A DNA stretch of 64,000 nucleotides from contig NZ_PCPS01000003.1 in NCBI RefSeq assembly GCF_002975405.1, positions 186,001 to 250,000 on the forward strand. The letters are read 5' to 3'. The notes under the pieces are model-generated. The model searched no databases. It saw only the letters and a program-made list of their open reading frames with translations, and was not told where the DNA came from. Source of the stretch: Arthrobacter sp. MYb229 (GTDB lineage Bacteria > Actinomycetota > Actinomycetes > Actinomycetales > Micrococcaceae). Below, one piece after another: positions 1-64,000 of this stretch. Made by a program: the position numbers and the translations under genes. Within the stretch, counting starts at the first letter, position 1. Every line of letters begins with the position of its first letter.

Positions 1-3000
1 AACCGGGTCAATCACGCGTACCTGTTTTCCGGTCCGCGCGGTTGCGGCAAAACGACCAGCGCACGCATTCTGGCGCGTTGCCTGAACTGCGCGCAGGGGC
101 CGACTCCTACCCCGTGCGGCACCTGCCCCAGTTGTGTCGAGCTGGCAAACGGCGGCCCCGGTTCCTTGGATGTCATCGAGATCGACGCCGCCAGCCACGG
201 TGGTGTCGAAGACGCCCGTGATCTGCGTGAACGTGCGACCTTCGCGCCTACCCGCGACCGCTACAAGATTTTCATCATCGACGAGGCCCACATGGTCACC
301 TCGGCGGGCTTCAACGCCCTGTTGAAGATCGTCGAAGAGCCACCACCACATATCAAGTTCATTTTTGCGACGACCGAACCGGACAAGGTCATCGGCACCA
401 TCCGTTCGCGCACCCACCACTATCCGTTCCGCTTGGTGCCGCCCGAGGCACTGCTGGCATACCTCAAGACGCTCTGCGAACGCGAAAACGTAGTGGTCGC
501 CGACAGCGTGCTTCCGCTGGTGATTCGCGCCGGCGGCGGTTCGGTGCGCGACACCCTCTCGGTGCTAGACCAGTTGATGGCTGGTGCCCGTGAAGGAGGC
601 GTGGACTATGAGACCGCCATTGCCTTGCTCGGCTATACCCATTCCACGCTGCTCGATGAGGTCATCCTCTCCCTGCACGAGGCCAACGGCGCTTCGCTCT
701 TTGGCGCCATCGACCGCATCATTCAAACCGGCTTGGATCCGCGACGTTTCGTTGAAGATCTGTTGGAACGCATGCGCGATCTGATCATCGCCAAGGCGAT
801 GCCTGAAGGCCTGGAGAAAATTCTGCGAGGCACCCCAGCCGATCAACTGGAGTCGCTGCACATGCAGGCCTCGCTGGTCGGCGCCGGTGAACTGAGCCGT
901 TGGGCCGATGTGACCAACCAGGCGCTGACCGAGATGACCGGCGCGACCTCTCCGCGATTGCACTTGGAACTGTTGGCGGCGCGTTTGATGCTGCCTGGAG
1001 CGGAAAACTCGGCGAGCTCTTTCGCCGCACGCCTCGATCGCTTGGAACGTCATGCGATGACCGGCGGCGCGCTTCCAGAGCTCCCGGAAGGCGAAATGCC
1101 AACGCAGTCATCGGGCGTTGCCCCCTCCCCCGCGGCGGCCCGCCAAGGAGCGGCCGCGGTACGCGAGGCCCTTGCCGCCGCGAAGTTGCGCAATGGCGGC
1201 GTCGAGCCGGCAGCCCAGGAACAGTCCTCCGCCGGCACTCCCGTAACGCCGGCGCAGCAGCCCAGCGCCTCCCAGCCCCAGACGCAGCCGACCGCGCCAG
1301 CTCAGGCGCAGCAGGAACAGAAAGTTGCCCCTAGCGAGCAACAGAACGTCCAGCCGCGGGAGCAAGAACCCGCGCCACGCGAACAGCAGCACCAGGAAGC
1401 ACGAGCTCAACAGCCTTCGCAGGCGCAGCAACAGCCAGGTCAGCCTCGCGAACAGCAGCCGCCGGTGACGCAAGAAGAGCCAGATATTAACGCTCCGCTG
1501 GATCCGGACGCCGCCCGTTCACTCAACACCGGCGAAGCGGCCGATTGGGGAGCCACCTGGGGCCCGAAGGAAGACTTGAATCCGGTCACCACTCCGGTGC
1601 AGCCGGGTCCGAGCGTTCCCGAAGCTCGTCCGGAAGGCGTCGCGCCGTTCAGCCTGGTTCCAGATCCGGCCGCAGGGGAAGACTTGTCCTTCGGTACTGG
1701 TGTTTCCATCGATGACGTGAAGCAAAATGCGGCGATGGCCGAGTTCACTCGCCGTGCGGCTGAAAATCGTCCTCAGCAAGCCCCGCAGCAGGTTGACCCT
1801 CGCCAGATGCAGCAGCAACAGCCGCAGCAAGATCAACAAGCTCAAGGCCAAGCGCAGCCTCAGCAGCAGGCGCAGAACCAGGCACAGGAACAGGCAGCCC
1901 ACGAGGCACGCCGCCGCGCCGAGGAACAGGCAGCTCGCGAGCAGGCCGAACAACGTGCCGCAGCGGAACGGGCCGAGCAAGAAAAGCTCGCACGCGAGCA
2001 GGCCGAGCAACGCGCCGCTGCAGAACGGGAAGCTGCAGCACAGCGTGCTGCCCAGGAGAAGGCGGCACGCGAGCAAGCCGAAGCGCAGCAACGCGCACAA
2101 GCCGCTCGAACTGCCCAGCAGCAGGCGCCACAGCAACCGGTCCAGCAATCCACGCCGCCAGCACAGCAGTCGAATGCTGCCGGGGCATCGGTTCAGCAGT
2201 TCCAGCAGGCCTGGCCGGCGGTCTTGGAGCAGCTGCAGTCAAGCTCCAGGGTGCTCCATTCCATGGTCGCCAACTATGGTTCGGTCGCCGGTTTCGATGG
2301 CCGCACGCTGACGATCGCGTTCAGCAATACCGGTCCGATTGTTAATCTGCGCAATCGTCCGGACATGATGCAGATATTGGTAGGCATCCTGTGCCAGGTG
2401 GCAGGCCAACAGATCGAAGTCGTACTTGCCGAGGGCGGATCGGCACCCGCCGGTGGTGGTTCCCCAAAAGGTGAACGCCGGCCAACACCGGCGTCCTCCC
2501 CAGCAGCAGCCACCAACGTACAGGCTCCGATCGCTGGGGTAGCGCCCAACGCTCCGTCGCGCCCGCAACCAGCCGGCGCTCCGGCTCCGGCTCCGGCCAG
2601 CAAGCCATCGCCATCAGGTGATTCGGGGTACGTCAGCAGTTACGACGATGTGCCGCCTCCGCTGGACGAGCCGTATATGGACGAGCCCCCGTACCCCGAC
2701 GACGGGTACGGCACGTCTGGCAGCCCAGCGCCGCAGGCTCCCACCGTTCCGGCGACGGGCTCAGCGGCAAGCCCGCAACCAGCAAAGCCGCAGGAAGCTA
2801 GCGCATCATCCGAACTCGCTGCGGCCGTGCTGGAACCCGTGGCTCCAGCGCCGCGAGGTACCGCTCCGCGCTCCTTTGACGGCCCCCCGGTGGCCCCGCG
2901 TCCCCGGCTGACCGCCGGGCTCAGCGCACGCCAGGCAGAGGTGGGAGCCCCGGTAATCTCGCGTCCGGTTTCTTCCACACCGTTGCATCCGGGCAGCACC

Positions 3001-3477
3001 ACCGATACCTTCGAGTCCAAGGCGATCCGCGAGCCGGAGCCGGAGGCACCAACGCCGGCGCCGGTTGCCCCCGAGCCTGTTCGGGTGGCACCGCCGAAGC
3101 CTTCCGTGCAGCCTGCCACCGAGTCCGCTCCCGCATGGGGCGCACCCGGCGAACCGGCCGAGCAGCCAATTGCCGAGGCCCCGGCGCCGACCGCCGGACA
3201 GCGGCTCAGCCGCTACCAGCAGCTGATGAGCCAGGCCAAGGACAGCGCTCCGGCAGTGCCGGTGGAAAGTTCCGCCAGCAACTGGGGCACGCCGGATCGC
3301 GCCCAGCCTCCGTCCCCGGCACCAGAGCCGGAGGAGTTCACGCCCAGCGAAGACGACATCGAGGTCGAGGATTCGGCACTCATCGGCGTCCCCGCGGTAG
3401 AGCGGCTGCTCGGCGGCATGGTCATCGAGCAGCGTGACGTTAACGGAAATGTCGTGGAAATTAAGCGCGGGCTCTAA
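1..3477 (+). CDS. dnaX: DNA polymerase III subunit gamma/tau (5' end outside window)
   Basis: This is the clamp-loader ATPase that loads the sliding clamp and ties the replisome together in the cytoplasm. The frame is open from base 1, and the first codons already read the Walker A motif GPRGCGKTTS, so only a short N-terminal part is missing. A DEAH-type Walker B (IIDEAH) lies near base 285 and the AAA+ lid and collar follow to about base 1020. The rest is unusual: Q/P/A-rich linkers (about 1210-1490 and 2460-3150), a long charged AREQAEQRAA-type repeat likely to be coiled coil (about 1890-2110), and a folded tau-like domain at about 2190-2450. The C-terminus (GVPAVERLLGGMVIE) matches the conserved actinobacterial tail. 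The visible 1158 codons far exceed E. coli DnaX (about 640). Identity is near certain; the linker function is unknown. Confidence 0.97.
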   Translation, partial: NRVNHAYLFSGPRGCGKTTSARILARCLNCAQGPTPTPCGTCPSCVELANGGPGSLDVIEIDAASHGGVEDARDLRERATFAPTRDRYKIFIIDEAHMVTSAGFNALLKIVEEPPPHIKFIFATTEPDKVIGTIRSRTHHYPFRLVPPEALLAYLKTLCERENVVVADSVLPLVIRAGGGSVRDTLSVLDQLMAGAREGGVDYETAIALLGYTHSTLLDEVILSLHEANGASLFGAIDRIIQTGLDPRRFVEDLLERMRDLIIAKAMPEGLEKILRGTPADQLESLHMQASLVGAGELSRWADVTNQALTEMTGATSPRLHLELLAARLMLPGAENSASSFAARLDRLERHAMTGGALPELPEGEMPTQSSGVAPSPAAARQGAAAVREALAAAKLRNGGVEPAAQEQSSAGTPVTPAQQPSASQPQTQPTAPAQAQQEQKVAPSEQQNVQPREQEPAPREQQHQEARAQQPSQAQQQPGQPREQQPPVTQEEPDINAPLDPDAARSLNTGEAADWGATWGPKEDLNPVTTPVQPGPSVPEARPEGVAPFSLVPDPAAGEDLSFGTGVSIDDVKQNAAMAEFTRRAAENRPQQAPQQVDPRQMQQQQPQQDQQAQGQAQPQQQAQNQAQEQAAHEARRRAEEQAAREQAEQRAAAERAEQEKLAREQAEQRAAAEREAAAQRAAQEKAAREQAEAQQRAQAARTAQQQAPQQPVQQSTPPAQQSNAAGASVQQFQQAWPAVLEQLQSSSRVLHSMVANYGSVAGFDGRTLTIAFSNTGPIVNLRNRPDMMQILVGILCQVAGQQIEVVLAEGGSAPAGGGSPKGERRPTPASSPAAATNVQAPIAGVAPNAPSRPQPAGAPAPAPASKPSPSGDSGYVSSYDDVPPPLDEPYMDEPPYPDDGYGTSGSPAPQAPTVPATGSAASPQPAKPQEASASSELAAAVLEPVAPAPRGTAPRSFDGPPVAPRPRLTAGLSARQAEVGAPVISRPVSSTPLHPGSTTDTFESKAIREPEPEAPTPAPVAPEPVRVAPPKPSVQPATESAPAWGAPGEPAEQPIAEAPAPTAGQRLSRYQQLMSQAKDSAPAVPVESSASNWGTPDRAQPPSPAPEPEEFTPSEDDIEVEDSALIGVPAVERLLGGMVIEQRDVNGNVVEIKRGL

Positions 3478-3592
3478 CTGCCAAACTGTCTAGGTGAGAC
3501 ACTAGGGTATAGGACGGTGGGATACCACCGCAGGCCAATTATGGCACCGCAAGATCAATGGACGTTTGAGCTGTCAGGAAAGTGGGCATTAG

Positions 3593-4210
3593 GTGTACGA
3601 AGGTGCTGTTCAGGAACTGATCGACGAGCTCGGTCGGCTACCCGGCATCGGTCCTAAATCGGCGCAACGCATCGCTTTTCACATTCTCGATGCCGACGCC
3701 GAGGATATGACGCGCCTCGCCGCGTCCATCCAGCAGGCCAAGGAGAAGGTCCGCTTCTGTGAGATCTGCTTCAACATTTCCGAGCAGGACACCTGCGGGA
3801 TCTGCCGCGACGAGCGCCGCGACACCAGCCAGATCTGCATCGTCGAGGAGTCCAAGGACGTGCTCGCCATCGAGCGCACCCGCGCCTTCAATGGCAAATA
3901 CCACGTGCTGGGTGGCTCGATTAATCCGATCGCCGGGATCGGCCCGGAACAGCTGCACATTCGTGAGCTGGTCACCCGCCTGGGTGACAGCTCGATCACC
4001 GAGCTGATCCTCGCCACCGACCCGAACCTGGAGGGCGAGGCCACCGCAATCTATCTGGTGCGTCAGCTCAGCCCGCTGGGCATCAAGATCACCCGTCTGG
4101 CTTCTGGCCTGCCCGTGGGCGGCGACCTGGAGTACGCCGACGAGGTCACCTTGGCCCGCGCCTTCGAAGGGCGACGCAACACCATCGCACCGAGCACTTC
4201 ACGGGCCTAG
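3593..4210 (+). CDS. recR: Recombination mediator protein RecR
   Basis: RecR works with RecF and RecO to load RecA at single-strand gaps. The 205-residue product has the expected order: an N-terminal helix-hairpin-helix ([15 protein letters not shown]), a four-cysteine zinc finger (C56, C59, C68, C71), a Toprim domain (residues about 80-175, with [12 protein letters not shown]) and the C-terminal [16 protein letters not shown] segment. Length equals the family norm of about 200. The GTG start is chosen because translation from it begins with the typical [10 protein letters not shown], and an AGGAAAG Shine-Dalgarno lies at about 3576-3582. It follows dnaX by 115 bp, the classic dnaX-recR neighbourhood, but no ybaB/ebfC gene lies between them here. 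Confidence 0.96.
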
Positions 4211-4240
4211 GTTCCCTGCCACACGAGCATATTTCATGCT

Positions 4241-4268
4241 GCCCGGTCCATCACCAGATGGTCCGGGC
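4241..4268 (+). terminator. Rho-independent terminator after recR
   Basis: GCCCGG and CCATC pair with GATGG and CCGGGC around an ACCA loop (one T/T mismatch), followed by the pyrimidine-rich CTTCTTGTCT. It separates recR from the MFS/MarR unit. Confidence 0.75.
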
Positions 4269-4296
4269 CTTCTTGTCTGTGGACTCAACCACATTG

Positions 4297-4340
4297 GTTG
4301 ATAATGGTCAACTATCGGCATATAGTTGATATCAGTCAAC
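4297..4340 (+). promoter_or_regulatory. Promoter with two MarR-type operators
   Basis: Two copies of GTTGA-N6-TCAAC, at 4297-4312 and 4325-4340, have centres 28 bp apart. A promoter fits exactly between and over them: TTGATA (4298-4303), a 17-bp spacer, and TATAGT (4321-4326). One operator therefore covers the -35 box and the other the -10/start region. The MarR gene two steps downstream is the obvious repressor, which implies autoregulation and induction by a substrate of the pump. Confidence 0.85.
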
Positions 4341-4367
4341 TTTATCTTTGAGTCCTTTGGAGTCCGC

Positions 4368-5975
4368 ATGACCGCAGTAGCACCGGTCGAAAAACCCAAG
4401 ATGAGCCACCGGCAGATCATGCAGTCGCTGACCGGTCTGCTTATGGGCATGTTCGTTTCAATCCTTGCAGGCACGGTAGTGTCCAGCTCCCTCCCGGTAA
4501 TCGTCTCTGACCTGAACGGCAGCCAGACGGCGTTCACCTGGGTGGTTACCGCCACCCTGCTTGCCACCACAATTTCCACCCCGATCTGGGGAAAGCTCGC
4601 CGACCTGGGCAACCGCAAACTGCTATTGCAGATTGCCCTGGCCATGTTCGTGCTTGCCTCCGCGGCCGCCGGCTTCGCGCAGAACACCGAATTCTTGATC
4701 TCCATGCGCGTGATCCAGGGCCTGGCAGGCGGCGGCATGGGCGCGCTGAGCCAGATCGTGATGGCAGATATCCTCTCGCCGCGCGAACGCGGCAAGTACA
4801 TGGGCCTGTTCGGGGCCGTTATGGCGCTGGGTACCGTCGGCGGGCCGCTGATCGGCGGCTTCGTCACCGACACCATCAACTGGCGCTGGAACTTCTTCGT
4901 CGCGCTGCCTTTCGCCGTCGTGGCAATCATCTTGATCCAGCGCACGCTGAACCTACCAGCCATCGCCAAGCGCAAGGTCCAGATCGACTACCTAGGCATC
5001 ATGCTGCTCGCCTCGGGCGTGGCAATGCTGCTGATCTGGCTTTCCATGGGCGGCAGCCAGTTCGAATGGAACTCGGCCACCAGCTACCTCATGGTGATCG
5101 GCTCGATCATCCTGCTGGCAGTCTTCGTGCTCGTCGAGTTCAAGGTTGCAGACCCGCTGATCTCCCTGCAGCTGTTCAAGAACCGCACCTTCACCTTCGC
5201 GGTGATCGCCTCGCTCGTGGTGGGCATCTCGATGTTCGGCACCTCGGTGTTCCTCAGCCAGTACATGATCATGGCCCGTGGTGCCACCGCCACCCAGGCC
5301 GGTCTGATGACCTTCCCGATGATGGCCGGCCTCCTGGTCGTCTCCACCATCGCCGGCGCGCTGATCTCGCGTTACGGCAAATGGAAGGCCTTTGTGGTCA
5401 CCGGTGCCGTACTGCAGGTTATCGGCCTGTACCTGCTGGGCACCATCCACTACGACACCGCCTTCTGGCTGGTGGGCCTCTACATGTTCATCCTCGGCGC
5501 GGGCGTAGGCCTGGTCATGCAGAATATGGTGCTGGTGGTGCAGAACTCGGTGGATCCAAAGATCCTCGGCGTCGCTTCCTCAGCGGTCACCTTCTTCCGC
5601 ACCTTGGGCGGCACCGCAGGCACCGCCGGGCTGGGCGCAATGCTCGCGGTCACCATTCCGAATATGATCGCCGAGCGCCAGGGCGAGCTGACCAACGCCA
5701 TCGCCTCGCTGGGCGACAAGGCCGCCGAGGTCGGTGCGGCGCTGAACTCCGGTTCCCTGCCGACGATCTCCACGCTGCCCGAACCGGTGCGGATAATTCT
5801 CGAATCGATCTACGGCGATGGAGTGGCAGGCTTGTTCGCCTTGGCCGCGCCGCTCGCGCTGATCACCGTCGTCGCCGTGATCCTGCTGCCTAACCAGCAC
5901 TTGAACACCAAGACCAATACCGAGCGGCTGGCCGAGGAATCCGACGCTTCTCCCACCGCGGATACCGTCGCCTAG
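4368..5975 (+). CDS. MFS drug exporter, DHA2 (14-TM) type
   Basis: This is a proton-coupled multidrug exporter of the inner membrane (EmrB/QacA branch). The 535-residue product has about 14 hydrophobic segments, motif A (GKLADLGNRK, residues about 75-84) and the antiporter motif C (GAVMALGTVGGPLIGG) near residue 150. ATG 4368 is preferred over the in-frame TTG at 4326 because that TTG lies in the -10 box and second operator, and a TTGGAGT Shine-Dalgarno lies 7 bases before the ATG. The marR-like gene begins 5 bp after the stop, so the two are one transcript. The exported compound cannot be told from sequence. Confidence 0.9.
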   Translation: MTAVAPVEKPKMSHRQIMQSLTGLLMGMFVSILAGTVVSSSLPVIVSDLNGSQTAFTWVVTATLLATTISTPIWGKLADLGNRKLLLQIALAMFVLASAAAGFAQNTEFLISMRVIQGLAGGGMGALSQIVMADILSPRERGKYMGLFGAVMALGTVGGPLIGGFVTDTINWRWNFFVALPFAVVAIILIQRTLNLPAIAKRKVQIDYLGIMLLASGVAMLLIWLSMGGSQFEWNSATSYLMVIGSIILLAVFVLVEFKVADPLISLQLFKNRTFTFAVIASLVVGISMFGTSVFLSQYMIMARGATATQAGLMTFPMMAGLLVVSTIAGALISRYGKWKAFVVTGAVLQVIGLYLLGTIHYDTAFWLVGLYMFILGAGVGLVMQNMVLVVQNSVDPKILGVASSAVTFFRTLGGTAGTAGLGAMLAVTIPNMIAERQGELTNAIASLGDKAAEVGAALNSGSLPTISTLPEPVRIILESIYGDGVAGLFALAAPLALITVVAVILLPNQHLNTKTNTERLAEESDASPTADTVA

Positions 5976-5980
5976 CCATC

Positions 5981-6451
5981 GTGGATACCTTGGATGAAGC
6001 GCAGCCGGAGACCCGGCGCGGGGTGCTATTCGACGCCGCCGAGCAAGAACTGTTCACCTTGATCTCGGTGACCGCCAAGTCGCGTCGCACCCTTGCCGCC
6101 CGGCTCGATGAAAGACTGCCGCCCGCGGCGGTGCCGGTGCTGGGAATGATCCTCAAATGCCAGAGCATCACGCAGTCCGAAATTTGCGAGCACCTCATGA
6201 CGGACAAGGCCACACTTTCCCGCCTGGTCACGCGCCTCGAAGAGCTCGGACTGGTCAGCAGGCAGGTCGATGAAGCCGACCGCCGGGTCTCCAACCTGCT
6301 GCCCACCGAGCTGGCCAAGGAACGCTGGCGCGGATGGCTGCAGTCCTGGCGCGAGGGCTTGCGCGAACGCATTACGCAGTGGTCCGACGACGACTTGGAT
6401 CATCTGGTTGGCTTGCTCGGCAGGCTCAACACGGATTTGCGCGAACTGTGA
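5981..6451 (+). CDS. MarR-family transcriptional regulator
   Basis: The 156-residue protein has the winged-helix MarR layout: an N-terminal dimerisation helix, recognition region CQSITQSEICEHLMTDKATLSRLVTRL (shown in part: TQSEICEHLM, KATLSRLVTRLE), and a wing with the hallmark D-x-R (EADRRVSN). The start is GTG; no good Shine-Dalgarno precedes it, and it begins 5 bp after the exporter stop, so translational coupling is likely. The paired GTTGA-N6-TCAAC operators ahead of the exporter are its probable binding sites. Ligand unknown. Confidence 0.9.
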   Translation: MDTLDEAQPETRRGVLFDAAEQELFTLISVTAKSRRTLAARLDERLPPAAVPVLGMILKCQSITQSEICEHLMTDKATLSRLVTRLEELGLVSRQVDEADRRVSNLLPTELAKERWRGWLQSWREGLRERITQWSDDDLDHLVGLLGRLNTDLREL

Positions 6452-6456
6452 ACCAT

Positions 6457-6501
6457 TGGCGTGGAGCCGCGGCCTTCGGTGAAGGCTGCGGATCCACGCC
6501 A
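6457..6501 (+). terminator. Terminator hairpin after the MarR gene
   Basis: TGGCGTGGA...GCCTTC pairs with GAAGGC...TCCACGCCA around a GGT loop, with two mismatches in the stem. The following TTTGCG is a weak T-run, so termination strength is uncertain. Confidence 0.65.
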
Positions 6502-6587
6502 TTTGCGCGCCCGGATCGGCTGATGACCCGGCAGCGACCTTGGCCGCCAGGCTACATGCGGGCTGGTTAGTCCTTGGCTGCAGTGGC

Positions 6588-6593
6588 TACACT
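6588..6593 (+). promoter_or_regulatory. -10 box of a leaderless transcript
   Basis: TACACT ends exactly six bases before ATG 6600. That places the transcription start on the A of the start codon, the arrangement known for leaderless actinobacterial mRNAs. No clear -35 box or Shine-Dalgarno is present. Confidence 0.6.
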
Positions 6594-6599
6594 CGTTTC

Positions 6600-7151
6600 A
6601 TGGCAATCAAGGGCAGCAATATCGAGGCAATCGCCAAGGCCACCGGCACCGGGTGGGACCAATGGGTCAGCCGGCTCGAAGCGGGCGGAGCCAGCGAGCT
6701 GGCGCATAAACCGCTCGCCTCGCTGGCCTACGAGATGATGCCCGCCAAACTTTCCAATCCCGGCTGGTGGGCCCAGTCCGTGGCCATCGCCTACGAGCAG
6801 CACATCGGCCGCCGGGTCCCGGGCCAGTCCAGCGACGGCACCTTCAAGGGCTCCGTCTCGGCCACCATGGCCGCCGATCTGGACGGCGCCCTGGCTCGCT
6901 GGGTGGAAGCCGTCGGCGTGCGAACCGACTTCAACGGCGCGCAGCTGGTGGGGGAAGCCTCCGTCAGCGGTTCGGATCGATGGCGGTATTGGAAGGCCGA
7001 ATTCAGCGACGGAAGCCGGGTGAGCGTGAACATCTCGCTCAAAGGCGACAAGGCAAGCGTAAGCGCTGAGCATTCACGGCTCTCCAACCCTCAGGTATTG
7101 GATGGCTGGAAGTCATTTTGGCGACAAATCTTAGCCACAGCGCGCAAATGA
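6600..7151 (+). CDS. Conserved hypothetical protein, 183 aa
   Basis: I recognise the type but not a function: proteins of this build (N-terminal TGxGWDQWVSRL helix region, central PGQSSDGTFKGSVS segment, C-terminal beta-rich part with WRYWKAEFSDGSRV) are common in actinobacteria. The N-terminal third resembles DUF4287-like domains and the C-terminal half could be an SRPBCC-like fold; both are guesses. The protein has no signal peptide, membrane segment or obvious catalytic motif. ATG 6600 is chosen over the upstream in-frame start at 6540 because a -10 box sits six bases ahead of it. It is monocistronic, between a terminator and the lysC promoter. Confidence 0.75.
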   Translation: MAIKGSNIEAIAKATGTGWDQWVSRLEAGGASELAHKPLASLAYEMMPAKLSNPGWWAQSVAIAYEQHIGRRVPGQSSDGTFKGSVSATMAADLDGALARWVEAVGVRTDFNGAQLVGEASVSGSDRWRYWKAEFSDGSRVSVNISLKGDKASVSAEHSRLSNPQVLDGWKSFWRQILATARK

Positions 7152-7245
7152 CCCGCATTTCCAGGCATCGAAACACCAAAGGCTAGGCAATATGACCAAT
7201 GGTTACCTTCACAACTAGGTGATGCACCCGCGGTACTGACACAAT

Positions 7246-7260
7246 TATCTACGGTAGATA
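7246..7260 (+). promoter_or_regulatory. Palindrome in the lysC upstream region
   Basis: TATCTACGGTAGATA is a perfect 15-bp palindrome (7-bp arms around one G) 64 bases before the lysC start. Its right arm contains TAGATA, which could itself be a -10 box. It may be an operator for the aspartate-kinase promoter; no regulator is identified. Confidence 0.4.
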
Positions 7261-7323
7261 TGTCGCATCTGTGCTGGCAGCACGATGCGCATCAACAACT
7301 TTCATCAGTTGGAGTGTGCGCCC

Positions 7324-8610
7324 ATGGGCCTGATAGTTCAAAAATTTGGCGGTTCGTCCGTATCCGATGCCGAAGGCATCAAACGCGTCGCGCGCCGAAT
7401 TATTGATACCAAGGCGCAGGGCCATGAAGTCGTTGTGGTCGTTTCCGCAATGGGCGACTCCACCGACGAACTGCTCGACCTCGCGGCCCAGCTCACCGAG
7501 GACGCCCCCGCTCGCGAAATGGACATGCTCCTTTCGGCCGGTGAACGCATCTCCATGTCGCTGCTGGCCATGGCCATCGACCAGTTCGGCGAGAGCGCGG
7601 TGTCCTTCACCGGATCGCAGGCGGGGCTGATCACCGACTCGACCCACGGCATGGCACGCATTATGGAGGTTTCTCCGCAGCGTATCCGCCGCGCCATCGA
7701 CCGCGGCTTCATCGCGATCGTCGCCGGCTTCCAAGGCATGAGCAAGGAATCGAAGAACATCACCACCATGGGCCGCGGCGGCTCGGACACCACCGCGGTG
7801 GCCCTTGCGGCCGCCCTCGGCGCCGATGTCTGCGAGATCTACACCGACGTTGACGGCATCTACACCGCCGATCCTCGCGTGGTCGGTGCCGCGAAGAAGA
7901 TCGACGAGATTTCCAGCGAGGAAATGCTGGAGATGGCGGCCAGCGGCTCCAAAATCCTGCACCTGCGCTGCGTGGAGTACGCCCGCCGTTTCGGCGTGCC
8001 GCTGCACGTGCGCTCCTCATTCAGCACCAACGAGGGCACCTGGGTGCTCCCGGACCCCAACGACAAGATCAAGATTCAAGAGGGAGAACCCTTGGAACAG
8101 CCAATCATCTCCGGTGTTGCCCACGACCATTCGGAAGCCAAGGTCACTATCATTGGCGTGCCTGACATCCCGGGCAAGGCAGCACAGATTTTCGGGGTTA
8201 TCGCGGCCGCGCAGGCCAATATCGACATGATCGTGCAGAACATCTCGACTCGCGGTACCGGCTCCACCGATATCTCATTCACCCTGCCGATGACCGAGAC
8301 CAAACGGGTTCTCGCGGCGCTGGAAACCTCCCGCGGCGAAATCGGCTTCGAGGATATCGAGCACAACGACGAGGTCGGCAAGCTCTCGCTCATCGGTGCG
8401 GGCATGCGCTCGAACCCAGGAGTTTCCTTCACCTTCTTCGAGGCGCTGCACCAGGCCGGGGTCAACGTGGACATGATCTCCACCTCGGAGATCCGCATTT
8501 CGGTGGTAACCGACGCGGACAAGCTCAATGACGCGGTCCGCGCCATCCATACCGCTTTCGATCTGGACACCGACGTGGAGGCCACCGTGTACGGCGGCAC
8601 CGGACGCTAA
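7324..8610 (+). CDS. lysC: Aspartate kinase
   Basis: It phosphorylates aspartate, the entry step to lysine, threonine, methionine and diaminopimelate. The 428-residue protein starts with the kinase motif KFGGSSV (residues 7-13), carries GRGGSDTTAVALAAALGAD (about 150-168) and ends in two ACT domains (about 265-425) that bind feedback effectors. The regulatory stretch MIVQNIS...GSTDISFTLP looks like the normal, feedback-sensitive form. ATG 7324 is chosen (GGAG at 7311-7314) over the in-frame ATG at 7285, which would add a non-homologous extension. Unlike many actinobacteria, no asd gene follows; a strong terminator does. An internal start is listed separately. Confidence 0.96.
   Translation: MGLIVQKFGGSSVSDAEGIKRVARRIIDTKAQGHEVVVVVSAMGDSTDELLDLAAQLTEDAPAREMDMLLSAGERISMSLLAMAIDQFGESAVSFTGSQAGLITDSTHGMARIMEVSPQRIRRAIDRGFIAIVAGFQGMSKESKNITTMGRGGSDTTAVALAAALGADVCEIYTDVDGIYTADPRVVGAAKKIDEISSEEMLEMAASGSKILHLRCVEYARRFGVPLHVRSSFSTNEGTWVLPDPNDKIKIQEGEPLEQPIISGVAHDHSEAKVTIIGVPDIPGKAAQIFGVIAAAQANIDMIVQNISTRGTGSTDISFTLPMTETKRVLAALETSRGEIGFEDIEHNDEVGKLSLIGAGMRSNPGVSFTFFEALHQAGVNVDMISTSEIRISVVTDADKLNDAVRAIHTAFDLDTDVEATVYGGTGR
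8081..8094 (+). promoter_or_regulatory. Internal ribosome binding site and TTG start inside lysC
   Basis: AGGGAG (8081-8086) lies five bases before an in-frame TTG (8092-8094) at codon 257, just ahead of the ACT domains. Corynebacterium and Bacillus aspartate kinases make a separate beta subunit from an internal start at the equivalent place. A beta subunit of about 172 residues starting with M-E-Q-P-I-I is therefore predicted. Confidence 0.65.
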
Positions 8611-8619
8611 ATACCAGCG

Positions 8620-8662
8620 AAAGCGGCGGCGCAGATCTTGAGGATCTGCGCCGCCGCTTTTT
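8620..8662. terminator. Bidirectional terminator between lysC and phoD
   Basis: An 18-bp perfect stem (8620-8637 with 8643-8660) encloses a 5-base loop; the stem has AAA at its left base and a T-run at its right (8658-8662). It can serve both converging genes. Confidence 0.9.
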
Positions 8663-8685
8663 AATGCAGCAGTTACGGTGGCGGA

Positions 8686-10293
8686 TTAGCGCGCCGGTTC
8701 CAAGGTCTTGGCGTAGACGGTCTCGCCGAGGCCATTGCGCAGCGAAACGGTGAATCGCTCGGACTCGTCGAGGTCGACATGGCCGAAGAACTGGCCCTTG
8801 CCGTCGCGCGGCGACTGGTTGGTGGTTCCGGCGAGCGCGAATTCCACCTTGGGTCCGAAGGTCCCGTCCATCTTGTTCGGACCGAAGGATCCTGCATTGA
8901 CCGGACCGGCCACAAATTCCCAGAACTCGTTGAAGTCGCCGAAGGCGGCGCGCTCCGGGGAATAGTGGTGGGCCGCGCAATAGTGCACGTCCGCGGTCAA
9001 GAAGACCACGTTTTTCACGCCGCGGTCCTTGATCGCTTTGAGCAGCCTGGCGAGCTCCAGCTCGCGGCCCAGCGGTTCGCCGTGCTCGGCGTTGGCGATC
9101 GATTCCTGGGCCTTGCCGTCCGGAACGATGACGCCCAGCGGCAGGTCGTTGAGGATCACCTTCCAGGTGGCCTTCGACTTCTGCAGGCCCTCAACGAGCC
9201 AGTTCAGCTGTTCCTCGCCGAGGGTCGTGGTCTCTTCGGCTTCCAGTCCGGCGGTATTCTCCGACTTGTGGCTGCGCATGTCCAGGGCGAAGAGGTCCAA
9301 GGCCGGTCCGCGGGAGATCTTGCGGTAGATCCGGGCAGGCTCAAACCCGGTGCCCCCGCGCATGGCACGCGGATCGGCGATGGGCTGGTATTCCTGCCAG
9401 GCGCGGCGACCGCGGGCAGCGAGGGTATTGACATCCCGCACGGTGTATCGCTCGTCTTCGATTGTCTCCCCGGCCCACCAGTTGTTGTGGGTCTCATGGT
9501 CATCCCACTGCGCGATGACCGGAACCTCGGAGTACATCGCGCGCACATTTGCATCCATGTGGTTATAGCGGTGCCGGCCACGGAATTCCGCCAGGGTTTC
9601 GGCGACCTTCGAGACCTCCTCGGTGACCAGGTTGCGCCAGATTTGGCCATCTGGCTCCATAACTTCGGCGGCGATCGGGCCATCGGCGTAGATGGTGTCG
9701 CCGCTGTGCACGAAAAAGTCAGGCTTGGTCGCGTGCATGGCCGCGTAGGCCCGCATGCCGCCGATTTCCTCGTTGATGCCCCAGCCTTGGCCTGCCGTAT
9801 CGCCAGACCAGACGAAGCTTTGCGCCATCGATGCGCTGTGGTTCCGGCGGCCGGTGAGCGAAGGCGCGGTGAGGAAGGAACCGGTGTTGGTTTCTCCCAG
9901 GGTCCCGTTCTCGTCCTCGAAACCGATGGTCACCGCGAATCGGGTGCCCGCCGGCAGGTTGGATGCGGAAATCTTGGCGGTGAAGTCGGTGTTGGAGTTC
10001 GCCTGCGCACCGCGCAGGGTTCGTTCGAATGATCCGCGGCCGCGAATAATCGCTCCCGCCTCGTCGATGGCACGCAGTTGCGCCCGTAGCCGGCCTTCAC
10101 CGGTGGCGCGTGCCCAAAGCACCGCGTTGTTGGTGGAGACATCTCCCATCGAGAAGCCATTGGTGAGGCCTAGCCGCGAACGGACCAGGCGCGGACTATT
10201 TGCGGCCAGTGCCGAACCGGCCGGGGAAATAAGCGTCAGAGCACCGGCGCCCAAGGCGCCAGTGAGCAGATTGCGCCGTGAAATTTGTGTCAT
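8686..10293 (-). CDS. phoD: Alkaline phosphatase D / phosphodiesterase, Tat-exported
   Basis: This is a secreted PhoD-type phosphodiesterase that releases phosphate from organic esters outside the membrane. The 535-residue product begins with a twin-arginine signal (SRRNLLTGALGAGAL, cleaved near the ALAANS site), then a PhoD N-terminal beta domain (about 45-140) and the metallophosphatase domain with the metal-binding HSGDTIYADG, WDDHE and TADVHYCAAHH motifs. The first ATG of the frame (10326) would bury the Tat signal behind eleven residues, so ATG 10293 is preferred; it lacks a strong Shine-Dalgarno. It runs divergently from the ferritin-like gene. No Pho-box was identified. Confidence 0.9.
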   Translation of the reverse strand: MTQISRRNLLTGALGAGALTLISPAGSALAANSPRLVRSRLGLTNGFSMGDVSTNNAVLWARATGEGRLRAQLRAIDEAGAIIRGRGSFERTLRGAQANSNTDFTAKISASNLPAGTRFAVTIGFEDENGTLGETNTGSFLTAPSLTGRRNHSASMAQSFVWSGDTAGQGWGINEEIGGMRAYAAMHATKPDFFVHSGDTIYADGPIAAEVMEPDGQIWRNLVTEEVSKVAETLAEFRGRHRYNHMDANVRAMYSEVPVIAQWDDHETHNNWWAGETIEDERYTVRDVNTLAARGRRAWQEYQPIADPRAMRGGTGFEPARIYRKISRGPALDLFALDMRSHKSENTAGLEAEETTTLGEEQLNWLVEGLQKSKATWKVILNDLPLGVIVPDGKAQESIANAEHGEPLGRELELARLLKAIKDRGVKNVVFLTADVHYCAAHHYSPERAAFGDFNEFWEFVAGPVNAGSFGPNKMDGTFGPKVEFALAGTTNQSPRDGKGQFFGHVDLDESERFTVSLRNGLGETVYAKTLEPAR

Positions 10294-10419
10294 GATCACC
10301 AGTATTTCGCGGCGAGTTAGCCGCATGGTGTCAGCTGCGTGAACAGCTCACGAAACACGGTACTGATGTTTAATGTTTCAACGGCTCGTGCTGACCCATC
10401 CCACGGCTACCGTGGAGCT

Positions 10420-11175
10420 ATGCAATTCACATCATGGTTGGCATATTTTGAAGCAAACTCGAGGCTGCATGACACGATGAACGCGCACCTGAACTGGAGC
10501 GGTGTTCCGGCGCTAACGGAGAATGCACGACGCGGATTCATCCGCTCTTTCCAGCGTCTTGAGCTTGGCGAAAGCGGCGAAGGCAGGCACTTGCTAGGTT
10601 TGGCGGAGCGGGCCGGCGACTCGACCTACGTACGAGCACTTGAGCTCCTGGTGCGCGAAGAACAGCAGCATTCTCGGTTGTTCGGACAAGCGCTGGATTA
10701 CCTGGATGCCCCACGCTTGGAATCGCACTGGTCGGATAAGGCCTTCACCCTGCTGCGGCGAATGTTGGGGTTGCGTACCGAGCTCGGGCTGTTCCTCATT
10801 GCTGAAAGCGTCGCCATGGGATATTTCGAGGCCCTAGCAAGCCATGCACCGGATGCGACACTGCGCGGGCTGGGAAGAAGAATCGCCTCAGACGAACGAA
10901 ACCACCTTCGTTTCCAGATCGACCGTCTGCGTCAGGGGTTTGAGTTTACGCCCAAGCCGCTGAAACATGTCGTACGTGGAATCTGGTCGGTGGTGGCGGC
11001 AGGCGCGGCAGTTGTTGTCTGCTTCGACCACGCTCAGGCCCTACGGGCATGCAGCCTGAATCCCGCGCATTATTGGTTCCGAGCCATGCGCAGATTCAAT
11101 GAGGTGGCTCGGCAGGTATTTTCCGGAACAGCTCCCACCGCCCTGGGTCCCCTGCCGCCAACGAACATTGCATGA
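10420..11175 (+). CDS. Ferritin-like diiron protein, 251 aa
   Basis: The protein is helical and carries two E/D-E-x-x-H clusters, REEQQHSRLF and SDERNHLRFQ, plus a central E (LFLIAESVAMGYFEAL). This is the ligand pattern of the ferritin-like diiron superfamily, so an oxidase or oxygenase role is possible; substrate unknown. The C-terminal third contains a hydrophobic stretch (WSVVAAGAAVVVCFDHA) that may touch the membrane. ATG 10420 is chosen over 10339 because a TANNNT box (TACCGT) ends six bases before it, suggesting a leaderless message; the GGAG two bases away is too close for a normal Shine-Dalgarno. No functional partner is adjacent. Confidence 0.75.
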   Translation: MQFTSWLAYFEANSRLHDTMNAHLNWSGVPALTENARRGFIRSFQRLELGESGEGRHLLGLAERAGDSTYVRALELLVREEQQHSRLFGQALDYLDAPRLESHWSDKAFTLLRRMLGLRTELGLFLIAESVAMGYFEALASHAPDATLRGLGRRIASDERNHLRFQIDRLRQGFEFTPKPLKHVVRGIWSVVAAGAAVVVCFDHAQALRACSLNPAHYWFRAMRRFNEVARQVFSGTAPTALGPLPPTNIA

Positions 11176-11278
11176 CTTTTGCTGCATATCTCGTCCAAGC
11201 GGACGTATCACAAAGGCGAAGGTTTCTGGCCCCGCTCCACTAGTTTCGCCTCAACCTTGCCAACAGCTTGCGCGCAGT

Positions 11279-11491
11279 TCAGGTCTCTCGTGATTCCACG
11301 CGAGATTTCTCGACCGCCAGGCATACGAGGGTGACGGTGTGGCCTCCTACGGAGAGGAGAATCAGGTACAAGCCCCACGGGTCAGGAATTCGCTGGTTCC
11401 AAGCGAGGGACATCGATACGAATATGGCGATGAAGAATCCGGTCGAATATTTGCTCAGTAGAGTGTTCCCGCGCCCGTCTGGATGTTCCAT
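11279..11491 (-). CDS. Possible small membrane protein, 70 aa
   Basis: The frame encodes two hydrophobic segments (FFIAIFVSMSLAW and GLYLILLSVGGHTVTLVCLAV) separated by a short polar turn, as in a two-pass membrane protein. The frame is also open further upstream (to 11602), but the part before the internal ATG 11491 is basic and not membrane-like. No strong Shine-Dalgarno is visible and no family is recognised. The 11176-11703 interval otherwise holds nothing I can support. Confidence 0.35.
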   Translation of the reverse strand: MEHPDGRGNTLLSKYSTGFFIAIFVSMSLAWNQRIPDPWGLYLILLSVGGHTVTLVCLAVEKSRVESRET

Positions 11492-11703
11492 AGAAAGAGA
11501 CGCTACCCCAATGTGGCCGCTTGCAACAAGAAACTTGAGCCAGGGACGAGTCCAACGCTGGACTGTCCTACTTAAGGTTGAGGATTGAACTCGATAATTC
11601 ATCCGATATGCGCTGTCTTGACCTAACAGAAATAGATATGCTGAGATTTGAACGCGCAGTTCTCTTAAGATTGCTGGACAAAACCTGGCTGGAGGTAGCT
11701 ACG

Positions 11704-12057
11704 ATGCATTCAAACGAACCGTTGGGGATGCCAATGGGTCTCAAGGTCTTCGTGGCAGCGTGCTTTAGCGTGGGATCTATATTCACCGGCGCTCACGGAC
11801 TGTTCGTGGTTTCTTTGCTCGCCGCATTCGGGGCCACCATCACCGGAATTACGGCCGTTGCGAATGCTGGTAAAGCTGCCCCGAACTCGGCAATGCTAGG
11901 AATTGCGGCTGGTACGTTGTCCATGCTCGCAACGGCCTTCGCATTGACGGCGCCGATAACAATTCCGTTTGGAATCGTGGCGCTCTTAGCCGCTATCCCG
12001 GCTGTCATCTGGTTTGCTTTTTGGGTGAGGAACCGAGAATTCATCCAGCGCTCGTAA
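11704..12057 (+). CDS. Small integral membrane protein, 117 aa
   Basis: No family is recognised. About four hydrophobic segments cover nearly the whole protein, with an alanine/glycine-rich core and a short basic tail (VRNREFIQRS). ATG 11704 is supported by a strong GGAGG (11691-11695) eight bases upstream; the longer frame from 11578 adds a charged, unrelated extension. It converges on the response-regulator gene, 15 bp from its stop, without an obvious terminator between them. Confidence 0.65.
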   Translation: MHSNEPLGMPMGLKVFVAACFSVGSIFTGAHGLFVVSLLAAFGATITGITAVANAGKAAPNSAMLGIAAGTLSMLATAFALTAPITIPFGIVALLAAIPAVIWFAFWVRNREFIQRS

Positions 12058-12072
12058 TAGTTTCGTCCGCGA

Positions 12073-12744
12073 TTACCTCGCCAGGTAGCGGTGCTCGGGA
12101 CGTCCCCTGGTCCCATAACCCAACTGCAGGTCGAGCATCTCGCTGGCGACCAACGACGCGAGGTAGCGTTGGGCAGTCGCCCGTGCGACGCCCACGGCTT
12201 CGGCGACCTCGGCCACGCTCAGCGGTTCGCTGGATGCTTTGACGCACGCCATGACCGCCTGCTCGGTAGGTGCAGCATTAGCGGCAGCTGGCGCATCTTC
12301 GATCCCTTGCAGGGTCCGGTACAACCGATCCACGCCTTGCTGGTCAAGGTCGGTAGCGGCCGCCAGCTGCCGGCGGTACCGAGCCCACCCCTTGAGTTTT
12401 GCCGCGAGCGTCTTGGCTCCGAAGGGCTTGATGATGAAAGCCAGGGCGCCTGCTTGAAGAGCCGCCGCAACATTGGCCGGTTCGGTGGCGGCAGAAATCA
12501 TGATCGAGTCGATTTCGATTTCACGCAGCAGTTCGATGCCGCTGACATGCGGCAGGTAGAGGTCCAACAGCAGCAGATCTGGTTGCAGTGACGCGACAAG
12601 CTTGGGCACGGTGCGGGGGTCTTGCACCGGTTCCAGGGCTTGGAACCCGGGGATCTCATTGACCATGTCGGCGTGCAATTGCCCGACGCGAAAGTCATCG
12701 TCAACGATCAATACCCGGTAGTCCCCCACGGCATTCTGTGTCAT
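12073..12744 (-). CDS. citB: Response regulator, CitB/DctR family
   Basis: This is the DNA-binding partner of the upstream sensor. The 223-residue protein has an N-terminal receiver domain (acidic pocket D15-D17, phospho-acceptor D61 in LLLDLYLP, conserved K in FIIKPF) and a C-terminal helix-turn-helix (about 160-215, SVAEVAEAVGVARATAQRYL) typical of regulators paired with CitA/DcuS sensors. A start at 12762 would overlap the kinase stop as ATGA, but AGGGAG sits five bases before ATG 12744, so the latter is chosen. Its likely target is the divergent citM promoter (14424-14592). Confidence 0.88.
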   Translation of the reverse strand: MTQNAVGDYRVLIVDDDFRVGQLHADMVNEIPGFQALEPVQDPRTVPKLVASLQPDLLLLDLYLPHVSGIELLREIEIDSIMISAATEPANVAAALQAGALAFIIKPFGAKTLAAKLKGWARYRRQLAAATDLDQQGVDRLYRTLQGIEDAPAAANAAPTEQAVMACVKASSEPLSVAEVAEAVGVARATAQRYLASLVASEMLDLQLGYGTRGRPEHRYLAR

Positions 12745-12758
12745 TTTCGCTCCCTTAT

Positions 12759-14423
12759 TCATGAGAAGTTCTTCGGTTCACTCAGTACCGCTGGAAGCCG
12801 GGCCGCGATCACGGCCCCGCCCTGTTCCCCGCCGGCGTCGGCAATCCACACATCACCGCTGCGCGAACGGGCCAACCGGCGAATCAGCGGCAGCCCCACG
12901 CCGGAGCCGTGCCCCTCACCGAGCGAGGACCCGGTGCTCACCCCCGGGGCGAAGATATCTTCCTCGGTGCTGATCCCCGGCCCCGAATCGGCGACCGCAA
13001 GGTGCAAGGTGCTCCCCTCGGAGAGCAGATCCACCTCAACCCACGGATCCTTGCTTCCGCACAGGCTCGCGGTGAAGGCGTTGTCCAACAGGTTCCCCAG
13101 CACCGCGGTGACGTCCTGGGCGTCGCTGGCCGAGGCGATCTGTTCGAAGAGCATGGATTGCGGCGAGACCCGCAGTTCGATGCCCAGCTCGTGGGCGCGC
13201 ACCCCCTTGGCCGAAAGGAATGCGGAAAGGTAAGCGTCTTTGACCAGTTCCAGGCCGCCGACCGGTGCAATCACCGGGCCGGCGTCCATCACTTCGCGCA
13301 GGTACTCCTCGGCCTGATCGGTTTTGCCCAAGGTAATCAGTCCGAGGACCGCGTGCATCCGGTTGGCGAACTCGTGGCGCTGGGCGCGCAGCGCGTCGGC
13401 CATATCCTGCACGGCATCCAGTTTGGTGCCGAGTGCTTCGACGGTGCTGACGTCGTGGAGCAAGACAACCTGGCCAAGATCCACCCCGTCACGCACCACA
13501 TCCGAGACGCGGGCGACGATCGCATTCGAGTTGGCTTCCAGCCTGATGGGAGCCGGCTCATGGTCTTTGATTGCCTTCACCAAACGCGGGTCGAGATCGG
13601 CCGACTCATAGTGCCGGCCGATGATGTCCGCCAGCTCGGTGCGGTGCGGCAGTCCGAGCAATTGGCGTGCGGCCTTATTGCGCACGGTCACCGTGCCGTC
13701 CGGCCCAAGTCCGATCACGCCCTCGCTCACCCCGTACAGCACCGCCTGCTGATCACGCACCAGTTGAGCGATTTCCGCCGGCTCCAACCCCAGGGTCTGG
13801 CGCTTGAGCGTGCGCACGGTGAAGCGTCCGGCCAGCGTCGCCAGCAGCGCGGCAAGCACCGCGAACAGCACGATCCAGCCGAAGGAGGCAACCAGTGCAC
13901 CGGTCAGCGACTCGGTGGCCACACCCACCGACACCTCGCCGATAACCCGTCCGTCGACGGACCGGATGGGCACCTTGGCGCGCACCGATTCCCCGAGAGT
14001 GCCATGCTCGCGGGCAATGTCTTCCACTCCGCTTAACGCCACCGGGTCGGTGGAGACCAGCTTTCCCAGCTCGTCCGGGTTCGGGTGGCTCAGTCGCAGG
14101 CCGCGGTCCTCGGTGATCACCACAAAGGTCGCCTGGCTTCCTTCGCGCACGGCCTCAGCCAGTTCTTGCAGCTTTCCGCTGCGCAGCTCTTCGAGGTCCA
14201 GCTCATCGCGCTGCGCGTAGTCCGTCACCTCGCGCACCACCTCCGGCAAGGCGGCGACCGAACGCGCAATCCCCAGAGAGGTGTCTTCGCCCTGGTCGAA
14301 GACCCTGTTGTAGCTCACCAGCAGGGTCGCGGTAGTCACCAGCGCGAAAAGTACGCCGAGCACCACGAACTGCGGACGCATGATGCGCGAGGCAAAGTGC
14401 AAGGTGGCTGTGGAATGCGGCAT
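12759..14423 (-). CDS. citA: Sensor histidine kinase, CitA/DcuS family
   Basis: A membrane sensor for citrate or a related carboxylate. The 554-residue protein has TM1 (VVLGVLFALVTTATLLV), an extracytoplasmic PAS/Cache domain (about 45-175), TM2 (WIVLFAVLAALLATLA), a cytoplasmic PAS domain, a Spo0B-type dimerisation helix with the phospho-acceptor His (RAQRHEFANRMH), and a GHKL ATPase (NLLDNAFTAS, DSGPGIS, GHGSGVGLPL). ATG 14423 is chosen because TATGCT ends six bases ahead of it; the longer frame to 14573 would run through the intergenic promoter region. It is transcribed with the response regulator and divergently from citM. Confidence 0.9.
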   Translation of the reverse strand: MPHSTATLHFASRIMRPQFVVLGVLFALVTTATLLVSYNRVFDQGEDTSLGIARSVAALPEVVREVTDYAQRDELDLEELRSGKLQELAEAVREGSQATFVVITEDRGLRLSHPNPDELGKLVSTDPVALSGVEDIAREHGTLGESVRAKVPIRSVDGRVIGEVSVGVATESLTGALVASFGWIVLFAVLAALLATLAGRFTVRTLKRQTLGLEPAEIAQLVRDQQAVLYGVSEGVIGLGPDGTVTVRNKAARQLLGLPHRTELADIIGRHYESADLDPRLVKAIKDHEPAPIRLEANSNAIVARVSDVVRDGVDLGQVVLLHDVSTVEALGTKLDAVQDMADALRAQRHEFANRMHAVLGLITLGKTDQAEEYLREVMDAGPVIAPVGGLELVKDAYLSAFLSAKGVRAHELGIELRVSPQSMLFEQIASASDAQDVTAVLGNLLDNAFTASLCGSKDPWVEVDLLSEGSTLHLAVADSGPGISTEEDIFAPGVSTGSSLGEGHGSGVGLPLIRRLARSRSGDVWIADAGGEQGGAVIAARLPAVLSEPKNFS

Positions 14424-14429
14424 CTGTCC

Positions 14430-14435
14430 AGCATA
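14430..14435 (-). promoter_or_regulatory. -10 box of a leaderless citA transcript
   Basis: On the minus strand TATGCT is followed by GGACAG and then the citA ATG. The six-base gap is the leaderless arrangement also seen at 6588-6593. Confidence 0.5.
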
Positions 14436-14592
14436 AACCGTCCGTGATTTTAATGAGCAAAAAGATTGCAAAAACCTAAAGGGATCAGAAAACGAACAAC
14501 CCCGGATACGTGAGCGCCGCCACGTAACTTGGATAAGTGCCCGCACCCCTGCTGGCATCATCACTTGCCACACACTTCAGGAGGTCCGCGCA

Positions 14593-16008
14593 ATGCTAGT
14601 TGCTCTCGGATTCCTCATGATCATCACCTTCATGGCGCTGATCATGACCAAAAAAATGACGCCGCTCTTGGCGCTCATCCTCGTTCCCACCATCTTCGGC
14701 CTGTTCACCGGCGCCGGCTTTGGCCTCGGCGACATGATCATGGACGCGATCAAGTCGATGTCGGGCACCGCCGCCCTGCTCATGTTCGCCATCATGTACT
14801 TCGGCATCATGATCGACGTGGGCCTGTTCGACCGGCTGGTTTCGGGAATCCAGAAACTCGTGGGCAACGACCCGGCGAAGGTCGTCATCGGCACCGCGCT
14901 GCTGACCGCCATCATCTCGCTGGATGGCGACGGCTCCACCACCTTCATCGTGGTCACCGCCGCCCTGCTGCCCATCTACCAGCGACTGGGCATGAGCCCG
15001 GTCGTCTTGACCTGTGTGGCCGGCCTGACCAACGGCACGCTGAACATCGTGCCCTGGGGCGGTCCAACCGCTCGCGCCGCGGCAGCCTTGGGCGTGGACG
15101 CGGCAGACATCTTCGTGCCGATGCTCCCATCGCTGGGCGTCGCACTGATCGTGATTGCCATCTTCGCCTGGCAGCTTGGGCTCTCCGAGCGCCGCCGGCT
15201 GCAGAAGGATCGCCCCGAGCTGTGGGGCACCGGATTCGGCGGCGGAAACCTGGGCGGCGGCAAGCCCAAGGACGGAACCTCGCCTTCGGGCTCCTCGGTG
15301 GCAGTCCTTGAATCCGTAGCCCGCAAGGGGGATGGTTCGGAGGCCGCGACCATGGACGGCACCGTGCTCGATCCGGACCGCGAGACCCTGCGCCCGAAGA
15401 TGTTCTACTTCAACCTGGCGCTCACCGTGGCCATCATGGTGCTGCTCATCGTCGACGTGCTGCCGCTGGCCTACCTGTTCATGGTCGGCACCGCCATCGC
15501 GCTGGTGGCCAACTTCCCGAAGGTCAGCGACCAGGTGAAGATGATCGCCGCGCACTCCAGCGAAATCATCGCGGTGGTCTCCATGGTGCTCGGCGCGGCG
15601 GTGCTTACCGGCGTGCTCTCTGGAACCGGCATGGTCGACGCGATGAGCCTCTGGCTGGTCAACATCATCCCGGACTCCCTGGGCCAGTACATGGCGGTCA
15701 TCACCGGCTTGATTTCGATTCCGGCCACCTTCCTGATGAGCAACGACGCCTTCTACTTCGGCATTCTTCCGGTCCTCACCGAGGCCGGCGCGCACTTCGG
15801 CGTTCCCGCGGTGGATATGGCTCGCGCCTCCATCACCGGACAGCCGGTGCACATGCAATCTCCGCTCGTCCCGGCAATCCTCTTGCTGGTCTCGCTCTCT
15901 CGTGTGGATCTGGGCGATCACCACAAGAAGGTGCTGTGGCGTGCGGCAGTGGTCAGCCTGGTCATGCTCGCTTCGGGCGTGCTCTTCGGCGCAATCCACA
16001 TGGGCTAA
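14593..16008 (+). CDS. citM: Citrate-metal/proton symporter, CitMHS family
   Basis: This inner-membrane importer takes up citrate, usually as a metal-citrate complex with protons. The 471-residue product has about 12 hydrophobic segments in two halves joined by a long polar cytoplasmic loop (about 200-270), and the family motifs DGDGSTTFIVV and GLTNGTLNIVPWGGPTARAA in the first half. Start ATG 14593 has a perfect AGGAGG (14579-14584). The divergent citAB two-component genes are its probable activators, the same arrangement as in other citrate-using actinobacteria. The transported metal cannot be told. Confidence 0.92.
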   Translation: MLVALGFLMIITFMALIMTKKMTPLLALILVPTIFGLFTGAGFGLGDMIMDAIKSMSGTAALLMFAIMYFGIMIDVGLFDRLVSGIQKLVGNDPAKVVIGTALLTAIISLDGDGSTTFIVVTAALLPIYQRLGMSPVVLTCVAGLTNGTLNIVPWGGPTARAAAALGVDAADIFVPMLPSLGVALIVIAIFAWQLGLSERRRLQKDRPELWGTGFGGGNLGGGKPKDGTSPSGSSVAVLESVARKGDGSEAATMDGTVLDPDRETLRPKMFYFNLALTVAIMVLLIVDVLPLAYLFMVGTAIALVANFPKVSDQVKMIAAHSSEIIAVVSMVLGAAVLTGVLSGTGMVDAMSLWLVNIIPDSLGQYMAVITGLISIPATFLMSNDAFYFGILPVLTEAGAHFGVPAVDMARASITGQPVHMQSPLVPAILLLVSLSRVDLGDHHKKVLWRAAVVSLVMLASGVLFGAIHMG

Positions 16009-16266
16009 ACCCCCAGGACCTATTGGTCCGTCGTCAGCCAAGCTCCGCGAGACTCGGTATTTTTACCGAGTACCGCGGAACTTGGTGTTTAAGGAGCGGG
16101 AGGGAATCCGAGCCGCACACTTTCGGTTCTAGAGCCGAGTCCATGTTCTTGGGCCTCCCTGTCCTTCCTCTCGGGAAAATACGTGGAGATGTTCTTGAGC
16201 CAACCGGACATTGGACGAACTGTAGTTGTGGTTTATCGGTTCACCCAACCTTGAACCAATCAACGC
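16009..16266. other. Intergenic region between citM and the MFS remnant
   Basis: No intact gene. It holds a weak AGGACC/GGTCC hairpin just after citM and the 20-bp palindrome described at 16052-16071. AAGGAG at about 16092-16097 could be a former Shine-Dalgarno, but no recognisable start of the MFS protein follows it. Confidence 0.5.
16052..16071. promoter_or_regulatory. 20-bp palindrome, possible TetR-type operator
   Basis: ACTCGGTA-TTTT-TACCGAGT is a perfect 8-bp inverted repeat; outside it TCCGCG and CGCGGA extend the symmetry (16044-16079). Size and spacing suit a TetR-type dimer site. It precedes the broken MFS gene, so it is plausibly the leftover operator of that exporter. Confidence 0.4.
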
Positions 16267-17010
16267 TTGGGAAGACCGCTACAAATCCCGTGTGTTCATC
16301 CGGTCATCCTCGTCCTGCCCATCGCCGTGATCGCTCTCATACTGGGAGCCGTCAAGCGCAAGAACATCACGACACCGGAACACACGACTCACGACGTATT
16401 CTCGCTCGTTCTATCCGTGCTTGGCATCGGCTTGGCCCTCCCCCTCGCACCTACCAAGGCGTTGAGAATGGGCACATTGACTACCGGACTCTTCCTTGTC
16501 CCGGGAGGCGTCCTGATCGCGCTGGTCTCCGCAGCGGGCTGCCGGATCTACGACCATTTCGGCCCACGGCCATTGGTCGTCCCCGTCGGAATTATCTGGG
16601 CGGCGAGCATCTGGTTCCTCAGCACACTCGATGAGAGCAACAGCGGCTGGTTGTACCTCGCCGCCTATCTTGTCCTCTCTGCATCCCAGGCGATGATGTG
16701 GGCACCGATAACCACCTTGGCCCTATCGTCCCTGCGCCCCGAGCTCTACCCGTACGGGAGCGCTGCATTCACTACCGCGCAGCTACTCGCCGGTGCCGCC
16801 GGCGGCGCGGTCCTCGTTGCCATGTACACGATCGGAGCAAACGCAGCACAGACCGGAGCCCTGACCGTTTCGCAAACCGTCGCCGTAGGACAAACGGCGT
16901 TCACCACGGCCGGTGTCATTGCGATGTTGGCCGTCAAAGGCACCTTCTTCCTCGGAAAGCGCCGCCAACCGGCCCCACTAACCGGTTCCACACCCAACAA
17001 ACAACCGTAA
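16267..17010 (+). pseudogene. MFS exporter remnant (N-terminal part and middle missing)
   Basis: The frame encodes pieces of a DHA2-type exporter. Residues about 12-60 match the TM5-TM6 area, then the sequence jumps at about residue 65 straight to the TM9-TM10 area (TTGLFLVPGGVLIALVSAAGCRIYDHFGPRPLVVP), and runs on to a normal C-terminus. The first four or so TMs and several middle ones are absent, about 250 residues short of a working protein. No Shine-Dalgarno fits the first ATG. I call it a deletion derivative; a functional short transporter is unlikely. It opens the accessory island. Confidence 0.75.
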
Positions 17011-17063
17011 CGTCGACTATCCACGAGTACGTCGGGATCAATCCCTCGACCTAGCAGTAGCAC

Positions 17064-17139
17064 CAGCTGGCCGCGCCGCGCACAACTACAAGGCCAGCTG
17101 TTGTCGCGTGCCCATTGCGCGACGAAGACCAGCTGGCAG
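17064..17139. repeat. Nested inverted repeats between MFS remnant and small ORF
   Basis: CAGCTGGCC (17064-17072) pairs with GGCCAGCTG (17092-17100); GTCGCG/CGCGAC form a second hairpin just after it, and a third CCAGCTGG copy lies near 17130. The structure could terminate transcription or be debris of a mobile element. No T-run follows. Confidence 0.4.
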
Positions 17140-17163
17140 GCCATTGTCGGTTGGACGAGGAAA

Positions 17164-17358
17164 ATGACAGAATTCGCTGTTTTAGGATCTGCCTATGACT
17201 TTGCCTTGAGCCGTCTAACAAGCCGATCAGTCTATAGTTGCGATGTGGGAGATCAGGCGGTGGACGTCGAGCGAACTCTCACGGTTGCGCTGAAGAAGGG
17301 CTGGACACAAGCGGAGCTGAACAGGATTGGAACGCCCACCTCTGAACAAAACACCTAG
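17164..17358 (+). CDS. Small hypothetical protein, 64 aa
   Basis: No family recognised. It is a soluble, mixed-charge protein with a C-terminal helix (VERTLTVALKKGWTQAELNRI). GAGG lies four bases before ATG 17164. It ends 10 bp ahead of the lipoprotein start, so the two look like one transcript, which is the main argument that it is or was a gene. Confidence 0.4.
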   Translation: MTEFAVLGSAYDFALSRLTSRSVYSCDVGDQAVDVERTLTVALKKGWTQAELNRIGTPTSEQNT

Positions 17359-17368
17359 GAACATCTCC

Positions 17369-17905
17369 ATGCGAAAACCAGTCGCAGCCGCATCCCTCGC
17401 CTCAGCTCTACTGCTCGCCGGTTGCATAAGCCCCCTCGTTGAAACAGGAACACAACTCAACTCGAAAGCTCCAAAGACCATCGACGGCTACGAGTTCGTC
17501 ACCCAATAAGAGGCAGAAGCCAGTTGCTTCTGTACGGGAACCCCTGCGCAGGAAGAAATGTCTACAGAGACAGAATATTTCGGATTCTTTCACTACTTAG
17601 AAGCAAAGCATCAGCTTCCCTCCGCCGAAGGCGAATGCAATAACCGCGATCTCTCAATGACGATTACCGGCGGTGTCATCCGTATCGCGTTGCTCAAAAA
17701 TACCGACGTAGATTTGTCAGCGGATAAAGAATATTTCGCAGAACGCCTCGGAAAAGTATGCGAACCATAGGACACCTACGACAACATCATGACCTGCCAC
17801 TTCGTGACAGGAAACAATCGCATGATGCTCACCGCCCAACATGAAGGAACTGAACAACAGTTCAGAGACAAATACCAAACGCTCGCTACCAAATTCGGGG
17901 AATAA
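17369..17905 (+). pseudogene. Lipoprotein gene interrupted by two in-frame stop codons
   Basis: ATG 17369 has AGGA eight bases upstream and begins a clear lipoprotein signal (LASALLLAGC). The reading frame stops at TAA 17507-17509, continues in the same frame as coherent protein sequence (TETEYFGFFHYLEAKHQLP..., MTITGGVIRIALLKN...), stops again at TAG 17768-17770, continues (NIMTCHFVTGNNRMML...) and ends at TAA 17903-17905. There is no frameshift. Read through, it gives 178 codons including the two stops, of a secreted lipoprotein of unknown family. Two point nonsense mutations are the simplest reading; the surrounding genes are also decaying. Confidence 0.7.
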
Positions 17906-18019
17906 CTAGAAATCAACTTCCCGTAACCACGTCTCTCGCGTAAGCAATAAGCCCACAATTCATTGGGCCGATTCCTTTCCTGCCTGTGAGACGTAGATCA
18001 GCTACAAGTAACTCTCACA

Positions 18020-18052
18020 GTTGCAACACCCTGATAAATCAGGAGTTGCAAC
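18020..18052. repeat. Palindrome with two GTTGCAAC copies
   Basis: GTTGCAAC-ACC-CTGAT-AA-ATCAG-GA-GTTGCAAC is a near-perfect palindrome with a one-base bulge. GTTGCAAC is itself palindromic. The following ACGACCGTTAGAACTCG reminds me of IS30-type element ends, so this may be a scar. The interval 17906-18219 contains nothing else I can name. Confidence 0.4.
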
Positions 18053-18219
18053 GACCGTTAGAACTCGCCGGGAACTGCGGCCAAGCTTTTGAATACAAGC
18101 TTGAAGCAGGTCCGAAAAGTCCTCTGGCTATGGATATCCAGGCACAATAAGCACGGCGGATAGAAGCTAGAAGGTTTGAACGAGTCCGGCAATCGGCAAC
18201 CGAGTGGAACCATCCATTC

Positions 18220-18243
18220 AGTGGTACCATATCTAGTACCACT
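18220..18243 (+). promoter_or_regulatory. YefM/YoeB operator and promoter region
   Basis: AGTGGTAC-N8-GTACCACT is a perfect 8-bp inverted repeat ending ten bases before the antitoxin ATG and just ahead of its AGGAGG. A GTGGAACC half-site lies at about 18203. Toxin-antitoxin operons of this class are repressed by the antitoxin at such palindromes. Confidence 0.7.
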
Positions 18244-18253
18244 AGGAGGCGGT

Positions 18254-18502
18254 ATGGCAATCACAACCAGCGAAGCGCGTCGTGACCTGTTTGGTCTCAT
18301 TGAACGAGTGAATCTTGATCACACCGAAGTGGAGATCATGTCCAAGCGTGGATCTGCGGTGCTCATGTCGAAAGATGAATACGATTCTCTCGTTGAAACG
18401 AGCTATCTTCTGCGCTCACCTAAGAATGCGGTGCGCCTGCTCTCTGCTCTTGAAGCGGCACGTGATGGCCAGGCGCTAGAACGCGGACTTGTTGATCCGT
18501 GA
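18254..18502 (+). CDS. yefM: Antitoxin YefM (Phd/YefM family)
   Basis: The 82-residue antitoxin binds and neutralises the YoeB toxin and represses the operon. The N-terminal half shows the family pattern (TTSEARRDLFGLIERVN, VEIMSKRGSAVLMSKDEYDSL), which forms the DNA-binding dimer; the C-terminal part is the flexible toxin-wrapping tail. AGGAGG at 18244-18249 supports ATG 18254; the longer frame from 18176 crosses the operator and is rejected. Its stop overlaps the toxin start by four bases (GTGA). Confidence 0.93.
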   Translation: MAITTSEARRDLFGLIERVNLDHTEVEIMSKRGSAVLMSKDEYDSLVETSYLLRSPKNAVRLLSALEAARDGQALERGLVDP

Positions 18503-18765
18503 GCGACAGACAACTTATCTGGACTGCCGAGGGCTGGGAAGATTACCTCTATTGGCAAACTCAAGACCGCAAGACCCTTAAGCGCATCAATACGCTCATC
18601 GAAGATGTGCTGCGCGATGATCCGTTTGAAGGCATCGGCAAACCCGAACCGCTGAAGCATGCCCTAGCGGGCGCTTGGTCGCGCCGCATCGACGAAGCGA
18701 ATCGGCTGATCTATATCGCCGATGACCGCGCCTTGACAATTCTGCAAGCTAGGTACCATTACTGA
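18499..18765 (+). CDS. yoeB: Toxin YoeB (ribosome-dependent mRNA endonuclease)
   Basis: YoeB enters the ribosomal A site and cuts mRNA. The 88-residue protein matches E. coli YoeB over its length: LIWTAEGWEDYLYWQTQD, PFEGIGKPEPLKHALAGAWS, RRIDEANRLIYI and the C-terminal ARYHY. The catalytic residues expected from E. coli (Glu in FEG, Arg in SRRI, terminal His-Tyr) are all present, so the toxin looks active. GTG start overlaps the antitoxin stop, ensuring coupled translation. Confidence 0.94.
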   Translation: MSDRQLIWTAEGWEDYLYWQTQDRKTLKRINTLIEDVLRDDPFEGIGKPEPLKHALAGAWSRRIDEANRLIYIADDRALTILQARYHY

Positions 18766-18940
18766 CCTTCGAATCAGCGGTTGACGGGAGTTTGCGCAAC
18801 TACTTTTACCCTGGCTATCGCTAGGCCGATAATTCTGATTATGTAAAGTTATCCTATTGCAGAAACCGCTGAATAGGATTTACTGTCTCAGCATTGTTGG
18901 CAAAACCCCGCAGGGGTCTTGTGAAAAGCTAGAGGCACCC
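18766..18940. other. Flank between yoeB and the IS element
   Basis: No gene. ACCCC-GCAG-GGGT at about 18905-18917 forms a short hairpin which, read on the minus strand, is followed by TTTTG and looks like a terminator whose gene was presumably to the right, where the IS now lies. Confidence 0.4.
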
Positions 18941-18956
18941 TGAACCGTCCCGGAAA

Positions 18957-19973
18957 TCATGCCGCCGTCTTATGTGCGGCAGCGTCGGGTAACGAGCCTG
19001 TCATTTCATCATAGTAGGCACGCTCAAATTCCTCGGGAGTTTGGTGATCCAGCGAGGAATGCAAGCGATCATTGTTGTACCAAAAGACCCAGTCGAAGAC
19101 GACCTCAACGACATCTGATTCGGTCTTCAACGCACCACTGCGGAAGGGAGAACCCTTGGGCACGGCTTCATTCTTGAATAATCCCATGACCGTTTCGGCA
19201 GCCGCATTGTCGTACGCATCCCCGACACTGCCAATCGACGGAACCAGCCCCTCAATTTCTAAGGTGTCGGTGTAACGGATCGAGGTATATTGCGAGCCAG
19301 CGTCCGAATGATGGAGAAGCCCCTTGTCAACTGGTCTTTTGGTGTGTTTTCGGCGCCATAAAGCCATCTTCAAGCACTGTTCCACGAAGGCGGTGTCTTT
19401 CACCGTGGAGGTTTCCCACCCGACGATCGCCCGTGAATACAGATCGATCACCAAGGCCACGTATACGAACCCGGAATACACCGGCACGTAAGTGAAATCT
19501 GTGACCCAAATACGGTTAGGGGCACTGGCGCTGAAGTTCCGATTCAGTAGGTCGCCAGCTCGTTTGCCGTCCTTGCCAGGGATCGTGGTGCGGGTCTTAC
19601 GTCCACGAATCAGGCCGTTCATGCCCTCGTCACGCATGAGTCGGTCAACGGTGTGTTTGGAGACCTCGGGGAAGCCGTTGCGCCGCAGCCAAGCGGTCAT
19701 CTTTCGCCGGCCATAAAGGATTTCTGGCTTCGGTCTTCCTTTAGCGTCTAACACTTTGAGGCTGCGTAACGTGTCAATGACCTTGGCATCTTCAACTGCT
19801 CGCAGGGCCGGAATCCTTATTTTCCAGGCCCGGTAGGTTCGTGCGGCGACCTGCACGCCCTGCTCGCGCAGGACGGCGCAGATCGACTCGACCGCATGAC
19901 CTTCGGCCCGCTGCTCATCAACGAATCGGCAGATTAGCGGCGGCGAGGGTCGAGTTCCCTCGCGAAGAAAATC
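18957..19973 (-). CDS. IS3 transposase orfB (catalytic part, expressed by -1 frameshift)
   Basis: The DDE integrase-type transposase. The frame reads from about 19973 (D-F-L-R-E-G) through RFVDEQRAEGHAVESICAVL and the HTH_21-like segment to the catalytic core: WVTDFTYVP (first D), LLHHSDAGSQYTS (second D) and NAAAETVMGLFKNE (E). All three acidic residues are present. Its first ATG is internal; in IS3 elements OrfB is made as an OrfAB fusion, here probably by -1 slippage at the TTTTC at 19967-19971 (minus strand), where the two frames overlap before the orfA stop at 19934. Confidence 0.9.
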   Translation of the reverse strand, partial: DFLREGTRPSPPLICRFVDEQRAEGHAVESICAVLREQGVQVAARTYRAWKIRIPALRAVEDAKVIDTLRSLKVLDAKGRPKPEILYGRRKMTAWLRRNGFPEVSKHTVDRLMRDEGMNGLIRGRKTRTTIPGKDGKRAGDLLNRNFSASAPNRIWVTDFTYVPVYSGFVYVALVIDLYSRAIVGWETSTVKDTAFVEQCLKMALWRRKHTKRPVDKGLLHHSDAGSQYTSIRYTDTLEIEGLVPSIGSVGDAYDNAAAETVMGLFKNEAVPKGSPFRSGALKTESDVVEVVFDWVFWYNNDRLHSSLDHQTPEEFERAYYDEMTGSLPDAAAHKTAA

Positions 19974-20245
19974 GATGCAGCTTTCAAGATTTCGTTGGCT
20001 TCCTTCAAATCCCGATTCTCCGCCCGCAACGCCTTGAGCTCATCGAGTTCGGTAGTGGTTGGGCCGTCCTTCTCACCGGTGTCGACCTGGGCTTGGAGCA
20101 CCCAGCGACGCAATGATTCGGGACCGACATCCAGCTTCGGAGCCAGAGCCTTGCACGCTGCATACACGGAAGGATATTCAGAGAGCCGGTCCACAACCAT
20201 CGCTACGGCGCGGTCACGAACTTCGGCAGGATACTTCTTGGGCAT
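19934..20245 (-). CDS. IS3 transposase orfA (DNA-binding part)
   Basis: The 103-residue protein has the N-terminal helix-turn-helix of IS3 OrfA (KKYPAEVRDRAVAMV...ESLRRWVLQAQ) and a C-terminal leucine-zipper coiled coil (ELKALRAENRDLKEANEILKAAS). It binds the terminal repeats and regulates transposition. ATG 20245 is the usual M-P-K-K-Y start; the in-frame extension to 20281 reaches into the terminal repeat. Confidence 0.9.
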   Translation of the reverse strand: MPKKYPAEVRDRAVAMVVDRLSEYPSVYAACKALAPKLDVGPESLRRWVLQAQVDTGEKDGPTTTELDELKALRAENRDLKEANEILKAASIFFARELDPRRR

Positions 20246-20296
20246 GGTTTCTATCTTTCTCTCGAAAGACAGCGGCATCAAATCAGGGACGGTTCA

Positions 20297-20831
20297 CCCG
20301 CAATCGAGATTGTTCACGTTCTGTGAGCATCCGATACTGGTAGAGAAAGTTGGGAGCGCTGGCTAACCCATTGGGTTAGCCAGCGCTCCCAACTTTCTGA
20401 CAATACGCTCGCTCCAGAAGACTATATATTTCCTTCTATGCCGGGTCAATGAGGCAGCAAATTTCTGAAATTGCACATGCGCCACGCGGCTATCCAGAGG
20501 GCCCTTCCGCTAAAGGACGACGCATCGCAGTGCAGTTGCCTTCTGAAAACGACAAAAGTCGCATGTCTCGGAAGAAGGCGGCTAGTTGCTCTTCATCATT
20601 CGAGGGGTAATGCGGTTTCCATGAATCACCACAGTAACCACATGGCGAGGCTGGCCGCCATCGATGGGGACTTCCTGGACCCAGGCTGATTCAGAAAGCG
20701 TTCCCTTCGTAGATGCCGCGCTCTTGGCATCCTATGCGAGAGCCCACAGTGCTAGCGATGAATCCGATATACAAATGGGAACTTCAAACAGCGGCTGACG
20801 ACTAATGGGCGATACTCAGTGCAAAAGAGTG
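20297..20831. other. Non-coding/decayed interval right of the IS
   Basis: Contains the 55-bp palindrome at 20344-20398. A minus-strand frame without a start at about 20582-20736 reads as coherent protein (TLSESAWVQEVPID, RHVVTVVIHGNRITPRMM) and ends in TAG, so it may be a scrap of a lost gene of unknown family. The sequence just upstream of 20832 is the tail of the bacteriocin operon. Confidence 0.4.
20344..20398. repeat. Perfect 27-bp inverted repeat (55-bp hairpin)
   Basis: Arms 20344-20370 and 20372-20398 are exactly complementary around a single T. The stem begins AGAAAGTTGGGAGCG and ends with AACTTTCT. No gene adjoins it closely, and there is no T-run beyond the stem. It could be a bidirectional terminator orphaned by the IS insertion, or a small mobile palindrome. 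Confidence 0.85.
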
Positions 20832-21467
20832 TTAGTAGAGTTCTAACACTGTGTCGCAGAAGCGCATTACTTCATGTGAGTGCGTGGCAACAAATACTGC
20901 GGTTCCCTCAGCAGCAATTGCGCGCAATTCTTCCATCACCATGGCCTCATTAGCCGAATCTAGAGCTCCGGTAGGTTCATCTGCAAGGATGATTGTTGGG
21001 CGCTTGACTATCAATCGTGCCAATGCCACACGCTGTTGTTCACCGCCTGACAGTGAATACACCTTCTCTTTATTACGTCCGGCCAGGCCGACTCGTTCCA
21101 ACGCGCCGTTGAAATCTGCCTTTCTGAGGGCTTCTTTACCCTGAGCAGCTAACGCTACTTCCAAGTTCTCTTGAATCGATGCGTTTTCGATTAGTGCGTA
21201 GTTCTGGAACATATATCCCAGTGAATCCCGACGGAATTTACGCTGCCCTTCAGCAGACAAGCTGGTGATATTCTCATTGTCAACCCAAACACTCCCACTA
21301 TCTAATGTGTCGAGTAAGCCAATACAGTTCAGCAGCGTCGACTTTCCTGATCCTGAAGCACCCATAACAGCCATCATCTGGCCAGCTGGCACAGTTATCG
21401 ATAAATTGGCATAAAGTGTCTTGTCACCGAATGATTTGGTAGCTTCCTGAACAACGATGTTGCTCAT
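20832..21467 (-). CDS. ABC transporter ATPase of the bacteriocin locus
   Basis: A 211-residue LolD/MacB-type ATPase expected to power the membrane protein encoded just upstream, for bacteriocin export or self-protection. Walker A (GASGSGKST, residues about 35-43), Q-loop, signature LSGGEQQRVALAR, Walker B (TIILADEPTGALD) and the switch His (VATHSHEV) are all present. ATG 21467 overlaps the permease stop as ATGA and has GAGGAA upstream. The protein ends soon after the H-loop, so it is slightly short but complete. Confidence 0.9.
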   Translation of the reverse strand: MSNIVVQEATKSFGDKTLYANLSITVPAGQMMAVMGASGSGKSTLLNCIGLLDTLDSGSVWVDNENITSLSAEGQRKFRRDSLGYMFQNYALIENASIQENLEVALAAQGKEALRKADFNGALERVGLAGRNKEKVYSLSGGEQQRVALARLIVKRPTIILADEPTGALDSANEAMVMEELRAIAAEGTAVFVATHSHEVMRFCDTVLELY

Positions 21468-23503
21468 GCGGTTTCCTCACTGTGAGTACGAATCATGGCA
21501 TTTGTGCGACGGCGCACCATGAAAAGAAGTAGTAAAAGATTAATGACTGCGACTACTAGAACCACTATTGGTTGCCACTGGTAGATAGAAAGGTCAACAG
21601 AGCTGGACGGGCCATTGGAAATGCTGGCCTGCACTGCGGCCCAAATTCCTGTGACAACTGCCCAGCCAATAGCGATGGCAAGGACAATTGCTTCGCCTTT
21701 GAAAAGCCAACGGTGTGTCGAGAAGAATCCCCAACCATGCAAGTAACGTACCAAAATGGACTGGGAATTGCCGCGGACATGGATCTGAGCCAGTCCAACT
21801 GCTGTTGCCAGTAACACTAGGAGGGCCACCAACGCGCTAGTCATCTGCAAACGTAGTGCTTCTAAGCGGTCCGCAGACTCGTTAGCAGCTATTTGGCCGA
21901 TCGGGATATAGGCTGCTATCCAAGTCCCTAGGAATTCTTTAGGGGTTTCCGTCCGAGCTTGTTCAGCATCGGCCATAAGGACCCATCCCTGGCTGGCAGA
22001 TGACATGTAATTATCATCCGAGATCAAACCTGAGTCTGAACCGACGGCAACAATGACAGTATTTTCCTGTGAGCTATTTCCGTTCCGGCCGTCTTCCGAG
22101 ATCCCATAAAGAGGATGCCTCTGATGATCTCGCAGTTGTACATTGCTGATGCGTGGTGTGTAGTTACCGCGAACATTTGCCAGGAGCGCATTCGTTACGT
22201 CGTCCACTGTGGTTGATGCTTGTTCGGGAAGCATGACGGTAATTCCTTTTTCAGGAACATCATCAATTGCTTTTCCATCAATATCTATCACCGGATTGCG
22301 CTGCAGATAACCGCGGTTGACCATCAGAACATCCTCGTTAAAGTCAGTTCCATCAGATTTTTCCAATAGAGGTTTTGCCATGATGGTGTTACCGGCGTTG
22401 TCTTGCTCTTTGAGCCATTTCCCTGATTCGTAGGCTAACTTATCCATTTCTTCAGGGGACACGTGGCCTTCGAAAACTATGCGTGCTGCTGATCCGGTCT
22501 GAGCCATTGCATCAAGGCTTTGCTTTGCCTGGTGCGCAGACATAGCAGCAGCAAAAGTCGAGGCAATTAATGAGACTGCAAGTATCAAACTAGGTATACG
22601 AATCAGATAGGTGGCAGGAACTGCAACTCTAAATCCTAGTCGGCCCTTAATCGCTTCAAGTAGTTTCGAATCAAAAGCAACATACAGAGTTGCTACGTAC
22701 AAGCATCCAATGACAACTAAAGCTACCGCTATAACGATGATGGCTAGGGAGAAGTATCTTCCCAATTGGTTCCAGCCGTTGTAAAAAAACAATATAACGA
22801 GACTCAAGAACGTCAACAAAAGCGATGTTCGGATCGTAGCGGGCAATTCTTGACGCAGGTCACGTTTCAATGCAACAGGGATAGTACCGCCGTGTAGTCG
22901 CAGGATTGCGTAATTTTTTACTCGGGAGAAGACCGAGAACCCAGTCAGCAATGTCACTAGAAGTAGTGCAACGAAAGTAGCTGAACCAAGAGATCCAACC
23001 AGGATTGTACTGATGATAGCGCGGGTAGAGACGACGCTTTTGGACGTCTCTACTGCGTAATCGAGGTTTTGAAAAACTTGCGACACAGAGCCTAAAGCAT
23101 CGTTGGGGCCGACGATGTAATATTTTCCCCTAGGATCAACGCCTTTAAGATCCTTGGCAGGATGAACAAATGTGGACACATTATGACTAAACCCAGGGTA
23201 GCCATCTTCTAACCATTTGCTTTCACTTTGTCGCCCAGGGCTGGTCGCTACATAAAAGTGACGTGCCGATGCATCATGCAGATCGCGAACTTCTCGCACG
23301 ACGGTGGCACCTGACGAGTCGGCTGCGCCTTGAATCATCGCATTCAAGCCTTCGCCAGCCGTGGTTATATCAGCTCCAGAAACGGTGATTTGACTTGAGC
23401 CAGGCAGAGTCGATTCATCAGCAATTTTGGTAACCATGAATGAGACGAACAATGCGTATAAAACAGCTACAGCGACGGCCAGACGTAGTCCGGTATTTTT
23501 CAT
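21464..23503 (-). CDS. Bacteriocin-associated integral membrane protein (TIGR01654-like)
   Basis: The 679-residue protein has one N-terminal TM (AVAVAVLYALFVSFMV), an extracytoplasmic region, a cluster of TMs at about 160-340, a second large soluble region and three C-terminal TMs, about seven or eight in all. This FtsX-like layout next to a lactococcin 972-type peptide gene and an ABC ATPase is the known three-gene arrangement whose membrane component is annotated as putative immunity/export protein. ATG 23503 is chosen over 23551 because the extension overlaps the hairpin at 23520-23555; AAGAAAG lies just upstream. Confidence 0.85.
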   Translation of the reverse strand: MKNTGLRLAVAVAVLYALFVSFMVTKIADESTLPGSSQITVSGADITTAGEGLNAMIQGAADSSGATVVREVRDLHDASARHFYVATSPGRQSESKWLEDGYPGFSHNVSTFVHPAKDLKGVDPRGKYYIVGPNDALGSVSQVFQNLDYAVETSKSVVSTRAIISTILVGSLGSATFVALLLVTLLTGFSVFSRVKNYAILRLHGGTIPVALKRDLRQELPATIRTSLLLTFLSLVILFFYNGWNQLGRYFSLAIIVIAVALVVIGCLYVATLYVAFDSKLLEAIKGRLGFRVAVPATYLIRIPSLILAVSLIASTFAAAMSAHQAKQSLDAMAQTGSAARIVFEGHVSPEEMDKLAYESGKWLKEQDNAGNTIMAKPLLEKSDGTDFNEDVLMVNRGYLQRNPVIDIDGKAIDDVPEKGITVMLPEQASTTVDDVTNALLANVRGNYTPRISNVQLRDHQRHPLYGISEDGRNGNSSQENTVIVAVGSDSGLISDDNYMSSASQGWVLMADAEQARTETPKEFLGTWIAAYIPIGQIAANESADRLEALRLQMTSALVALLVLLATAVGLAQIHVRGNSQSILVRYLHGWGFFSTHRWLFKGEAIVLAIAIGWAVVTGIWAAVQASISNGPSSSVDLSIYQWQPIVVLVVAVINLLLLLFMVRRRTNAMIRTHSEETA

Positions 23504-23519
23504 CTTGTCTTTCTTAAAT

Positions 23520-23555
23520 AAGCGTGTGGGACCCGTATTTGGACCCCACACGCTT
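23520..23555 (-). terminator. Intercistronic hairpin after the bacteriocin gene
   Basis: AAGCGTGTGGG pairs with CCCACACGCTT across a 14-base loop, between the bacteriocin stop and the membrane-protein start. A partial terminator or mRNA stabiliser here would give many more copies of the peptide message than of the transporter message. Confidence 0.75.
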
Positions 23556-23567
23556 CAATGAATGGAA

Positions 23568-23888
23568 TTAGCAGTAGCGGTAGTACGGCTTCTGTGAGCC
23601 GCCAAAGGCGCTGTATTTCGACTGCGCGTAGGCTTTTGCGCCCTTATTCATGCAATCAGAACGCACAAGGCCGCCGCGGTCGCCGAAGACACTTGAGCCA
23701 TGGAAGTCTGCCGAAGTCGTAAACTGTGACCAGGCCCAACGTTCACTGAAATTCCATGATATGCCGGACGTCCCGTAAGTCCATCCGGTGACTGCTTGAG
23801 CAGCAGTTCCAGTCACGGGAATGAATAAAGCGGCCGCGATAGCAGCGACTGCCATCTTCTTTGAGAACTTGTTGAGTATTTTAGACAA
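23568..23888 (-). CDS. Lactococcin 972-family bacteriocin precursor
   Basis: The 106-residue precursor has a Sec signal peptide (basic MSKILNKFSKKM, hydrophobic AVAAIAAALFIPV, cleavage after A32 at TAAQA) and a 74-residue mature part rich in aromatic residues and glycine, starting VTGWTYGTSG. This build, the size, and the two transport genes downstream fit the lactococcin 972 family, whose founder blocks septum formation by binding lipid II. Unlike lactococcin 972 it has two cysteines (C79 and the last residue C106), which may form a disulfide. TTG 23888 is chosen because GGAGGAG lies just ahead; the ATG at 23936 lies upstream of that site. Confidence 0.85.
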   Translation of the reverse strand: MSKILNKFSKKMAVAAIAAALFIPVTGTAAQAVTGWTYGTSGISWNFSERWAWSQFTTSADFHGSSVFGDRGGLVRSDCMNKGAKAYAQSKYSAFGGSQKPYYRYC

Positions 23889-24103
23889 AACTCTCCTCCA
23901 TGTATCTGACGTGTGATGAGTCGTGGATAGATCCACGAGATAAATCTATCCTAAAATTTTACTAAACAGAGTCATGATGGCTTGTTGTTTTAAATTCACC
24001 AAGATGGTGATGTAACGATCTTCATATATTCATGAGGTTTTTGGTATGGCCAAGTGCTCTAGTCCGTTGCTAAACAAATAGAGGGGCAATCAAAGGAAGA
24101 CTT
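23889..24103. other. Upstream region of the bacteriocin operon
   Basis: An AT-rich, non-coding interval that must hold the operon promoter (minus strand). I could not define a convincing -35/-10 pair. The sequence is visibly poorer in G+C than the core genes. Confidence 0.4.
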
Positions 24104-25786
24104 TCAAAGGGGCTTCTGAATGCCTTTCTGCGTAGCGACGGCCTCATAGTAGGTTTTCGACCCTTCTACATCTTCCCTATACGGCTTGGTGGAGTAATGC
24201 TGTAGCTCGATCAATCCGGCTGGCATGCCCGAACTGGTGAGAATAGCCCGGCCCCGAGGCAGCGCCGCGAGGTCGGATACGTCCAAGATTTTTTCGCGTT
24301 GCATCGAGCTAGACACCGAACGCCCGCTGCGGCCGCTGGTGCTTGAAGATCGTTTGAGCACGTCCCGTTCACCTACGAGCTGGGAAAGGAAGGGCAAGAA
24401 CTTATCGTCAGACAGTCCAGATCCCGCCACACGGATATTGGCTGCGCCCCAGAGCTTATTCATACCTTTCTCTCCGTAGGCTTCCACGCCTTGGCTGTAG
24501 GACTGGAAGAATGTGGAAACGACGATGCCACGTGAACCGTAGTGCGAATACACATCCGGCAGTTCGCGCCAGCGCACCACGTTTGCTGCTTCGTCCAATA
24601 CCGCCATCATGGGACGCTTGAGCCGTCCACCAGGCTGTAGTGCAGCGGTTTTCTCCGCTTCGGTCATCACCGCCATGACCAGGGCAGCGGTGATCGCACG
24701 GGCAGATCCGCCGCCTTCCTTCGATACCAGATACAAGGTATCGGTGCCGGTAGCCAGCTTACGGTGATCAAATTCGGCCCGCTGCGAGCCGTTATGGCGA
24801 ATCCACGGAATGACTTTCTCATAGGAGAGCACATTCACCCACGGACGCATCGTGCCATACACACCGTCACGCTGCTTCGGGGTGAGCTTCTGAATCTGCT
24901 CTAGAGACTGGGCTAGATTGAGGTGCCCTTGGGCTTTAAGCAGATCACGGCCCGTGAAATCTTCTGGGTCTTGCGCCCACATGAACACATCAGTGATGGG
25001 ACGCTGCCCTACGACGGCGGCAAAGAACAGGTGCGAGAGCAGACGCTTACCATCTGACTCAAAATAGGCATCCTGCTTTGCCCCGGCATCGGTGGCTGAG
25101 GACACGAATACATCAGCGAGCTTTTCGGCGGTTTCCATATCGGTCACGAAAGATAGGGGATTCCACCACCAAGAGCGTTCTTCACCGATGATGCCCTGCA
25201 CATCGTGCACCCACACGGTGCCCACCCGGGCACGCGGGCCACGGGTCATATCCACGATGTCCCGCTTATTCGAGGTGGCCAACACCGGGCCTTGGGTTTC
25301 CATGATCTGCGGAACGCACACGCAGGAGGTTTTACCGGCGCGCGGTCCCATCAACCAGATCTGAACCAATTCCCATGACCCATACAAAGGCTTACGGCTG
25401 TTGACCAAAACGGCCAAGGGAACACCGACACCGGCGTTCTGCGCGCCGAGACGTGTCGCATCCTGACACGCAGTATCTTCGCCCAAGGAGCGGAAATCTT
25501 TGGAGTGGCTCATCTCCTTGGCCAAGTGCTCAATGCGTGAAGTGGTGCCCCGGCTGCGCCGTCACACCACGACTAGCATGAGGATCACGGCGATTAGCAG
25601 CATGCAGATGGCAAAGACGGTGATTTGCAGGCCGGCGGCCGGAAGGTAACCCCGGCCTTGATCCATGAGGATCTGTACCGGGTTATTTGAGGCGTTTTCA
25701 ACTTTCGGGTCAAGGATCGATCCTAGCGTCCACAGCACCACTCCTAGGATGAGCAGCGCAAGAGCGCCGCCGCCAATCATCCACAA
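24104..25786 (-). pseudogene. Conjugative coupling protein (TraG/VirD4-type) with in-frame TGA
   Basis: The product would be the hexameric ATPase that feeds DNA into a conjugation channel. A 74-codon N-terminal part encodes two TMs (MIGGGALALLILGVVLWTLG and ITVFAICMLLIAVILMLVVV), then stops at TGA 25562-25564. The same frame continues without shift (RRSRGTTSRIEHLAKEM) into the ATPase: Walker A GPRAGKTS, Walker B MMAVLDEAANV, and a normal C-terminus. CGA to TGA is the likely change. An internal start could still make the soluble part (from about 25525) but without its membrane anchor. No relaxase or other transfer gene is in the window, so this is a relic of an integrated conjugative element. 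Confidence 0.8.
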
Positions 25787-25809
25787 GCTGGCGGCGTGGT
25801 GCTCGGTGA

Positions 25810-25841
25810 GACGTCTTGCAACCTAAGGGTTGTGAGACGTC
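25810..25841. repeat. Imperfect palindrome with GACGTC ends
   Basis: GACGTCTTGCAACC and GGTTGTGAGACGTC are 14-bp arms with two mismatches around TAAG. The TGTGAGACGT word also occurs near 17988. The structure resembles abutted IS ends or an excision scar, but I cannot assign a family. Confidence 0.45.
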
Positions 25842-26105
25842 CCGCCAGAGCACGCAGGCCTGTTCGCTGAACCGCGACTATTCAGCACTTTCAATTCTTG
25901 CAACTATGTCTTGTAAACGGTCCCGAGGAATCACGTACATGACCTCCGTTGCGAGACATATTTAAGCTGATGCCCAACGACTTGCTAGATGCGCTTAGAA
26001 AGCAGCTGGACGATCCAAAAAAGCAATCCCGATTCGGCACTGTCCACTTTTTCATTCAAGCTATCTCGCGATTCAAGCTTGCTTAGCCGAAACCTTAAAT
26101 CACGC
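25842..26105. other. Right border of the accessory island
   Basis: No convincing gene. A 20-codon minus-strand frame (25878-25940, M-Y-V-I-P-R-D-R-L...) has a GGAGG only two bases from its ATG and could be the leftover start of a lost gene. Nothing else is recognisable. Confidence 0.35.
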
Positions 26106-26654
26106 CTACCAAGGTGGACGGTATTCAAAGGGAGGGTCTTCGCCCACCCGTCCGTCGATCGCCTCGCGCAGCAGATCCGCGTGACCGGTATGCCGGCCGT
26201 ATTCCTCGATCACATCGCAGATTAATCGTCGTACGCTCGCGTGTTTTCCCTCGTATTCCAAGGCAGAGGGCGCATCTAGTTCACCCGCGGCAACTACCTG
26301 TGCCTGAACCTCCCTGCTCCTAAGCACGGCTTTGTCGTAGCGCGCATAAAGCGCTTCCGGGTTCTCTTCGGCGTTCACCGCGAACTGGTCGCGCCCCTCG
26401 GCAGAGAATTCAAGCACGATCTCCGGTTGTCCGCGGGCGATCAAGTAGGCAAAGTTTTCATCTTCGACTACCGCCAGATGCTGCAGCAGTCCACCGATGC
26501 TCAGATCGCTGCTCGGCAGCCTCGCCGCTAGTTGCTCGATGTCCAGTCCGTCGGCCTTATACCTGAAGGTGGTGCGCAACCGGTCGAGCATGCCGAGCAG
26601 GTGCGCTTCCTCGGTGCCGTCCATTGGCGGCTCCCAGGGAGGGAAGTTTTCCAT
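26106..26654 (-). CDS. DinB-family protein (DUF664)
   Basis: The 182-residue protein has the four-helix DinB fold typical of actinobacterial DUF664 proteins, which are thought to be metal-dependent thiol (mycothiol) transferases. The three ligand positions are visible: QHLAVVEDENF (first His), and IEEYGRHTGHADLLREAIDG with the two closing histidines. AGGAG lies before ATG 26654. Divergent from the next gene by 77 bp. Substrate unknown. Confidence 0.88.
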   Translation of the reverse strand: MENFPPWEPPMDGTEEAHLLGMLDRLRTTFRYKADGLDIEQLAARLPSSDLSIGGLLQHLAVVEDENFAYLIARGQPEIVLEFSAEGRDQFAVNAEENPEALYARYDKAVLRSREVQAQVVAAGELDAPSALEYEGKHASVRRLICDVIEEYGRHTGHADLLREAIDGRVGEDPPFEYRPPW

Positions 26655-26731
26655 GGTGTACTCCTATGCAGGATGTGTGAGTTGGCGTACCAAACTGGTT
26701 TCGCCGGCCCATGAATTGAATAATTAGAAGT

Positions 26732-27631
26732 ATGCCCCTAACCGCCACAGCTTTGGAAGCCCCGCACTGGATGCAGCGTGCCGCCGCGCATGAGGTCCGT
26801 GCTCGGGCCTTTGGCGAACCATTTGTGCAGCGCAGAATGACCGGGGCCAAACATCCCATCGAGGATTTCCTTTTCACCTACTACACGCAGAAGCCAGGCC
26901 AGCTCTACCGTTGGCACCCGGGCGTTGGCGTGGCGCTGCTCGGCGAGCAGGCCCACGAACGAGAAGATTGGAAGTTCTACCGCAGCGTGGAAGCCCCGGC
27001 AGGACCGGGGGTAGAACTCGATCTTGAGAAATTCTCCCAGTCACGGGCCAGGGTGATCGAATTTGCCCGCATCCTGCTGCGCAATACGGTACAGAAGCCG
27101 GCGAATTTCTCCTGCTTCGGATTGCATGAATGGGCGATGGCCTACAAGTCCGAGGTCAACGGGATACGCCACGAATACCTGCCGCTTCGCCTCGGCGCGA
27201 CGGGCACGGACGAGGTCGTGGAAAACCATAAGATCCGTTGCACGCATTTTGATGCCTTCCGTTTCTACACTCCGGAGGCGGTGCCGCTCAACGAGCTGCA
27301 GCCAACCCGTGAGACGCAACGCGACCTCGAACAGCCGGGCTGCCTGCATGGAAATATGGACCTGTATAAATGGGCCTACAAGTTGAGCCCGGCAGTTCCC
27401 AGCGATCTGGTCATGGACTGCTTTGAACTGGCGTGGGATATCCGCACCATGGACATGCAAGCTTCGCCCTATGACCTTGGGGATTGGGGCCAAGAGCCGA
27501 TCCAAATCGAGACTCCGGAGGGCAAGGCGCACTATGTGCGTCTGCAAAAGGAGTTCGCCCTGCGGGCGGAGAAGCTGCGGATGGAACTATTGCAGGTGGT
27601 GCTCAGCCTGCCAATTGCCTCGGAACGCTAG
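26732..27631 (+). CDS. Conserved actinobacterial protein, often named 3-methyladenine DNA glycosylase
   Basis: The 299-residue protein has the hallmark HPIEDFLFTYYTQKPGQLYRWHPG near the N-terminus and a FSCFGLHEWAMAY motif in the middle. Homologues across actinobacteria are commonly labelled 3-methyladenine DNA glycosylase, but I see no helix-hairpin-helix or other glycosylase motif, so the name should be treated as unproven. The several conserved His, Asp and Tyr residues suggest an enzyme. A TAATTA box five bases before ATG 26732 and no Shine-Dalgarno suggest a leaderless message. Confidence 0.75.
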   Translation: MPLTATALEAPHWMQRAAAHEVRARAFGEPFVQRRMTGAKHPIEDFLFTYYTQKPGQLYRWHPGVGVALLGEQAHEREDWKFYRSVEAPAGPGVELDLEKFSQSRARVIEFARILLRNTVQKPANFSCFGLHEWAMAYKSEVNGIRHEYLPLRLGATGTDEVVENHKIRCTHFDAFRFYTPEAVPLNELQPTRETQRDLEQPGCLHGNMDLYKWAYKLSPAVPSDLVMDCFELAWDIRTMDMQASPYDLGDWGQEPIQIETPEGKAHYVRLQKEFALRAEKLRMELLQVVLSLPIASER

Positions 27632-27664
27632 CGTGTTGAACTAAAAGGGAAGCACAATTGGTTC

Positions 27665-28120
27665 ATGGGACGACTGAAGAATCGGAAGGCGCACACGGGC
27701 CTGGTTTTCGTAGCTCCGCTACTGGCCGGGCTGCTGCTCGCTGGTTGCGCCAGTTCGGCTCCCACCGCGGGCACCTCACCCGTTGGCGCTGACGCAGACC
27801 TCAAGATCAGCATCAGCTTCGAGGGGAAATCCGTCGACAGCGAATACCATCTATCCTGCCGCGGCGCCCAGGCCGCTGATTCCAGTACGCTGCCCGAGTC
27901 GAATGCCGCCTGTGCGTTATTGGCCAAGAATCCCGAAGTGCTCACCCCGCAACGCTCGCCGCAGCAAAGCTGCACCGAGATCTATGGCGGGCCCGCGACG
28001 GCAAGGATCAGCGGAAAATTAGGTGGGAAACAAGTCGATACGAGCTTCGACCGCCACAATGGCTGCGCGATTAGCGAATGGGATGCATTGGCCCCGCTGC
28101 TGGGCGAGGGCATGAAATAA
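27665..28120 (+). CDS. Lipoprotein with subtilisin-inhibitor-like (SSI) domain
   Basis: A lipid-anchored extracytoplasmic protein of 151 residues. The signal ends in the lipobox LLAGC (C28). The remainder shows the SSI pattern: a YHLSCRG strand, an ACALLAKNPEV helix, SCTEIYGGP, SGKLGGKQVDTSFDR and NGCAISEWDAL, with the cysteine pairs expected for the two disulfides. SSI proteins block secreted serine proteases, but membrane-anchored actinobacterial versions have no proven role. The reactive-site loop around CTEIYGGP/DRHNGC cannot be read with confidence. Confidence 0.8.
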   Translation: MGRLKNRKAHTGLVFVAPLLAGLLLAGCASSAPTAGTSPVGADADLKISISFEGKSVDSEYHLSCRGAQAADSSTLPESNAACALLAKNPEVLTPQRSPQQSCTEIYGGPATARISGKLGGKQVDTSFDRHNGCAISEWDALAPLLGEGMK

Positions 28121-28181
28121 CCCGTTATATCCTCCTCTAGATGCCGCCACGGATAGCTCCAGCGACTAGAATAGGAAGACT

Positions 28182-29765
28182 ATGGAGTTCTTCCTGCTGA
28201 TCATCGCGCTGCTGTTCGCCACTATTTTGATTGTCGGGCTGGGTGAGCGCATCAAGCTCCCCTATCCAATCCTGATGCTCATCCTCGCCACCTTGGCCGG
28301 CTTTCTCCCGTTCATGCCTGAACTGCATATCGATCCGGCACTGATCCTGCCCATCTTCTTGCCGCCGTTGCTCTTTGCCACCGCGCAGCGCAGCTCCTGG
28401 TCGGTGTTCCGGCTGCGCTGGAAGGCGCTGATCCGCCTCGCGGTGGTGCTGATCGTGGTAACCGCCGGCGCGGTGGCGGCAACCTCGCTGGCCTTCGCGC
28501 CCTTCCTGTCGGTTCCCTTGGCGATCGCCCTCGGCGCCATCGTCGCCCCGCCGGACCCGGTAGCGGTGGACGCGATTGCGACGAAGGTGAAAATGCCGAG
28601 GAGGCTCACCTCCCTGCTGGAGACCGAGGGACTGTTCAATGACGCGATGGCCATCGTGCTCTTCCAGCTTGCGGTCACCGCCACGCTGAATGGCACCGAG
28701 GTCGGCTTGGATCTCATTCCGAAATTCTTGATCGGTGCGGCGGTGGCCATCATCGTGGGCATCGCCATGGCCTGGATTGTTGGTTGGCTGAACCGCTTCG
28801 TGCCTAACCTGGCGGCGCGCTGCGCGGCAACCTTGGTGGCACCCTACGCCGTCTACATGCTGGCCGAGGAAGTCCATGCCTCCGGCGTGGTCGCGGTCGT
28901 GGTGCTGGCCCTGGAGCTGGGCCGCCGCGACCGTCCGCAGGACTCGCAAGAACGCTTGACCCGGCACGCCTTCTGGGAGGTGCTCGAAATGCTGGCCACC
29001 GGTCTGGCCTTTGGCCTCATGGGCCTGGAGATGAACTCGGTCATCCAGGAAGAGGGCAGCAACCTGCTCGGGTTCATTCCCGGCATCCTTGCCATCTGTG
29101 TCGTAGTGATCCTGGTTCGGACGCTCTGGATGTTCGGCACCTACTATCTGCCAAATGCCCGGCGCGGGATGGAGAAGGTCTCCGCGGCCAAGGATTCGCT
29201 GGTGCTCACCTGGTGCGGCATGCGCGGACTGGCTACCCTTGCGCTCGCCTTGGCTCTGCCGAAGTTCACCGCGGAAGGTGCCCCCATCGAGGGAAGGAAC
29301 TTCGTGGTGGTTGCCGCCTGCTCCGTACTGCTCGCCACCCTCGTGGTCCCGGGGCTGACGCTGCCGATGCTGATGCGGGCGCTCAAGCTGCGAGGCAATG
29401 ACCAGGCCACCAAAAAGGCCCGCCGCGCGCTCGCTCGCCGGGCCGAAGAAGTTGCGGTGCAGACCCTGAAACAGAATCTTGAGCTGCAGCAGCTGCCGGA
29501 GAACTACCGCCACGTGGTCACCCGACGCATGCACGATCTGCACAACATCTTGCTGACCGATCCGGATACGCATGACGCGATCACCGATGAAAAATACACC
29601 CAGTTGCGCGCGGTGATCACCAAGGCCGATGCGATTCAGTCCACGGCGCTGGCGGCGGCCCGCGACGAGTTGCTCCGTGCCCGGCGCGAACCCGGGGTTG
29701 ACCCGCATATGGTTGACCAGATCATGCAGCGCCTCGATATGCGCACGGCCACCTTGGACCGCTAG
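28182..29765 (+). CDS. Na+/H+ antiporter, CPA1 (NhaP/YjcE) family
   Basis: An inner-membrane cation/proton exchanger for pH and sodium balance. The 527-residue protein has about 12 TMs in residues 1-400, with the ion-binding segment APPDPVAVDAIATK and LLETEGLFNDAMAIVLF, both diagnostic of CPA1 exchangers (the conserved ND pair is present), and a cytoplasmic tail of about 130 residues. TAGAAT lies nine bases before ATG 28182, so the leader is very short or absent. Monocistronic, ending at a strong hairpin. Confidence 0.93.
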   Translation: MEFFLLIIALLFATILIVGLGERIKLPYPILMLILATLAGFLPFMPELHIDPALILPIFLPPLLFATAQRSSWSVFRLRWKALIRLAVVLIVVTAGAVAATSLAFAPFLSVPLAIALGAIVAPPDPVAVDAIATKVKMPRRLTSLLETEGLFNDAMAIVLFQLAVTATLNGTEVGLDLIPKFLIGAAVAIIVGIAMAWIVGWLNRFVPNLAARCAATLVAPYAVYMLAEEVHASGVVAVVVLALELGRRDRPQDSQERLTRHAFWEVLEMLATGLAFGLMGLEMNSVIQEEGSNLLGFIPGILAICVVVILVRTLWMFGTYYLPNARRGMEKVSAAKDSLVLTWCGMRGLATLALALALPKFTAEGAPIEGRNFVVVAACSVLLATLVVPGLTLPMLMRALKLRGNDQATKKARRALARRAEEVAVQTLKQNLELQQLPENYRHVVTRRMHDLHNILLTDPDTHDAITDEKYTQLRAVITKADAIQSTALAAARDELLRARREPGVDPHMVDQIMQRLDMRTATLDR

Positions 29766-29768
29766 CAA

Positions 29769-29815
29769 GCAATAGGGTGGCCGGAACCTGCTAATGGTTC
29801 CGGCCACCCTATTGC
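29769..29815. terminator. Bidirectional terminator between antiporter and rlmC
   Basis: A 20-bp perfect stem (29769-29788 with 29796-29815) around a 7-base loop lies between two convergent genes. There is no T-run, so it may work with Rho or simply block read-through. Confidence 0.8.
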
Positions 29816-29829
29816 GCATCTATACGCGT

Positions 29830-30960
29830 TTAGCCTGCGGCGCGTTCGAGACGAACGATCACCTCGTAGTGATTGGTCTGCGGGAACATGTCCATCACCC
29901 GGGCCTGCTTCGCGGTGAATTTGTCCAGCCTCGCGAGGTCCCGGGCCAGCGAAACCGAATTGCAGCTGGAGTACACCACATGCTGCACCGTCGAATCGTT
30001 GAGCCACTGCGCCAACTCGGCCGAAATGCCCCGACGCGGCGGATTGACGATGACCGCTTCCGGCGCCTGCTCGGCGGATAACGCGAATTCGGTGGCGTCC
30101 ATGGCGGTGAACGTTGTGTTCTCCAAGCCCATCTCCTCCACCGCGACCTGCGCCGCGGCCACCGCCTCGGTGCTGGTTTCGATTCCCTGCACCCGACGCC
30201 CGCCTTCGGCGCAGTGCAGCGCGAAGCCGCCCACCCCGCTGTACAGGTCCCAGAGGCTGGCAGGATTCGCATCGGTAATCCACTGGCGCGCCTGGCGGTA
30301 CAGCGCGGCGGCAATCTCGGTGTTCGTCTGGAAGAACCCCTGCGGGCGCAGGTGCATCGGCACGCCATTCAGGCCGAATTCCAAGGTGGTGCGGCGGGTG
30401 AGGATGATTTCTTCTTCACCCTCCAAGACGGCCTTGTGCTCGGGCAGGAAGTTCACCGAAACCACGCTGTGGCGCGGGAGCAGCTCGAGGAATTGAGGCA
30501 GGGAATCGCGAAGGGCCACGAAGTGCTTCTTGGTGCGCAGCACCCAGCGCACCATGACCGCTCCGGTGTCCGAAAGAGTGAGGATGACGTGCTTGAGCTG
30601 TCCCTTGCCCTTGGGCACGTCATAGGGGATGAGTTTCAGTTCCTTGATGAAGCGCTCGATCACCGGGAACAGCGCGCGCAGTTCGGGAGCGCAAACCCCG
30701 CAGTTGCGCAGGTCTACGCCGTGGCCGTCGGCGTCGAGGATTCCGATGGTCGGATTCTCGGTAGTTCCGGAGATCACCATTTTCGCCTTGTTGCGGAAGC
30801 CCGATTCGGAGCTGGCCTGCGGCGGCAAGAATTGCAGGTCGGGGAACTGCGCGAGCGCGGTGGCGCAGTGGTCGGCTTTGGCCTGGAGCTGGTCAACGTA
30901 CGGCACCGTCATTTGGGTGCATGAACGGCAACGTCCGGCGGAGAAGTAAAGGCATTCCAT
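29830..30960 (-). CDS. rlmC: 23S rRNA (uracil-5-)-methyltransferase RlmC-like
   Basis: A SAM-dependent RNA methyltransferase of the RumB/RlmC type that makes 5-methyluridine in 23S rRNA. The 376-residue protein begins with the iron-sulfur-cluster cysteines (C3, C11, C14 in MECLYFSAGRCRSC, the fourth in the CGVCAP segment), has the SAM site DLYSGVGGFALHCA, the NPPRRGIS motif and the catalytic Cys in VVYSSCNSVSLARDL. The short N-terminus without a TRAM domain favours RlmC over RlmD. GGAGG precedes ATG 30960. Confidence 0.9.
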   Translation of the reverse strand: MECLYFSAGRCRSCTQMTVPYVDQLQAKADHCATALAQFPDLQFLPPQASSESGFRNKAKMVISGTTENPTIGILDADGHGVDLRNCGVCAPELRALFPVIERFIKELKLIPYDVPKGKGQLKHVILTLSDTGAVMVRWVLRTKKHFVALRDSLPQFLELLPRHSVVSVNFLPEHKAVLEGEEEIILTRRTTLEFGLNGVPMHLRPQGFFQTNTEIAAALYRQARQWITDANPASLWDLYSGVGGFALHCAEGGRRVQGIETSTEAVAAAQVAVEEMGLENTTFTAMDATEFALSAEQAPEAVIVNPPRRGISAELAQWLNDSTVQHVVYSSCNSVSLARDLARLDKFTAKQARVMDMFPQTNHYEVIVRLERAAG

Positions 30961-31122
30961 GGTGCCTCCAATTTTAGCGAAGAAGTCTGAGCCTGGGGCG
31001 CAAAGAGATTTCGACGGTTATTGACCGCAAATTTTCAGCTTTCCCCGATATGCTCACTAGCAGATCGACATTCGGCAGGAATATCACCGCTACCGTAAAA
31101 CCGCGGATCATTGAAAGGAAAG

Positions 31123-32094
31123 ATGGCACTTCGACACGGGCATTCCACGCAACGACGTGGCTACGCATTGCTAGCGCTCCCCTTGGCCGCCGTACTTGGA
31201 GCTTGCAGCAGTTGCGCTTCTTCAGTCCCCCAAGCGGCCCCCGTCCCGTCGGCCACCTCTTCCAATAGCCCGACAAATTTGCCGGTGCAAAGTCCTGCTG
31301 CTGCTCCCTCCAGCGCGCAGAGCAAGCCATCTGCCGCCACCAGTTCCAGCACCGGCCTGGCAACCAAACCCGCCACGAGCGCGAGCGCCAAGTCGACGTC
31401 GAACCCCGCCGCTTCCCAAGGAAGCGTTGCCCCCTTGTCGAGTGCAGCTTCCTCTGGATCTGCCAGCATCAAGCCGTTGACCCAAAGCGGACCGATCCAT
31501 TCGACCTCAACCACCGCTCTATTTGCGGCGGTTGCCGAAGGCGATGTCGACTCGGTGCGTAAAGCCTTGAAAGACGGCGCCGAGCTGGAAGCCAAAGACG
31601 CACGGGGGAACACTCCGCTGATGCGCGCGGTACTGGACCGCAATCATCAGGTCGCCAAGCTGCTGCTGGCCGATGGGGCGAGTCCTAACGCAAAAAACAA
31701 GTCCCAGGAATCACCATTTCTGCGAGCCAGCGCCTTTGGCCTCGAAGACGTGCTGCGTTCCGCACTGGCCCACGGCGCCGACGTAAACAGCGTCGATCGG
31801 CTGGGCAGCACCGCCTTGTTCGTGGCCAGCGAAGCCGGACAGGTGGAATCGGTTCGTGTTCTGCTGCAGCACGATATCCCGCTGGACAAGGTCAATGATC
31901 TTGGCTGGAGCGCACTGCATGTGACCATCTCCTTGGGCCAGGGCTCGAATAATTCGCTGTCCATAGCCCGCCTGCTCTTGGCCGCCGGGGCTAATCCGCA
32001 CCTGACCGACCCTTCCGGATCCAACGCCTTCGAACTTGCCGAGAAGCGCAACCAGCCGCAGATGCTTTCGGCCCTGCGCAACTCCAGCAAATAG
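31123..32094 (+). CDS. Ankyrin-repeat lipoprotein
   Basis: The 323-residue protein starts with a lipoprotein signal (LLALPLAAVLGAC), followed by a Ser/Ala/Pro-rich linker to about residue 125 and then five ankyrin repeats (for example GDVDSVRKALKDGAELEAKD, RGNTPLMRAVLDRNHQVAKLL, LGSTALFVASEAGQVESVRVLL). It would display a protein-binding surface outside the membrane. ATG 31123 is preferred over the TTG at 31111 because AAAGGA sits just before it. Partner unknown. Confidence 0.88.
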   Translation: MALRHGHSTQRRGYALLALPLAAVLGACSSCASSVPQAAPVPSATSSNSPTNLPVQSPAAAPSSAQSKPSAATSSSTGLATKPATSASAKSTSNPAASQGSVAPLSSAASSGSASIKPLTQSGPIHSTSTTALFAAVAEGDVDSVRKALKDGAELEAKDARGNTPLMRAVLDRNHQVAKLLLADGASPNAKNKSQESPFLRASAFGLEDVLRSALAHGADVNSVDRLGSTALFVASEAGQVESVRVLLQHDIPLDKVNDLGWSALHVTISLGQGSNNSLSIARLLLAAGANPHLTDPSGSNAFELAEKRNQPQMLSALRNSSK

Positions 32095-32108
32095 CGCGGC
32101 GGGTTCCG

Positions 32109-32519
32109 CTACAGGGCATCGACGTAGAACCAGGCTCCGTCTTCCCGCACGAACGAGCTGACTTCGCGCTGGCTGTCCCGATCCTGCCCGAGGCTGTAGT
32201 GCGCCTCGAATTCCACGACTCCACGCGTCGCGGTGGCGCCTCCTGCACGGGTTGCAAGGATGACCAGGCCCAGCCAGCGCATTTGGGCGTCCAGCTCCAG
32301 TTCCTTGGGCCGGGTGGTCTCATGCCAGGTCTCAAGCAAATACCGGCGCAGCCCCAAGGCAAAGGCGCTATAGCGCGAGCGCATCAGCTCTTCTGCGGTG
32401 TCTGGCAGCGCTGACCGGTCGGTCCGTCCGTCATGAAAGGGCTGGCAGCATTGCGCGTAGCTGCGCTGCTCTGCGTCCAATTCACGGCAGGGACAGCGGG
32501 TTTCCTTGGAGTTTTGCAC
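32109..32519 (-). CDS. YchJ-family protein (UPF0225) with N-terminal SEC-C-like motif
   Basis: The 136-residue protein begins with a metal-binding cysteine cluster (CPCRELDAEQ...QCCQPFHDG) and continues with the YchJ core (TAEELMRSRYSAFALG, YLLETWHETTRP, VEFEAHY, SSFVREDGAWFYVDA). Function of the family is unknown. It converges on the ankyrin gene, 14 bp away. Confidence 0.88.
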   Translation of the reverse strand: MQNSKETRCPCRELDAEQRSYAQCCQPFHDGRTDRSALPDTAEELMRSRYSAFALGLRRYLLETWHETTRPKELELDAQMRWLGLVILATRAGGATATRGVVEFEAHYSLGQDRDSQREVSSFVREDGAWFYVDAL

Positions 32520-32738
32520 GTATCCAGCTTACTTGCACGCTCCGGTGACCCAGCCCACGAGCCGAATATCACACGTCTTAATCGCCGCTAAAGCGGTAGT
32601 TGCACACACCCCTGCGTTTTGCGCGTCACATACCCGGTAGACTTGTAAAGCAAGCTCGCGGAGCGCCAAATCCCCCTGGTGTGAGACGGCAACTCCGTGT
32701 GGCATTTAACTTAACCTCGCCAACAGGAGATATGCCGG
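32520..32738. other. Intergenic region with purSQL promoter
   Basis: No gene. CGGTAGACTTG near 32635-32645 contains a plausible extended -10 (TAGACT), but no good -35 pairs with it. I looked for a purine (guanine) riboswitch and saw none. Confidence 0.4.
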
Positions 32739-32990
32739 ATGCCCCGCATCGTTGTAGATGTCATGCTCAAGCCAGAAATCCTTGACCCTCAGGGCAAGGC
32801 CATCGCGGGAGCACTTCCCCGCCTAGGCTTCACCTCCTTCGAAGCTGTCCGCCAGGGCAAGCGCTTTGAACTCACCGTCAACGGCGAGGTGACCGAAGAA
32901 ATCCTCGCCCAGGCGCGCGAAGCGGCGGAGACCCTGCTGTCGAACCCGGTCATCGAGGACGTTGTCAACGTCGAGGTAGTCGAAGACTAA
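32739..32990 (+). CDS. purS: Phosphoribosylformylglycinamidine synthase, PurS subunit
   Basis: PurS bridges PurQ and PurL in the three-part FGAM synthase, fourth step of purine synthesis. The 83-residue protein shows the family pattern ([47 protein letters not shown]). CAGGAG lies about ten bases before ATG 32739. Its TAA overlaps the purQ ATG by one base, giving coupled translation. Confidence 0.96.
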
Positions 32991-33742
32991 TGAGCACAGA
33001 ACTTCCCTTGATTGGCGACTACTCGACGCCAACTTCCGAACTTTCTGGAGCGCGCATCGGCGTGGTGACCTTCCCGGGCACCCTCGATGACCGCGACGCC
33101 GCTCGTGCGGTGCGCGCAGCCGGTGCCGAAGCGGTGCCCCTGTGGCACGCCGACACCGAGCTGCAGGACGTTGACGCCGTGGTGATCCCCGGCGGCTTCT
33201 CCTACGGCGACTACCTGCGCGCCGGCGCGATCTCCCGTTTCGCACCGATGATGTCCAAGATCGTCGATGCCGCGAACTCCGAAGCCAAGCTGCCCGTGCT
33301 GGGCATTTGCAACGGTTTCCAGATCCTCACCGAGTCGCACCTGCTGCCCGGTTCGATGATCAAGAACGACCACCTGAAGTTCCTCTGCCGCGATCAGCTG
33401 CTGCGCGTGGAGAACAACCAGACCGCCTGGACCAACGGCTACGAAGCCGGCCAGGAGATCACCATCGTGCTGAAGAACCAGGACGGCCAGTACGTGGCCG
33501 ACGAGAAGACCCTGGACATGCTCGAGGCCGAGAACCGCGTGGCGTTCAGCTACGTGGGCTGGAACCCGAACGGCTCGCGCCGTTCGATCGCCGGCATCTC
33601 CAATGCGGCGGGCAACGTGGTGGGCCTCATGCCTCACCCGGAGCACGCCATCGAGGCCGGTTTCGGTCCGGATCACCGCGGCACCGACGGTCTGACGTTC
33701 TTCACCAGTGTTTTGACCCACCTCGTTGGAGGCAAGAAGTGA
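32990..33742 (+). CDS. purQ: Phosphoribosylformylglycinamidine synthase, glutaminase subunit PurQ
   Basis: PurQ splits glutamine and passes ammonia to PurL. The 250-residue class I amidotransferase has the oxyanion region [13 protein letters not shown], the nucleophile C107 in GICNGFQ, and the His/Glu pair in LMPHPEHA. It overlaps purS by one base and purL by four (GTGA), so all three are one tightly coupled operon. Confidence 0.97.
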
Positions 33743-36054
33743 GCCAGGAAGTGACCAAGGAATTCAATATCGACACCGTCGATAACGCGGCCGGTACCCC
33801 GAATGTGGAACTGCCGTGGGCCGAGCTGGGCCTGAAGGACAACGAGTTCGCGGAGATCATCAAGATCCTGGGCCGCCGCCCGACCGCGGCCGAATTGGCC
33901 ATGTACTCGGTGATGTGGTCCGAGCACTGCTCGTACAAGTCCACCAAGAACCACCTGCGCCAATTCGGCGACAAGGTCACCGAGGAGATGAAGAAGGACC
34001 TGATGGTCGGCATCGGCGAAAACGCCGGCGTCACCGACCTGGGCGACGGCTGGGCCGTGACCTTCAAGATCGAATCGCACAACTCCCCCTCCTTCGTCGA
34101 ACCGCACCAGGGTGCGGCCACCGGCATCGGCGGCATCGTGCGCGACATCATCTCCATGGGCGCCCGCCCGATCGCCGTGATGGATCCATTGCGCTTCGGC
34201 GCGATCGACCACCCCGACAGCCAGCGCGTGGTGCACGGCGTGGTTTCCGGCATCGGCAGCTACGGCAACTCGCTGGGCCTGCCGAATATCGGCGGCGAAA
34301 CCGTCTTCGACCCGATCTACCAGGGCAACCCGCTGGTCAACGCGCTGGCAGTCGGCGCGCTGCGCCACGAAGACCTGCGCTTGGCCAACGCCTCGGGCGT
34401 GGGCAACAAGGTGGTGCTCTTCGGCGCGCGCACCGGCGGCGACGGAATCGGCGGCGCCTCGGTGCTGGCTTCCGAGTCCTTCGACGACACCAAGCCTTCC
34501 AAGCGCCCGGCCGTGCAGGTCGGTGACCCCTTCGCCGAGAAGGTGCTCATCGAGTGCTGCCTGGACCTGTTCAAGGCCTCCCTGGTCGAGGGCATCCAGG
34601 ACCTGGGTGCCGCCGGAATCTCCTGCGCCACTTCCGAGCTCGCCTCCAACGGCGAGGGCGGCATGCGTGTCGAGCTGACCGATGTGCTGCTGCGCGACCC
34701 GACCCTGACCCCGGGCGAAATCCTGATGTCGGAGTCCCAGGAACGCATGATGGCCGTGGTCACCCCGGAGAACGTCGCGGCTTTCGAAGCCGTCATGGCC
34801 AAGTACTCCGTGGAGTACTCCTGGCTCGGCGAGGTCACCGACACCAACCGCCTGATCATCACCTGGGATGGCGAAGTCATCGTGGACGTGGATCCGAAGA
34901 CCGTCGCCCACGACGGCCCGGTCTATGACCGTCCGTATGCTCGCCCAAGCTGGCAGGACGCCCTGCAGGCAGATACCTTCAAGTCCTCGGAAGCCGGGGC
35001 GAACCTTCCGGCCACCGGTGAAGAGCTGAAGGCTGCGGTGCTCGAGCTGATCGCCAGCCCGAATATGTGCGACAAGTCCTGGATCACCCGCCAGTACGAC
35101 CGCTATGTCGGTGGCAACACCGCCCTGGCTTCCCCGGATGATGCAGGCGTGGTCCGCATCGATGAGGAAACCGGGCTTGGCGTAGCCATCGCTACCGATG
35201 CCAACGGCCGCTACACCTACCTGGACCCTTACCTGGGTGCCCAGCTGGCGCTGGCCGAGTCCTACCGCAACGTCGCCACCTCCGGCGCGATCCCTGCGGC
35301 GGTCTCGGACTGCCTGAACTACGGTTCCCCCGAGGATCCGGATGTCATGTGGCAGCTGGCCGAAGGCATCCGCGGCCTATCCGACGCCTGCAAGGTGCTC
35401 GGAGTACCGGTGACCGGCGGCAACGTCTCGCTGTACAACCAGACCGGCACCACCGCGATCCACCCAACCCCGGTCGTGGCAACCCTGGGCAAGCTGGACG
35501 ACGTGGCACGCCGCACCCCATCGGGGTGGCGCGAAGAGGCAGACGGCCAGGCAATCTACCTGATCGGTGAGACCTTCGACGAGCTGGACGGCTCAGAGTT
35601 CGCCAACCTGCGCGGACACCTCGGCGGCTTGCCACCGAAGGTGGATCTGGAGGTTGAGAAGGAACTGGGCGCGATCCTGATCAACGCCAGCCGCGACGGC
35701 ATGGTCGACGCGGCGCATGACCTCTCCGAGGGCGGCCTTGCGGCCGCGCTGTCGGAAATGGTCCTGCGCTACGGTGTCGGTGCCCGGGTGGCCCTGGACG
35801 ACATCAAGAAGCGTGACGGTGTCGATTCATTCACCGCACTGTTCTCCGAATCGCAGTCTCGCGCACTGGTTGCGGTTCCGCGCAGCGAAGAGGTCCGCTT
35901 CAACGACATGACCGGCGCCCGCGGTGTAACCGTGGCTCGCCTGGGCATCGTCGATGCGGAATCGAATGCCCTGGAGGTGCAGGGTGAATTCACCGTGTCC
36001 GTCGAGGACCTGCGTGCCGCGCACGAAGGCACCATGGAGAAGTACTTCGGCTAA
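33739..36054 (+). CDS. purL: Phosphoribosylformylglycinamidine synthase, synthetase subunit PurL
   Basis: PurL makes FGAM from FGAR, ATP and the ammonia from PurQ. The 771-residue protein is the small type that needs PurS and PurQ. Visible motifs: [14 protein letters not shown] near residue 60, [21 protein letters not shown] (in part) near residue 110, [21 protein letters not shown] near 295, and [13 protein letters not shown] near 665. GTG 33739, four bases inside purQ, gives the correct N-terminus; the much longer frame from 33307 is only open by chance through purQ. Confidence 0.97.
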
Positions 36055-36073
36055 GCCTCCGCGCTAATAGCGC

Positions 36074-36126
36074 AATACGGCGAACAGCCCGTTTCCTCGG
36101 TGAGGAAACGGGCTGTTCGCCGTATT
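36074..36126. terminator. Terminator after purL
   Basis: A perfect 25-bp stem (36074-36098 with 36102-36126) with a GGT loop lies just after purL and ahead of the convergent DJ-1-type gene. Confidence 0.88.
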
Positions 36127-36171
36127 CATGCCGGTTCGAGGTGCTCCCCGCCAGCTCGGGACCTAGCTCTT

Positions 36172-36954
36172 CTAGTGATGCTTGTGCTCATCGTGCTCCT
36201 TGCGCGATGCCGACTTCTTGGCATCATGCTGGGCACGAAGGTCTTCGGCGTCATGCTGCTCGGCGGCTTTCTCCTGCTGAATCACTTGAGCGAAAAGCTT
36301 CTCCATCTCCTTGGCGACACCAGCTGCGGACGCCGGATTCTGGCCGGTGACCAGACGCTCGTCGACGACAACCTTTTCTTCGAAGTTTTCAGCCGCTTCG
36401 TGAATGGCACCTTGTTCAACCAGCCTGTCGACAAGGAGGAACGGGACGACCTTGTCCTTGCCGACTGCGACCTCTTCTTCGTTGGTGAATGCCGCGACGG
36501 TTCGCCCTTCGATGAGGCGCAATCCATTTTTCAATTCGACGTCGAGCAATCCAGCAGAACCGTGGCAAACCGCACCGACTAGTCCCCCTGCGTCGTAGAC
36601 GCTGGCTACAAGTTTCTGCAGCCCTTCATGCTCAGGGAAGTCCCACATGGTCCCATGTCCACCGACCAGGTAAACGCCGTCATATTGTTCGGGGTCCACA
36701 ACCTCGACTCGCGCGGTGTTGTAAAGGCCCGCCCGCGTAGCCTCATTCTGCGTGAATGCCACTTGGATCGGGTCGTCGGTATCTACCGTATCCTGCGGTG
36801 GTTGTCCGCCCTTGATCGAGGCAAAGTCTACGAAATGCCCGGAGTCCTTGAATACTTTCCATGGATGCGCGGCCTCGGCCACGTTGTATCCGGTTTTTTC
36901 TCCCGTGTCGCCGATCTCGGAAACACTGGTTAGTACCATGAGGATTTTCTTCAT
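36172..36954 (-). CDS. DJ-1/PfpI superfamily protein, Hsp31-like, with His-rich tail
   Basis: The protein resembles Hsp31-type glyoxalase III/chaperones (conversion of methylglyoxal to lactate is the usual activity). The nucleophile C130 and its His lie in VGAVCHGSAGLL; the YLVGGHGTMWDFPE motif precedes it. The 260 residues exceed the usual 220-230: the last 35 are a charged tail of D, E, K and H ending in EHDEHKHH, which might bind metal. AGGAG stands before ATG 36954. Function in this organism is inferred only from family. Confidence 0.85.
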   Translation of the reverse strand: MKKILMVLTSVSEIGDTGEKTGYNVAEAAHPWKVFKDSGHFVDFASIKGGQPPQDTVDTDDPIQVAFTQNEATRAGLYNTARVEVVDPEQYDGVYLVGGHGTMWDFPEHEGLQKLVASVYDAGGLVGAVCHGSAGLLDVELKNGLRLIEGRTVAAFTNEEEVAVGKDKVVPFLLVDRLVEQGAIHEAAENFEEKVVVDERLVTGQNPASAAGVAKEMEKLFAQVIQQEKAAEQHDAEDLRAQHDAKKSASRKEHDEHKHH

Positions 36955-37246
36955 GACGTGCTCCTTTCACCCGATCCCCAGCCTAGGCAGGCGCTCTTCA
37001 TCTGGCTACCTATTCCAGATAGCTTTCGGCTAAGTCTCAGGAAATGCCTTGAGCGGGGCTAAGAATTTTTGCCCCTTTGAAGTCCGTCATCCTTGAGCGA
37101 AATTGGCGCATTCGAAAGACAGGACCGCTGGGAGTCGTTGCGGAACCTTGCCTTGCCTTCCCTGTGGGGCTTGTTTGCTCCCTCCAGACAGCGCACACTC
37201 GGATCAAGAACATTTCCAGTGGACGCAAGAGTCGGGAGCACAGGTC

Positions 37247-38347
37247 GTGTCAAAGCATCACAGATACAGCAAGCACACTCCACAACTGGTCGTGTCCGCA
37301 CCTGAGCATTTCATCCTGCAGGCGGTCAATCGTGCCGAAAGGGCAGGCGGCAAACTCGGCTACAAGATAGCCAAGAAGGAACTGAAGAACGCGCAGCATG
37401 AAGGGCTCGAGCTTTCCGAGCAACAGACCGACGAACTGCTCCAGGCCGCCGAACGCGCCGGAGCTGCGGCAGCATTGGCCGCGGCACGACGCGTGTTAGG
37501 CAAGAGCGTTCACGGGAGGCAGGACATATATCCCGGCGAGAACTCCGAGCATAAGACGCCCCGCCCCGAACTCACCGAGCCAACTCCTCTCAGCCACGGC
37601 ATGGGCCAACACGTGTTGACGGTTAAACGCGTGAAGCATTTGAGTTCGGAAATGATCCGGGTGATCGCCGGAGCCGATCGACTTGCCGGATTCCGCCCGA
37701 ACGGCAAGGCGGATCAGTACGTCAAGGTGTACTTTGCCGATCGCGAACTGGGGCTCACCGCCCCCTACGATTTGAAGGCATTGCGCCACCGGCTGCCCCG
37801 CGAGCAGGTTCCACGCTCACGTTCCTACACCATCCGCTGGGTCGACCGGTCGGCAGAAGAGCTGGCCATTGACTTCGTGGTGCATGGAGACCGTGGTTAT
37901 GGCGGTTCGTGGGCCGCCAAGGTACTGCCGGGAGACCCACTGGTAATCTCGGACCCACGTGGCAAATTCACGCCGAGCTCGAAGGCCGGGAATTATCTGT
38001 TCGCAGCCGACGAGGCGGGAATTCCGGCCGTTTCCGTGGCTTTGAGTATGCTGCGTGCGGATGCGCAAGGAATTGCGCTGCTGGAAGTGGCCGGGGCCGC
38101 GAGCGAGTTTGAAATCGAGCATCCCGCCGGGATCGAACTGCGCTGGCTGCACCGAGACGGCCTACGCCCCGGAACCAGCGATCTGCTCCCTCCGGCGCTT
38201 CTTGCGCTGGGTCAACCCAACCCCGGGACAAGCGTGATGGCGCACGCCGAACGATCCACCGCGAAAGCCATCTCGAATATCACCGCCCAATGGGGCCTGA
38301 ATAAGAAGTACGTCCACGTTTCTTCGTACTGGACGCTGCGGCGCTAG
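37247..38347 (+). CDS. Siderophore-interacting protein (FAD-dependent ferric reductase)
   Basis: It probably reduces ferric siderophores in the cytoplasm. The C-terminal 250 residues have the SIP fold: HVLTVKRVKHLSSEMIRVI, the FAD-binding RSYTIRWV, FVVHGDRGYGGSWAAKVLPGDPL and the NAD(P)H-binding LFAADEAGIPAVSVALSML. An unusual helical N-terminal extension of about 120 residues (RAERAGGKLGYKIAKKELKNA..., LLQAAERAGAAAALAAARRVL) precedes it. GTG 37247 is chosen with GGGAG nine bases upstream; the frame to 37103 looks non-coding. No iron-regulator (DtxR/IdeR) box was recognised in 36955-37246. Confidence 0.85.
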   Translation: MSKHHRYSKHTPQLVVSAPEHFILQAVNRAERAGGKLGYKIAKKELKNAQHEGLELSEQQTDELLQAAERAGAAAALAAARRVLGKSVHGRQDIYPGENSEHKTPRPELTEPTPLSHGMGQHVLTVKRVKHLSSEMIRVIAGADRLAGFRPNGKADQYVKVYFADRELGLTAPYDLKALRHRLPREQVPRSRSYTIRWVDRSAEELAIDFVVHGDRGYGGSWAAKVLPGDPLVISDPRGKFTPSSKAGNYLFAADEAGIPAVSVALSMLRADAQGIALLEVAGAASEFEIEHPAGIELRWLHRDGLRPGTSDLLPPALLALGQPNPGTSVMAHAERSTAKAISNITAQWGLNKKYVHVSSYWTLRR

Positions 38348-38419
38348 CGTTAGCGCCGCAGGTCACTGGACGTCACCGTAGGGAGCGGTATCTTTTCGAA
38401 GCGAAGCGAGGATCAATCG

Positions 38420-39355
38420 ATGGCTCGGCTCCCCCGCGCCCGGCGACTGCTCAGCGCCATCGGCGGGTTGCTATTGGTCGTTATCGGGCTTGCGCTGATA
38501 ACCGACTCGGCAACTTCCGTATCGCTCATCGTCCTCTTGCTGTGCTCGGGGTCGATTCTCACCGACCTAATGCGCCTACCGGCCGCGTGGCAGGTAAGCA
38601 GCCGGTGCGTGGCGCACTGACCGTGCTGGTTGGATTATTTGGTTCGGTTCTGGTCATCATCTGGCCCCGGCCATCGCTTTGGGTACTCGGCGCAGCTTTT
38701 GCGGGTGGCTAGTTCTCCTGGGACTGCACCGTCTTTGCGAAACTTTTGAACACCGGCTTCCCAAGACTCCTCGGTGGCTTCCCTGCTGGGACAGACGGGG
38801 CTCACCTTTGCTCCCGCCGGCTGCCTCGTGCTTCTGCTTGCCACCGGCGCCGCCACCGCATGGCTCTATTCCAGCGATGCACAGGCGGTCATGCGGCCCT
38901 TTTCGGTGCGGCTCGTGCCGAGAGATATGCTCCTGAACTGGAGGTACTCGATACTGCCGGAATGGCTCCGGCAACGGACCTGACTCGACTTGCGACAGGA
39001 TTCAAGGACGAGGCTTAGGGAAAGATCGTCACCAGCCATATTGCCTCCGCCTGGGAGAAGATCTACCCCGAGTTGGAGATCGCCGCGCAACAGAACTCAT
39101 CGGCCCGCTCCGCTGTCGAGCACATCTCACAGTTGCGCTTCTTCGGCAAAGACGTACCCGCCGCGCTGTCCACCAGCTCTCGACTATTCGACGCGTGCGC
39201 AGCCGGAAGCGATCTGCTCTAACGCGAATATGACGGGCTGGATCATCTGGGGCTCGTCGGAGAAAATTCACCGTTGAACCATGATCTCGTGCAATGGACC
39301 AAGGAATTGCTGGCGGGGGAACAAGAACGTGGAAACTGCACCCGCCAACTAGCTA
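38420..39355 (+). pseudogene. Decayed membrane-anchored lipase / alpha-beta hydrolase gene
   Basis: Pieces of one protein lie in order but in changing frames. ATG 38420 starts a basic, two-TM N-terminus (ARRLLSAIGGLLLVVIGLALI). A fragment in another frame (RYAPELEVLDTAGMAPATDLTRLATG, shown in part) matches the lid region of actinobacterial secretory lipases, and after a stop at 39016 the same frame continues (GKIVTSHIASAWEKIYPELEI, in part) to another stop near 39222. At least one frameshift and two stops are present. The catalytic serine elbow is not recognisable. 39356-39744 downstream shows no gene. Confidence 0.7.
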
Positions 39356-39744
39356 TCGGGCGAAGTTCCGGACCGTGACCTGCAATTCGGGCCTCTCGCT
39401 GCGCTAATCAAGGGCGATCCGTTTCTCCAACTCGGAAGTCTGATGTGGAGCTCAACGGCAGAACCGAATTGCCGATCGAGGCAGAGACGTTTCGTTCGCC
39501 AACGCCCACCTGTCCAAATTCCAATGCAGTGAAGCATTCGAATGACCGTGGGTCTGAACGATTCAAGACAAGGTGTGTCAGATCAGGAGTTCTCTACTAA
39601 TTACTCCCTCTAGATCGCGGCTCGAAACATCTCACAAATGAACACGCAGGTGAACCCCTCGACTTGTCGGTAGCAACGAATAGAGTTCTACCGGTGGAGG
39701 ACAAATCCACCTAATCAATACCGAAGCAGGAGAACTCCCCGGGC

Positions 39745-40452
39745 ATGCGCTTATCGCGACGAATTATTTCCATCACGCTGGTAGCCGCCACCCTTGCCGT
39801 GGGTGCTTGCGCGTCGCTGGGATCATTTGAGCTTTCAGACTTGGTCTCCGAGCCTGCTGCCCAGACGGCAACCACACTGGGCGACAAAGAAGAGTTCGCC
39901 AAATCCCTCACGCTGCTTGAACAGATCGATCGCAAGGGGCGAGCGCCGAAAACCGGATATGCACGGGATCTATTCGGCAAAGGCTGGAAGGACCCGGACC
40001 GCAACGGCTGCGATGCACGAAACGATATCTTGGCCCGCGATCTGGAAGATGTTGCCCTCAAGCCGGCACGGGTCGACTGCGTGGTGCTCAGCGGCATCTT
40101 CCATGATCCGTATACGGGAGAAACCATTGAGTTCCGGCGCGGGCAAGGAACCAGCTCCGAAGTCCAGATTGATCACGTAGTCGCGTTGTCTGATGCGTGG
40201 CAAAAGGGCGCACAGAAATGGGACGCACAGACTCGGCTCGAATTCGCCAATGACCCGTTGAACCTTCTTGCCTCGGATGGGTCGGCAAATGCCTCCAAAG
40301 GTGACAAGGATGCAGCTACCTGGCTTCCACCAAACAAGAGCTTCCGCTGTGCTTACGTTTCACGCCAAACTCAGGTGAAGGCAAAATATGGCGCGTGGAT
40401 GACCCCGGCTGAGCACACTTCCATTGCCAAAGTCCTCAGGTCATGCCTGTAA
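39745..40452 (+). CDS. Secreted lipoprotein nuclease, HNH/DUF1524 type
   Basis: The 235-residue protein has a lipoprotein-like signal (ISITLVAATLAVGAC) and a C-terminal HNH-superfamily nuclease domain: SEVQIDHVVALSDAWQKGA carries the DH motif, NDPLNLLASDGSANASKGD the second strand and Asn, and KDAATWLPP the closing acidic residue. Similar actinobacterial proteins are cell-surface or secreted DNases that may supply phosphate or act on foreign DNA. The only purine-rich site (AGGAG, about 12 bases upstream) is distant, so initiation may be weak. It stands alone. Confidence 0.82.
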   Translation: MRLSRRIISITLVAATLAVGACASLGSFELSDLVSEPAAQTATTLGDKEEFAKSLTLLEQIDRKGRAPKTGYARDLFGKGWKDPDRNGCDARNDILARDLEDVALKPARVDCVVLSGIFHDPYTGETIEFRRGQGTSSEVQIDHVVALSDAWQKGAQKWDAQTRLEFANDPLNLLASDGSANASKGDKDAATWLPPNKSFRCAYVSRQTQVKAKYGAWMTPAEHTSIAKVLRSCL

Positions 40453-40582
40453 AACTCAGGCAATCGCCTCGCCATCATACAAAAGGATGAGGGCAATAGG
40501 CCGTAATTGCACCAAAAGTTTTATATTCAAATCGGTGAACCTGTGGCAGAATTGTATTAGTCCAGCGTTTTGGGAATAGCTC

Positions 40583-40828
40583 ATGGCGCGACGAACACGA
40601 ATCAACAGAAACTGGTGCACCATGAAGGCACGACTGCTCGGCTCGATACTTCTAGCCGCCAGCGTCTGCGTCTTCATGCTCGCCCTGGACGTCCAGCAAC
40701 GCGAGATCGCGACCGCCTGCTGGGTGACCTCATCGCTGATGTTCATTGTCTCGGCAATGATTCTGGTGACCAGCACGCTGGATAGATCCGAAGTAACCGC
40801 CGGCGATCCGCGCCGCCGAAAGGTCTAG
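40583..40828 (+). CDS. Small two-pass membrane protein, 81 aa
   Basis: No family recognised. A basic N-terminus (ARRTRINRNW) is followed by two hydrophobic segments (LLGSILLAASVCVFML and ACWVTSSLMFIVSAMILV) and a basic tail. The internal ATG 40622 is an alternative start. It converges with phnA four bases away. Confidence 0.5.
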   Translation: MARRTRINRNWCTMKARLLGSILLAASVCVFMLALDVQQREIATACWVTSSLMFIVSAMILVTSTLDRSEVTAGDPRRRKV

Positions 40829-40832
40829 CGAA

Positions 40833-41189
40833 CTAGGCTTTCTTTACGATGGAAGACTTCAGTTCCATGGGACCGAAGCCATCGACCTTGGCGAAGATAT
40901 CATGGTCACCGCTGCCCGGAGTCAGCCTGATATTACGCACCTTGGTTCCAGACTTCAGCGCAGCCTGCGCTCCCTTAACTTTCATGGTCTTCACAATGGT
41001 CACCGAGTCGCCATCCTGCAAGACATTGCCCACGGCATCCTTTATTTCGGCGCCTGCGGCATTGTTGCCCCCCTCCCCAGCAATGTGCGCATTCCATTCG
41101 TGCGCGCATTCGGGGCAGACAAGTAGCGAGTCCATGGCATAGGTGTATTCGCTAGAGCATTCGGGGCACGGCGGCAAGGTTTCACTCAT
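40833..41189 (-). CDS. PhnA/YjdM family zinc-ribbon protein
   Basis: The 118-residue protein has an N-terminal zinc ribbon (CPECSSEY...LLVCPECAHEW, four cysteines) and the compact PhnA domain (VKDAVGN-type KDAVGNVLQDGDSVTIVKTMKVKG, VRNIRL, IFAKVDGFGPMELKSSIVKK). Despite its name the family's link with phosphonate use is not established. Full length, with an upstream region shared with the divergent nucleotidase gene. Confidence 0.9.
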   Translation of the reverse strand: MSETLPPCPECSSEYTYAMDSLLVCPECAHEWNAHIAGEGGNNAAGAEIKDAVGNVLQDGDSVTIVKTMKVKGAQAALKSGTKVRNIRLTPGSGDHDIFAKVDGFGPMELKSSIVKKA

Positions 41190-41381
41190 GAAAATAGCTT
41201 ATCAATGCTGGTGATCGGCGCCCGCACCCTGGAGGGTCAAGCGGCGAACCGGCAGGCACCGCCCGCACCGGAAACGGCGTAATTTCCATATAGATGGACA
41301 AATTTCACGAGAAGTCATCGACAGGTTCACCTGCATGCGATAGACATGATGCATGTCACTCGCACACTACTAGGAGGATCT

Positions 41382-43622
41382 ATGTCTGCATTCAAGCAGA
41401 TAAGGAACACTGGACTAGCTTCGCTAGCCGCATTGTCCCTGCTCACCTCGGGCGCAATTGCCGCTCAGGCAACCGCGACGGAAGCACCCGCTGCTGGCGA
41501 AAATGTCAGTCTCGACCTTATCGGGATCAACGATTTCCATGGCCGTATCGCAGCCGACCGGGATTCGGCAGGCGCCGCGGTCTTGGCCGGCGCCGTCGAT
41601 GCCCAACGCGCAGCGAACCCGAACACCTTGTTCGTCTCGGCCGGGGATAACATCGGAGCTTCAACCTTCGCCTCCGCTTCTCAAGAAGATGAACCGACCA
41701 TCGATTCGCTTGTCGCCGGCGGGTTGGACGCCGCAGCGGTGGGCAATCATGAGTTCGACGGCGGATACGAGGACCTCAGCGACCGCGTCATCGAACGCTA
41801 CGGGCAGCAATCCGGTGCGGATGGCGCCGACTTCGCGCTTGGCGCCAACGTCTATGACAAGGGGACCAAGAATCCCGCCTTGCGTGAATACGCGATCCGC
41901 GAGGTGGACGGGCTGCGCGTTGGAATCATCGGCACCGTCACCGCCGATGTCCCTTCGCTGGTCAGCCCGAACGGTATCTCCTCCCTTGACTTCGGAAGTG
42001 AATTGGAAGCGGCTAATCGAGTCGCGGCCCAGCTTTCCGATGGCGACGAGGCCAACGGCGAAGCCGACGTCCTGGTCCTACTGACTCACAACGGCTCGGA
42101 GAACGATACCTGCGAGGTTATCGCCGACGAGGACAGCGACTACGGCACGCTCATCCGCGATGCCAGCCCGGAGATCGATGCGATCTTCTCCGGCCACACG
42201 CATCAGGCCTATAACTGCGATATTGCGGGCCGATCGGTCATCCAGTCGCATCAGTACGGCACCACCTTGGGCAAGGTTTCCCTAGAGCTCGACGCCACCA
42301 CCGGTGACGTCGTTGAGAGTGCAACCGAACTCGTCCCGCTGGCAACTGAAGATGCCAATGGCGATTGGTCGCCAAACTTCGAGGCAAATGCCGAGGTCCA
42401 GGCCATTGTCGATGAAGCAGTAGACAAGTCGGAAGAAGTCGGCAGCGTGAAGGTCGGCCAGATTTCCGAGGACATCCTGCGCGGCGGCGAAGAACCGGGA
42501 TCCGACCGCGGTATCGAGTCGACACTGGGAAACACCGTGGCAGACATCCACCTGTGGGCCACCTCGAACGAGAACTTCGCCGGAGAGCCGGCGGAGATCG
42601 CCTTCATGAACCCAGGCGGCCTGCGCGCCGATCTGCTCTACGGCCAAGATGGCACGGTGACCTACAAGGCCGCCGCCGACGTCCAGCCCTTTGCCAACAC
42701 GTTGATCACCTTCGAGATGACCGGAGAGCAGATCCGTGAGGCCTTGGAGCAGCAATGGCAGCCGGAAGGCTCGGAACGTACCAAACTGCATCTGGGCATC
42801 TCCGAGGGATTGGAATACACCTACGTTGAAGATGCAGCTGCCGGCGAGCATATCAAGGACATCACCTTCAACGGTGAGCCACTTGATGAGAGCGCATCCT
42901 TCACGGTCGCGGCCAACGCGTTCCTCGCAACCGGTGGCGATAACTTCGCCGCCTTTGCTGAAGGCACCGGCCACACGGACAGCGGCCAAATTGATCTGGA
43001 CGCAACCGTGAACTACTTCAAATCCCACGACGTAGTTTCCCCAGCACCATTGGGCCGCGCCACCTTGTCGGGTACCGACTGGGCCAGCGTGGAGATTTCG
43101 CCTTCCGAGATCGTTCCCGGTGAAGGCGCTCAGGTCTCCGTGATGGGCCTCGAAGAAGGGGCAGAAGTAACAGCCACCGCCTTCGACGGCGAATTGGTAG
43201 TAGATGATATCCCTGCCGCGGATGCGGAAGGCAAGACCTCCTTCGAGCTTGCCGTTCCAGCCGATGCCAAGCTAGGGGCAAACTCGCTGGTTCTCTCCCA
43301 GGTGCAGCGCGAGGACATCTCGGTGGACTTCACCGTAATCGAGTCGGCCGCGGAGCCGACTCCGAGCGCCGAACCGACCGAGGAACCTAGCCAGGAACCT
43401 TCGCAGAGCCCAAGCGAGGAGCCATCGCAAAGCCCTTCGCAGTCGCCAAACGCAACGCCTTCCGAGGACAGCAAGCAGTCGCCAAGCGAGCAGCCTCGCG
43501 ACAAGGATTCCCTGGCGGACACCGGGTTCGCCGCTAGCTGGATCGGCATCGCCGCAGGGGTGGTGCTGGTCGCCGGAATCATCTTGCTGGTGATTCGCAG
43601 CCGCAAGAAGAACACCCACTAA
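41382..43622 (+). CDS. 5'-nucleotidase/2',3'-cyclic phosphodiesterase, wall-anchored
   Basis: A secreted metallophosphatase that cleaves extracellular nucleotides for phosphate and nucleoside salvage. The 746-residue protein has a signal peptide, the dinuclear metal motifs GINDFHGRI, GNHEFDGG, LLTHNG and SGHTHQAYN, the C-terminal nucleotide-binding domain (NPGGLRADLLYG, ATGGDNFAAF), an extra beta domain, a Pro/Ser/Glu repeat spacer (about 665-710), and an LADTG motif before a hydrophobic segment and RSRKK tail: a sortase-type anchor with L-A-D-T-G in place of LPxTG. AGGAGG lies four bases before ATG 41382; the longer frame from 41346 is rejected. Confidence 0.92.
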   Translation: MSAFKQIRNTGLASLAALSLLTSGAIAAQATATEAPAAGENVSLDLIGINDFHGRIAADRDSAGAAVLAGAVDAQRAANPNTLFVSAGDNIGASTFASASQEDEPTIDSLVAGGLDAAAVGNHEFDGGYEDLSDRVIERYGQQSGADGADFALGANVYDKGTKNPALREYAIREVDGLRVGIIGTVTADVPSLVSPNGISSLDFGSELEAANRVAAQLSDGDEANGEADVLVLLTHNGSENDTCEVIADEDSDYGTLIRDASPEIDAIFSGHTHQAYNCDIAGRSVIQSHQYGTTLGKVSLELDATTGDVVESATELVPLATEDANGDWSPNFEANAEVQAIVDEAVDKSEEVGSVKVGQISEDILRGGEEPGSDRGIESTLGNTVADIHLWATSNENFAGEPAEIAFMNPGGLRADLLYGQDGTVTYKAAADVQPFANTLITFEMTGEQIREALEQQWQPEGSERTKLHLGISEGLEYTYVEDAAAGEHIKDITFNGEPLDESASFTVAANAFLATGGDNFAAFAEGTGHTDSGQIDLDATVNYFKSHDVVSPAPLGRATLSGTDWASVEISPSEIVPGEGAQVSVMGLEEGAEVTATAFDGELVVDDIPAADAEGKTSFELAVPADAKLGANSLVLSQVQREDISVDFTVIESAAEPTPSAEPTEEPSQEPSQSPSEEPSQSPSQSPNATPSEDSKQSPSEQPRDKDSLADTGFAASWIGIAAGVVLVAGIILLVIRSRKKNTH

Positions 43623-43636
43623 GCAAGAACGCGCAA

Positions 43637-43675
43637 GCCAACGGCACCCCGGAATCCATCCGGGGTGCCGTTGGC
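43637..43675. terminator. Bidirectional terminator, nucleotidase / flavoprotein
   Basis: A 17-bp perfect stem (43637-43653 with 43659-43675), loop ATCCA, followed by CTTTC. It serves the two convergent genes. Confidence 0.85.
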
Positions 43676-43692
43676 CTTTCAGGAACTATGCA

Positions 43693-45054
43693 CTAGTCAA
43701 ACCCTGCTAAAACCTCGTTCAAGGCCTCGGTCGAAGACGGGTGGGTGAAGATCGAGTCGCGTAGCGTGCTGGCGGTGATCCCGGAGCGCATGGCTAGCGC
43801 CACCAGGTTGATGACTTCCTGTGCGTCTACGTGCATCAGCGCCGCACCAAGTATCTGGTCGTTGTTTCGATCCACCAAAAATTTGATGATGCCTCGCGGA
43901 TCCCGCACAATTTTCGGCCGTGGCATCGCCGCGATATCGGCAACTTTTTTCACCGCCACCTTAATGTCCAGCCCTTGGGCACGCCCCTGGTCTTCGCTGA
44001 GACCTACCCGGGCCAGGGGCGGGGTGGTGAACATGGTGGTTGGCACCGCCACCCTGTCTTCGAGGTTCCGTGCGCCCTCCCCCAAGAACTGGTCTTTGAG
44101 GATCCGCTGGTCATCTAAAGATGTGTAGGTGAACTGCGGTCCGCCGATGACATCGCCCAATGCGTAGATCCCCTCCGAGCCGGTGGCCAAATGCTTATCA
44201 ACCTTGATCTCGCCTTTGTCTCCCAAGCGAACATCGGTCGTTTCCAGGTTGAGTCCCTGGGTGGCAGGGGTTCGTCCAAGTGCCAGGAGCACCGCGTCGG
44301 CTTCGATGCTCCGCTCCATTCCGTCTCGTTGATAGGTCACCGTGACGCTTTCGGCATCCTGACGCATCGAGGTGACACTGGCGGAATCGAGGATGTTCAC
44401 TCCGGCATCAGATAGAGCCGAGGCCACCTCGGCGGCAACGTCTTCGTCTTCGCGCTTCAAAGGCCGCGCTCCGCGATCCAGCACGGTCACCTCCGCACCG
44501 AATTGCGCGAACATGGAAGCGAATTCCAGCCCCACGTAACCGCCGCCCACCACAAGCAGCTTGGCCGGGAGTTCAGCATGTTGCAGGGTCGTTGAATCGT
44601 GGATTCGCCCGCCAATTTCCGCGCCGCTAATTGGCGGAACGGAAGGTAGCGCCCCGGTGTTGATGACGATCCTCGGGGCGCTGAGCTCTAGTACCTCCTC
44701 GCCGCCTTCCACCTTGATGCTGTGCGGGCCGGTGAAGCTGGCCCTGCCCGTGAGCACCAGAACGGAGTCCAGGTCGTTCAGCATCGAGAAGTTCTTTTGG
44801 CGCATCTTCGCGGTGAGTTCGTCGCGGCGTTCGACCGACTTGTAGAAGTAGTGGGCATCTGCCCTATTGCCCCGATGCTGTTCCGCGTCATGGATCAAGG
44901 TCTTCGTTGGAACGCATCCAATGTTGATGCAGGTGCCGCCATACATCGATGTCGACTGCTCAACGATAGCCACCCGTTGTCCTGCGCGGGCTAGCGTTCC
45001 TGCGAGAGTTTTGCCGCCCTTTCCCCAGCCAATGACAATGACATCAAGTTCCAT
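43693..45054 (-). CDS. Pyridine nucleotide-disulfide oxidoreductase, RclA-like
   Basis: The 453-residue flavoprotein has the N-terminal FAD site (VIVIGWGKGGKTLAG), the redox-active pair C42/C47 in GGTCINIGCVPTK, an NAD(P)H site (LLVVGGGYVGLEFASMF), the second FAD motif (GIYALGDVIGG) and the C-terminal dimer domain with a HP pair (FTHPSSTEALNE). The G-W-G-K-G-G start and overall likeness suggest the RclA group (hypothiocyanous acid/copper reductase) rather than lipoamide dehydrogenase. ATG 45054 is chosen because it begins at M-E-L-D-V-I-V-I-G; an in-frame GTG lies four codons upstream. Confidence 0.88.
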   Translation of the reverse strand: MELDVIVIGWGKGGKTLAGTLARAGQRVAIVEQSTSMYGGTCINIGCVPTKTLIHDAEQHRGNRADAHYFYKSVERRDELTAKMRQKNFSMLNDLDSVLVLTGRASFTGPHSIKVEGGEEVLELSAPRIVINTGALPSVPPISGAEIGGRIHDSTTLQHAELPAKLLVVGGGYVGLEFASMFAQFGAEVTVLDRGARPLKREDEDVAAEVASALSDAGVNILDSASVTSMRQDAESVTVTYQRDGMERSIEADAVLLALGRTPATQGLNLETTDVRLGDKGEIKVDKHLATGSEGIYALGDVIGGPQFTYTSLDDQRILKDQFLGEGARNLEDRVAVPTTMFTTPPLARVGLSEDQGRAQGLDIKVAVKKVADIAAMPRPKIVRDPRGIIKFLVDRNNDQILGAALMHVDAQEVINLVALAMRSGITASTLRDSIFTHPSSTEALNEVLAGFD

Positions 45055-45151
45055 AGCCGCAACCACGTCCTCACAATTGGTTTTCTGCTTCCACGCCGAG
45101 TCTTCTCCGCGTGTAGCTTCAAAGCAACCTATGGACTCGGGGAATAAGAAA

Positions 45152-45198
45152 GGCGCGGCCCGTAGTTGGAACTTCTTCTTCCAACTACGGGCCGCGCC
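45152..45198. terminator. Hairpin terminator after the monooxygenase gene
   Basis: A 20-bp perfect stem (45152-45171 with 45179-45198) around a 7-base loop, just downstream of the minus-strand gene at 45217-45540. Confidence 0.82.
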
Positions 45199-45216
45199 GC
45201 TTCGCTGTCTGCAAGG

Positions 45217-45540
45217 CTAGCCGATCTGGAGCTCGCCCATTTCGTCCCAGTCTTCGCCTTCGATCTTGCGCGAGATGATCTTCGGGGTCTGCACGAGCAA
45301 TGGACGCATCGACTCAAGCCCTGCTGCGAAGTGCTCCGAGTTGACGTGAGCCGCTGCGGCTTCGTCATCGCGGAAGGCTTCGACGAGAACATACCCGTTC
45401 GCGTCCTCGACACTTCGCGACCAGTCGAACCACAGGTTGCCTTCCTCGGCGCGGGTAGCCTGAGTGAATTGCGCAACGTGGGACATGAAGCTTTCGGAAA
45501 ATTCCGGCTTTACCTGATATTTAACGACGATGAAGTACAT
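45217..45540 (-). CDS. Putative quinol monooxygenase (ABM/YgiN family)
   Basis: The 107-residue protein is a dimeric alpha-beta barrel of the antibiotic biosynthesis monooxygenase type: FIVVKYQVKPEFSESFMSHV, RAEEGNLWFDWSRSVEDANGY, VLVEAFRDDEAAAAHVNSEHF. Such proteins oxidise quinols or act in oxidative defence. It ends at the terminator above and lies five bases from the next minus-strand gene, so the two are probably co-transcribed. Confidence 0.85.
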   Translation of the reverse strand: MYFIVVKYQVKPEFSESFMSHVAQFTQATRAEEGNLWFDWSRSVEDANGYVLVEAFRDDEAAAAHVNSEHFAAGLESMRPLLVQTPKIISRKIEGEDWDEMGELQIG

Positions 45541-45545
45541 GTAAA

Positions 45546-45962
45546 TCAGTCTAGCGATTCGTTCGCAATTTTTGTTTGCATGCGGATGAATTCTCGGTCA
45601 CGCCTCGGCATGCCCTCGACCACTAGATCATAGGAGTCCTCAACGAGTTCCCGCAGGTGCTGCGGTTCCAGCCCCGGACGCACCGAATTCCAGTGTTTTT
45701 TGCTCATATGATATCCGGGGATAATCTCGTCATATTCGCTGCGCAGCTGGTCTGCGATCGCGGGTTCGCATTTGAGGTTCAGCAGCAGCTCGCCCCGGTG
45801 CACCATGAGCAGCCCGAACATCTTGGCTTTAGCGCGGTCGCGGCCGGAAACTTTGAACACGGTGCTGTCTTCACCAAAAGGGTGGTCCTCGAATGCCCCG
45901 GGCAACTCCAGGCAGAGAGCACGCCACCGTTCGTGGAGTTCTTCCATCGAAGCTTCGGCCAT
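45546..45962 (-). CDS. MmcQ/YjbR family protein (DUF419)
   Basis: The 138-residue protein has the MmcQ/YjbR pattern (LCLELPGAFEDHPFGEDSTVFKV in part, LLLNLKCEPAIADQLRSEY, GYHMSKKHWNSVRPG). These small proteins bind DNA through a cyt-c-like fold; their role is unknown. Upstream of, and five bases from, the ABM gene. Confidence 0.9.
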   Translation of the reverse strand: MAEASMEELHERWRALCLELPGAFEDHPFGEDSTVFKVSGRDRAKAKMFGLLMVHRGELLLNLKCEPAIADQLRSEYDEIIPGYHMSKKHWNSVRPGLEPQHLRELVEDSYDLVVEGMPRRDREFIRMQTKIANESLD

Positions 45963-46047
45963 CGATCTGCCCCTTCATTTATGGCTCTGGGTTGCTGCCT
46001 GCCACGGTACCAAGTTTTCCCGGCGTGCCGTGGGAGAGAGCTGCTTT

Positions 46048-46464
46048 TCAGAGCAGCGGATACTCAATTTTCGGGCAGGTATCCATGACAACTTCCAGGC
46101 CGGCGTCCTTGGCCCGTTGAGCAGCCGCGTCGTCTCTGACGCCCAATTGCATCCAGATGGCCGACGCTCCAACGCTGATCGCCTGGTCGACAACATCGCC
46201 CACCTTGTGCGAGTTCACGAAGCAGTTCACCACATCGATCTTTCCAGGGATATCGGCGAGCTTGGCATAGCCTCGTTCGCCGAGCGCATTTTCTGCGCGC
46301 AAGGACACCGGCACGATCTCCATGCCCAACTCGTCGCGCAGGTACCGGGCGATCGACGGCGCCACGCGATGCGGGTTAGCGCTCAAACCCACCACCGCCC
46401 AGCGTGCCGGAGTCGTCAATAACCGTCTGATGAGCTCGGGATCATTAACCTGGTTTTCGTTCAT
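46048..46464 (-). CDS. CoA-binding protein, YccU family
   Basis: The 138-residue single-domain Rossmann protein has the CoA-binding motifs WAVVGLSANPHRVAPSIARYL, IVPVSLRAE, VVNCFVNSHKVGDVVDQAI, ASAIWMQLGVRDD and MDTCPKIEYP. Function unknown beyond CoA binding. ATG 46464 has AGGGTG six bases ahead; a GTG three codons further upstream is an alternative. It lies right after the terminator of the sulfur operon. Confidence 0.9.
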   Translation of the reverse strand: MNENQVNDPELIRRLLTTPARWAVVGLSANPHRVAPSIARYLRDELGMEIVPVSLRAENALGERGYAKLADIPGKIDVVNCFVNSHKVGDVVDQAISVGASAIWMQLGVRDDAAAQRAKDAGLEVVMDTCPKIEYPLL

Positions 46465-46495
46465 GCTCGTCACCCTACAGGGTGTGGATACGAAA

Positions 46496-46528
46496 AGGCC
46501 GCCGGTGCACAGCTTGCCCCGGCGGCCT
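46496..46528 (-). terminator. Terminator of the ABC/monooxygenase sulfur operon
   Basis: On the minus strand a perfect 10-bp stem (AGGCCGCCGG arms at 46496-46505 and 46519-46528) is followed by TTTTCG. It follows the stop of the monooxygenase gene by about 15 bp. Confidence 0.85.
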
Positions 46529-46542
46529 AAACGGTCTGCGTG

Positions 46543-47955
46543 CTAATGCTGAAGCGCCGCTTCGGTGTTCGTCGCGGAGAACTCTCCGAAGGCGCCACGG
46601 TACCGCGCCGCGGGGTGGTTCTCCGGAAGCTTGTCTCCGCGTCCAAAGACCTTCGCACGCAGGCTGCCCGGAGCATATTCGCTCTGCGCCAAACCGCGCC
46701 GCCGCAGCTCGGGAAGCAGCCCCTCGATGAAGTTGTCATAGGAGCCAGGCAAAATGTGGTTGATGACATTCAGCCCGTCGATCCCCGCATCCTGCCATTC
46801 GAGCAGCTTGTCGGTGATCTGTTCCGGGGTTCCCACGATCTGCTGGGCCTTGGCCCGGTAGTGCGCGAGGTCGCGCAGCGTCGGGTTGCGGCCCGGGGTG
46901 GAAGCCAGCGCGGCTTCCAGGACGCCTTGGGCGCCCTCGGTTTTCACCTCGCCCAGCGGGGTGTCCAAATCCAATCCGCCCAAATCCACGCCGATGCCTC
47001 CACCGATGTGAGCGATGATCGCGTGCGGATCAAGGTACTGGTCGTATTCGGCTTCCAGCGCTTTGGCCTCCGCCTCGGTGGAGCCGACCACGAAGGAAAG
47101 GCCTGCGAAGACCTTCAGATCCTCGCGGCTGCGGCCCGCGGCGTTGAGGTTCTGCGTCAACGCGGCGACCTTCTTGGCCACATACGCCGGGTGCGGCGCG
47201 AAGAGGAACGTCGCCTCTGCATGGGTGGCCGCGAATTGGCTTCCGCGAGGAGAGGATCCCGCCTGGAAGAGGAATGGTGTGCGCTGGGCGCTGGGAATCG
47301 CCTGATGCGGGCCGTCGATCGAATAGATCTCGCCGCGGTGATTGATCTTGTTAATGCGCGCCGGGTCGGCGTAAATCCCAGATTCCTTGTCGGCCTTCAG
47401 CGCATCGTCTTCCCACGAGCCTTCCCAGAGCTTGTAAGCGGCATCGACGTATTCCTCGGCCCACCCATAACGGTCGTCGTGGGCCATGAGGTTCTTCGCG
47501 CCGAAATTGCGGTGCGAGTTCTCCAGCACGCTGGTCACGATATTCCATGCCACGCGTCCTTGCGAGAGATGGTCCAGCGTGGAGATCTGTCGTGCGAATT
47601 GGAACGGATGGGACTGGACGACCGAACTGGTCATCGCCAGCCCGATCTCCTTGGTGCTGGCGGCCAGCGCCGAAAGCAGCACCAGCGGGTCGTGGCTCGG
47701 GATTTGCATTCCCTTGCGTGCCAGGGAGGCCCAACCGCCCTCGTGATCTGCGTACAGTCCGGCCACGTCGGCGAAGAACAGGTTGTCGAATTTCGCATCT
47801 TCGAGTTTCTTGGCCAGATCCACCCAGAGCCCCAGCTCATGGAACCGGTCCTGTTGCGCTTCCGGATGACGCCACATTCCGCCGAGGATATGGCTAGAAG
47901 TATTCATCAGGAAGGCCGAGAGGATGAAGCGTGGTCGTGTTTCGAAGGTACCCAT
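46543..47955 (-). CDS. FMN-dependent monooxygenase, NtaA/SnaA/DszA type (copy 1)
   Basis: A luciferase-like flavin monooxygenase that would use FMNH2 and O2 to open a C-S bond of a sulfone, sulfonate or thioether. The 470-residue protein has the family start (FILSAFLMNTSSHILGGMWRHPEAQ in part), the FMN-site segments LDHLSQGRVAWNIVTS and FLFQAGSSPRGSQFAATHAEA, and the substrate-dimer region near LNVINHILPGSYDNFIEGLLPEL. It is the last gene of the operon led by the riboswitch at 54532-54616, starting two bases after the upstream stop with AGGGAG ahead. Paralogue of 60782-62185. Confidence 0.88.
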   Translation of the reverse strand: MGTFETRPRFILSAFLMNTSSHILGGMWRHPEAQQDRFHELGLWVDLAKKLEDAKFDNLFFADVAGLYADHEGGWASLARKGMQIPSHDPLVLLSALAASTKEIGLAMTSSVVQSHPFQFARQISTLDHLSQGRVAWNIVTSVLENSHRNFGAKNLMAHDDRYGWAEEYVDAAYKLWEGSWEDDALKADKESGIYADPARINKINHRGEIYSIDGPHQAIPSAQRTPFLFQAGSSPRGSQFAATHAEATFLFAPHPAYVAKKVAALTQNLNAAGRSREDLKVFAGLSFVVGSTEAEAKALEAEYDQYLDPHAIIAHIGGGIGVDLGGLDLDTPLGEVKTEGAQGVLEAALASTPGRNPTLRDLAHYRAKAQQIVGTPEQITDKLLEWQDAGIDGLNVINHILPGSYDNFIEGLLPELRRRGLAQSEYAPGSLRAKVFGRGDKLPENHPAARYRGAFGEFSATNTEAALQH

Positions 47956-47956
47956 T

Positions 47957-49180
47957 TTACTTTGCTCCCTTGGCTTCGCCGATTGAGTTCAGGCCGGTCG
48001 GAATCGTGCCATTGATGAAGTAGTCGCCTACCGAGCGGGCCTTGAAGGCCACCGGGTTGTGCGTGGCGACGGTGCGTGCGTTGCGCCAGTAGCGGTCCAG
48101 CGACTTGCTGGTGGACACCGCCGAGGCGCCGGTGACGTCGAACAGTTCGCTCGTCGCATCGAGCACCAGCTTGGGCGTGATGACGTGTGCCTGCTGCACC
48201 GCGATCTCCGCGCGTAGGAAAGCGGCTTCGTCATCCAGGTTCAGCGCCGGGTCGTGGGCGGCATCCAGTTCGCGGGCCGCGGTGACCACAATAGCTTCCG
48301 CGGCGTATACGTTCGCCGCAAGCCGGCCCACCAGTTCCTGAATCTGCGGATCGTTGCGGAACAATTCTCCGGAGCCGGTATTGAAGGTCCGGGTGCGGGT
48401 TTCCACGATGCGGGCGGCCTCGTCACGCGCGGCCTTGCCGATGCCGACGAGTACCGCAAGCAGGCAAAGCTGGAAGAACGCGGGCTCCAGCGTGGAGGCG
48501 ACCTTGCGTTGCAGGATATTTGCCTCTTCAACGGGAACCTCGGTAAAAATACCGGTTCCGGTACCGGTCAGCGGCTGGCCGAAGCCGTCCCAGTCGTCAA
48601 GGATCTCCACCCCTTCGCCGTGGCGGTCAACGATTGCGTACTGGCGGCCTTCGACGCCTTCGGTGGAGGCCATCACGACTACCCAATCGGCGAAGATCGA
48701 GCCGGTGGTGTAGTACTTTTCGCCGTTGAGCACCCAGCCGACAGCGCCCCGGCTGAGCCGGGTGTTGGTGGTTCCCAGCGCGTTGCCACCACGTTCGGTG
48801 GCCGCATTGCCGAAGATCTGGCCGGCGAGCACGCGGGGGAACCAGCGGTCCTGGAATTCTTGGGGCTGCAGCGCGATCGTTTCGACAAAGGAGAAGTGGC
48901 TGCGCAGCAGGTGGGCGACGTTCGAATCCGCGGAGGCCAATTCGATCAGCAGCCGGAAAAGATGCTCGTGGCTGACCGGTTCCCCGCCGTGGCTGCGCGG
49001 CACACGCAACGTGGTGAAGCCGGCGTCCTTGAGCCATTGCACCTGCTCGAAGGGCAGGATCCGCTGCTGCTCGCGCTGCGTAGCGCCCTCGCCCACGCGG
49101 GCGAAGACCGGAGCGAAACGCTCAGCCAGGGCCTGGTAGGTGGCTTCGGGACTCAGGGTTTGGCTGAGGTCAATGCTCAT
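47957..49180 (-). CDS. Acyl-CoA dehydrogenase-fold flavin oxidoreductase, SfnB/DszC-like (copy 1)
   Basis: The 407-residue protein has the acyl-CoA dehydrogenase fold but follows the sulfur-acquisition SfnB/DszC branch: LPFEQVQWLKDAGFTTLRVPRSHGGEPVS (in part), NAATERGGNALGTTNT, LNGEKYYTTGSIFADWVVV, and a C-terminal arginine-rich DRYWRNARTVATHNPVAFK. Members oxidise sulfur compounds or hand reduced flavin to a partner monooxygenase; here the partner is encoded immediately downstream. ATG 49180 is preferred (AGGAATGAGAAG upstream) to 49201. The specific substrate is not evident. Confidence 0.87.
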   Translation of the reverse strand: MSIDLSQTLSPEATYQALAERFAPVFARVGEGATQREQQRILPFEQVQWLKDAGFTTLRVPRSHGGEPVSHEHLFRLLIELASADSNVAHLLRSHFSFVETIALQPQEFQDRWFPRVLAGQIFGNAATERGGNALGTTNTRLSRGAVGWVLNGEKYYTTGSIFADWVVVMASTEGVEGRQYAIVDRHGEGVEILDDWDGFGQPLTGTGTGIFTEVPVEEANILQRKVASTLEPAFFQLCLLAVLVGIGKAARDEAARIVETRTRTFNTGSGELFRNDPQIQELVGRLAANVYAAEAIVVTAARELDAAHDPALNLDDEAAFLRAEIAVQQAHVITPKLVLDATSELFDVTGASAVSTSKSLDRYWRNARTVATHNPVAFKARSVGDYFINGTIPTGLNSIGEAKGAK

Positions 49181-49230
49181 GTGCTTCTCATTCCTTGTCA
49201 CTGGAAATCTGTCTGGGATGAATCTGCCGC

Positions 49231-50853
49231 TCAGGCGCTGCGCAGGTGCTCGAATTCGCGCAGCACCGCGCCGGGGTTCGCCGCAAGCAGGGTGCGCGTG
49301 TATTCATGGCGGGGGTTGGAGAACACCTGCTCAACGGTTCCGGTTTCCACCAGTTCGCCGCGGCGCATCACGCCCACCCGGTGGCTGATCCGTTCGACCA
49401 CGTGCAGGTCATGGGAGATGAACAGGTAGGTCAATTGCTGTTCGGTCTGCAGCCGATCGAGCAAGTTGAGGATCTGTTCCTGGGTGAGCACATCGAGCGC
49501 GCTCAATGCTTCGTCGAGGACCAGGATCTTCGCGCCGCTGGCCAGGGCGCGGGCGATGGCCACGCGTTGGCGCTGGCCCCCGGAAAGTTCCGGCGAGCGC
49601 TTGGCGGCCAGTTCCGGGGCGAGGTTCACCTGCGCCATCAGCTCGTTCGTACGTGCTTCGCGCCAGGCTGAATCGCCAAGCCTGTAGTTGCGCATCGGCT
49701 CCTGGATGATCGAACGGACCGTTTGCCGGGGGTCCAGAGCCGAGTCGGGGTTCTGGTAAACCAGCTGCGCCTCGCGCCACAGCGCGTAGCGCTGCTTGCC
49801 GCCGATTGAGCTGACGTCCTGGCCGTTCACCTCGACGCTGCCCTGGCTTGCGCCAAGCAGCCCCATGATGATTTTAGCCGTCGTCGACTTTCCCGATCCC
49901 GACTCTCCGACCAGCGAGAAGGTCGTGCCGCGAGCCACCTCGAAGCTGACCTGCTGGACCGCCTGATGCGCCTTGGAACCCTGTCCAAACTCCTTGCCGA
50001 GGTCCGTCACGCGAATCGCCACGTCGCTGATTTCGGCCGTGTCTCGGCGCTGGTTGGTGGCGTACGCCTGGTCGAGCAGGGCCTTGGTGTAGTCATTGGT
50101 GCTGCTGGCAATCAGCTCGCGGACCGAACGGTCTTCGAGAACCTCGCCACCATTCATCACCAGCACCCGGTCGGCGATGTCGGTAGCTACGGCGAGGTCG
50201 TGGGTGACGAACAGGACGGTGGTCCCCTTCTGCCGGGCCAGGGACACGAAGACTTCAAGCACCGTGCGCTGCACGGTGACATCCAGTGCGCTGGTTGGCT
50301 CGTCGGCGATCAGCAGCTGCGGATTCAGCGCGAAGGCGATGGCGATCAGCACGCGTTGCTTCAGCCCGCCGGATAGCTCGTGCGGGTACTGGCTCAGGCG
50401 TTGCTCCGCCCGGTCGATCCCGACGCTGCCGAGCAGTTCGATGGCTTTTTCACGCCACCGGTTCTTGGGCACCGAACGGGACGGGTGTAGGCGGAACACC
50501 TCGATGAGCTGCGAGCCGATGGTCTTCACCGGGTCGAGCGAGGCGCCCGGGTCCTGCGGGACCAGCCCGATACCGGCGCCCCGGATATCGCGCCATTGAC
50601 GCAAGCTCAGCGCGGTGACCTCGGTGCCGCCAAAGCGGATGCTGCCGGTGGTGCTGGCGTCCTGGGGAAGCAGCCCGATCAGTGCCTTGGTCAGCGTCGA
50701 TTTCCCCGAACCCGATTCGCCAACGATTGCCACGATCTGCCCGGCCGGGATTTCGAGGTTGATCCCCTGCGCGGCGAGGGTGCCTTGGGCGTACCGCACC
50801 GAAAGATCCTCGATGCGCACGACCGGGTTGGTGCCGGTGTTCTTGGTAGTCAT
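49231..50853 (-). CDS. ABC importer ATPase, fused DppD-DppF type
   Basis: Two nucleotide-binding domains in one 540-residue chain power the importer encoded upstream. Domain 1: Walker A GESGSGKST, signature LSGGLKQRV, Walker B LLIADEPTSALDV; domain 2 (from about residue 290): Walker A GESGSGKSTTAK, signature LSGGQRQRVAIARAL, Walker B ILVLDEALSALDV. Fused pairs like this are common in actinobacterial peptide/nickel-type uptake systems. It lies in mid-operon, between permease C and the SfnB-like gene. Confidence 0.93.
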   Translation of the reverse strand: MTTKNTGTNPVVRIEDLSVRYAQGTLAAQGINLEIPAGQIVAIVGESGSGKSTLTKALIGLLPQDASTTGSIRFGGTEVTALSLRQWRDIRGAGIGLVPQDPGASLDPVKTIGSQLIEVFRLHPSRSVPKNRWREKAIELLGSVGIDRAEQRLSQYPHELSGGLKQRVLIAIAFALNPQLLIADEPTSALDVTVQRTVLEVFVSLARQKGTTVLFVTHDLAVATDIADRVLVMNGGEVLEDRSVRELIASSTNDYTKALLDQAYATNQRRDTAEISDVAIRVTDLGKEFGQGSKAHQAVQQVSFEVARGTTFSLVGESGSGKSTTAKIIMGLLGASQGSVEVNGQDVSSIGGKQRYALWREAQLVYQNPDSALDPRQTVRSIIQEPMRNYRLGDSAWREARTNELMAQVNLAPELAAKRSPELSGGQRQRVAIARALASGAKILVLDEALSALDVLTQEQILNLLDRLQTEQQLTYLFISHDLHVVERISHRVGVMRRGELVETGTVEQVFSNPRHEYTRTLLAANPGAVLREFEHLRSA

Positions 50854-50891
50854 AATCTGATCCCTTCACAAATTTTGGTCCCCGATGCCGG

Positions 50892-51782
50892 TTAGAAGCG
50901 GAATGCCTTGTTGATTGCGCGGCCGAGCACGGCGGTGAGCATCACTGCCGCGACGATCACCAGCCCCGGAAGCGTGGTCAACCACCAGGCGACGGTGAGG
51001 TATTGGCGGCCTTCGGAGATCAGCAGCCCCCATTCGGGTGTTGGCGGCGGCGAGCCGAATCCTAGGAAGCCGAGCCCGGAGATCGCCAGGATCGCCGCAC
51101 CCAGGTCGACCGCCAGCAGGGCGAGCACCGGGCCGATCACGTGCGGGATGATATGGCGGCGCAGCACGGTGAGGTAGCCGCCACCGCTCATCAGCGCCGC
51201 TTGCACGAAATCGCGTGAACGTACGCGCAGCACCTCGGTGCGGACAAGCCGCGCGAAGGCCGCGATCGAGGCGATGCCCACACCGAGTCCCAGCGAGAAT
51301 GGACCGGGTTCGGTCGCGGTGACCAGGATCAGCGCGATCAGGAAGGCGGGAACCGCCAGCACCACGTCGACGAAGCGCATCGCGACCGAATCGGCGAAAC
51401 GGCCGGCGGTGGCGGCGAGCAGGCCCAGCAGGCTGCCCACCACGCTGCCGATCAGGCAGGCCAGTCCGGCGGTCATCAGCGTCTGGCTGGTTCCGTGGAC
51501 CACCCGGGCATAGACGTCGCGCCCCAGGTGGTCGGTTCCGAAGGGATGGGCCAGCGATGGTTCCGCGAGCTTCTGCTGCGGCACCCCGGTGAGCGGGTCC
51601 TGTCCGGTGAACAGCCCCGGCAATACCGCCCAGGCGAGCAGAAGCGCCAGCGGGAGGAGCACCCACCAGTTCCGCAACCAGCCAAGCAGCGTGGTCTTGG
51701 GCGTGGCGCCATGCTCCGGCTCGAGCGCGCTGCCAGTGGCCAGCTCCACGGCCGGGGTGCCCCGTTCGGTCAAAAGACTCAT
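50892..51782 (-). CDS. ABC importer permease, DppC type
   Basis: The 296-residue permease has five or six TMs and the DppC-like signature (HPFGTDHLGRDVYARVVHGTSQTL in part; the EAA-type loop around VQAALMSGGGYLTVLRRHIIPHV). It pairs with the DppB-like protein to form the channel. Located between dppB-like and the ATPase gene, all on the minus strand with small gaps. Confidence 0.92.
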   Translation of the reverse strand: MSLLTERGTPAVELATGSALEPEHGATPKTTLLGWLRNWWVLLPLALLLAWAVLPGLFTGQDPLTGVPQQKLAEPSLAHPFGTDHLGRDVYARVVHGTSQTLMTAGLACLIGSVVGSLLGLLAATAGRFADSVAMRFVDVVLAVPAFLIALILVTATEPGPFSLGLGVGIASIAAFARLVRTEVLRVRSRDFVQAALMSGGGYLTVLRRHIIPHVIGPVLALLAVDLGAAILAISGLGFLGFGSPPPTPEWGLLISEGRQYLTVAWWLTTLPGLVIVAAVMLTAVLGRAINKAFRF

Positions 51783-51797
51783 GATCGTTTCCTTTCC

Positions 51798-52754
51798 CTA
51801 GGCTGCCAGCGCGCGAGGCGAACCGGCGTGGGAGGTGATGATGCGTGGATCAAGCTTCGGATGGATCAGGTCGACGAGCAGATTCACCGCGGTAAAGGCG
51901 GCGGCGGTGAGCAGCACCAGTCCCTGCACCAGCGGGATGTCCTGCACCGTGACCGCCTGCAGCACCAGCTGGCCCAGTCCGGCACGGGCAAAAACCGTCT
52001 CGGTGATAACGGAACCGGCGAGCAGGGTGCCGATGGTGATGCCCGCGATGGATAGCGCCGCCGGGGCGGCGTTTTTCAGCGTGTGCCGGTAGAAGATCCA
52101 TTCCTCGCTGGCGCCCTTGGCCCGCAAGACATCGACGAAGGGCTGAGTGTTCACCTCGTGCACGCTCTTGATCAGCACCTGGGCGATGGGTGCGCTGAGG
52201 TGGATGGCCAGAACGAGGATCGGCACCGCCAGCGAGAGGAACGAGCCGTCCGGGAACAGCGACATCACCCCGAGCTGCACCGCGAGCACCTGAAGCAGCA
52301 CCAGTCCGAGCCAGAACACCGGGATGGAAATCATCAGCGGTGGCAGATTCAGCAGGGCGTTGCGGACCCGGGGGCGGCGCGACAGGCTGGCGGCGGCGGT
52401 CAACGCGACCGCCAGCACCAGCGCCAGGGCGAAGGCGCTCCCGGCGAGCAGCAGCGTGGAGCCGATGACCTCGCCTATTCGGGTGGACACCGCCGAGCCG
52501 GAGGACAGGGAATAGCCCAGGTCTCCGGTCAGCAGCGCACCGAGCTGGGTGAAGTACTGCACGATCAGCGGCTGGTCATAGCCGTAGTAGGCCTTCATCT
52601 GCGCGATCGTTGCCGGATCCGCAGACGAGTCTGCGGAGAGGAAGATCGTGACCGGGTCGTTCGGCAGGGCCTGCACCGCGAGGAAGACCGCGGTGTAGGC
52701 CAGCAGGATCACCAGCAGTGCCTGACCGATGCGTTGTGCGATGTATCCACCCAT
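51798..52754 (-). CDS. ABC importer permease, DppB type
   Basis: The 318-residue permease has six TMs; the N-terminal start YIAQRIGQALLVILLAYTAVF, the periplasmic segment ALPNDPVTIFL and the ATPase-contact loop VLRAKGASEEWIFYRHTLKNA are all typical of the DppB family. ATG 52754 is preferred (AAAGGAAC upstream) to the long frame to 52868, which runs into the binding-protein gene. Twelve bases separate it from that gene. Confidence 0.92.
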   Translation of the reverse strand: MGGYIAQRIGQALLVILLAYTAVFLAVQALPNDPVTIFLSADSSADPATIAQMKAYYGYDQPLIVQYFTQLGALLTGDLGYSLSSGSAVSTRIGEVIGSTLLLAGSAFALALVLAVALTAAASLSRRPRVRNALLNLPPLMISIPVFWLGLVLLQVLAVQLGVMSLFPDGSFLSLAVPILVLAIHLSAPIAQVLIKSVHEVNTQPFVDVLRAKGASEEWIFYRHTLKNAAPAALSIAGITIGTLLAGSVITETVFARAGLGQLVLQAVTVQDIPLVQGLVLLTAAAFTAVNLLVDLIHPKLDPRIITSHAGSPRALAA

Positions 52755-52765
52755 GTTGAGTTCCT

Positions 52766-54406
52766 TTAGCCGTTGCTCTTCCAGGCGCCCTGGAAGATTG
52801 GTGCGGTGCCGGAGGTGAAGTCGATGTGCGCGTCCTTGTTGGCGCCGTACACCTGCACTTCGTCCCACAACACGAGGGTCAATGCCTTGTCCAGTACCAG
52901 CGCGCGCTGCTCCTCGCCGATGAGCTCCAGATGCTCTTCTTCGGTGGTCGCCGCCTGCTCACGGGTGAACAATTCGTTCAGTTCCTTGTCGGCGTTCAGC
53001 GTCTGGTTATTTGTCGCCGGCGCGTAGACCGGCCCCAGACCGCCGTAGGCGAACTGGCGGGTTCCGAAGAATTCGATCTGGTCATCGACCATGGCGTTGG
53101 TCAAAAATGAATTGTCCGCAGCACGGTTGACCAGCTGCACTCCGATCTCCCGCCATTGCTGTTCGATCAGCTCGAAGGCCGGCTTGATGACCACGGAGTT
53201 ATTCGAGCTGGCCACCGTGATTTCAAGCTTCTTGCCGTCCTTCTCACGGATCCCGTCCGCGCCAACGCTCCAGCCCGCTTCTTCAAGCAAGGCCTTGGAC
53301 TTCTCCGGGTCATAGCCGAGCTCGGCAGACAGATCCACGAAGCCCGGTGCCTGGTGGTTGAGGATCGACCCTGCGAGCACATAGCTGTCCGAGAGGACCG
53401 TGTCCTTCAGCGCCTGGCGGTCGATTCCCACCTGCAACGCCTGGCGCACCTTGGTCTCGGCCAGCTTGCCCGAACCGATTCGAATCGCGGCATGGTTGGT
53501 AGTCAGGTCCACGCCTTGGGCGGCGAAGATCTGCCCGCCTCCGGCACTGAGCACCTCTTCGTCAACGGGCTGCAGTCCGCGGACCAAATCGACCTGGCCG
53601 GACTGCGCCGCGCCGGCCCGGTGGGCAACTTCTGGCAGGTACTTGACGACCAGTTTTTCAAGGTATGCGTCACCCTGGTTTGCTGCGGTTTCCGGGGCCC
53701 AGGCGTAGTCATCGCGGCTGGTGAAGACGACTTCTTCATCTGGCTTTTCGGATTCGAAGACGAACGGTCCGGAACCGACGATCTGCGATATTGCGGTTTG
53801 CCCTGCATTGTCCAGTTCCAGTGTGCCCGGGGATACCAGCCCGGCGGTCACCGAGGAGGTGGAGCGCAGGAAGTTCGCATCCGGGCGCTTCAGGGTCACC
53901 TTGACCTGGTTCGCGCCGACGACCTCGGAGCTCTTGTAGGCTGAAAAGTCGACGTTCGGTTGAATCTGCGCGGACTCTACGCCTAAGCCAAGCGCGTCCA
54001 GATTTTTCTTGACCGCTTCGGCATCCAGGGCCGTGCCGTCTGAGAATGTGACGCCATCACGAATGGTGAAGGTGAATTCGGTCTGTGCCTTATTGGCGGT
54101 GAATTCGGAGGCGATCCAGCCTACGAGCTTGCCGGATTCGGTATCAAAATAGGTCAACCGATCCAGCACCGAGTTCAGCACATTCGCCTTCTCGTAGAAG
54201 CGAGCGGCCTGGGTCTGCCAGTTGTTGATCGGGGTTACCTCGGCAAAGGTGAACGTTCCTCCCTCTACCGGGGCGCCTGCTTCCGCGGAAGCTGCCGGCT
54301 CGGAGCTCTCCGCGGTGGATGCGCTGTTGCCGCCACAGGCGGTCAGCGAAAGACCTAGAACTGCGAGTAGTGCTGCGGCCTTCAGGCTCAGTGGTGTGTT
54401 GCGCAT
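52766..54406 (-). CDS. ABC importer substrate-binding lipoprotein (SBP family 5)
   Basis: The extracytoplasmic receptor of the importer. The 546-residue protein has a lipoprotein signal (LLAVLGLSLTAC) and the family 5 fold of DppA/OppA/NikA proteins (FTFTIRDGVTFSDGTALDAEAVKKNL, in part, and ALQVGIDRQALKDTV). The ligand is unknown; given its SAM-riboswitch leader and its operon with sulfur-oxidising flavoenzymes, an organosulfur compound is more likely than a plain peptide. First gene of the operon. Confidence 0.92.
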   Translation of the reverse strand: MRNTPLSLKAAALLAVLGLSLTACGGNSASTAESSEPAASAEAGAPVEGGTFTFAEVTPINNWQTQAARFYEKANVLNSVLDRLTYFDTESGKLVGWIASEFTANKAQTEFTFTIRDGVTFSDGTALDAEAVKKNLDALGLGVESAQIQPNVDFSAYKSSEVVGANQVKVTLKRPDANFLRSTSSVTAGLVSPGTLELDNAGQTAISQIVGSGPFVFESEKPDEEVVFTSRDDYAWAPETAANQGDAYLEKLVVKYLPEVAHRAGAAQSGQVDLVRGLQPVDEEVLSAGGGQIFAAQGVDLTTNHAAIRIGSGKLAETKVRQALQVGIDRQALKDTVLSDSYVLAGSILNHQAPGFVDLSAELGYDPEKSKALLEEAGWSVGADGIREKDGKKLEITVASSNNSVVIKPAFELIEQQWREIGVQLVNRAADNSFLTNAMVDDQIEFFGTRQFAYGGLGPVYAPATNNQTLNADKELNELFTREQAATTEEEHLELIGEEQRALVLDKALTLVLWDEVQVYGANKDAHIDFTSGTAPIFQGAWKSNG

Positions 54407-54531
54407 TTTCTGGTGTTCCTCTCGGTAATTTCCCGAGGATTACGCCGAAATCCCGATCCTGCCGCGGTATTGCGGGGCGGGAAGAAGGCAGACTTCTCCC
54501 CTGTGCGGACCGTTGCGAAATCTAGCAATCT

Positions 54532-54616
54532 CCATCGGTCCTGGCCTTAGCACCGCTCCCTGCCGGGATGGTTGCTGCAACGTCAACGAGCCAGGTCTCT
54601 CGGTCGCTCTGGATGG
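54532..54616 (-). promoter_or_regulatory. SAM riboswitch (SAM-I/IV clan) upstream of the ABC/monooxygenase operon
   Basis: Read on the minus strand: P1 CCATC/GATGG, then CAGAG, P2 GCGAC pairing with GTTGC, the core GAGAGA, a P2 loop CCTGGC, GCAGCAACC, a P3 stem, and GGTGCTA followed by GGCCAGG, which can pair with the P2 loop as the pseudoknot. No P4 hairpin lies between P3 and P1, so it fits the SAM-IV or SAM-I/IV-variant class better than canonical SAM-I. A 125-nt leader follows; the switching device is unclear, though a CTCGG/CCGAG hairpin adjoins the ribosome site. Confidence 0.85.
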
Positions 54617-54679
54617 TTATCATTCGGTGTCTTTGCCGAACAATTTAAGTCTGCGCGCGCAGGTGCGGTGTGACCAACC

Positions 54680-54779
54680 ATGACGTTATATACGCGTCAC
54701 GAAGTCATCCCAATACACACTTTGGGGCAAAAACAGGCCCTGAAGCCGGTCACGAAACGTCATAAGTCAGTTCGTGACG
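54680..54779 (-). promoter_or_regulatory. Palindromes in the upstream control region of the ABC operon
   Basis: ATGACG-N9-CGTCAC (54680-54700) lies in a stretch (CAACCATGACGTTATATACG and on) that recurs almost unchanged at 57891-57925 ahead of metN. A second inverted repeat, CGTCA-N12-TGACG (54758-54779), has its counterpart at 57974-57995. Both lie upstream of the riboswitch, where an activator or repressor would bind. Confidence 0.65.
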
Positions 54780-54871
54780 CTGCTGAAAAGATTTCCTTGA
54801 CAGCAGTATCCCCGGCCCCGCGTGATCAAGGGTGGATTTGCTCGCTCGCCAACGAAACATTCGGGATAAAA

Positions 54872-54916
54872 GCGAACGGCCAGCCCGAACCTCTCTGGTT
54901 CAGGCTGGCCGTTCGC
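54872..54916 (-). terminator. Terminator after metQ
   Basis: GCGAACGGCCAGCC and GAACC pair with GGTTC and GGCTGGCCGTTCGC (one-base mismatch inside). On the minus strand the stem is followed by TTTTATC. It separates metNIQ from the next operon's control region. Confidence 0.92.
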
Positions 54917-54935
54917 ATAGTTCCAGTGAGCGGCC

Positions 54936-55847
54936 CTACTCGGCGGATACCGGAGTCAGCACTCCTTGGACCAACGGATCCTCGGTGTTCTTCAGGTATT
55001 CCTGCAGTCTTGGATCGGAGAACACCTCGATTAGCTTGGCTGCATCGGCAGTTTTGGAGAACTCGGTGCCGAAGATCAGCTTGGAGGCGAAGGTTCTAGG
55101 CGGTTCCGGGAACAGGATTCCCTTGTCGCGGCCGACCTTTCCGGCATCGAACTGCGACACGTATCCGATGGCTGCATCCACATCGTCTAGCATGCGCGGC
55201 ATGGCGAGGAGGTCTGCTTCCTTCAGCTCGAAGCCGCGCGGGTTGTCAACCACGTCGGCCATCTTCGCGGTACGCGGTTCGATGTCGGGGTTCAGGCCGA
55301 GCAGTCCCTCGCGCTCCAGGAGCCAAAGCGCTTGCCCCTGGTTGGCGACGTCGTTAGGCAGGAGCAGCGTCGACCCCTCGGGGAGAACCTCGACCGATTC
55401 GTAGCGGGTGGAATACAGACCGAAGCCCCATTGGTACAGTTCAACGGTTGGCGTCAATTCCACGCCGGCGGCTTCTGCCGATTGCCGCATGTACCACTCA
55501 TGTTCAAAGATGGTCGCGTCGAACTGCCCTTCGGCCACGGCGCGGTTCGCCTGGATTGGATCCTGAAGCCCAATGGGTTCTATCTCGATTCCATAATCCG
55601 GCGCGATGGTCTCGGCCACGAATTTCAGGATCTTCTCTTCCCCGGCCATTGCCGGTTCAAAATGGACCTTGAAATTCGTTTTGCCGGGCTCGGTGGACGC
55701 GAGCGCTGGAGCGGACTTTTGCTGAACCAGCAACGCGCCAAGGACGAGCGCCACAATGGTCGCGCATGCCGCGATGGTCCAAGGCAGTTTCGCGGTGTTT
55801 TTACGCAGAGTGAAGCCATGGTCATGGCCTTTGGGTGAAGTCGTCAT
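54936..55847 (-). CDS. metQ: Methionine ABC transporter substrate-binding protein MetQ
   Basis: A NlpA/MetQ-family receptor for methionine. The 303-residue protein shows the fold (LKFVAETIAPDYGIEIEPIG, QANRAVAEGQFDATIFEHEWYM in part, LPNDVANQGQALWLLEREGLL, DVDAAIGYVSQFDAG). It has no lipobox; instead residues about 24-43 (TIAACATIVALVLGALLV) form a TM segment after a 20-residue cytoplasmic start, so it is probably anchored by an uncleaved or Sec-cleaved helix. GAGAAG precedes ATG 55847. Last gene of the metNIQ operon. Confidence 0.92.
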   Translation of the reverse strand: MTTSPKGHDHGFTLRKNTAKLPWTIAACATIVALVLGALLVQQKSAPALASTEPGKTNFKVHFEPAMAGEEKILKFVAETIAPDYGIEIEPIGLQDPIQANRAVAEGQFDATIFEHEWYMRQSAEAAGVELTPTVELYQWGFGLYSTRYESVEVLPEGSTLLLPNDVANQGQALWLLEREGLLGLNPDIEPRTAKMADVVDNPRGFELKEADLLAMPRMLDDVDAAIGYVSQFDAGKVGRDKGILFPEPPRTFASKLIFGTEFSKTADAAKLIEVFSDPRLQEYLKNTEDPLVQGVLTPVSAE

Positions 55848-55872
55848 GTTCTTCTCGTTTGTTCTAGGGCGC

Positions 55873-56568
55873 TTAGGGGCGGGCCAGCGCGCGGGCGATG
55901 CGATCGCCGAGGAATTGGACTGCTTGCACGGTCAGAATGAGCGCAAGGATCGTGGCAAGCATGACATTCATGTCGAACCGCTGATAGCCGTAGGTGACCG
56001 CCAGATAGCCGATGCCGCCGGCCCCGATGGTTCCCGCGATGGCCGAATACTCGACCATCGAGATGGTGTTCAGCGTGACGGCGGAGGCCAGGGCGGGCAG
56101 CGCCTCACGGATCTGGGTTGCCCCGATGATTTGCAGCGGCGATCCACCGGTCACCAGCCCGACGGCCAGGTTCTCCTTAGGCAGATCATTGAGCGCGTTC
56201 TGCACGAGCCGCGCGAAGAAGGGAATGCCCGCAATGGTCATCGGCACCACTGCTGCCCAAATGCCGATGGTGGTTCCGGTCACCCATTTGGTGAATGGAA
56301 TAATCGCCGCCATCAAGACCAGGAACGGCAATGAGCGTCCCATGTTGACGAACCAGCTCAGTGCCGCATGGCTCTTGTCGTGCGGAAAGAGACCCTGCCG
56401 GTCGGTGTTGAACAGCGCCAAACCCATGATGCCGCCAAAAATGATCACCAAGACCATCACGATGCCGACCATTGCCCAGGTCTGTCCATAGGCAGGAAGC
56501 ATCAGGGCGGGCAGTTCGTTCCATGGGGTGTCGGTACCGACCGCTGCGCTTTCGGTTGGGATTCTCAT
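55873..56568 (-). CDS. metI: Methionine ABC transporter permease MetI
   Basis: The 231-residue permease has five TMs and the MetI pattern (MGRSLPFLVLMAAIIPFTKWVTGT in part; VTGGSPLQIIGATQIREALP as the ATPase-contact loop). ATG 56568 overlaps the metN stop as ATGA with GAGGTGG just upstream; the frame continuing to 56649 only reads through metN and is rejected. Confidence 0.93.
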   Translation of the reverse strand: MRIPTESAAVGTDTPWNELPALMLPAYGQTWAMVGIVMVLVIIFGGIMGLALFNTDRQGLFPHDKSHAALSWFVNMGRSLPFLVLMAAIIPFTKWVTGTTIGIWAAVVPMTIAGIPFFARLVQNALNDLPKENLAVGLVTGGSPLQIIGATQIREALPALASAVTLNTISMVEYSAIAGTIGAGGIGYLAVTYGYQRFDMNVMLATILALILTVQAVQFLGDRIARALARP

Positions 56569-57599
56569 ACCGCCACCTCGATGCGTTCCGCGCGGTCGGC
56601 CACACTCGCGAGGAGCTGCTGGGATCGTGGCGTGGCGCGCAATCCCCATCCAGCCAAGACGGCAATAGCTCGTTCTGCGGCAATGCCCGCGAGACCGATT
56701 TCAACGCGGCCCAGCGTTCCCTCGTGGTGTGCTTCCACGGAGCCACCGAGCAGCGCGACCCGCGCGCCATGTTCGGTTCCCAGCCGGGATATCCAGGCTG
56801 GGTCCACATTTGCCGCCTGGTAGGCCACGGTCAGCGTGAAGTCGTAGCCGGCGGGCACCAGATCGGGGCGCAATGGCAGAAGCTTTGAACCGGTCACCGA
56901 TCCCGGATCCGCTACCAGGCCTCGAAGTTCGCCGTACTCGGCGATTCGACCGCCATCGAGTTGCGCGACGCGGTCGGCGATATGGCGCACCACATCCATC
57001 TCGTGGGTGATCAAGATAATCGCCAAGCCCAAGTCGGTGCGCAGGGAATCAAGCAGTTCCAGCACCTGCGTGGTGGATTCCGGGTCGAGCCCCGAGGTTG
57101 CTTCATCGGAGAGCAGCAGACGCGGACGCAGCGCCAGCGCTCGGGCAATGCCCACGCGTTGGCGTTGGCCACCGGAAAGTTCTCCGGGGTACGAATTTGC
57201 CCAATCCGCCAGACCTACGCGATTCAGGAGTTCAGCGACCCGGTTTTCCATCTCGTGGTGGACTACTCCCAGGTTTCGCAGCGGCAACGCAACGTTTTCG
57301 GCTACCGTCATGCGGCGCAAAAGGGCCGAGTTCTGGAAGATCGTGCCGATGGCACGACGTTCGGCGCATAGTTCTTTGCCAGAGAGCACCGACAAGTCCT
57401 TGCCTTCTACCAGGATCTGACCGCTGCTGGGCTTTTCCAACAGCGAGATGCAATGGGACAAGGTGGACTTCCCGGCGCCTGAGGGCCCAACCACCGCGGT
57501 GATTGTCCCCGATTGAACGTCCAGGTCGATCCCCTTGAGGACCTCCACACGGCCCTGGGCCGTTTCGTAGTGCTTATGCAGCTGGCGAATCTCAATCAT
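56565..57599 (-). CDS. metN: Methionine ABC transporter ATPase MetN
   Basis: The 344-residue ATPase drives methionine uptake. Walker A GPSGAGKST, signature LSGGQRQRVGIARAL, Walker B LLLSDEATSGLD and switch His (LITHEMDVV) are present, and the C-terminal NIL-type domain (about 255-335) is the methionine sensor that gives trans-inhibition. ATG 57599 has no good Shine-Dalgarno of its own; the strong AAGGAG lies 33 bases upstream and serves the short frame at 57592-57627. First gene of metNIQ, under the riboswitch at 57749-57832. Confidence 0.94.
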   Translation of the reverse strand: MIEIRQLHKHYETAQGRVEVLKGIDLDVQSGTITAVVGPSGAGKSTLSHCISLLEKPSSGQILVEGKDLSVLSGKELCAERRAIGTIFQNSALLRRMTVAENVALPLRNLGVVHHEMENRVAELLNRVGLADWANSYPGELSGGQRQRVGIARALALRPRLLLSDEATSGLDPESTTQVLELLDSLRTDLGLAIILITHEMDVVRHIADRVAQLDGGRIAEYGELRGLVADPGSVTGSKLLPLRPDLVPAGYDFTLTVAYQAANVDPAWISRLGTEHGARVALLGGSVEAHHEGTLGRVEIGLAGIAAERAIAVLAGWGLRATPRSQQLLASVADRAERIEVAV

Positions 57600-57627
57600 G
57601 TGATCGTCCAGATAACGTCGTTTGCAT
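57592..57627 (-). CDS. Possible leader peptide overlapping the metN start (11 aa)
   Basis: AAGGAG (57633-57638, minus strand) is followed five bases later by an ATG that opens MQTTLSGRSHD and stops at TGA inside the metN start (ATGATTGA: metN begins at the ATG, the leader ends at the TGA). Ribosomes finishing the leader would be placed on the metN ATG, so metN translation may depend on it. Seen in sequence; function is inferred. Confidence 0.5.
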   Translation of the reverse strand: MQTTLSGRSHD

Positions 57628-57748
57628 TTGTTCTCCTTGGTGCTGGCACCGCGCAGAGTCTCAAACAGCGACGATCCACGGATTCAGGATGCCGCTGGCT
57701 TTCGCCAGGCTCTGAATCTCGGGAACAAAGCCGGTGTTTCAGACTGCT

Positions 57749-57832
57749 CCATCGGTCCTGGCTGTAGCACCGGCCCCGTGAGGGTGGTTGCTGCGACGTC
57801 GTTGAGCCAGGTCTCTCGGTCGCTCTGGATGG
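57749..57832 (-). promoter_or_regulatory. SAM riboswitch (SAM-I/IV clan) upstream of metNIQ
   Basis: Same architecture as at 54532: P1 CCATC/GATGG, P2 GCGAC/GTCGC, GAGAGA core, loop CCTGGCT with pseudoknot partner AGCCAGG, GCAGCAACC and GGTGCTAC, no P4. P2 and P3 bases differ from the other copies in ways that keep pairing. A 120-nt stretch with a further hairpin (GATTCAG/CTGAATC around TGGC-GAAA-GCCA, about 57680-57717) lies before the leader peptide and may be the expression platform. Confidence 0.88.
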
Positions 57833-57895
57833 TTACCATTCGATAGGTGAATCGAACAGTTTCAGTCTGTGCCCGTGCCCGCTTCGTGAACAACC

Positions 57896-57995
57896 ATGAC
57901 GTTATATACGCGTCATGAAGTCGACCTCGGTGCGCAGATCGGCGGAAAACCGGCCATAAATGCGCGACTCACCCGTCATATGTCGCCACGTGACG
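57896..57995 (-). promoter_or_regulatory. Palindromes in the metNIQ upstream control region
   Basis: ATGACG-N9-CGTCAT (57896-57916) is a perfect 6-bp inverted repeat; CGTCA-N12-TGACG (57974-57995) is a second. Both, with their flanks, recur ahead of the other sulfur operon at 54680-54779, with the same order and similar spacing to the riboswitch. Confidence 0.65.
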
Positions 57996-58111
57996 ACGCT
58001 GAATTCGCATCTTGACTCAGGAGAACTCGGCGGGTGCGAGGACGCCCCTGGGCCTGAACGCAAAGCAAGCTTCCAGAACCGAAAGGTGGAGATGAATTAG
58101 GTGCCTGGAAG

Positions 58112-58627
58112 CTAGCTGCGCGGCCAGACCACTTCGAAGCGTTCGCACACGATCCGCTCACCGGGCACGCCGGTCATTGCCGGTTCCCACTGCTTGGCGA
58201 AATCTGCCTGCTGCGTCCGTTTCCAGAACTTTTCGTGTTCCCGGCGCCAGCTGGCCAGACTACGGTCATCCTCGCCCTCGGCAAAGGCAAAATCTGCATC
58301 CACCTGGTCGAATGATTTCAGCGTCACCTCGCTGGTACGCAGGATAATTTTCGGTGTCCCGGAGCCGTCGCAGGCGATCCAGTGCGAACCGACCCGCGGA
58401 AGCGGTTCGTTCTCGGCAAGGTACTCGTTTTCAAGGCTTGAGGTGGCACGTTTCTGCCCGTGGGTTACCTGATGCAGCAGTGCCTCGGCGAGCTCAGCGC
58501 TGTCTCCGAAGTATTCCACCACGTAGTCGCCCGGATCGGTGGCACAGCTGTTTCGGTAGTCAGCCCACATTTGCGCGGCGGCGGCGAGATCTACCGGGGG
58601 CAGCTCGGAGGTAGGTTCATTGCTCAT
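58112..58627 (-). CDS. ASCH-domain protein
   Basis: The 171-residue protein has the ASCH beta-barrel pattern: HQVTHGQKRATSSLENEYLAENE (in part; the GxKRAT motif), GSHWIACDGSGTPKIILRTSEV, FDQVDADFAFAEGEDDRSL, and ERFEVVW at the end. ASCH domains bind RNA or modified nucleosides; some are amidohydrolases. It is monocistronic and unrelated by motif to the sulfur genes around it. Confidence 0.9.
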   Translation of the reverse strand: MSNEPTSELPPVDLAAAAQMWADYRNSCATDPGDYVVEYFGDSAELAEALLHQVTHGQKRATSSLENEYLAENEPLPRVGSHWIACDGSGTPKIILRTSEVTLKSFDQVDADFAFAEGEDDRSLASWRREHEKFWKRTQQADFAKQWEPAMTGVPGERIVCERFEVVWPRS

Positions 58628-58876
58628 TCTCCTAGCCTAAACGCAGTCCGGCCACCGAAGCTGCTGTATTCGGTGGCCGGATCGCTGGCTGCCGCGGTGG
58701 CGGCATGCCCTCCGAAGCCCTTGAGGCGACGGCGGTGAATCCGACGCTAGTGAAGTCTTCACCTGAGCGTAATGAGCGACAAGCATGCGCGGTGACGCGT
58801 GTCACAGCCTAAGTCTCAGGTGCTTCTCCCGTAAATTGGCGCTTGCTTCATCCCCACCTTTTCAGGAGATCAAAGT

Positions 58877-60700
58877 ATGTCACGAGCAAGTACGAGAGCT
58901 ATCGCCAGCGCCGCGGCACTGGCGCTGGGACTGGGAACTTTCACCGCCCTTCCGGCCAGCGCCGATCCCAGGGCGACCGACAAAACGCCTACGGCCAAAG
59001 GCAGCGGCGGCGCAGTCTCCTCCGTAGACCCGGAAGCGACCGCCGCCGGAATCGAGATCCTGCGCAAAGGCGGCAACGCGGTTGATGCGGCGGTCGCAAC
59101 GGCGGCCGCGCTGGGCGTGACCGAGCCTTATAGCGCGGGCATCGGCGGCGGCGGCTACTTCATGTACTACGACGCGAAAACCGGAAAAATCAGCACCATC
59201 GACGGCCGGGAGACCGCACCGGCAGCAATGCCCCAAGATGCCTTCATCGATCCGGAAACCGGCGAGCCCTACAACTTCACTCCCGAACTGGTGACCAGCG
59301 GCGTGGCGGTCGGCGTGCCCGGCACCCTGGCCACCTGGCAGCGCGCGCTGGACAATTGGGGTTCCCAAAGCCTGAAGAAAGTTCTGCACCCAGCCACCCA
59401 GGTAGCTTCACGCGGCTTCGTTGTCGATGAAACATTCCGCGAACAGACCCTGGATAACAAGGAACGCTTCGCGACCTTCGGCTCCACCAGCGAGCTATTC
59501 CTGCCCGATGGCGATGCGCCGCACGTTGGCAGCATCTTCAAGAACCCGGATCTTGCCCAGACCTACCGGTTGCTGGCGAAGCAGGGCCCCTCGGCGTTCT
59601 ACCAGGGCGAAATGGCCGAAGAAATATCCCAGACGGTGCAGGCTCCGCCCACGTCCGCGGACACCGAACTCCCGGTTCCGGCTGGCTATGTGAGCACCGC
59701 CGATCTCGCGGACTACGAGGTCGTGGAGCAGCAGCCAACCCAGGTCAGCTACCGCGGCCTCGATGTTTACGGCATGGCTCCATCCTCCAGCGGAGGAACC
59801 ACCATCGGTGAATCGCTGAATGTTCTCGGCGAGTTCGACCTCGCCGGCATGGAGCGGCCCACCGCGCTTCATCACTACTTCGAGGCGACAGCCCTGGCCT
59901 ACGCCGACCGTGGCAAGTTTGTCGGCGACCCGGCCTTTGTGGATGTTCCCACCGAAATCCTGACCGACAAGCTCTTCGGCGTCGACCGGGCGTGCGCGGT
60001 AAACCCCGAACAGGCCGCGGAGAAGCCGGTGGCTCCGGGCGATATCGAGGGCTATGACGGAGTGTGCCCTGCGGCAACCAGCGAGCCGGTGGTTGAGCAG
60101 GATACCGAGAATATCTCCACCACCCACCTTTCGGTGGTGGACCGCTGGGGCAATGTCGTCTCCTACACCCTGACCATCGAGCAGACCGGAGGTTCGGGCA
60201 TCGTGGTGCCCGAGCGCGGCTTCCTGCTGAACAACGAGCTGACCGATTTCTCCACGGTGTACGATCCCGCCGACCCGAACCGGATCGAGCCGGGCAAGCG
60301 TCCGCGCTCCTCGATGGCGCCCACGATCGTGCTGCGCGATGGCGAACCGATGCTCGCCATCGGCTCCCCCGGCGGCTCCACCATCATCACCACGGTGCTG
60401 CAGACCCTGGTGAACCGCATTGACCTGGGCATGGATCTGAGCGAAGCCATCGCGGCCCCGCGCGCCTCGCAGCGCAATACCGCGGCGGTGACGGCGGAGC
60501 CCGAATTCATCGAGGCCTATGGGCCGGCGCTTGAGGCTTTCGGGCACAAGCTCACCGCCGCCGGTGATTCCTTCACCCCGCAGGCTGAGATCGGTGCGGT
60601 TGAGGCGGTGGAAATCGCCGCAGACGGGACCTTGATCGCGGCGGCTGAACCAAACCGCCGCGGAGGCGGTTCGGCCATGGTGGTGAACCCGGCCAAATAG
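58877..60700 (+). CDS. ggt: Gamma-glutamyltransferase, secreted
   Basis: It removes the gamma-glutamyl group from glutathione and related peptides outside the cell. The 607-residue precursor has a signal peptide cleaved near PASADP, a large-subunit core (GGNAVDAAVATAAALGVTEP, GIGGGGYFMYYD) and the autoprocessing site before T415 in ISTTHLSVVD, giving a small subunit of about 193 residues with the GSPGGSTI motif. AGGAG precedes ATG 58877. Its place among SAM-controlled sulfur operons suggests release of cysteinylglycine as a sulfur source; no riboswitch precedes it. Confidence 0.95.
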   Translation: MSRASTRAIASAAALALGLGTFTALPASADPRATDKTPTAKGSGGAVSSVDPEATAAGIEILRKGGNAVDAAVATAAALGVTEPYSAGIGGGGYFMYYDAKTGKISTIDGRETAPAAMPQDAFIDPETGEPYNFTPELVTSGVAVGVPGTLATWQRALDNWGSQSLKKVLHPATQVASRGFVVDETFREQTLDNKERFATFGSTSELFLPDGDAPHVGSIFKNPDLAQTYRLLAKQGPSAFYQGEMAEEISQTVQAPPTSADTELPVPAGYVSTADLADYEVVEQQPTQVSYRGLDVYGMAPSSSGGTTIGESLNVLGEFDLAGMERPTALHHYFEATALAYADRGKFVGDPAFVDVPTEILTDKLFGVDRACAVNPEQAAEKPVAPGDIEGYDGVCPAATSEPVVEQDTENISTTHLSVVDRWGNVVSYTLTIEQTGGSGIVVPERGFLLNNELTDFSTVYDPADPNRIEPGKRPRSSMAPTIVLRDGEPMLAIGSPGGSTIITTVLQTLVNRIDLGMDLSEAIAAPRASQRNTAAVTAEPEFIEAYGPALEAFGHKLTAAGDSFTPQAEIGAVEAVEIAADGTLIAAAEPNRRGGGSAMVVNPAK

Positions 60701-60705
60701 CCGTT

Positions 60706-60758
60706 AAAGCCAGCGAGTCCCCGCGGAATTCAACATTTCGCGGGGACTCGCTGGCTTT
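60706..60758. terminator. Bidirectional terminator, ggt / monooxygenase
   Basis: A 20-bp perfect stem (60706-60725 with 60739-60758), AAA at one foot and TTT at the other, between two convergent genes. Confidence 0.9.
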
Positions 60759-60781
60759 GCTAGCGCTTGATCTTCAAGGAT

Positions 60782-62185
60782 TTAGGCCTTGGTGGCCAAT
60801 CGGTTGGAGATCTTGTACTGGGCGGCACGGTGGGTGTCCTTCACCCGGTCACCTTCACCGAAGAGCTTGTGGCGCAGCGAGCCCTCGGTGTATTCGGTCT
60901 TGTAGACCCCGCGTGCCTGAAGCTCGGGAACCACGTACTCGACGACGTCCTCGAATGTACCTGGAGTGACAGCATAGGCCAGGTTGAAGCCATCTACGTC
61001 GGTGTATTCAACCCAGTCGATGAGCTTCTCGGCAACCTCGGCGCCGGAACCGACGGAGACCGGACCGAATCCGCCCACGCCGATCCATTCGGCCAGCTGG
61101 CGGATGGTCCATGGCTTGCCGGTATCACCGCTGGCCTTCTTGAAGGTTTCCACCGAGGACTGGATGGCGTTGGACTTCACGTCGTCGCCAATCACGTCAT
61201 CTGGTCCGTAAGCGGACATGTCGATGCCGGTCCAACCGGAAAGCAATGCCAGCGCGCCGTCGATATCCACGTAGGAGCTGTAGTCCTCGAACTTTGCCTG
61301 GGCAAGTTCCGAAGTTTCGGCGGTGATGATGGTCTGCATGGCGAAGATCTTGATGTCGTGGCGGCCACGGCCTGCGGCTTCGGCAGCGTCGCGGATTTTG
61401 GCGACCGCTTCTTTGAGCAGGTCACGGGTTGGGCAATTCACGAAGATCGCTTCGGCGTTCGACGCGGCGAATTCGGTGCCGCGCTTGGAGGCGCCGGCTT
61501 GGTAGATCACCGGGGTGCGCTGCGTGCTTGGCTCGGTGATGGCGATGCCCGGAACCTTGAAGTACTTGCCCTCGTGATTGATCGGGTGCACCTTGGAATG
61601 GTCGGTGTAGACGCCGGATTCCTTGTTGTTCTGCACCGCGTCCTCTTCCCACGAGCCTTCGAGCAGCTTGTAGACCACTTCGAGGTACTCATCGGCGTGG
61701 TTGTAGCGTTCGTCGTGCTCCATCTGGTCTTCTTGGCCCATGTTTCGGGCGGCCGATGGCAGGTAGCCGGTGACCACATTCCAGCCCACGCGGCCGTTGG
61801 TCAGGTGGTCCAGGGTGGCCAGGCGGCGCGCGAAGGCATAAGGGTGCTCATAGGCGGTACCCGCGGTGACGCCGAAGCCGAGGTTCTCGGTGACCGCGGC
61901 CATCGCGGAGACGAGCATCATCGGGTCATTGACCGGCGCCTGCGCACCGCTGCGCAGCGGAGTTTCGTTGGTGCCCTTGTAGACGTCGTAGGTGCCCAGC
62001 ACATCGGCGAGGAACAGGCCGTCGAACTTGCCCTTTTCCAGCACCTTGGCCAGGTGGGTCCAGTAGCCCAGGGTGTTGTAGGTCGACGCCTTGTCATCCG
62101 GGTGGCGCCAGAGGCCCGGCGACTGGTGCACCACGCAGTTCATATCGAAGGCGTTAAAAAGGATTTCGCGCTTGTTCTCGCTCAT
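60782..62185 (-). CDS. FMN-dependent monooxygenase, NtaA/SnaA/DszA type (copy 2)
   Basis: The 467-residue protein is a paralogue of the enzyme at 46543-47955: ILFNAFDMNCVVHQSPGLWRHPDD (in part), LDHLTNGRVGWNVVTGYLPSAARN, VIYQAGASKRGTEFAASNAEA, FNLAYAVTPGTFEDVVEYVVPEL. It should need reduced FMN from a separate reductase, which is not encoded in the window. ATG 62185 (AGGGG eight bases upstream) is preferred to 62203. It follows the second SfnB-like gene by 64 bp and shares its riboswitch. Substrate unknown. Confidence 0.88.
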   Translation of the reverse strand: MSENKREILFNAFDMNCVVHQSPGLWRHPDDKASTYNTLGYWTHLAKVLEKGKFDGLFLADVLGTYDVYKGTNETPLRSGAQAPVNDPMMLVSAMAAVTENLGFGVTAGTAYEHPYAFARRLATLDHLTNGRVGWNVVTGYLPSAARNMGQEDQMEHDERYNHADEYLEVVYKLLEGSWEEDAVQNNKESGVYTDHSKVHPINHEGKYFKVPGIAITEPSTQRTPVIYQAGASKRGTEFAASNAEAIFVNCPTRDLLKEAVAKIRDAAEAAGRGRHDIKIFAMQTIITAETSELAQAKFEDYSSYVDIDGALALLSGWTGIDMSAYGPDDVIGDDVKSNAIQSSVETFKKASGDTGKPWTIRQLAEWIGVGGFGPVSVGSGAEVAEKLIDWVEYTDVDGFNLAYAVTPGTFEDVVEYVVPELQARGVYKTEYTEGSLRHKLFGEGDRVKDTHRAAQYKISNRLATKA

Positions 62186-62249
62186 TGGTGTGCCCCTATC
62201 CATAGAAGAAATCTGGTTAGTCTAAAAATCTGTGTTCGAAGAGTGTTGC

Positions 62250-63584
62250 CTAGCTGCCGGCGAACCGGTTTGCTCCGGTTACCGTGCCGGTGACGGACAG
62301 CCGTTGGGGCTGCACGCCGTTGATCTCGTAGTCCCCCACGATGCGCGCCTTGTAGATCGCCGGATTGTGCGTCGCGATGGTTCGGGCGTTGCGCCAGTGG
62401 CGGTCCATATTGCAGCTATTGCGAGTGGAAGATGCACCCAGCGCGTCGAAGAGCTTGCTGGTCGCTCCGATGACCAGCGGCTGCACGATCGTCTGGGCAC
62501 GGTTTGCCGCCAATTCGCACACGGCAAAGCGCTCCTCGGCGTTCAGGTTCGCGTCGGCCATGGCCGACTCGACCTCCAGCACCGCGCCCATGACCACGGA
62601 CTCCGCGGCGAAGATTTCGGCGGAAACCTCCCCGACGAGCTGCAAGACCTGCGGTTCGCGGTGCACCGGAACTCCGGTGCCGGTGCTGAAACTGCGGGTA
62701 CGCGCCTGCACGGAGGAGCGCAGGTCGTTCAGTGCCGCCCGTCCGATTCCGGCCTGTACCGCCATGAGCACGAGTTGGAAGATCGCGGCTTCCGGATCCG
62801 TGGGATCCTCCGGCATGAAGGTGTCCACCGGAACTTCGTGGAATTCGGTGCTGCCGGTACCGGTGAGCTGTTGGCCGAAACCATCCCAGTCATCGAGGAT
62901 TTTCACGCCGCTGTGCTGGGTGGAAACTACCGCGATCTGGCGCCCTGGGAGTTGCGGGTGCGCCACCGCTACGGTGGTCCAGTCGGCGAAGATGGTGCCG
63001 GTGCAATAGAACTTCCGCCCATTGACCAGCCAGCGCGACCCCTCCTCGGTGACCTTGGTGTTGAGCAACCCGAGGGCGTTGCCGCCTTCCTCGGTGTAGG
63101 CGTTGCCCACGATCTGCCCGGAGCTGATTCGGGCAACCCATTTGCTACGGAGCTGCGCATCTTCCAGCCGCACCGCATTTTCCACGAAGGCAATATGCGC
63201 GCGCCATAGCTGAGCCACATGCGAGTCGGCCTCGGCTAATTCGATGAGCAACCGGAAGACATCGCTCAAGCGCGCCCCATGGCCGCCGTCGGCAACCGGC
63301 AGGCGCAGCGCACCGAAGCGCTCACGGTTCAGCAAGCCAACCTGTTCGAAAGGCAGGATCCGCTGCCGGTCGCGTTCCCTTGCACCCGCGGCGATCTGCG
63401 CGAACACCGGACGGAAAATGCCGGCAAGCCGTTCATACTGCTCGTCAGCGCCGGGGCCCGGGGTAATTTTCAGCAGCTGCCGGGTAGGAAGTTCCTGTGG
63501 AAGGTCGTCAAGCTCCACCGCGCTACCCGCAATAGACGGGTCGCTGAGCGCATTAAAGTCGCCAGCGGGATCGCCAAATGACAT
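62250..63584 (-). CDS. Acyl-CoA dehydrogenase-fold flavin oxidoreductase, SfnB-like (copy 2)
   Basis: The 444-residue paralogue of 47957-49180 carries the same landmarks (ILPFEQVGLLNRERFGALRLP, NAYTEEGGNALGLLNTKV, LVNGRKFYCTGTIFADWTTV, and the RHWRNARTIATHNPAIYK tail), with an extra N-terminal stretch of about 35 residues. The ATG lies 19 bases after the riboswitch, with GAGGAC seven bases upstream inside a GAAAG/CTTTC hairpin, so translation is the probable control point. It heads a two-gene operon. Confidence 0.88.
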   Translation of the reverse strand: MSFGDPAGDFNALSDPSIAGSAVELDDLPQELPTRQLLKITPGPGADEQYERLAGIFRPVFAQIAAGARERDRQRILPFEQVGLLNRERFGALRLPVADGGHGARLSDVFRLLIELAEADSHVAQLWRAHIAFVENAVRLEDAQLRSKWVARISSGQIVGNAYTEEGGNALGLLNTKVTEEGSRWLVNGRKFYCTGTIFADWTTVAVAHPQLPGRQIAVVSTQHSGVKILDDWDGFGQQLTGTGSTEFHEVPVDTFMPEDPTDPEAAIFQLVLMAVQAGIGRAALNDLRSSVQARTRSFSTGTGVPVHREPQVLQLVGEVSAEIFAAESVVMGAVLEVESAMADANLNAEERFAVCELAANRAQTIVQPLVIGATSKLFDALGASSTRNSCNMDRHWRNARTIATHNPAIYKARIVGDYEINGVQPQRLSVTGTVTGANRFAGS

Positions 63585-63603
63585 CGAAAGTCCTCAATTC
63601 TTT

Positions 63604-63698
63604 CCATCGGTCCTGGCTGTAGCACCGTCCCGCGCCAATATTTAGGTGGGTGGTTGCTGCGACGTCGACGAGCCAGATCTCTCGGTCGCTCTGGATGG
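63604..63698 (-). promoter_or_regulatory. SAM riboswitch (SAM-I/IV clan) upstream of the SfnB-like/monooxygenase pair
   Basis: Third copy of the element: P1 CCATC/GATGG, P2 GCGAC/GTCGC, GAGAGA, loop CTGGCT with AGCCAG as pseudoknot partner, GCAGCAACC, GGTGCTAC. The P3 loop is longer than in the other two while its ACC-ACCC/GGG-GGT pairs are kept. The ribosome site of the first gene lies within 15 bases of P1, which suggests translational control. Confidence 0.87.
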
Positions 63699-64000
63699 TT
63701 CGTAATCATTTGTAGCCTGAGGTCTACTTCGTCCTCAACCCGGTTAGTCACATTTCGTCGTGCACGGATGGAGATTGAAATGCATCAAGGACAGCACTTG
63801 CCTAACGCGGCCGAACACAACGCCTAGCGTTTAGCGATTTTTCGGCCAAATGCGCGATTAGTGAAATAAAAATCGAAACATCACGATGATGTGACGCATC
63901 TATCGAATATTTATCATGTTACGAAAGATTTGCATTGAAATCGTTCGAAGGCCTGTAATAGTCGTGTAACCATCCCGAGCGGCTAAGAGATCTGGCTCTG
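63699..64000 (-). promoter_or_regulatory. Promoter region of the last operon; no gene to the window end
   Basis: On the minus strand TTGAGG, an 18-base spacer and TACAAA just upstream of the riboswitch make a plausible promoter. Further up, CATCACGATGATGTGACG at about 63879-63896 is a degenerate relative of the TGACG palindromes of the other two operons. Beyond that I see only AT-rich sequence without a supportable gene. Confidence 0.5.

Follow-up and report, generated by a model that had tools for sequence, protein, structure and literature searches.

A candidate SAM-I riboswitch regulon linking small organosulfur compounds to methionine supply in Arthrobacter sp. MYb229

The 64,000-nucleotide stretch of Arthrobacter sp. 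MYb229 DNA analyzed here (the window) carries two operons, each pairing an SfnB/DszC-like flavoprotein with a flavin monooxygenase of the LLM type, which raises the question of what sulfur compounds these pairs use and how they are brought in. To our knowledge, flavin monooxygenases with these two folds are widespread, and for many of them no substrate is known. At this locus an RNA sensor couples two enzyme pairs to the part of sulfur metabolism that ends in methionine. We consider it probable that they belong to a SAM-I riboswitch regulon supplying methionine with sulfur from small organosulfur compounds, with MetY fixing the sulfur and acetate being recycled. No description of this regulon was found in the open-access full-text literature; the available passages of one riboswitch survey (PMC3766115) name Corynebacteriaceae and Mycobacteriaceae as actinobacterial groups and do not contain the string "Micrococc".

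A covariance-model search detected three SAM-I aptamers (RF00162) in the window and seven in the genome, every one scoring above the gathering score of 44.4 bits. The three lie on the minus strand and head the importer-SfnB1-LLM1 operon (54529-54619, 55.6 bits), a MetNIQ-like operon (57746-57835, 54.6 bits) and the SfnB2-LLM2 operon (63601-63701, 51.5 bits), just as the sequence-only reading had proposed for both enzyme operons and metNIQ. The first 34 bases of a fourth aptamer (63967-64000, plus strand) cross the right edge of the window, and this riboswitch heads ssuB-ssuA-ssuC-acsA, whose genes lie beyond it. Genome-wide, the seven riboswitches head two MetY-like genes, the MetNIQ-like operon, SsuBAC-AcsA and three flavoenzyme operons. 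The 122-base leader after the 54529-54619 aptamer contains a possible Shine-Dalgarno hairpin and the aptamer of the SfnB2 operon ends 16 bases upstream of the ATG; control would presumably act on translation. The linkage of riboswitch and operon is kept at all 27 loci encoding relatives of the window's substrate-binding protein (61-90% identity), which supports, at the level of sequence, the proposed SAM-controlled organosulfur gene set. Among 108 distinct riboswitch sites, from genomic stretches picked partly for these same genes, 54 precede flavoenzyme operons, 19 SsuBAC, seven MetY and seven an NlpA-type importer alone. The other 21 had no labelled gene downstream in that count, and seven of these were later found to head acsA; 14 sites without a labelled gene lie beyond the genus, which speaks against the main reading.

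LLM1 (46543-47955, minus strand) and LLM2 (60782-62203, minus strand) were assigned by profile and tree to the group C flavin monooxygenases of the NtaA/DmoA family. With 484.7 and 546.4 bits, they are the only two proteins of the genome above the TIGR03860 cut-off of 279.7; five more proteins match weakly. Their partners, SfnB1 (47957-49201, minus strand; acyl-CoA dehydrogenase fold) and SfnB2 (62250-63584, minus strand), match the SfnB profile TIGR04022 below its cut-off (310.8 and 262 bits; cut-off 430.9) and stay far under that for DszC (NF043015; 127.6 and 110.9 bits; cut-off 850). The two pairs are confirmed as SfnB/DszC-like proteins joined to NtaA/DmoA-family enzymes. No FMN reductase of PF03358, the only such family searched, was found in these operons, and four are encoded elsewhere in the genome; this, too, weighs against the main reading.

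The tree places LLM1 inside a 22-row group with HcbA1 (support 100/96), of which HcbA1 is a long branch, and the 28-row group of LLM2 as sister to a 12-row group holding DmoA. In this tree the NTA-labelled, YtnJ and DszA references cluster with neither enzyme; the chain labelled NTA monooxygenase (3sdo) lies in its YtnJ/DszA part (5 rows, 100/99), apart from both. The tree left out EmoA, a proven NtaA and SfnG, and EmoA (5dqp), compared by bit score only, is the weakest full-length match to LLM1 and LLM2 (153-155 bits). Placement against such groups had been proposed as a check: it sets LLM1 in the HcbA1 group and LLM2 on the DmoA side, and an NtaA/EmoA placement is rejected by the tree and, for EmoA, by the bit scores. 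Aminopolycarboxylate catabolism, which the name of the TIGR03860 family would suggest, is highly improbable given these positions and the presence of SAM riboswitches.

LLM2 is 55% identical to the dimethylsulfide monooxygenase DmoA (6ak1) over 455 columns and agrees with it in six of six compared pocket columns, positions which we take to come from LadA; yet it sits in the sister group, not within the DmoA subgroup that would mark it as DmoA proper. HcbA1 (6lr1), a hexachlorobenzene oxidative dehalogenase of the same clade, is the nearest solved relative of LLM1 (49%). Four of the six pocket columns differ between them, on which ground HcbA1-like dehalogenation was rejected as the function of LLM1, and there is no hint of dehalogenation at this locus. 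Pair 1 (SfnB1-LLM1, HcbA1 clade) and pair 2 (SfnB2-LLM2, DmoA side) would act on different compounds, both likely about the size of methionine or smaller.

The operon of pair 1 also encodes a family-5 substrate-binding lipoprotein related to TIGR04028 (52766-54406, minus strand; 360.3 bits, cut-off 468.5), permease B (51798-52868, minus strand, for the ORF as called; several profile matches begin at residue 39) and, identified by profile matches, permease C (50892-51782, minus strand) and one fused double ABC ATPase of the Opp/Dpp/Nik type (49231-50853, minus strand), confirming a complete ABC importer. A Microbacterium relative with 36% identity to the binding protein reaches 782.4 bits with TIGR04028. 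The family-5 fold had led to the proposal of a larger or peptide-like sulfur compound as cargo. Congruent with it are the dipeptide-, opine- and glutathione-binding proteins among the structural matches of the binding protein, which also include a DppA R383D+D436R structure, and the gamma-glutamyltranspeptidase (58877-60700, plus strand) whose position between the operons recurs in 14 of 16 genomes of the genus; the RF00162 search of the window found no riboswitch before this gene. The column of DppA Asp436 (408 in the mature protein), presumably the peptide-anchoring residue, holds Arg in the window protein and 26 close relatives, a weak counterargument in a loop with pLDDT below 50.

The comparison of sister species bears on the same question. 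Of 18 genomes of Glutamicibacter, the genus to which the genome of the window would belong, 17 carry the operon composed of riboswitch, importer, SfnB1 and LLM1 at the same syntenic position; in nine of them the importer is of the family-5 type and in eight of the MetQ/NlpA type (Met2-type), whose binding protein MetQ2 belongs to the MetQ/NlpA family (PF03180, 201.5 bits). Over 16 genomes, LLM1 proteins from operons of different importer type share 82-89% identity, versus 82-95% within the family-5 type, the six pocket columns are identical, and the fixed differences between types amount to five in LLM1 and two in SfnB1. The same enzymes thus stand behind two importer types, which speaks against a substrate that is large or resembles a peptide and narrows the range of possible compounds; we regard the peptide-like cargo as unlikely. 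The exchange also offers a natural and direct test, namely a compound that both binding proteins bind and that LLM1/SfnB1 attack.

The third operon of the window encodes an NlpA/MetQ-family binding protein with a putative ligand (54936-55847, minus strand), a MetI-like permease (55873-56649, minus strand) and a MetN-like ATPase (56565-57599, minus strand). Its earlier description as a riboswitch-controlled metNIQ holds for the aptamer and the family, but not for the precise names, all three proteins being under their NCBIfam cut-offs (MetQ 87.2 of 374, MetI 150.6 of 212 and MetN 258.5 of 499.7 bits); the genome's second NlpA system likewise has a MetQ and a MetI that do not exceed the cut-offs. 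It could be that the SAM signal is all that the importers and enzymes have in common, the family-5, MetQ2 and MetNIQ-like importers serving for methionine-like or peptide sulfur while the flavoenzyme substrates diffuse in. In seven of the eight Met2-type genomes the binding protein of the window's MetNIQ-like operon was not found intact, so MetQ2, by its family, could substitute for it. This explanation is doubtful: importer and enzymes form one operon in 16 of 16 genomes, where neighboring genes overlap or are separated by no more than 115 bases, and in a genome of another genus (G387) LLM1 lies within a MetN2-MetI2-LLM1-SfnB-MetQ2 operon. Moreover, one genome (G489) has both NlpA systems, four of the nine family-5-type genomes lack the MetNIQ-like operon, and all 18 genus genomes encode a further NlpA-family protein outside that locus. 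MetQ2 might carry methionine itself, and two importers could bring different compounds to promiscuous enzymes; both are points against our main reading.

The operon beyond the right edge bears on pair 2. The sequence-only reading had contrasted the locus with sulfonate-type importers, a contrast that fails, since one adjoins the locus under its own SAM riboswitch: its SsuA scores 209.4 bits, above the SsuA_fam cut-off of 163.5. It is possible, although we give it a modest chance, that the genes form a sulfonate set in which SsuBAC imports sulfonates and LLM2 and LLM1, with SfnB, replace SsuD and free sulfite, which would then have to be reduced. No SsuD above the TIGR03565 cut-off of 518.2 bits was found in the genome, LLM2 (80.6 bits) and LLM1 (62.7 bits) being the best matches, and a SAM-riboswitch ssu operon is known from Bacillus methanolicus (PMC4342826, in its available passages). 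LLM2, however, is 55% identical to DmoA, whose substrate is a sulfide, not a sulfonate, according to the parts of PMC8234197 available. SfnB2-LLM2 are also kept in seven of 16 genomes without ssuBAC at the adjacent locus, the one examined, so SsuBAC is not their sole supply.

Downstream of the riboswitch, acsA is present in 16 of 16 genomes, and directly so in the seven in which the adjacent ssuBAC is deleted; in genome G512 a riboswitch heads acsA, with MetY further along the same strand. AcsA scores 751.9 bits, above the acetate-CoA ligase cut-off of 724.95 (TIGR02188). A role as organosulfur-acid ligase was rejected on this score, that of an ordinary acetate-CoA ligase, which makes acetate recycling the simpler reading. 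Of the two riboswitch-headed MetY-like proteins, the first scores above the O-acetylhomoserine sulfhydrylase cut-off (TIGR01326; 588.5 bits, cut-off 495.1) and the second, 41% identical to it, below (438.5 bits). An acetate-CoA ligase among the members of a SAM regulon would give the O-acetylhomoserine route a way of recycling acetate that can be tested. Against the main reading, AcsA serves many other purposes.

In the organosulfur-to-methionine regulon that we favor, low SAM would let the leaders permit synthesis of importers and flavin enzymes. Compounds for pair 1 would enter through the family-5 or, in sister species, the MetQ/NlpA-type importer, and the SsuBAC-type importer would work beside pair 2. 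SfnB-type enzymes may then oxidize the sulfur and LLM enzymes, using FMNH2 and O2, cleave the C-S bond; the SAM-controlled MetY would couple the released sulfur to O-acetylhomoserine, and the SAM-controlled acetate-CoA ligase regain the acetate. More tentatively, methylated sulfur compounds could reach methionine directly, by a SAM-controlled short cut. The DmoA-like LLM2 would free methanethiol from a methyl sulfide, and the second MetY-like protein would join it to O-acetylhomoserine, giving methionine and acetate for the ligase to recover; pair 1 would work in the same way on a compound of methionine size, delivered by either of two unrelated importers. By avoiding sulfite, sulfide and homocysteine as intermediates, the short cut would account for both the SAM control and the survival of riboswitch-acsA where ssuBAC has been lost.

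Finally, we compared the regulon with known systems, SAM-controlled ssu (PMC4342826) and SAM-controlled MetY (PMC5069961) being already in print in the passages available. The ssuA1-ssuC1-ssuB1-acsA1-thrA operon of B. methanolicus likewise brings together a SAM riboswitch, a sulfonate-type importer and acsA; as presented in those parts of PMC4342826, it differs in naming no SfnB or LLM, its first gene appearing as a locus tag only, in a PyrR site also present, and in gene order and phylum. In Candidatus Pelagibacter ubique, a MetY under a SAM riboswitch uses methanethiol and frees acetate (PMC5069961, available text). That regulon is similarly organosulfur-fed, with SAM-controlled MetY and translation-level control (here presumed), but its riboswitch is of the SAM-V class, it belongs to a DMSP pathway, and the same text mentions no SfnB/LLM importer operons. 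Corynebacterium glutamicum encodes a protein that exceeds the TIGR04028 cut-off, not tied to one gene. Its ssu and seu genes were reportedly treated by Koch in 2005. According to the available portions of PMC2580772, PMC2807442 and PMC1779776, the McbR/SsuR/CysR regulon of this species holds ssu, seu, metY and the peptide-type importer cg2678-74, and thus shares a sulfur-controlled sulfonate importer, MetY and a peptide-type ABC importer; its sulfonate-ester monooxygenases we count as a further likeness. Those portions describe control by transcription factors, not riboswitches, and a carboxymuconolactone-decarboxylase-like cg2674 with no SfnB/LLM pair. In the dimethylsulfone (sfn/msu) pathway of Pseudomonas, as far as the accessible text of PMC8234197 goes, an acyl-CoA-dehydrogenase-fold enzyme makes S-O bonds and TIM-barrel enzymes, with a separate FMN reductase, cut C-S bonds. 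The fold classes of our SfnB-type and LLM-type enzymes agree with this division, by analogy with S-O-forming MsuC and C-S-cutting DmoA. Unlike the enzymes of that pathway, LLM1 and LLM2 fall far below both the SfnG and SsuD cut-offs, and here SAM riboswitches take the place of the Pseudomonas regulators.

A covariance-model search of the whole 4.0 Mb, 23-contig genome identified seven SAM-I riboswitches that pass the gathering threshold. Three of them lie in the window (186001-250000 of contig C17), heading the operon that joins a family-5 ABC importer (binding protein 52766..54406 (-)) to SfnB1 (47957..49201 (-)) and LLM1 (46543..47955 (-)), the SfnB2-LLM2 operon (62250..63584 (-) and 60782..62203 (-)) and a MetNIQ-like operon. 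The sequence-only reading had placed these two operons and the third one behind SAM riboswitches, and our profile and riboswitch searches of the window matched that description. Directly past the window's right edge a further riboswitch leads ssuB-ssuA-ssuC-acsA, and another, ~13 kb beyond it, leads the MetY gene; the last two precede a second, MetY-like gene (contig C20) and a tandem pair of SfnB-like genes (contig C12, L010:4464-7098). Since seven operons in the genome are riboswitch-led, the gene set exceeds the earlier description. The C12 proteins scored 264.5 and 242.5 bits against TIGR04022, both below cut-off, and the first also 250.8 against the DszC profile, again below cut-off; no LLM gene is labelled beside them in stretch L010. 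Near the MetY-like gene on C20 lie MesX (PF08908) and a MetE-catalytic-domain gene, which we take to be MesD-like (L009:584-2634 and 3937-5458).

We then surveyed the family-5 binding protein at 44 loci of named genomes, 27 with 61-90% identity and 17 with at most 37%. All 27 closer importer operons are headed by a SAM riboswitch, including one with a permuted gene order (L194), and none was found at the 17 distant ones. LLM1 and SfnB1 follow the importer in 24/24 sufficiently long loci, the remaining three of the 27 being cut off; seven of the 27 (L177-L183) belong to genomes counted again in the genus set below. Because LLM-family genes are still close to the importer at some of these distant loci, e.g., in Microbacterium, the link between enzyme and importer is, judging from gene neighborhoods, broader than SAM control. 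In genome G457 another family-5 importer and an SfnB-like gene likewise stand behind a SAM riboswitch (L128:11208-17899); as this importer is different and distant, the pairing may have more than one origin.

Within the genus, inferred to be Glutamicibacter, we scanned the surroundings of SfnB2-LLM2 in 18 genomes, the window's included. The arrangement riboswitch-importer-SfnB1-LLM1 is present in 17 of them, but with two kinds of importer: family-5 in nine and MetN2-MetI2-MetQ2 in eight (MetQ2 matches PF03180 with 201.5 bits). The family-5 binding protein has a near homologue (at least 81%) in exactly the nine family-5-type genomes and in 0/9 of the others. The SfnB1-LLM1 operon was not found in the 44 kb scanned at the locus of G491, where in stretch L225 (G491:C1) no LLM2 is labelled next to SfnB2, and neither ssuA nor ssuC is labelled with ssuB; this locus is apparently eroding. 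When the operon flanks of 16 genomes were compared, a CoA-binding gene lay 3' of LLM1, as in the window, in 15 (the G495 stretch ends at that point), followed by MmcQ-like and ABM-like genes directly in 13 and 6-7 kb on in two (G498 and G502). A gamma-glutamyltranspeptidase gene occupies the other flank in 14 of the 16 (not in G489 and G497). In the window it lies between the operons on the opposite strand (58877-60700), and its product may release sulfur compounds extracellularly.

Across these 16 genomes, LLM1 identity is 82-89% between importer types versus 82-95% within the family-5 type, its pocket columns are identical across types, and the positions fixed by type number five in LLM1 and two in SfnB1. 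The seven MetQ2-type rows form a single clade for both LLM1 (100/97) and the control LLM2 (93/98), which is the pattern expected from a single in-place importer exchange inside the genus, in either direction, with the enzymes retained. Outside the genus, G387 and G340 combine LLM1 with a MetQ2-type importer, and G504 combines it with a family-5 one.

The simplest reading is that both importer kinds would carry one substrate, in which case the pair 1 compound would not be a peptide and would probably not be large. Two alternatives have to be weighed: promiscuous enzymes may be served by importers that differ in ligand, or MetQ2 may be a methionine carrier, against which stands a further NlpA-family protein encoded elsewhere in 18/18 genus genomes. 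In G497 a short stretch that matches the NlpA family and contains one in-frame stop (G497:C5:150035-150385) is probably what is left of the MetNIQ-like operon, and the family-5-type genome G493 has an extra SAM riboswitch ~1.8 kb ahead of an NlpA-family gene (G493:C1:1218518-1221074).

To place the monooxygenases we built an 80-row tree from 73 sequences of the loci studied and seven references, several of the latter being long branches; it contains no SfnG, SsuD, EmoA or proven NtaA. LLM1 groups with HcbA1 (22 rows, 100/96; 49% identity), and LLM2 with DmoA (40 rows, 96/92; 55% identity), its 28-row group being sister to the 12 rows of DmoA. The opposite part holds 3sdo, a chain labelled as an NTA monooxygenase, together with DszA and YtnJ (5 rows, 100/99). 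The paralogues share 39% (LLM1 and LLM2) and 48% identity (SfnB1 and SfnB2). As three of six pocket columns differ between LLM1 and LLM2 (LadA 14, 138 and 311, which we assume to be pocket positions of the family), their substrates are likely different. According to PMC8234197, MsuC-type enzymes form S-O bonds and DmoA-type enzymes cut C-S bonds; by analogy of fold, SfnB would do the former and LLM the latter.

SfnB2-LLM2 is present in all 16 genomes compared, and in nine a divergent riboswitch leads ssuBAC-acsA, whose fourth gene encodes an acetate-CoA ligase (L008:5831-7795 in the window's genome). In the other seven ssuBAC is absent from this place, two loci keeping short ssuB or ssuC remnants, and the riboswitch lies 149-382 bases 5' of acsA. 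A profile search found no SsuD above cut-off in the window's genome. Arthrobacter sp. MYb227 and two Paeniglutamicibacter (L186, L187 and L198) have an additional riboswitch between ssuC and acsA, and in G512 acsA is riboswitch-led with MetY farther along. Beyond the genus, acsA was not found after SsuC in four stretches (L168, L173, L174 and L104, the last with 551 bases left) and is distant and on the other strand in L106. MetY releases acetate and can turn methanethiol into methionine, according to PMC5069961. Recovery of this acetate by the ligase would be the role of the riboswitch-led acsA and would explain why it outlives ssuBAC.

All switching models are predictions. The ssuB leader has its GGAG ribosome site within the P1 helix of the aptamer, on the 3' strand (GATGGAGATGAAAATG), so that SAM would hide this site directly; leaders of several genera are arranged similarly. 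In all five MetQ2-type leaders folded, the minimum-energy fold pairs the ribosome site GGAGC with GCTCC, and the same CTCC could instead pair with GGAG at the P1 end. The ribosome site of the window's family-5 operon is spanned by CCTCGG...CCGAGAGG. A hairpin occurs at this site in 6/6 folded leaders, with GAGGA itself paired in five, but their overall folds are barely better than those of shuffles.

Sulfonate uptake and MetY under SAM control have each been published already. Earlier papers describe a SAM-ssu-acsA1-thrA operon in Bacillus methanolicus (PMC4342826) and a sulfur-controlled peptide-type importer that C. glutamicum has in its McbR regulon (PMC2807442, PMC2580772). In the open-access full-text literature we found no description of importer-linked SfnB/LLM pairs headed by SAM riboswitches. 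As far as we searched, what is new relative to these systems is this riboswitch control across Micrococcaceae, the importer exchange at the pair 1 locus, and acsA as a steady member of the SAM-riboswitch set within the genus.
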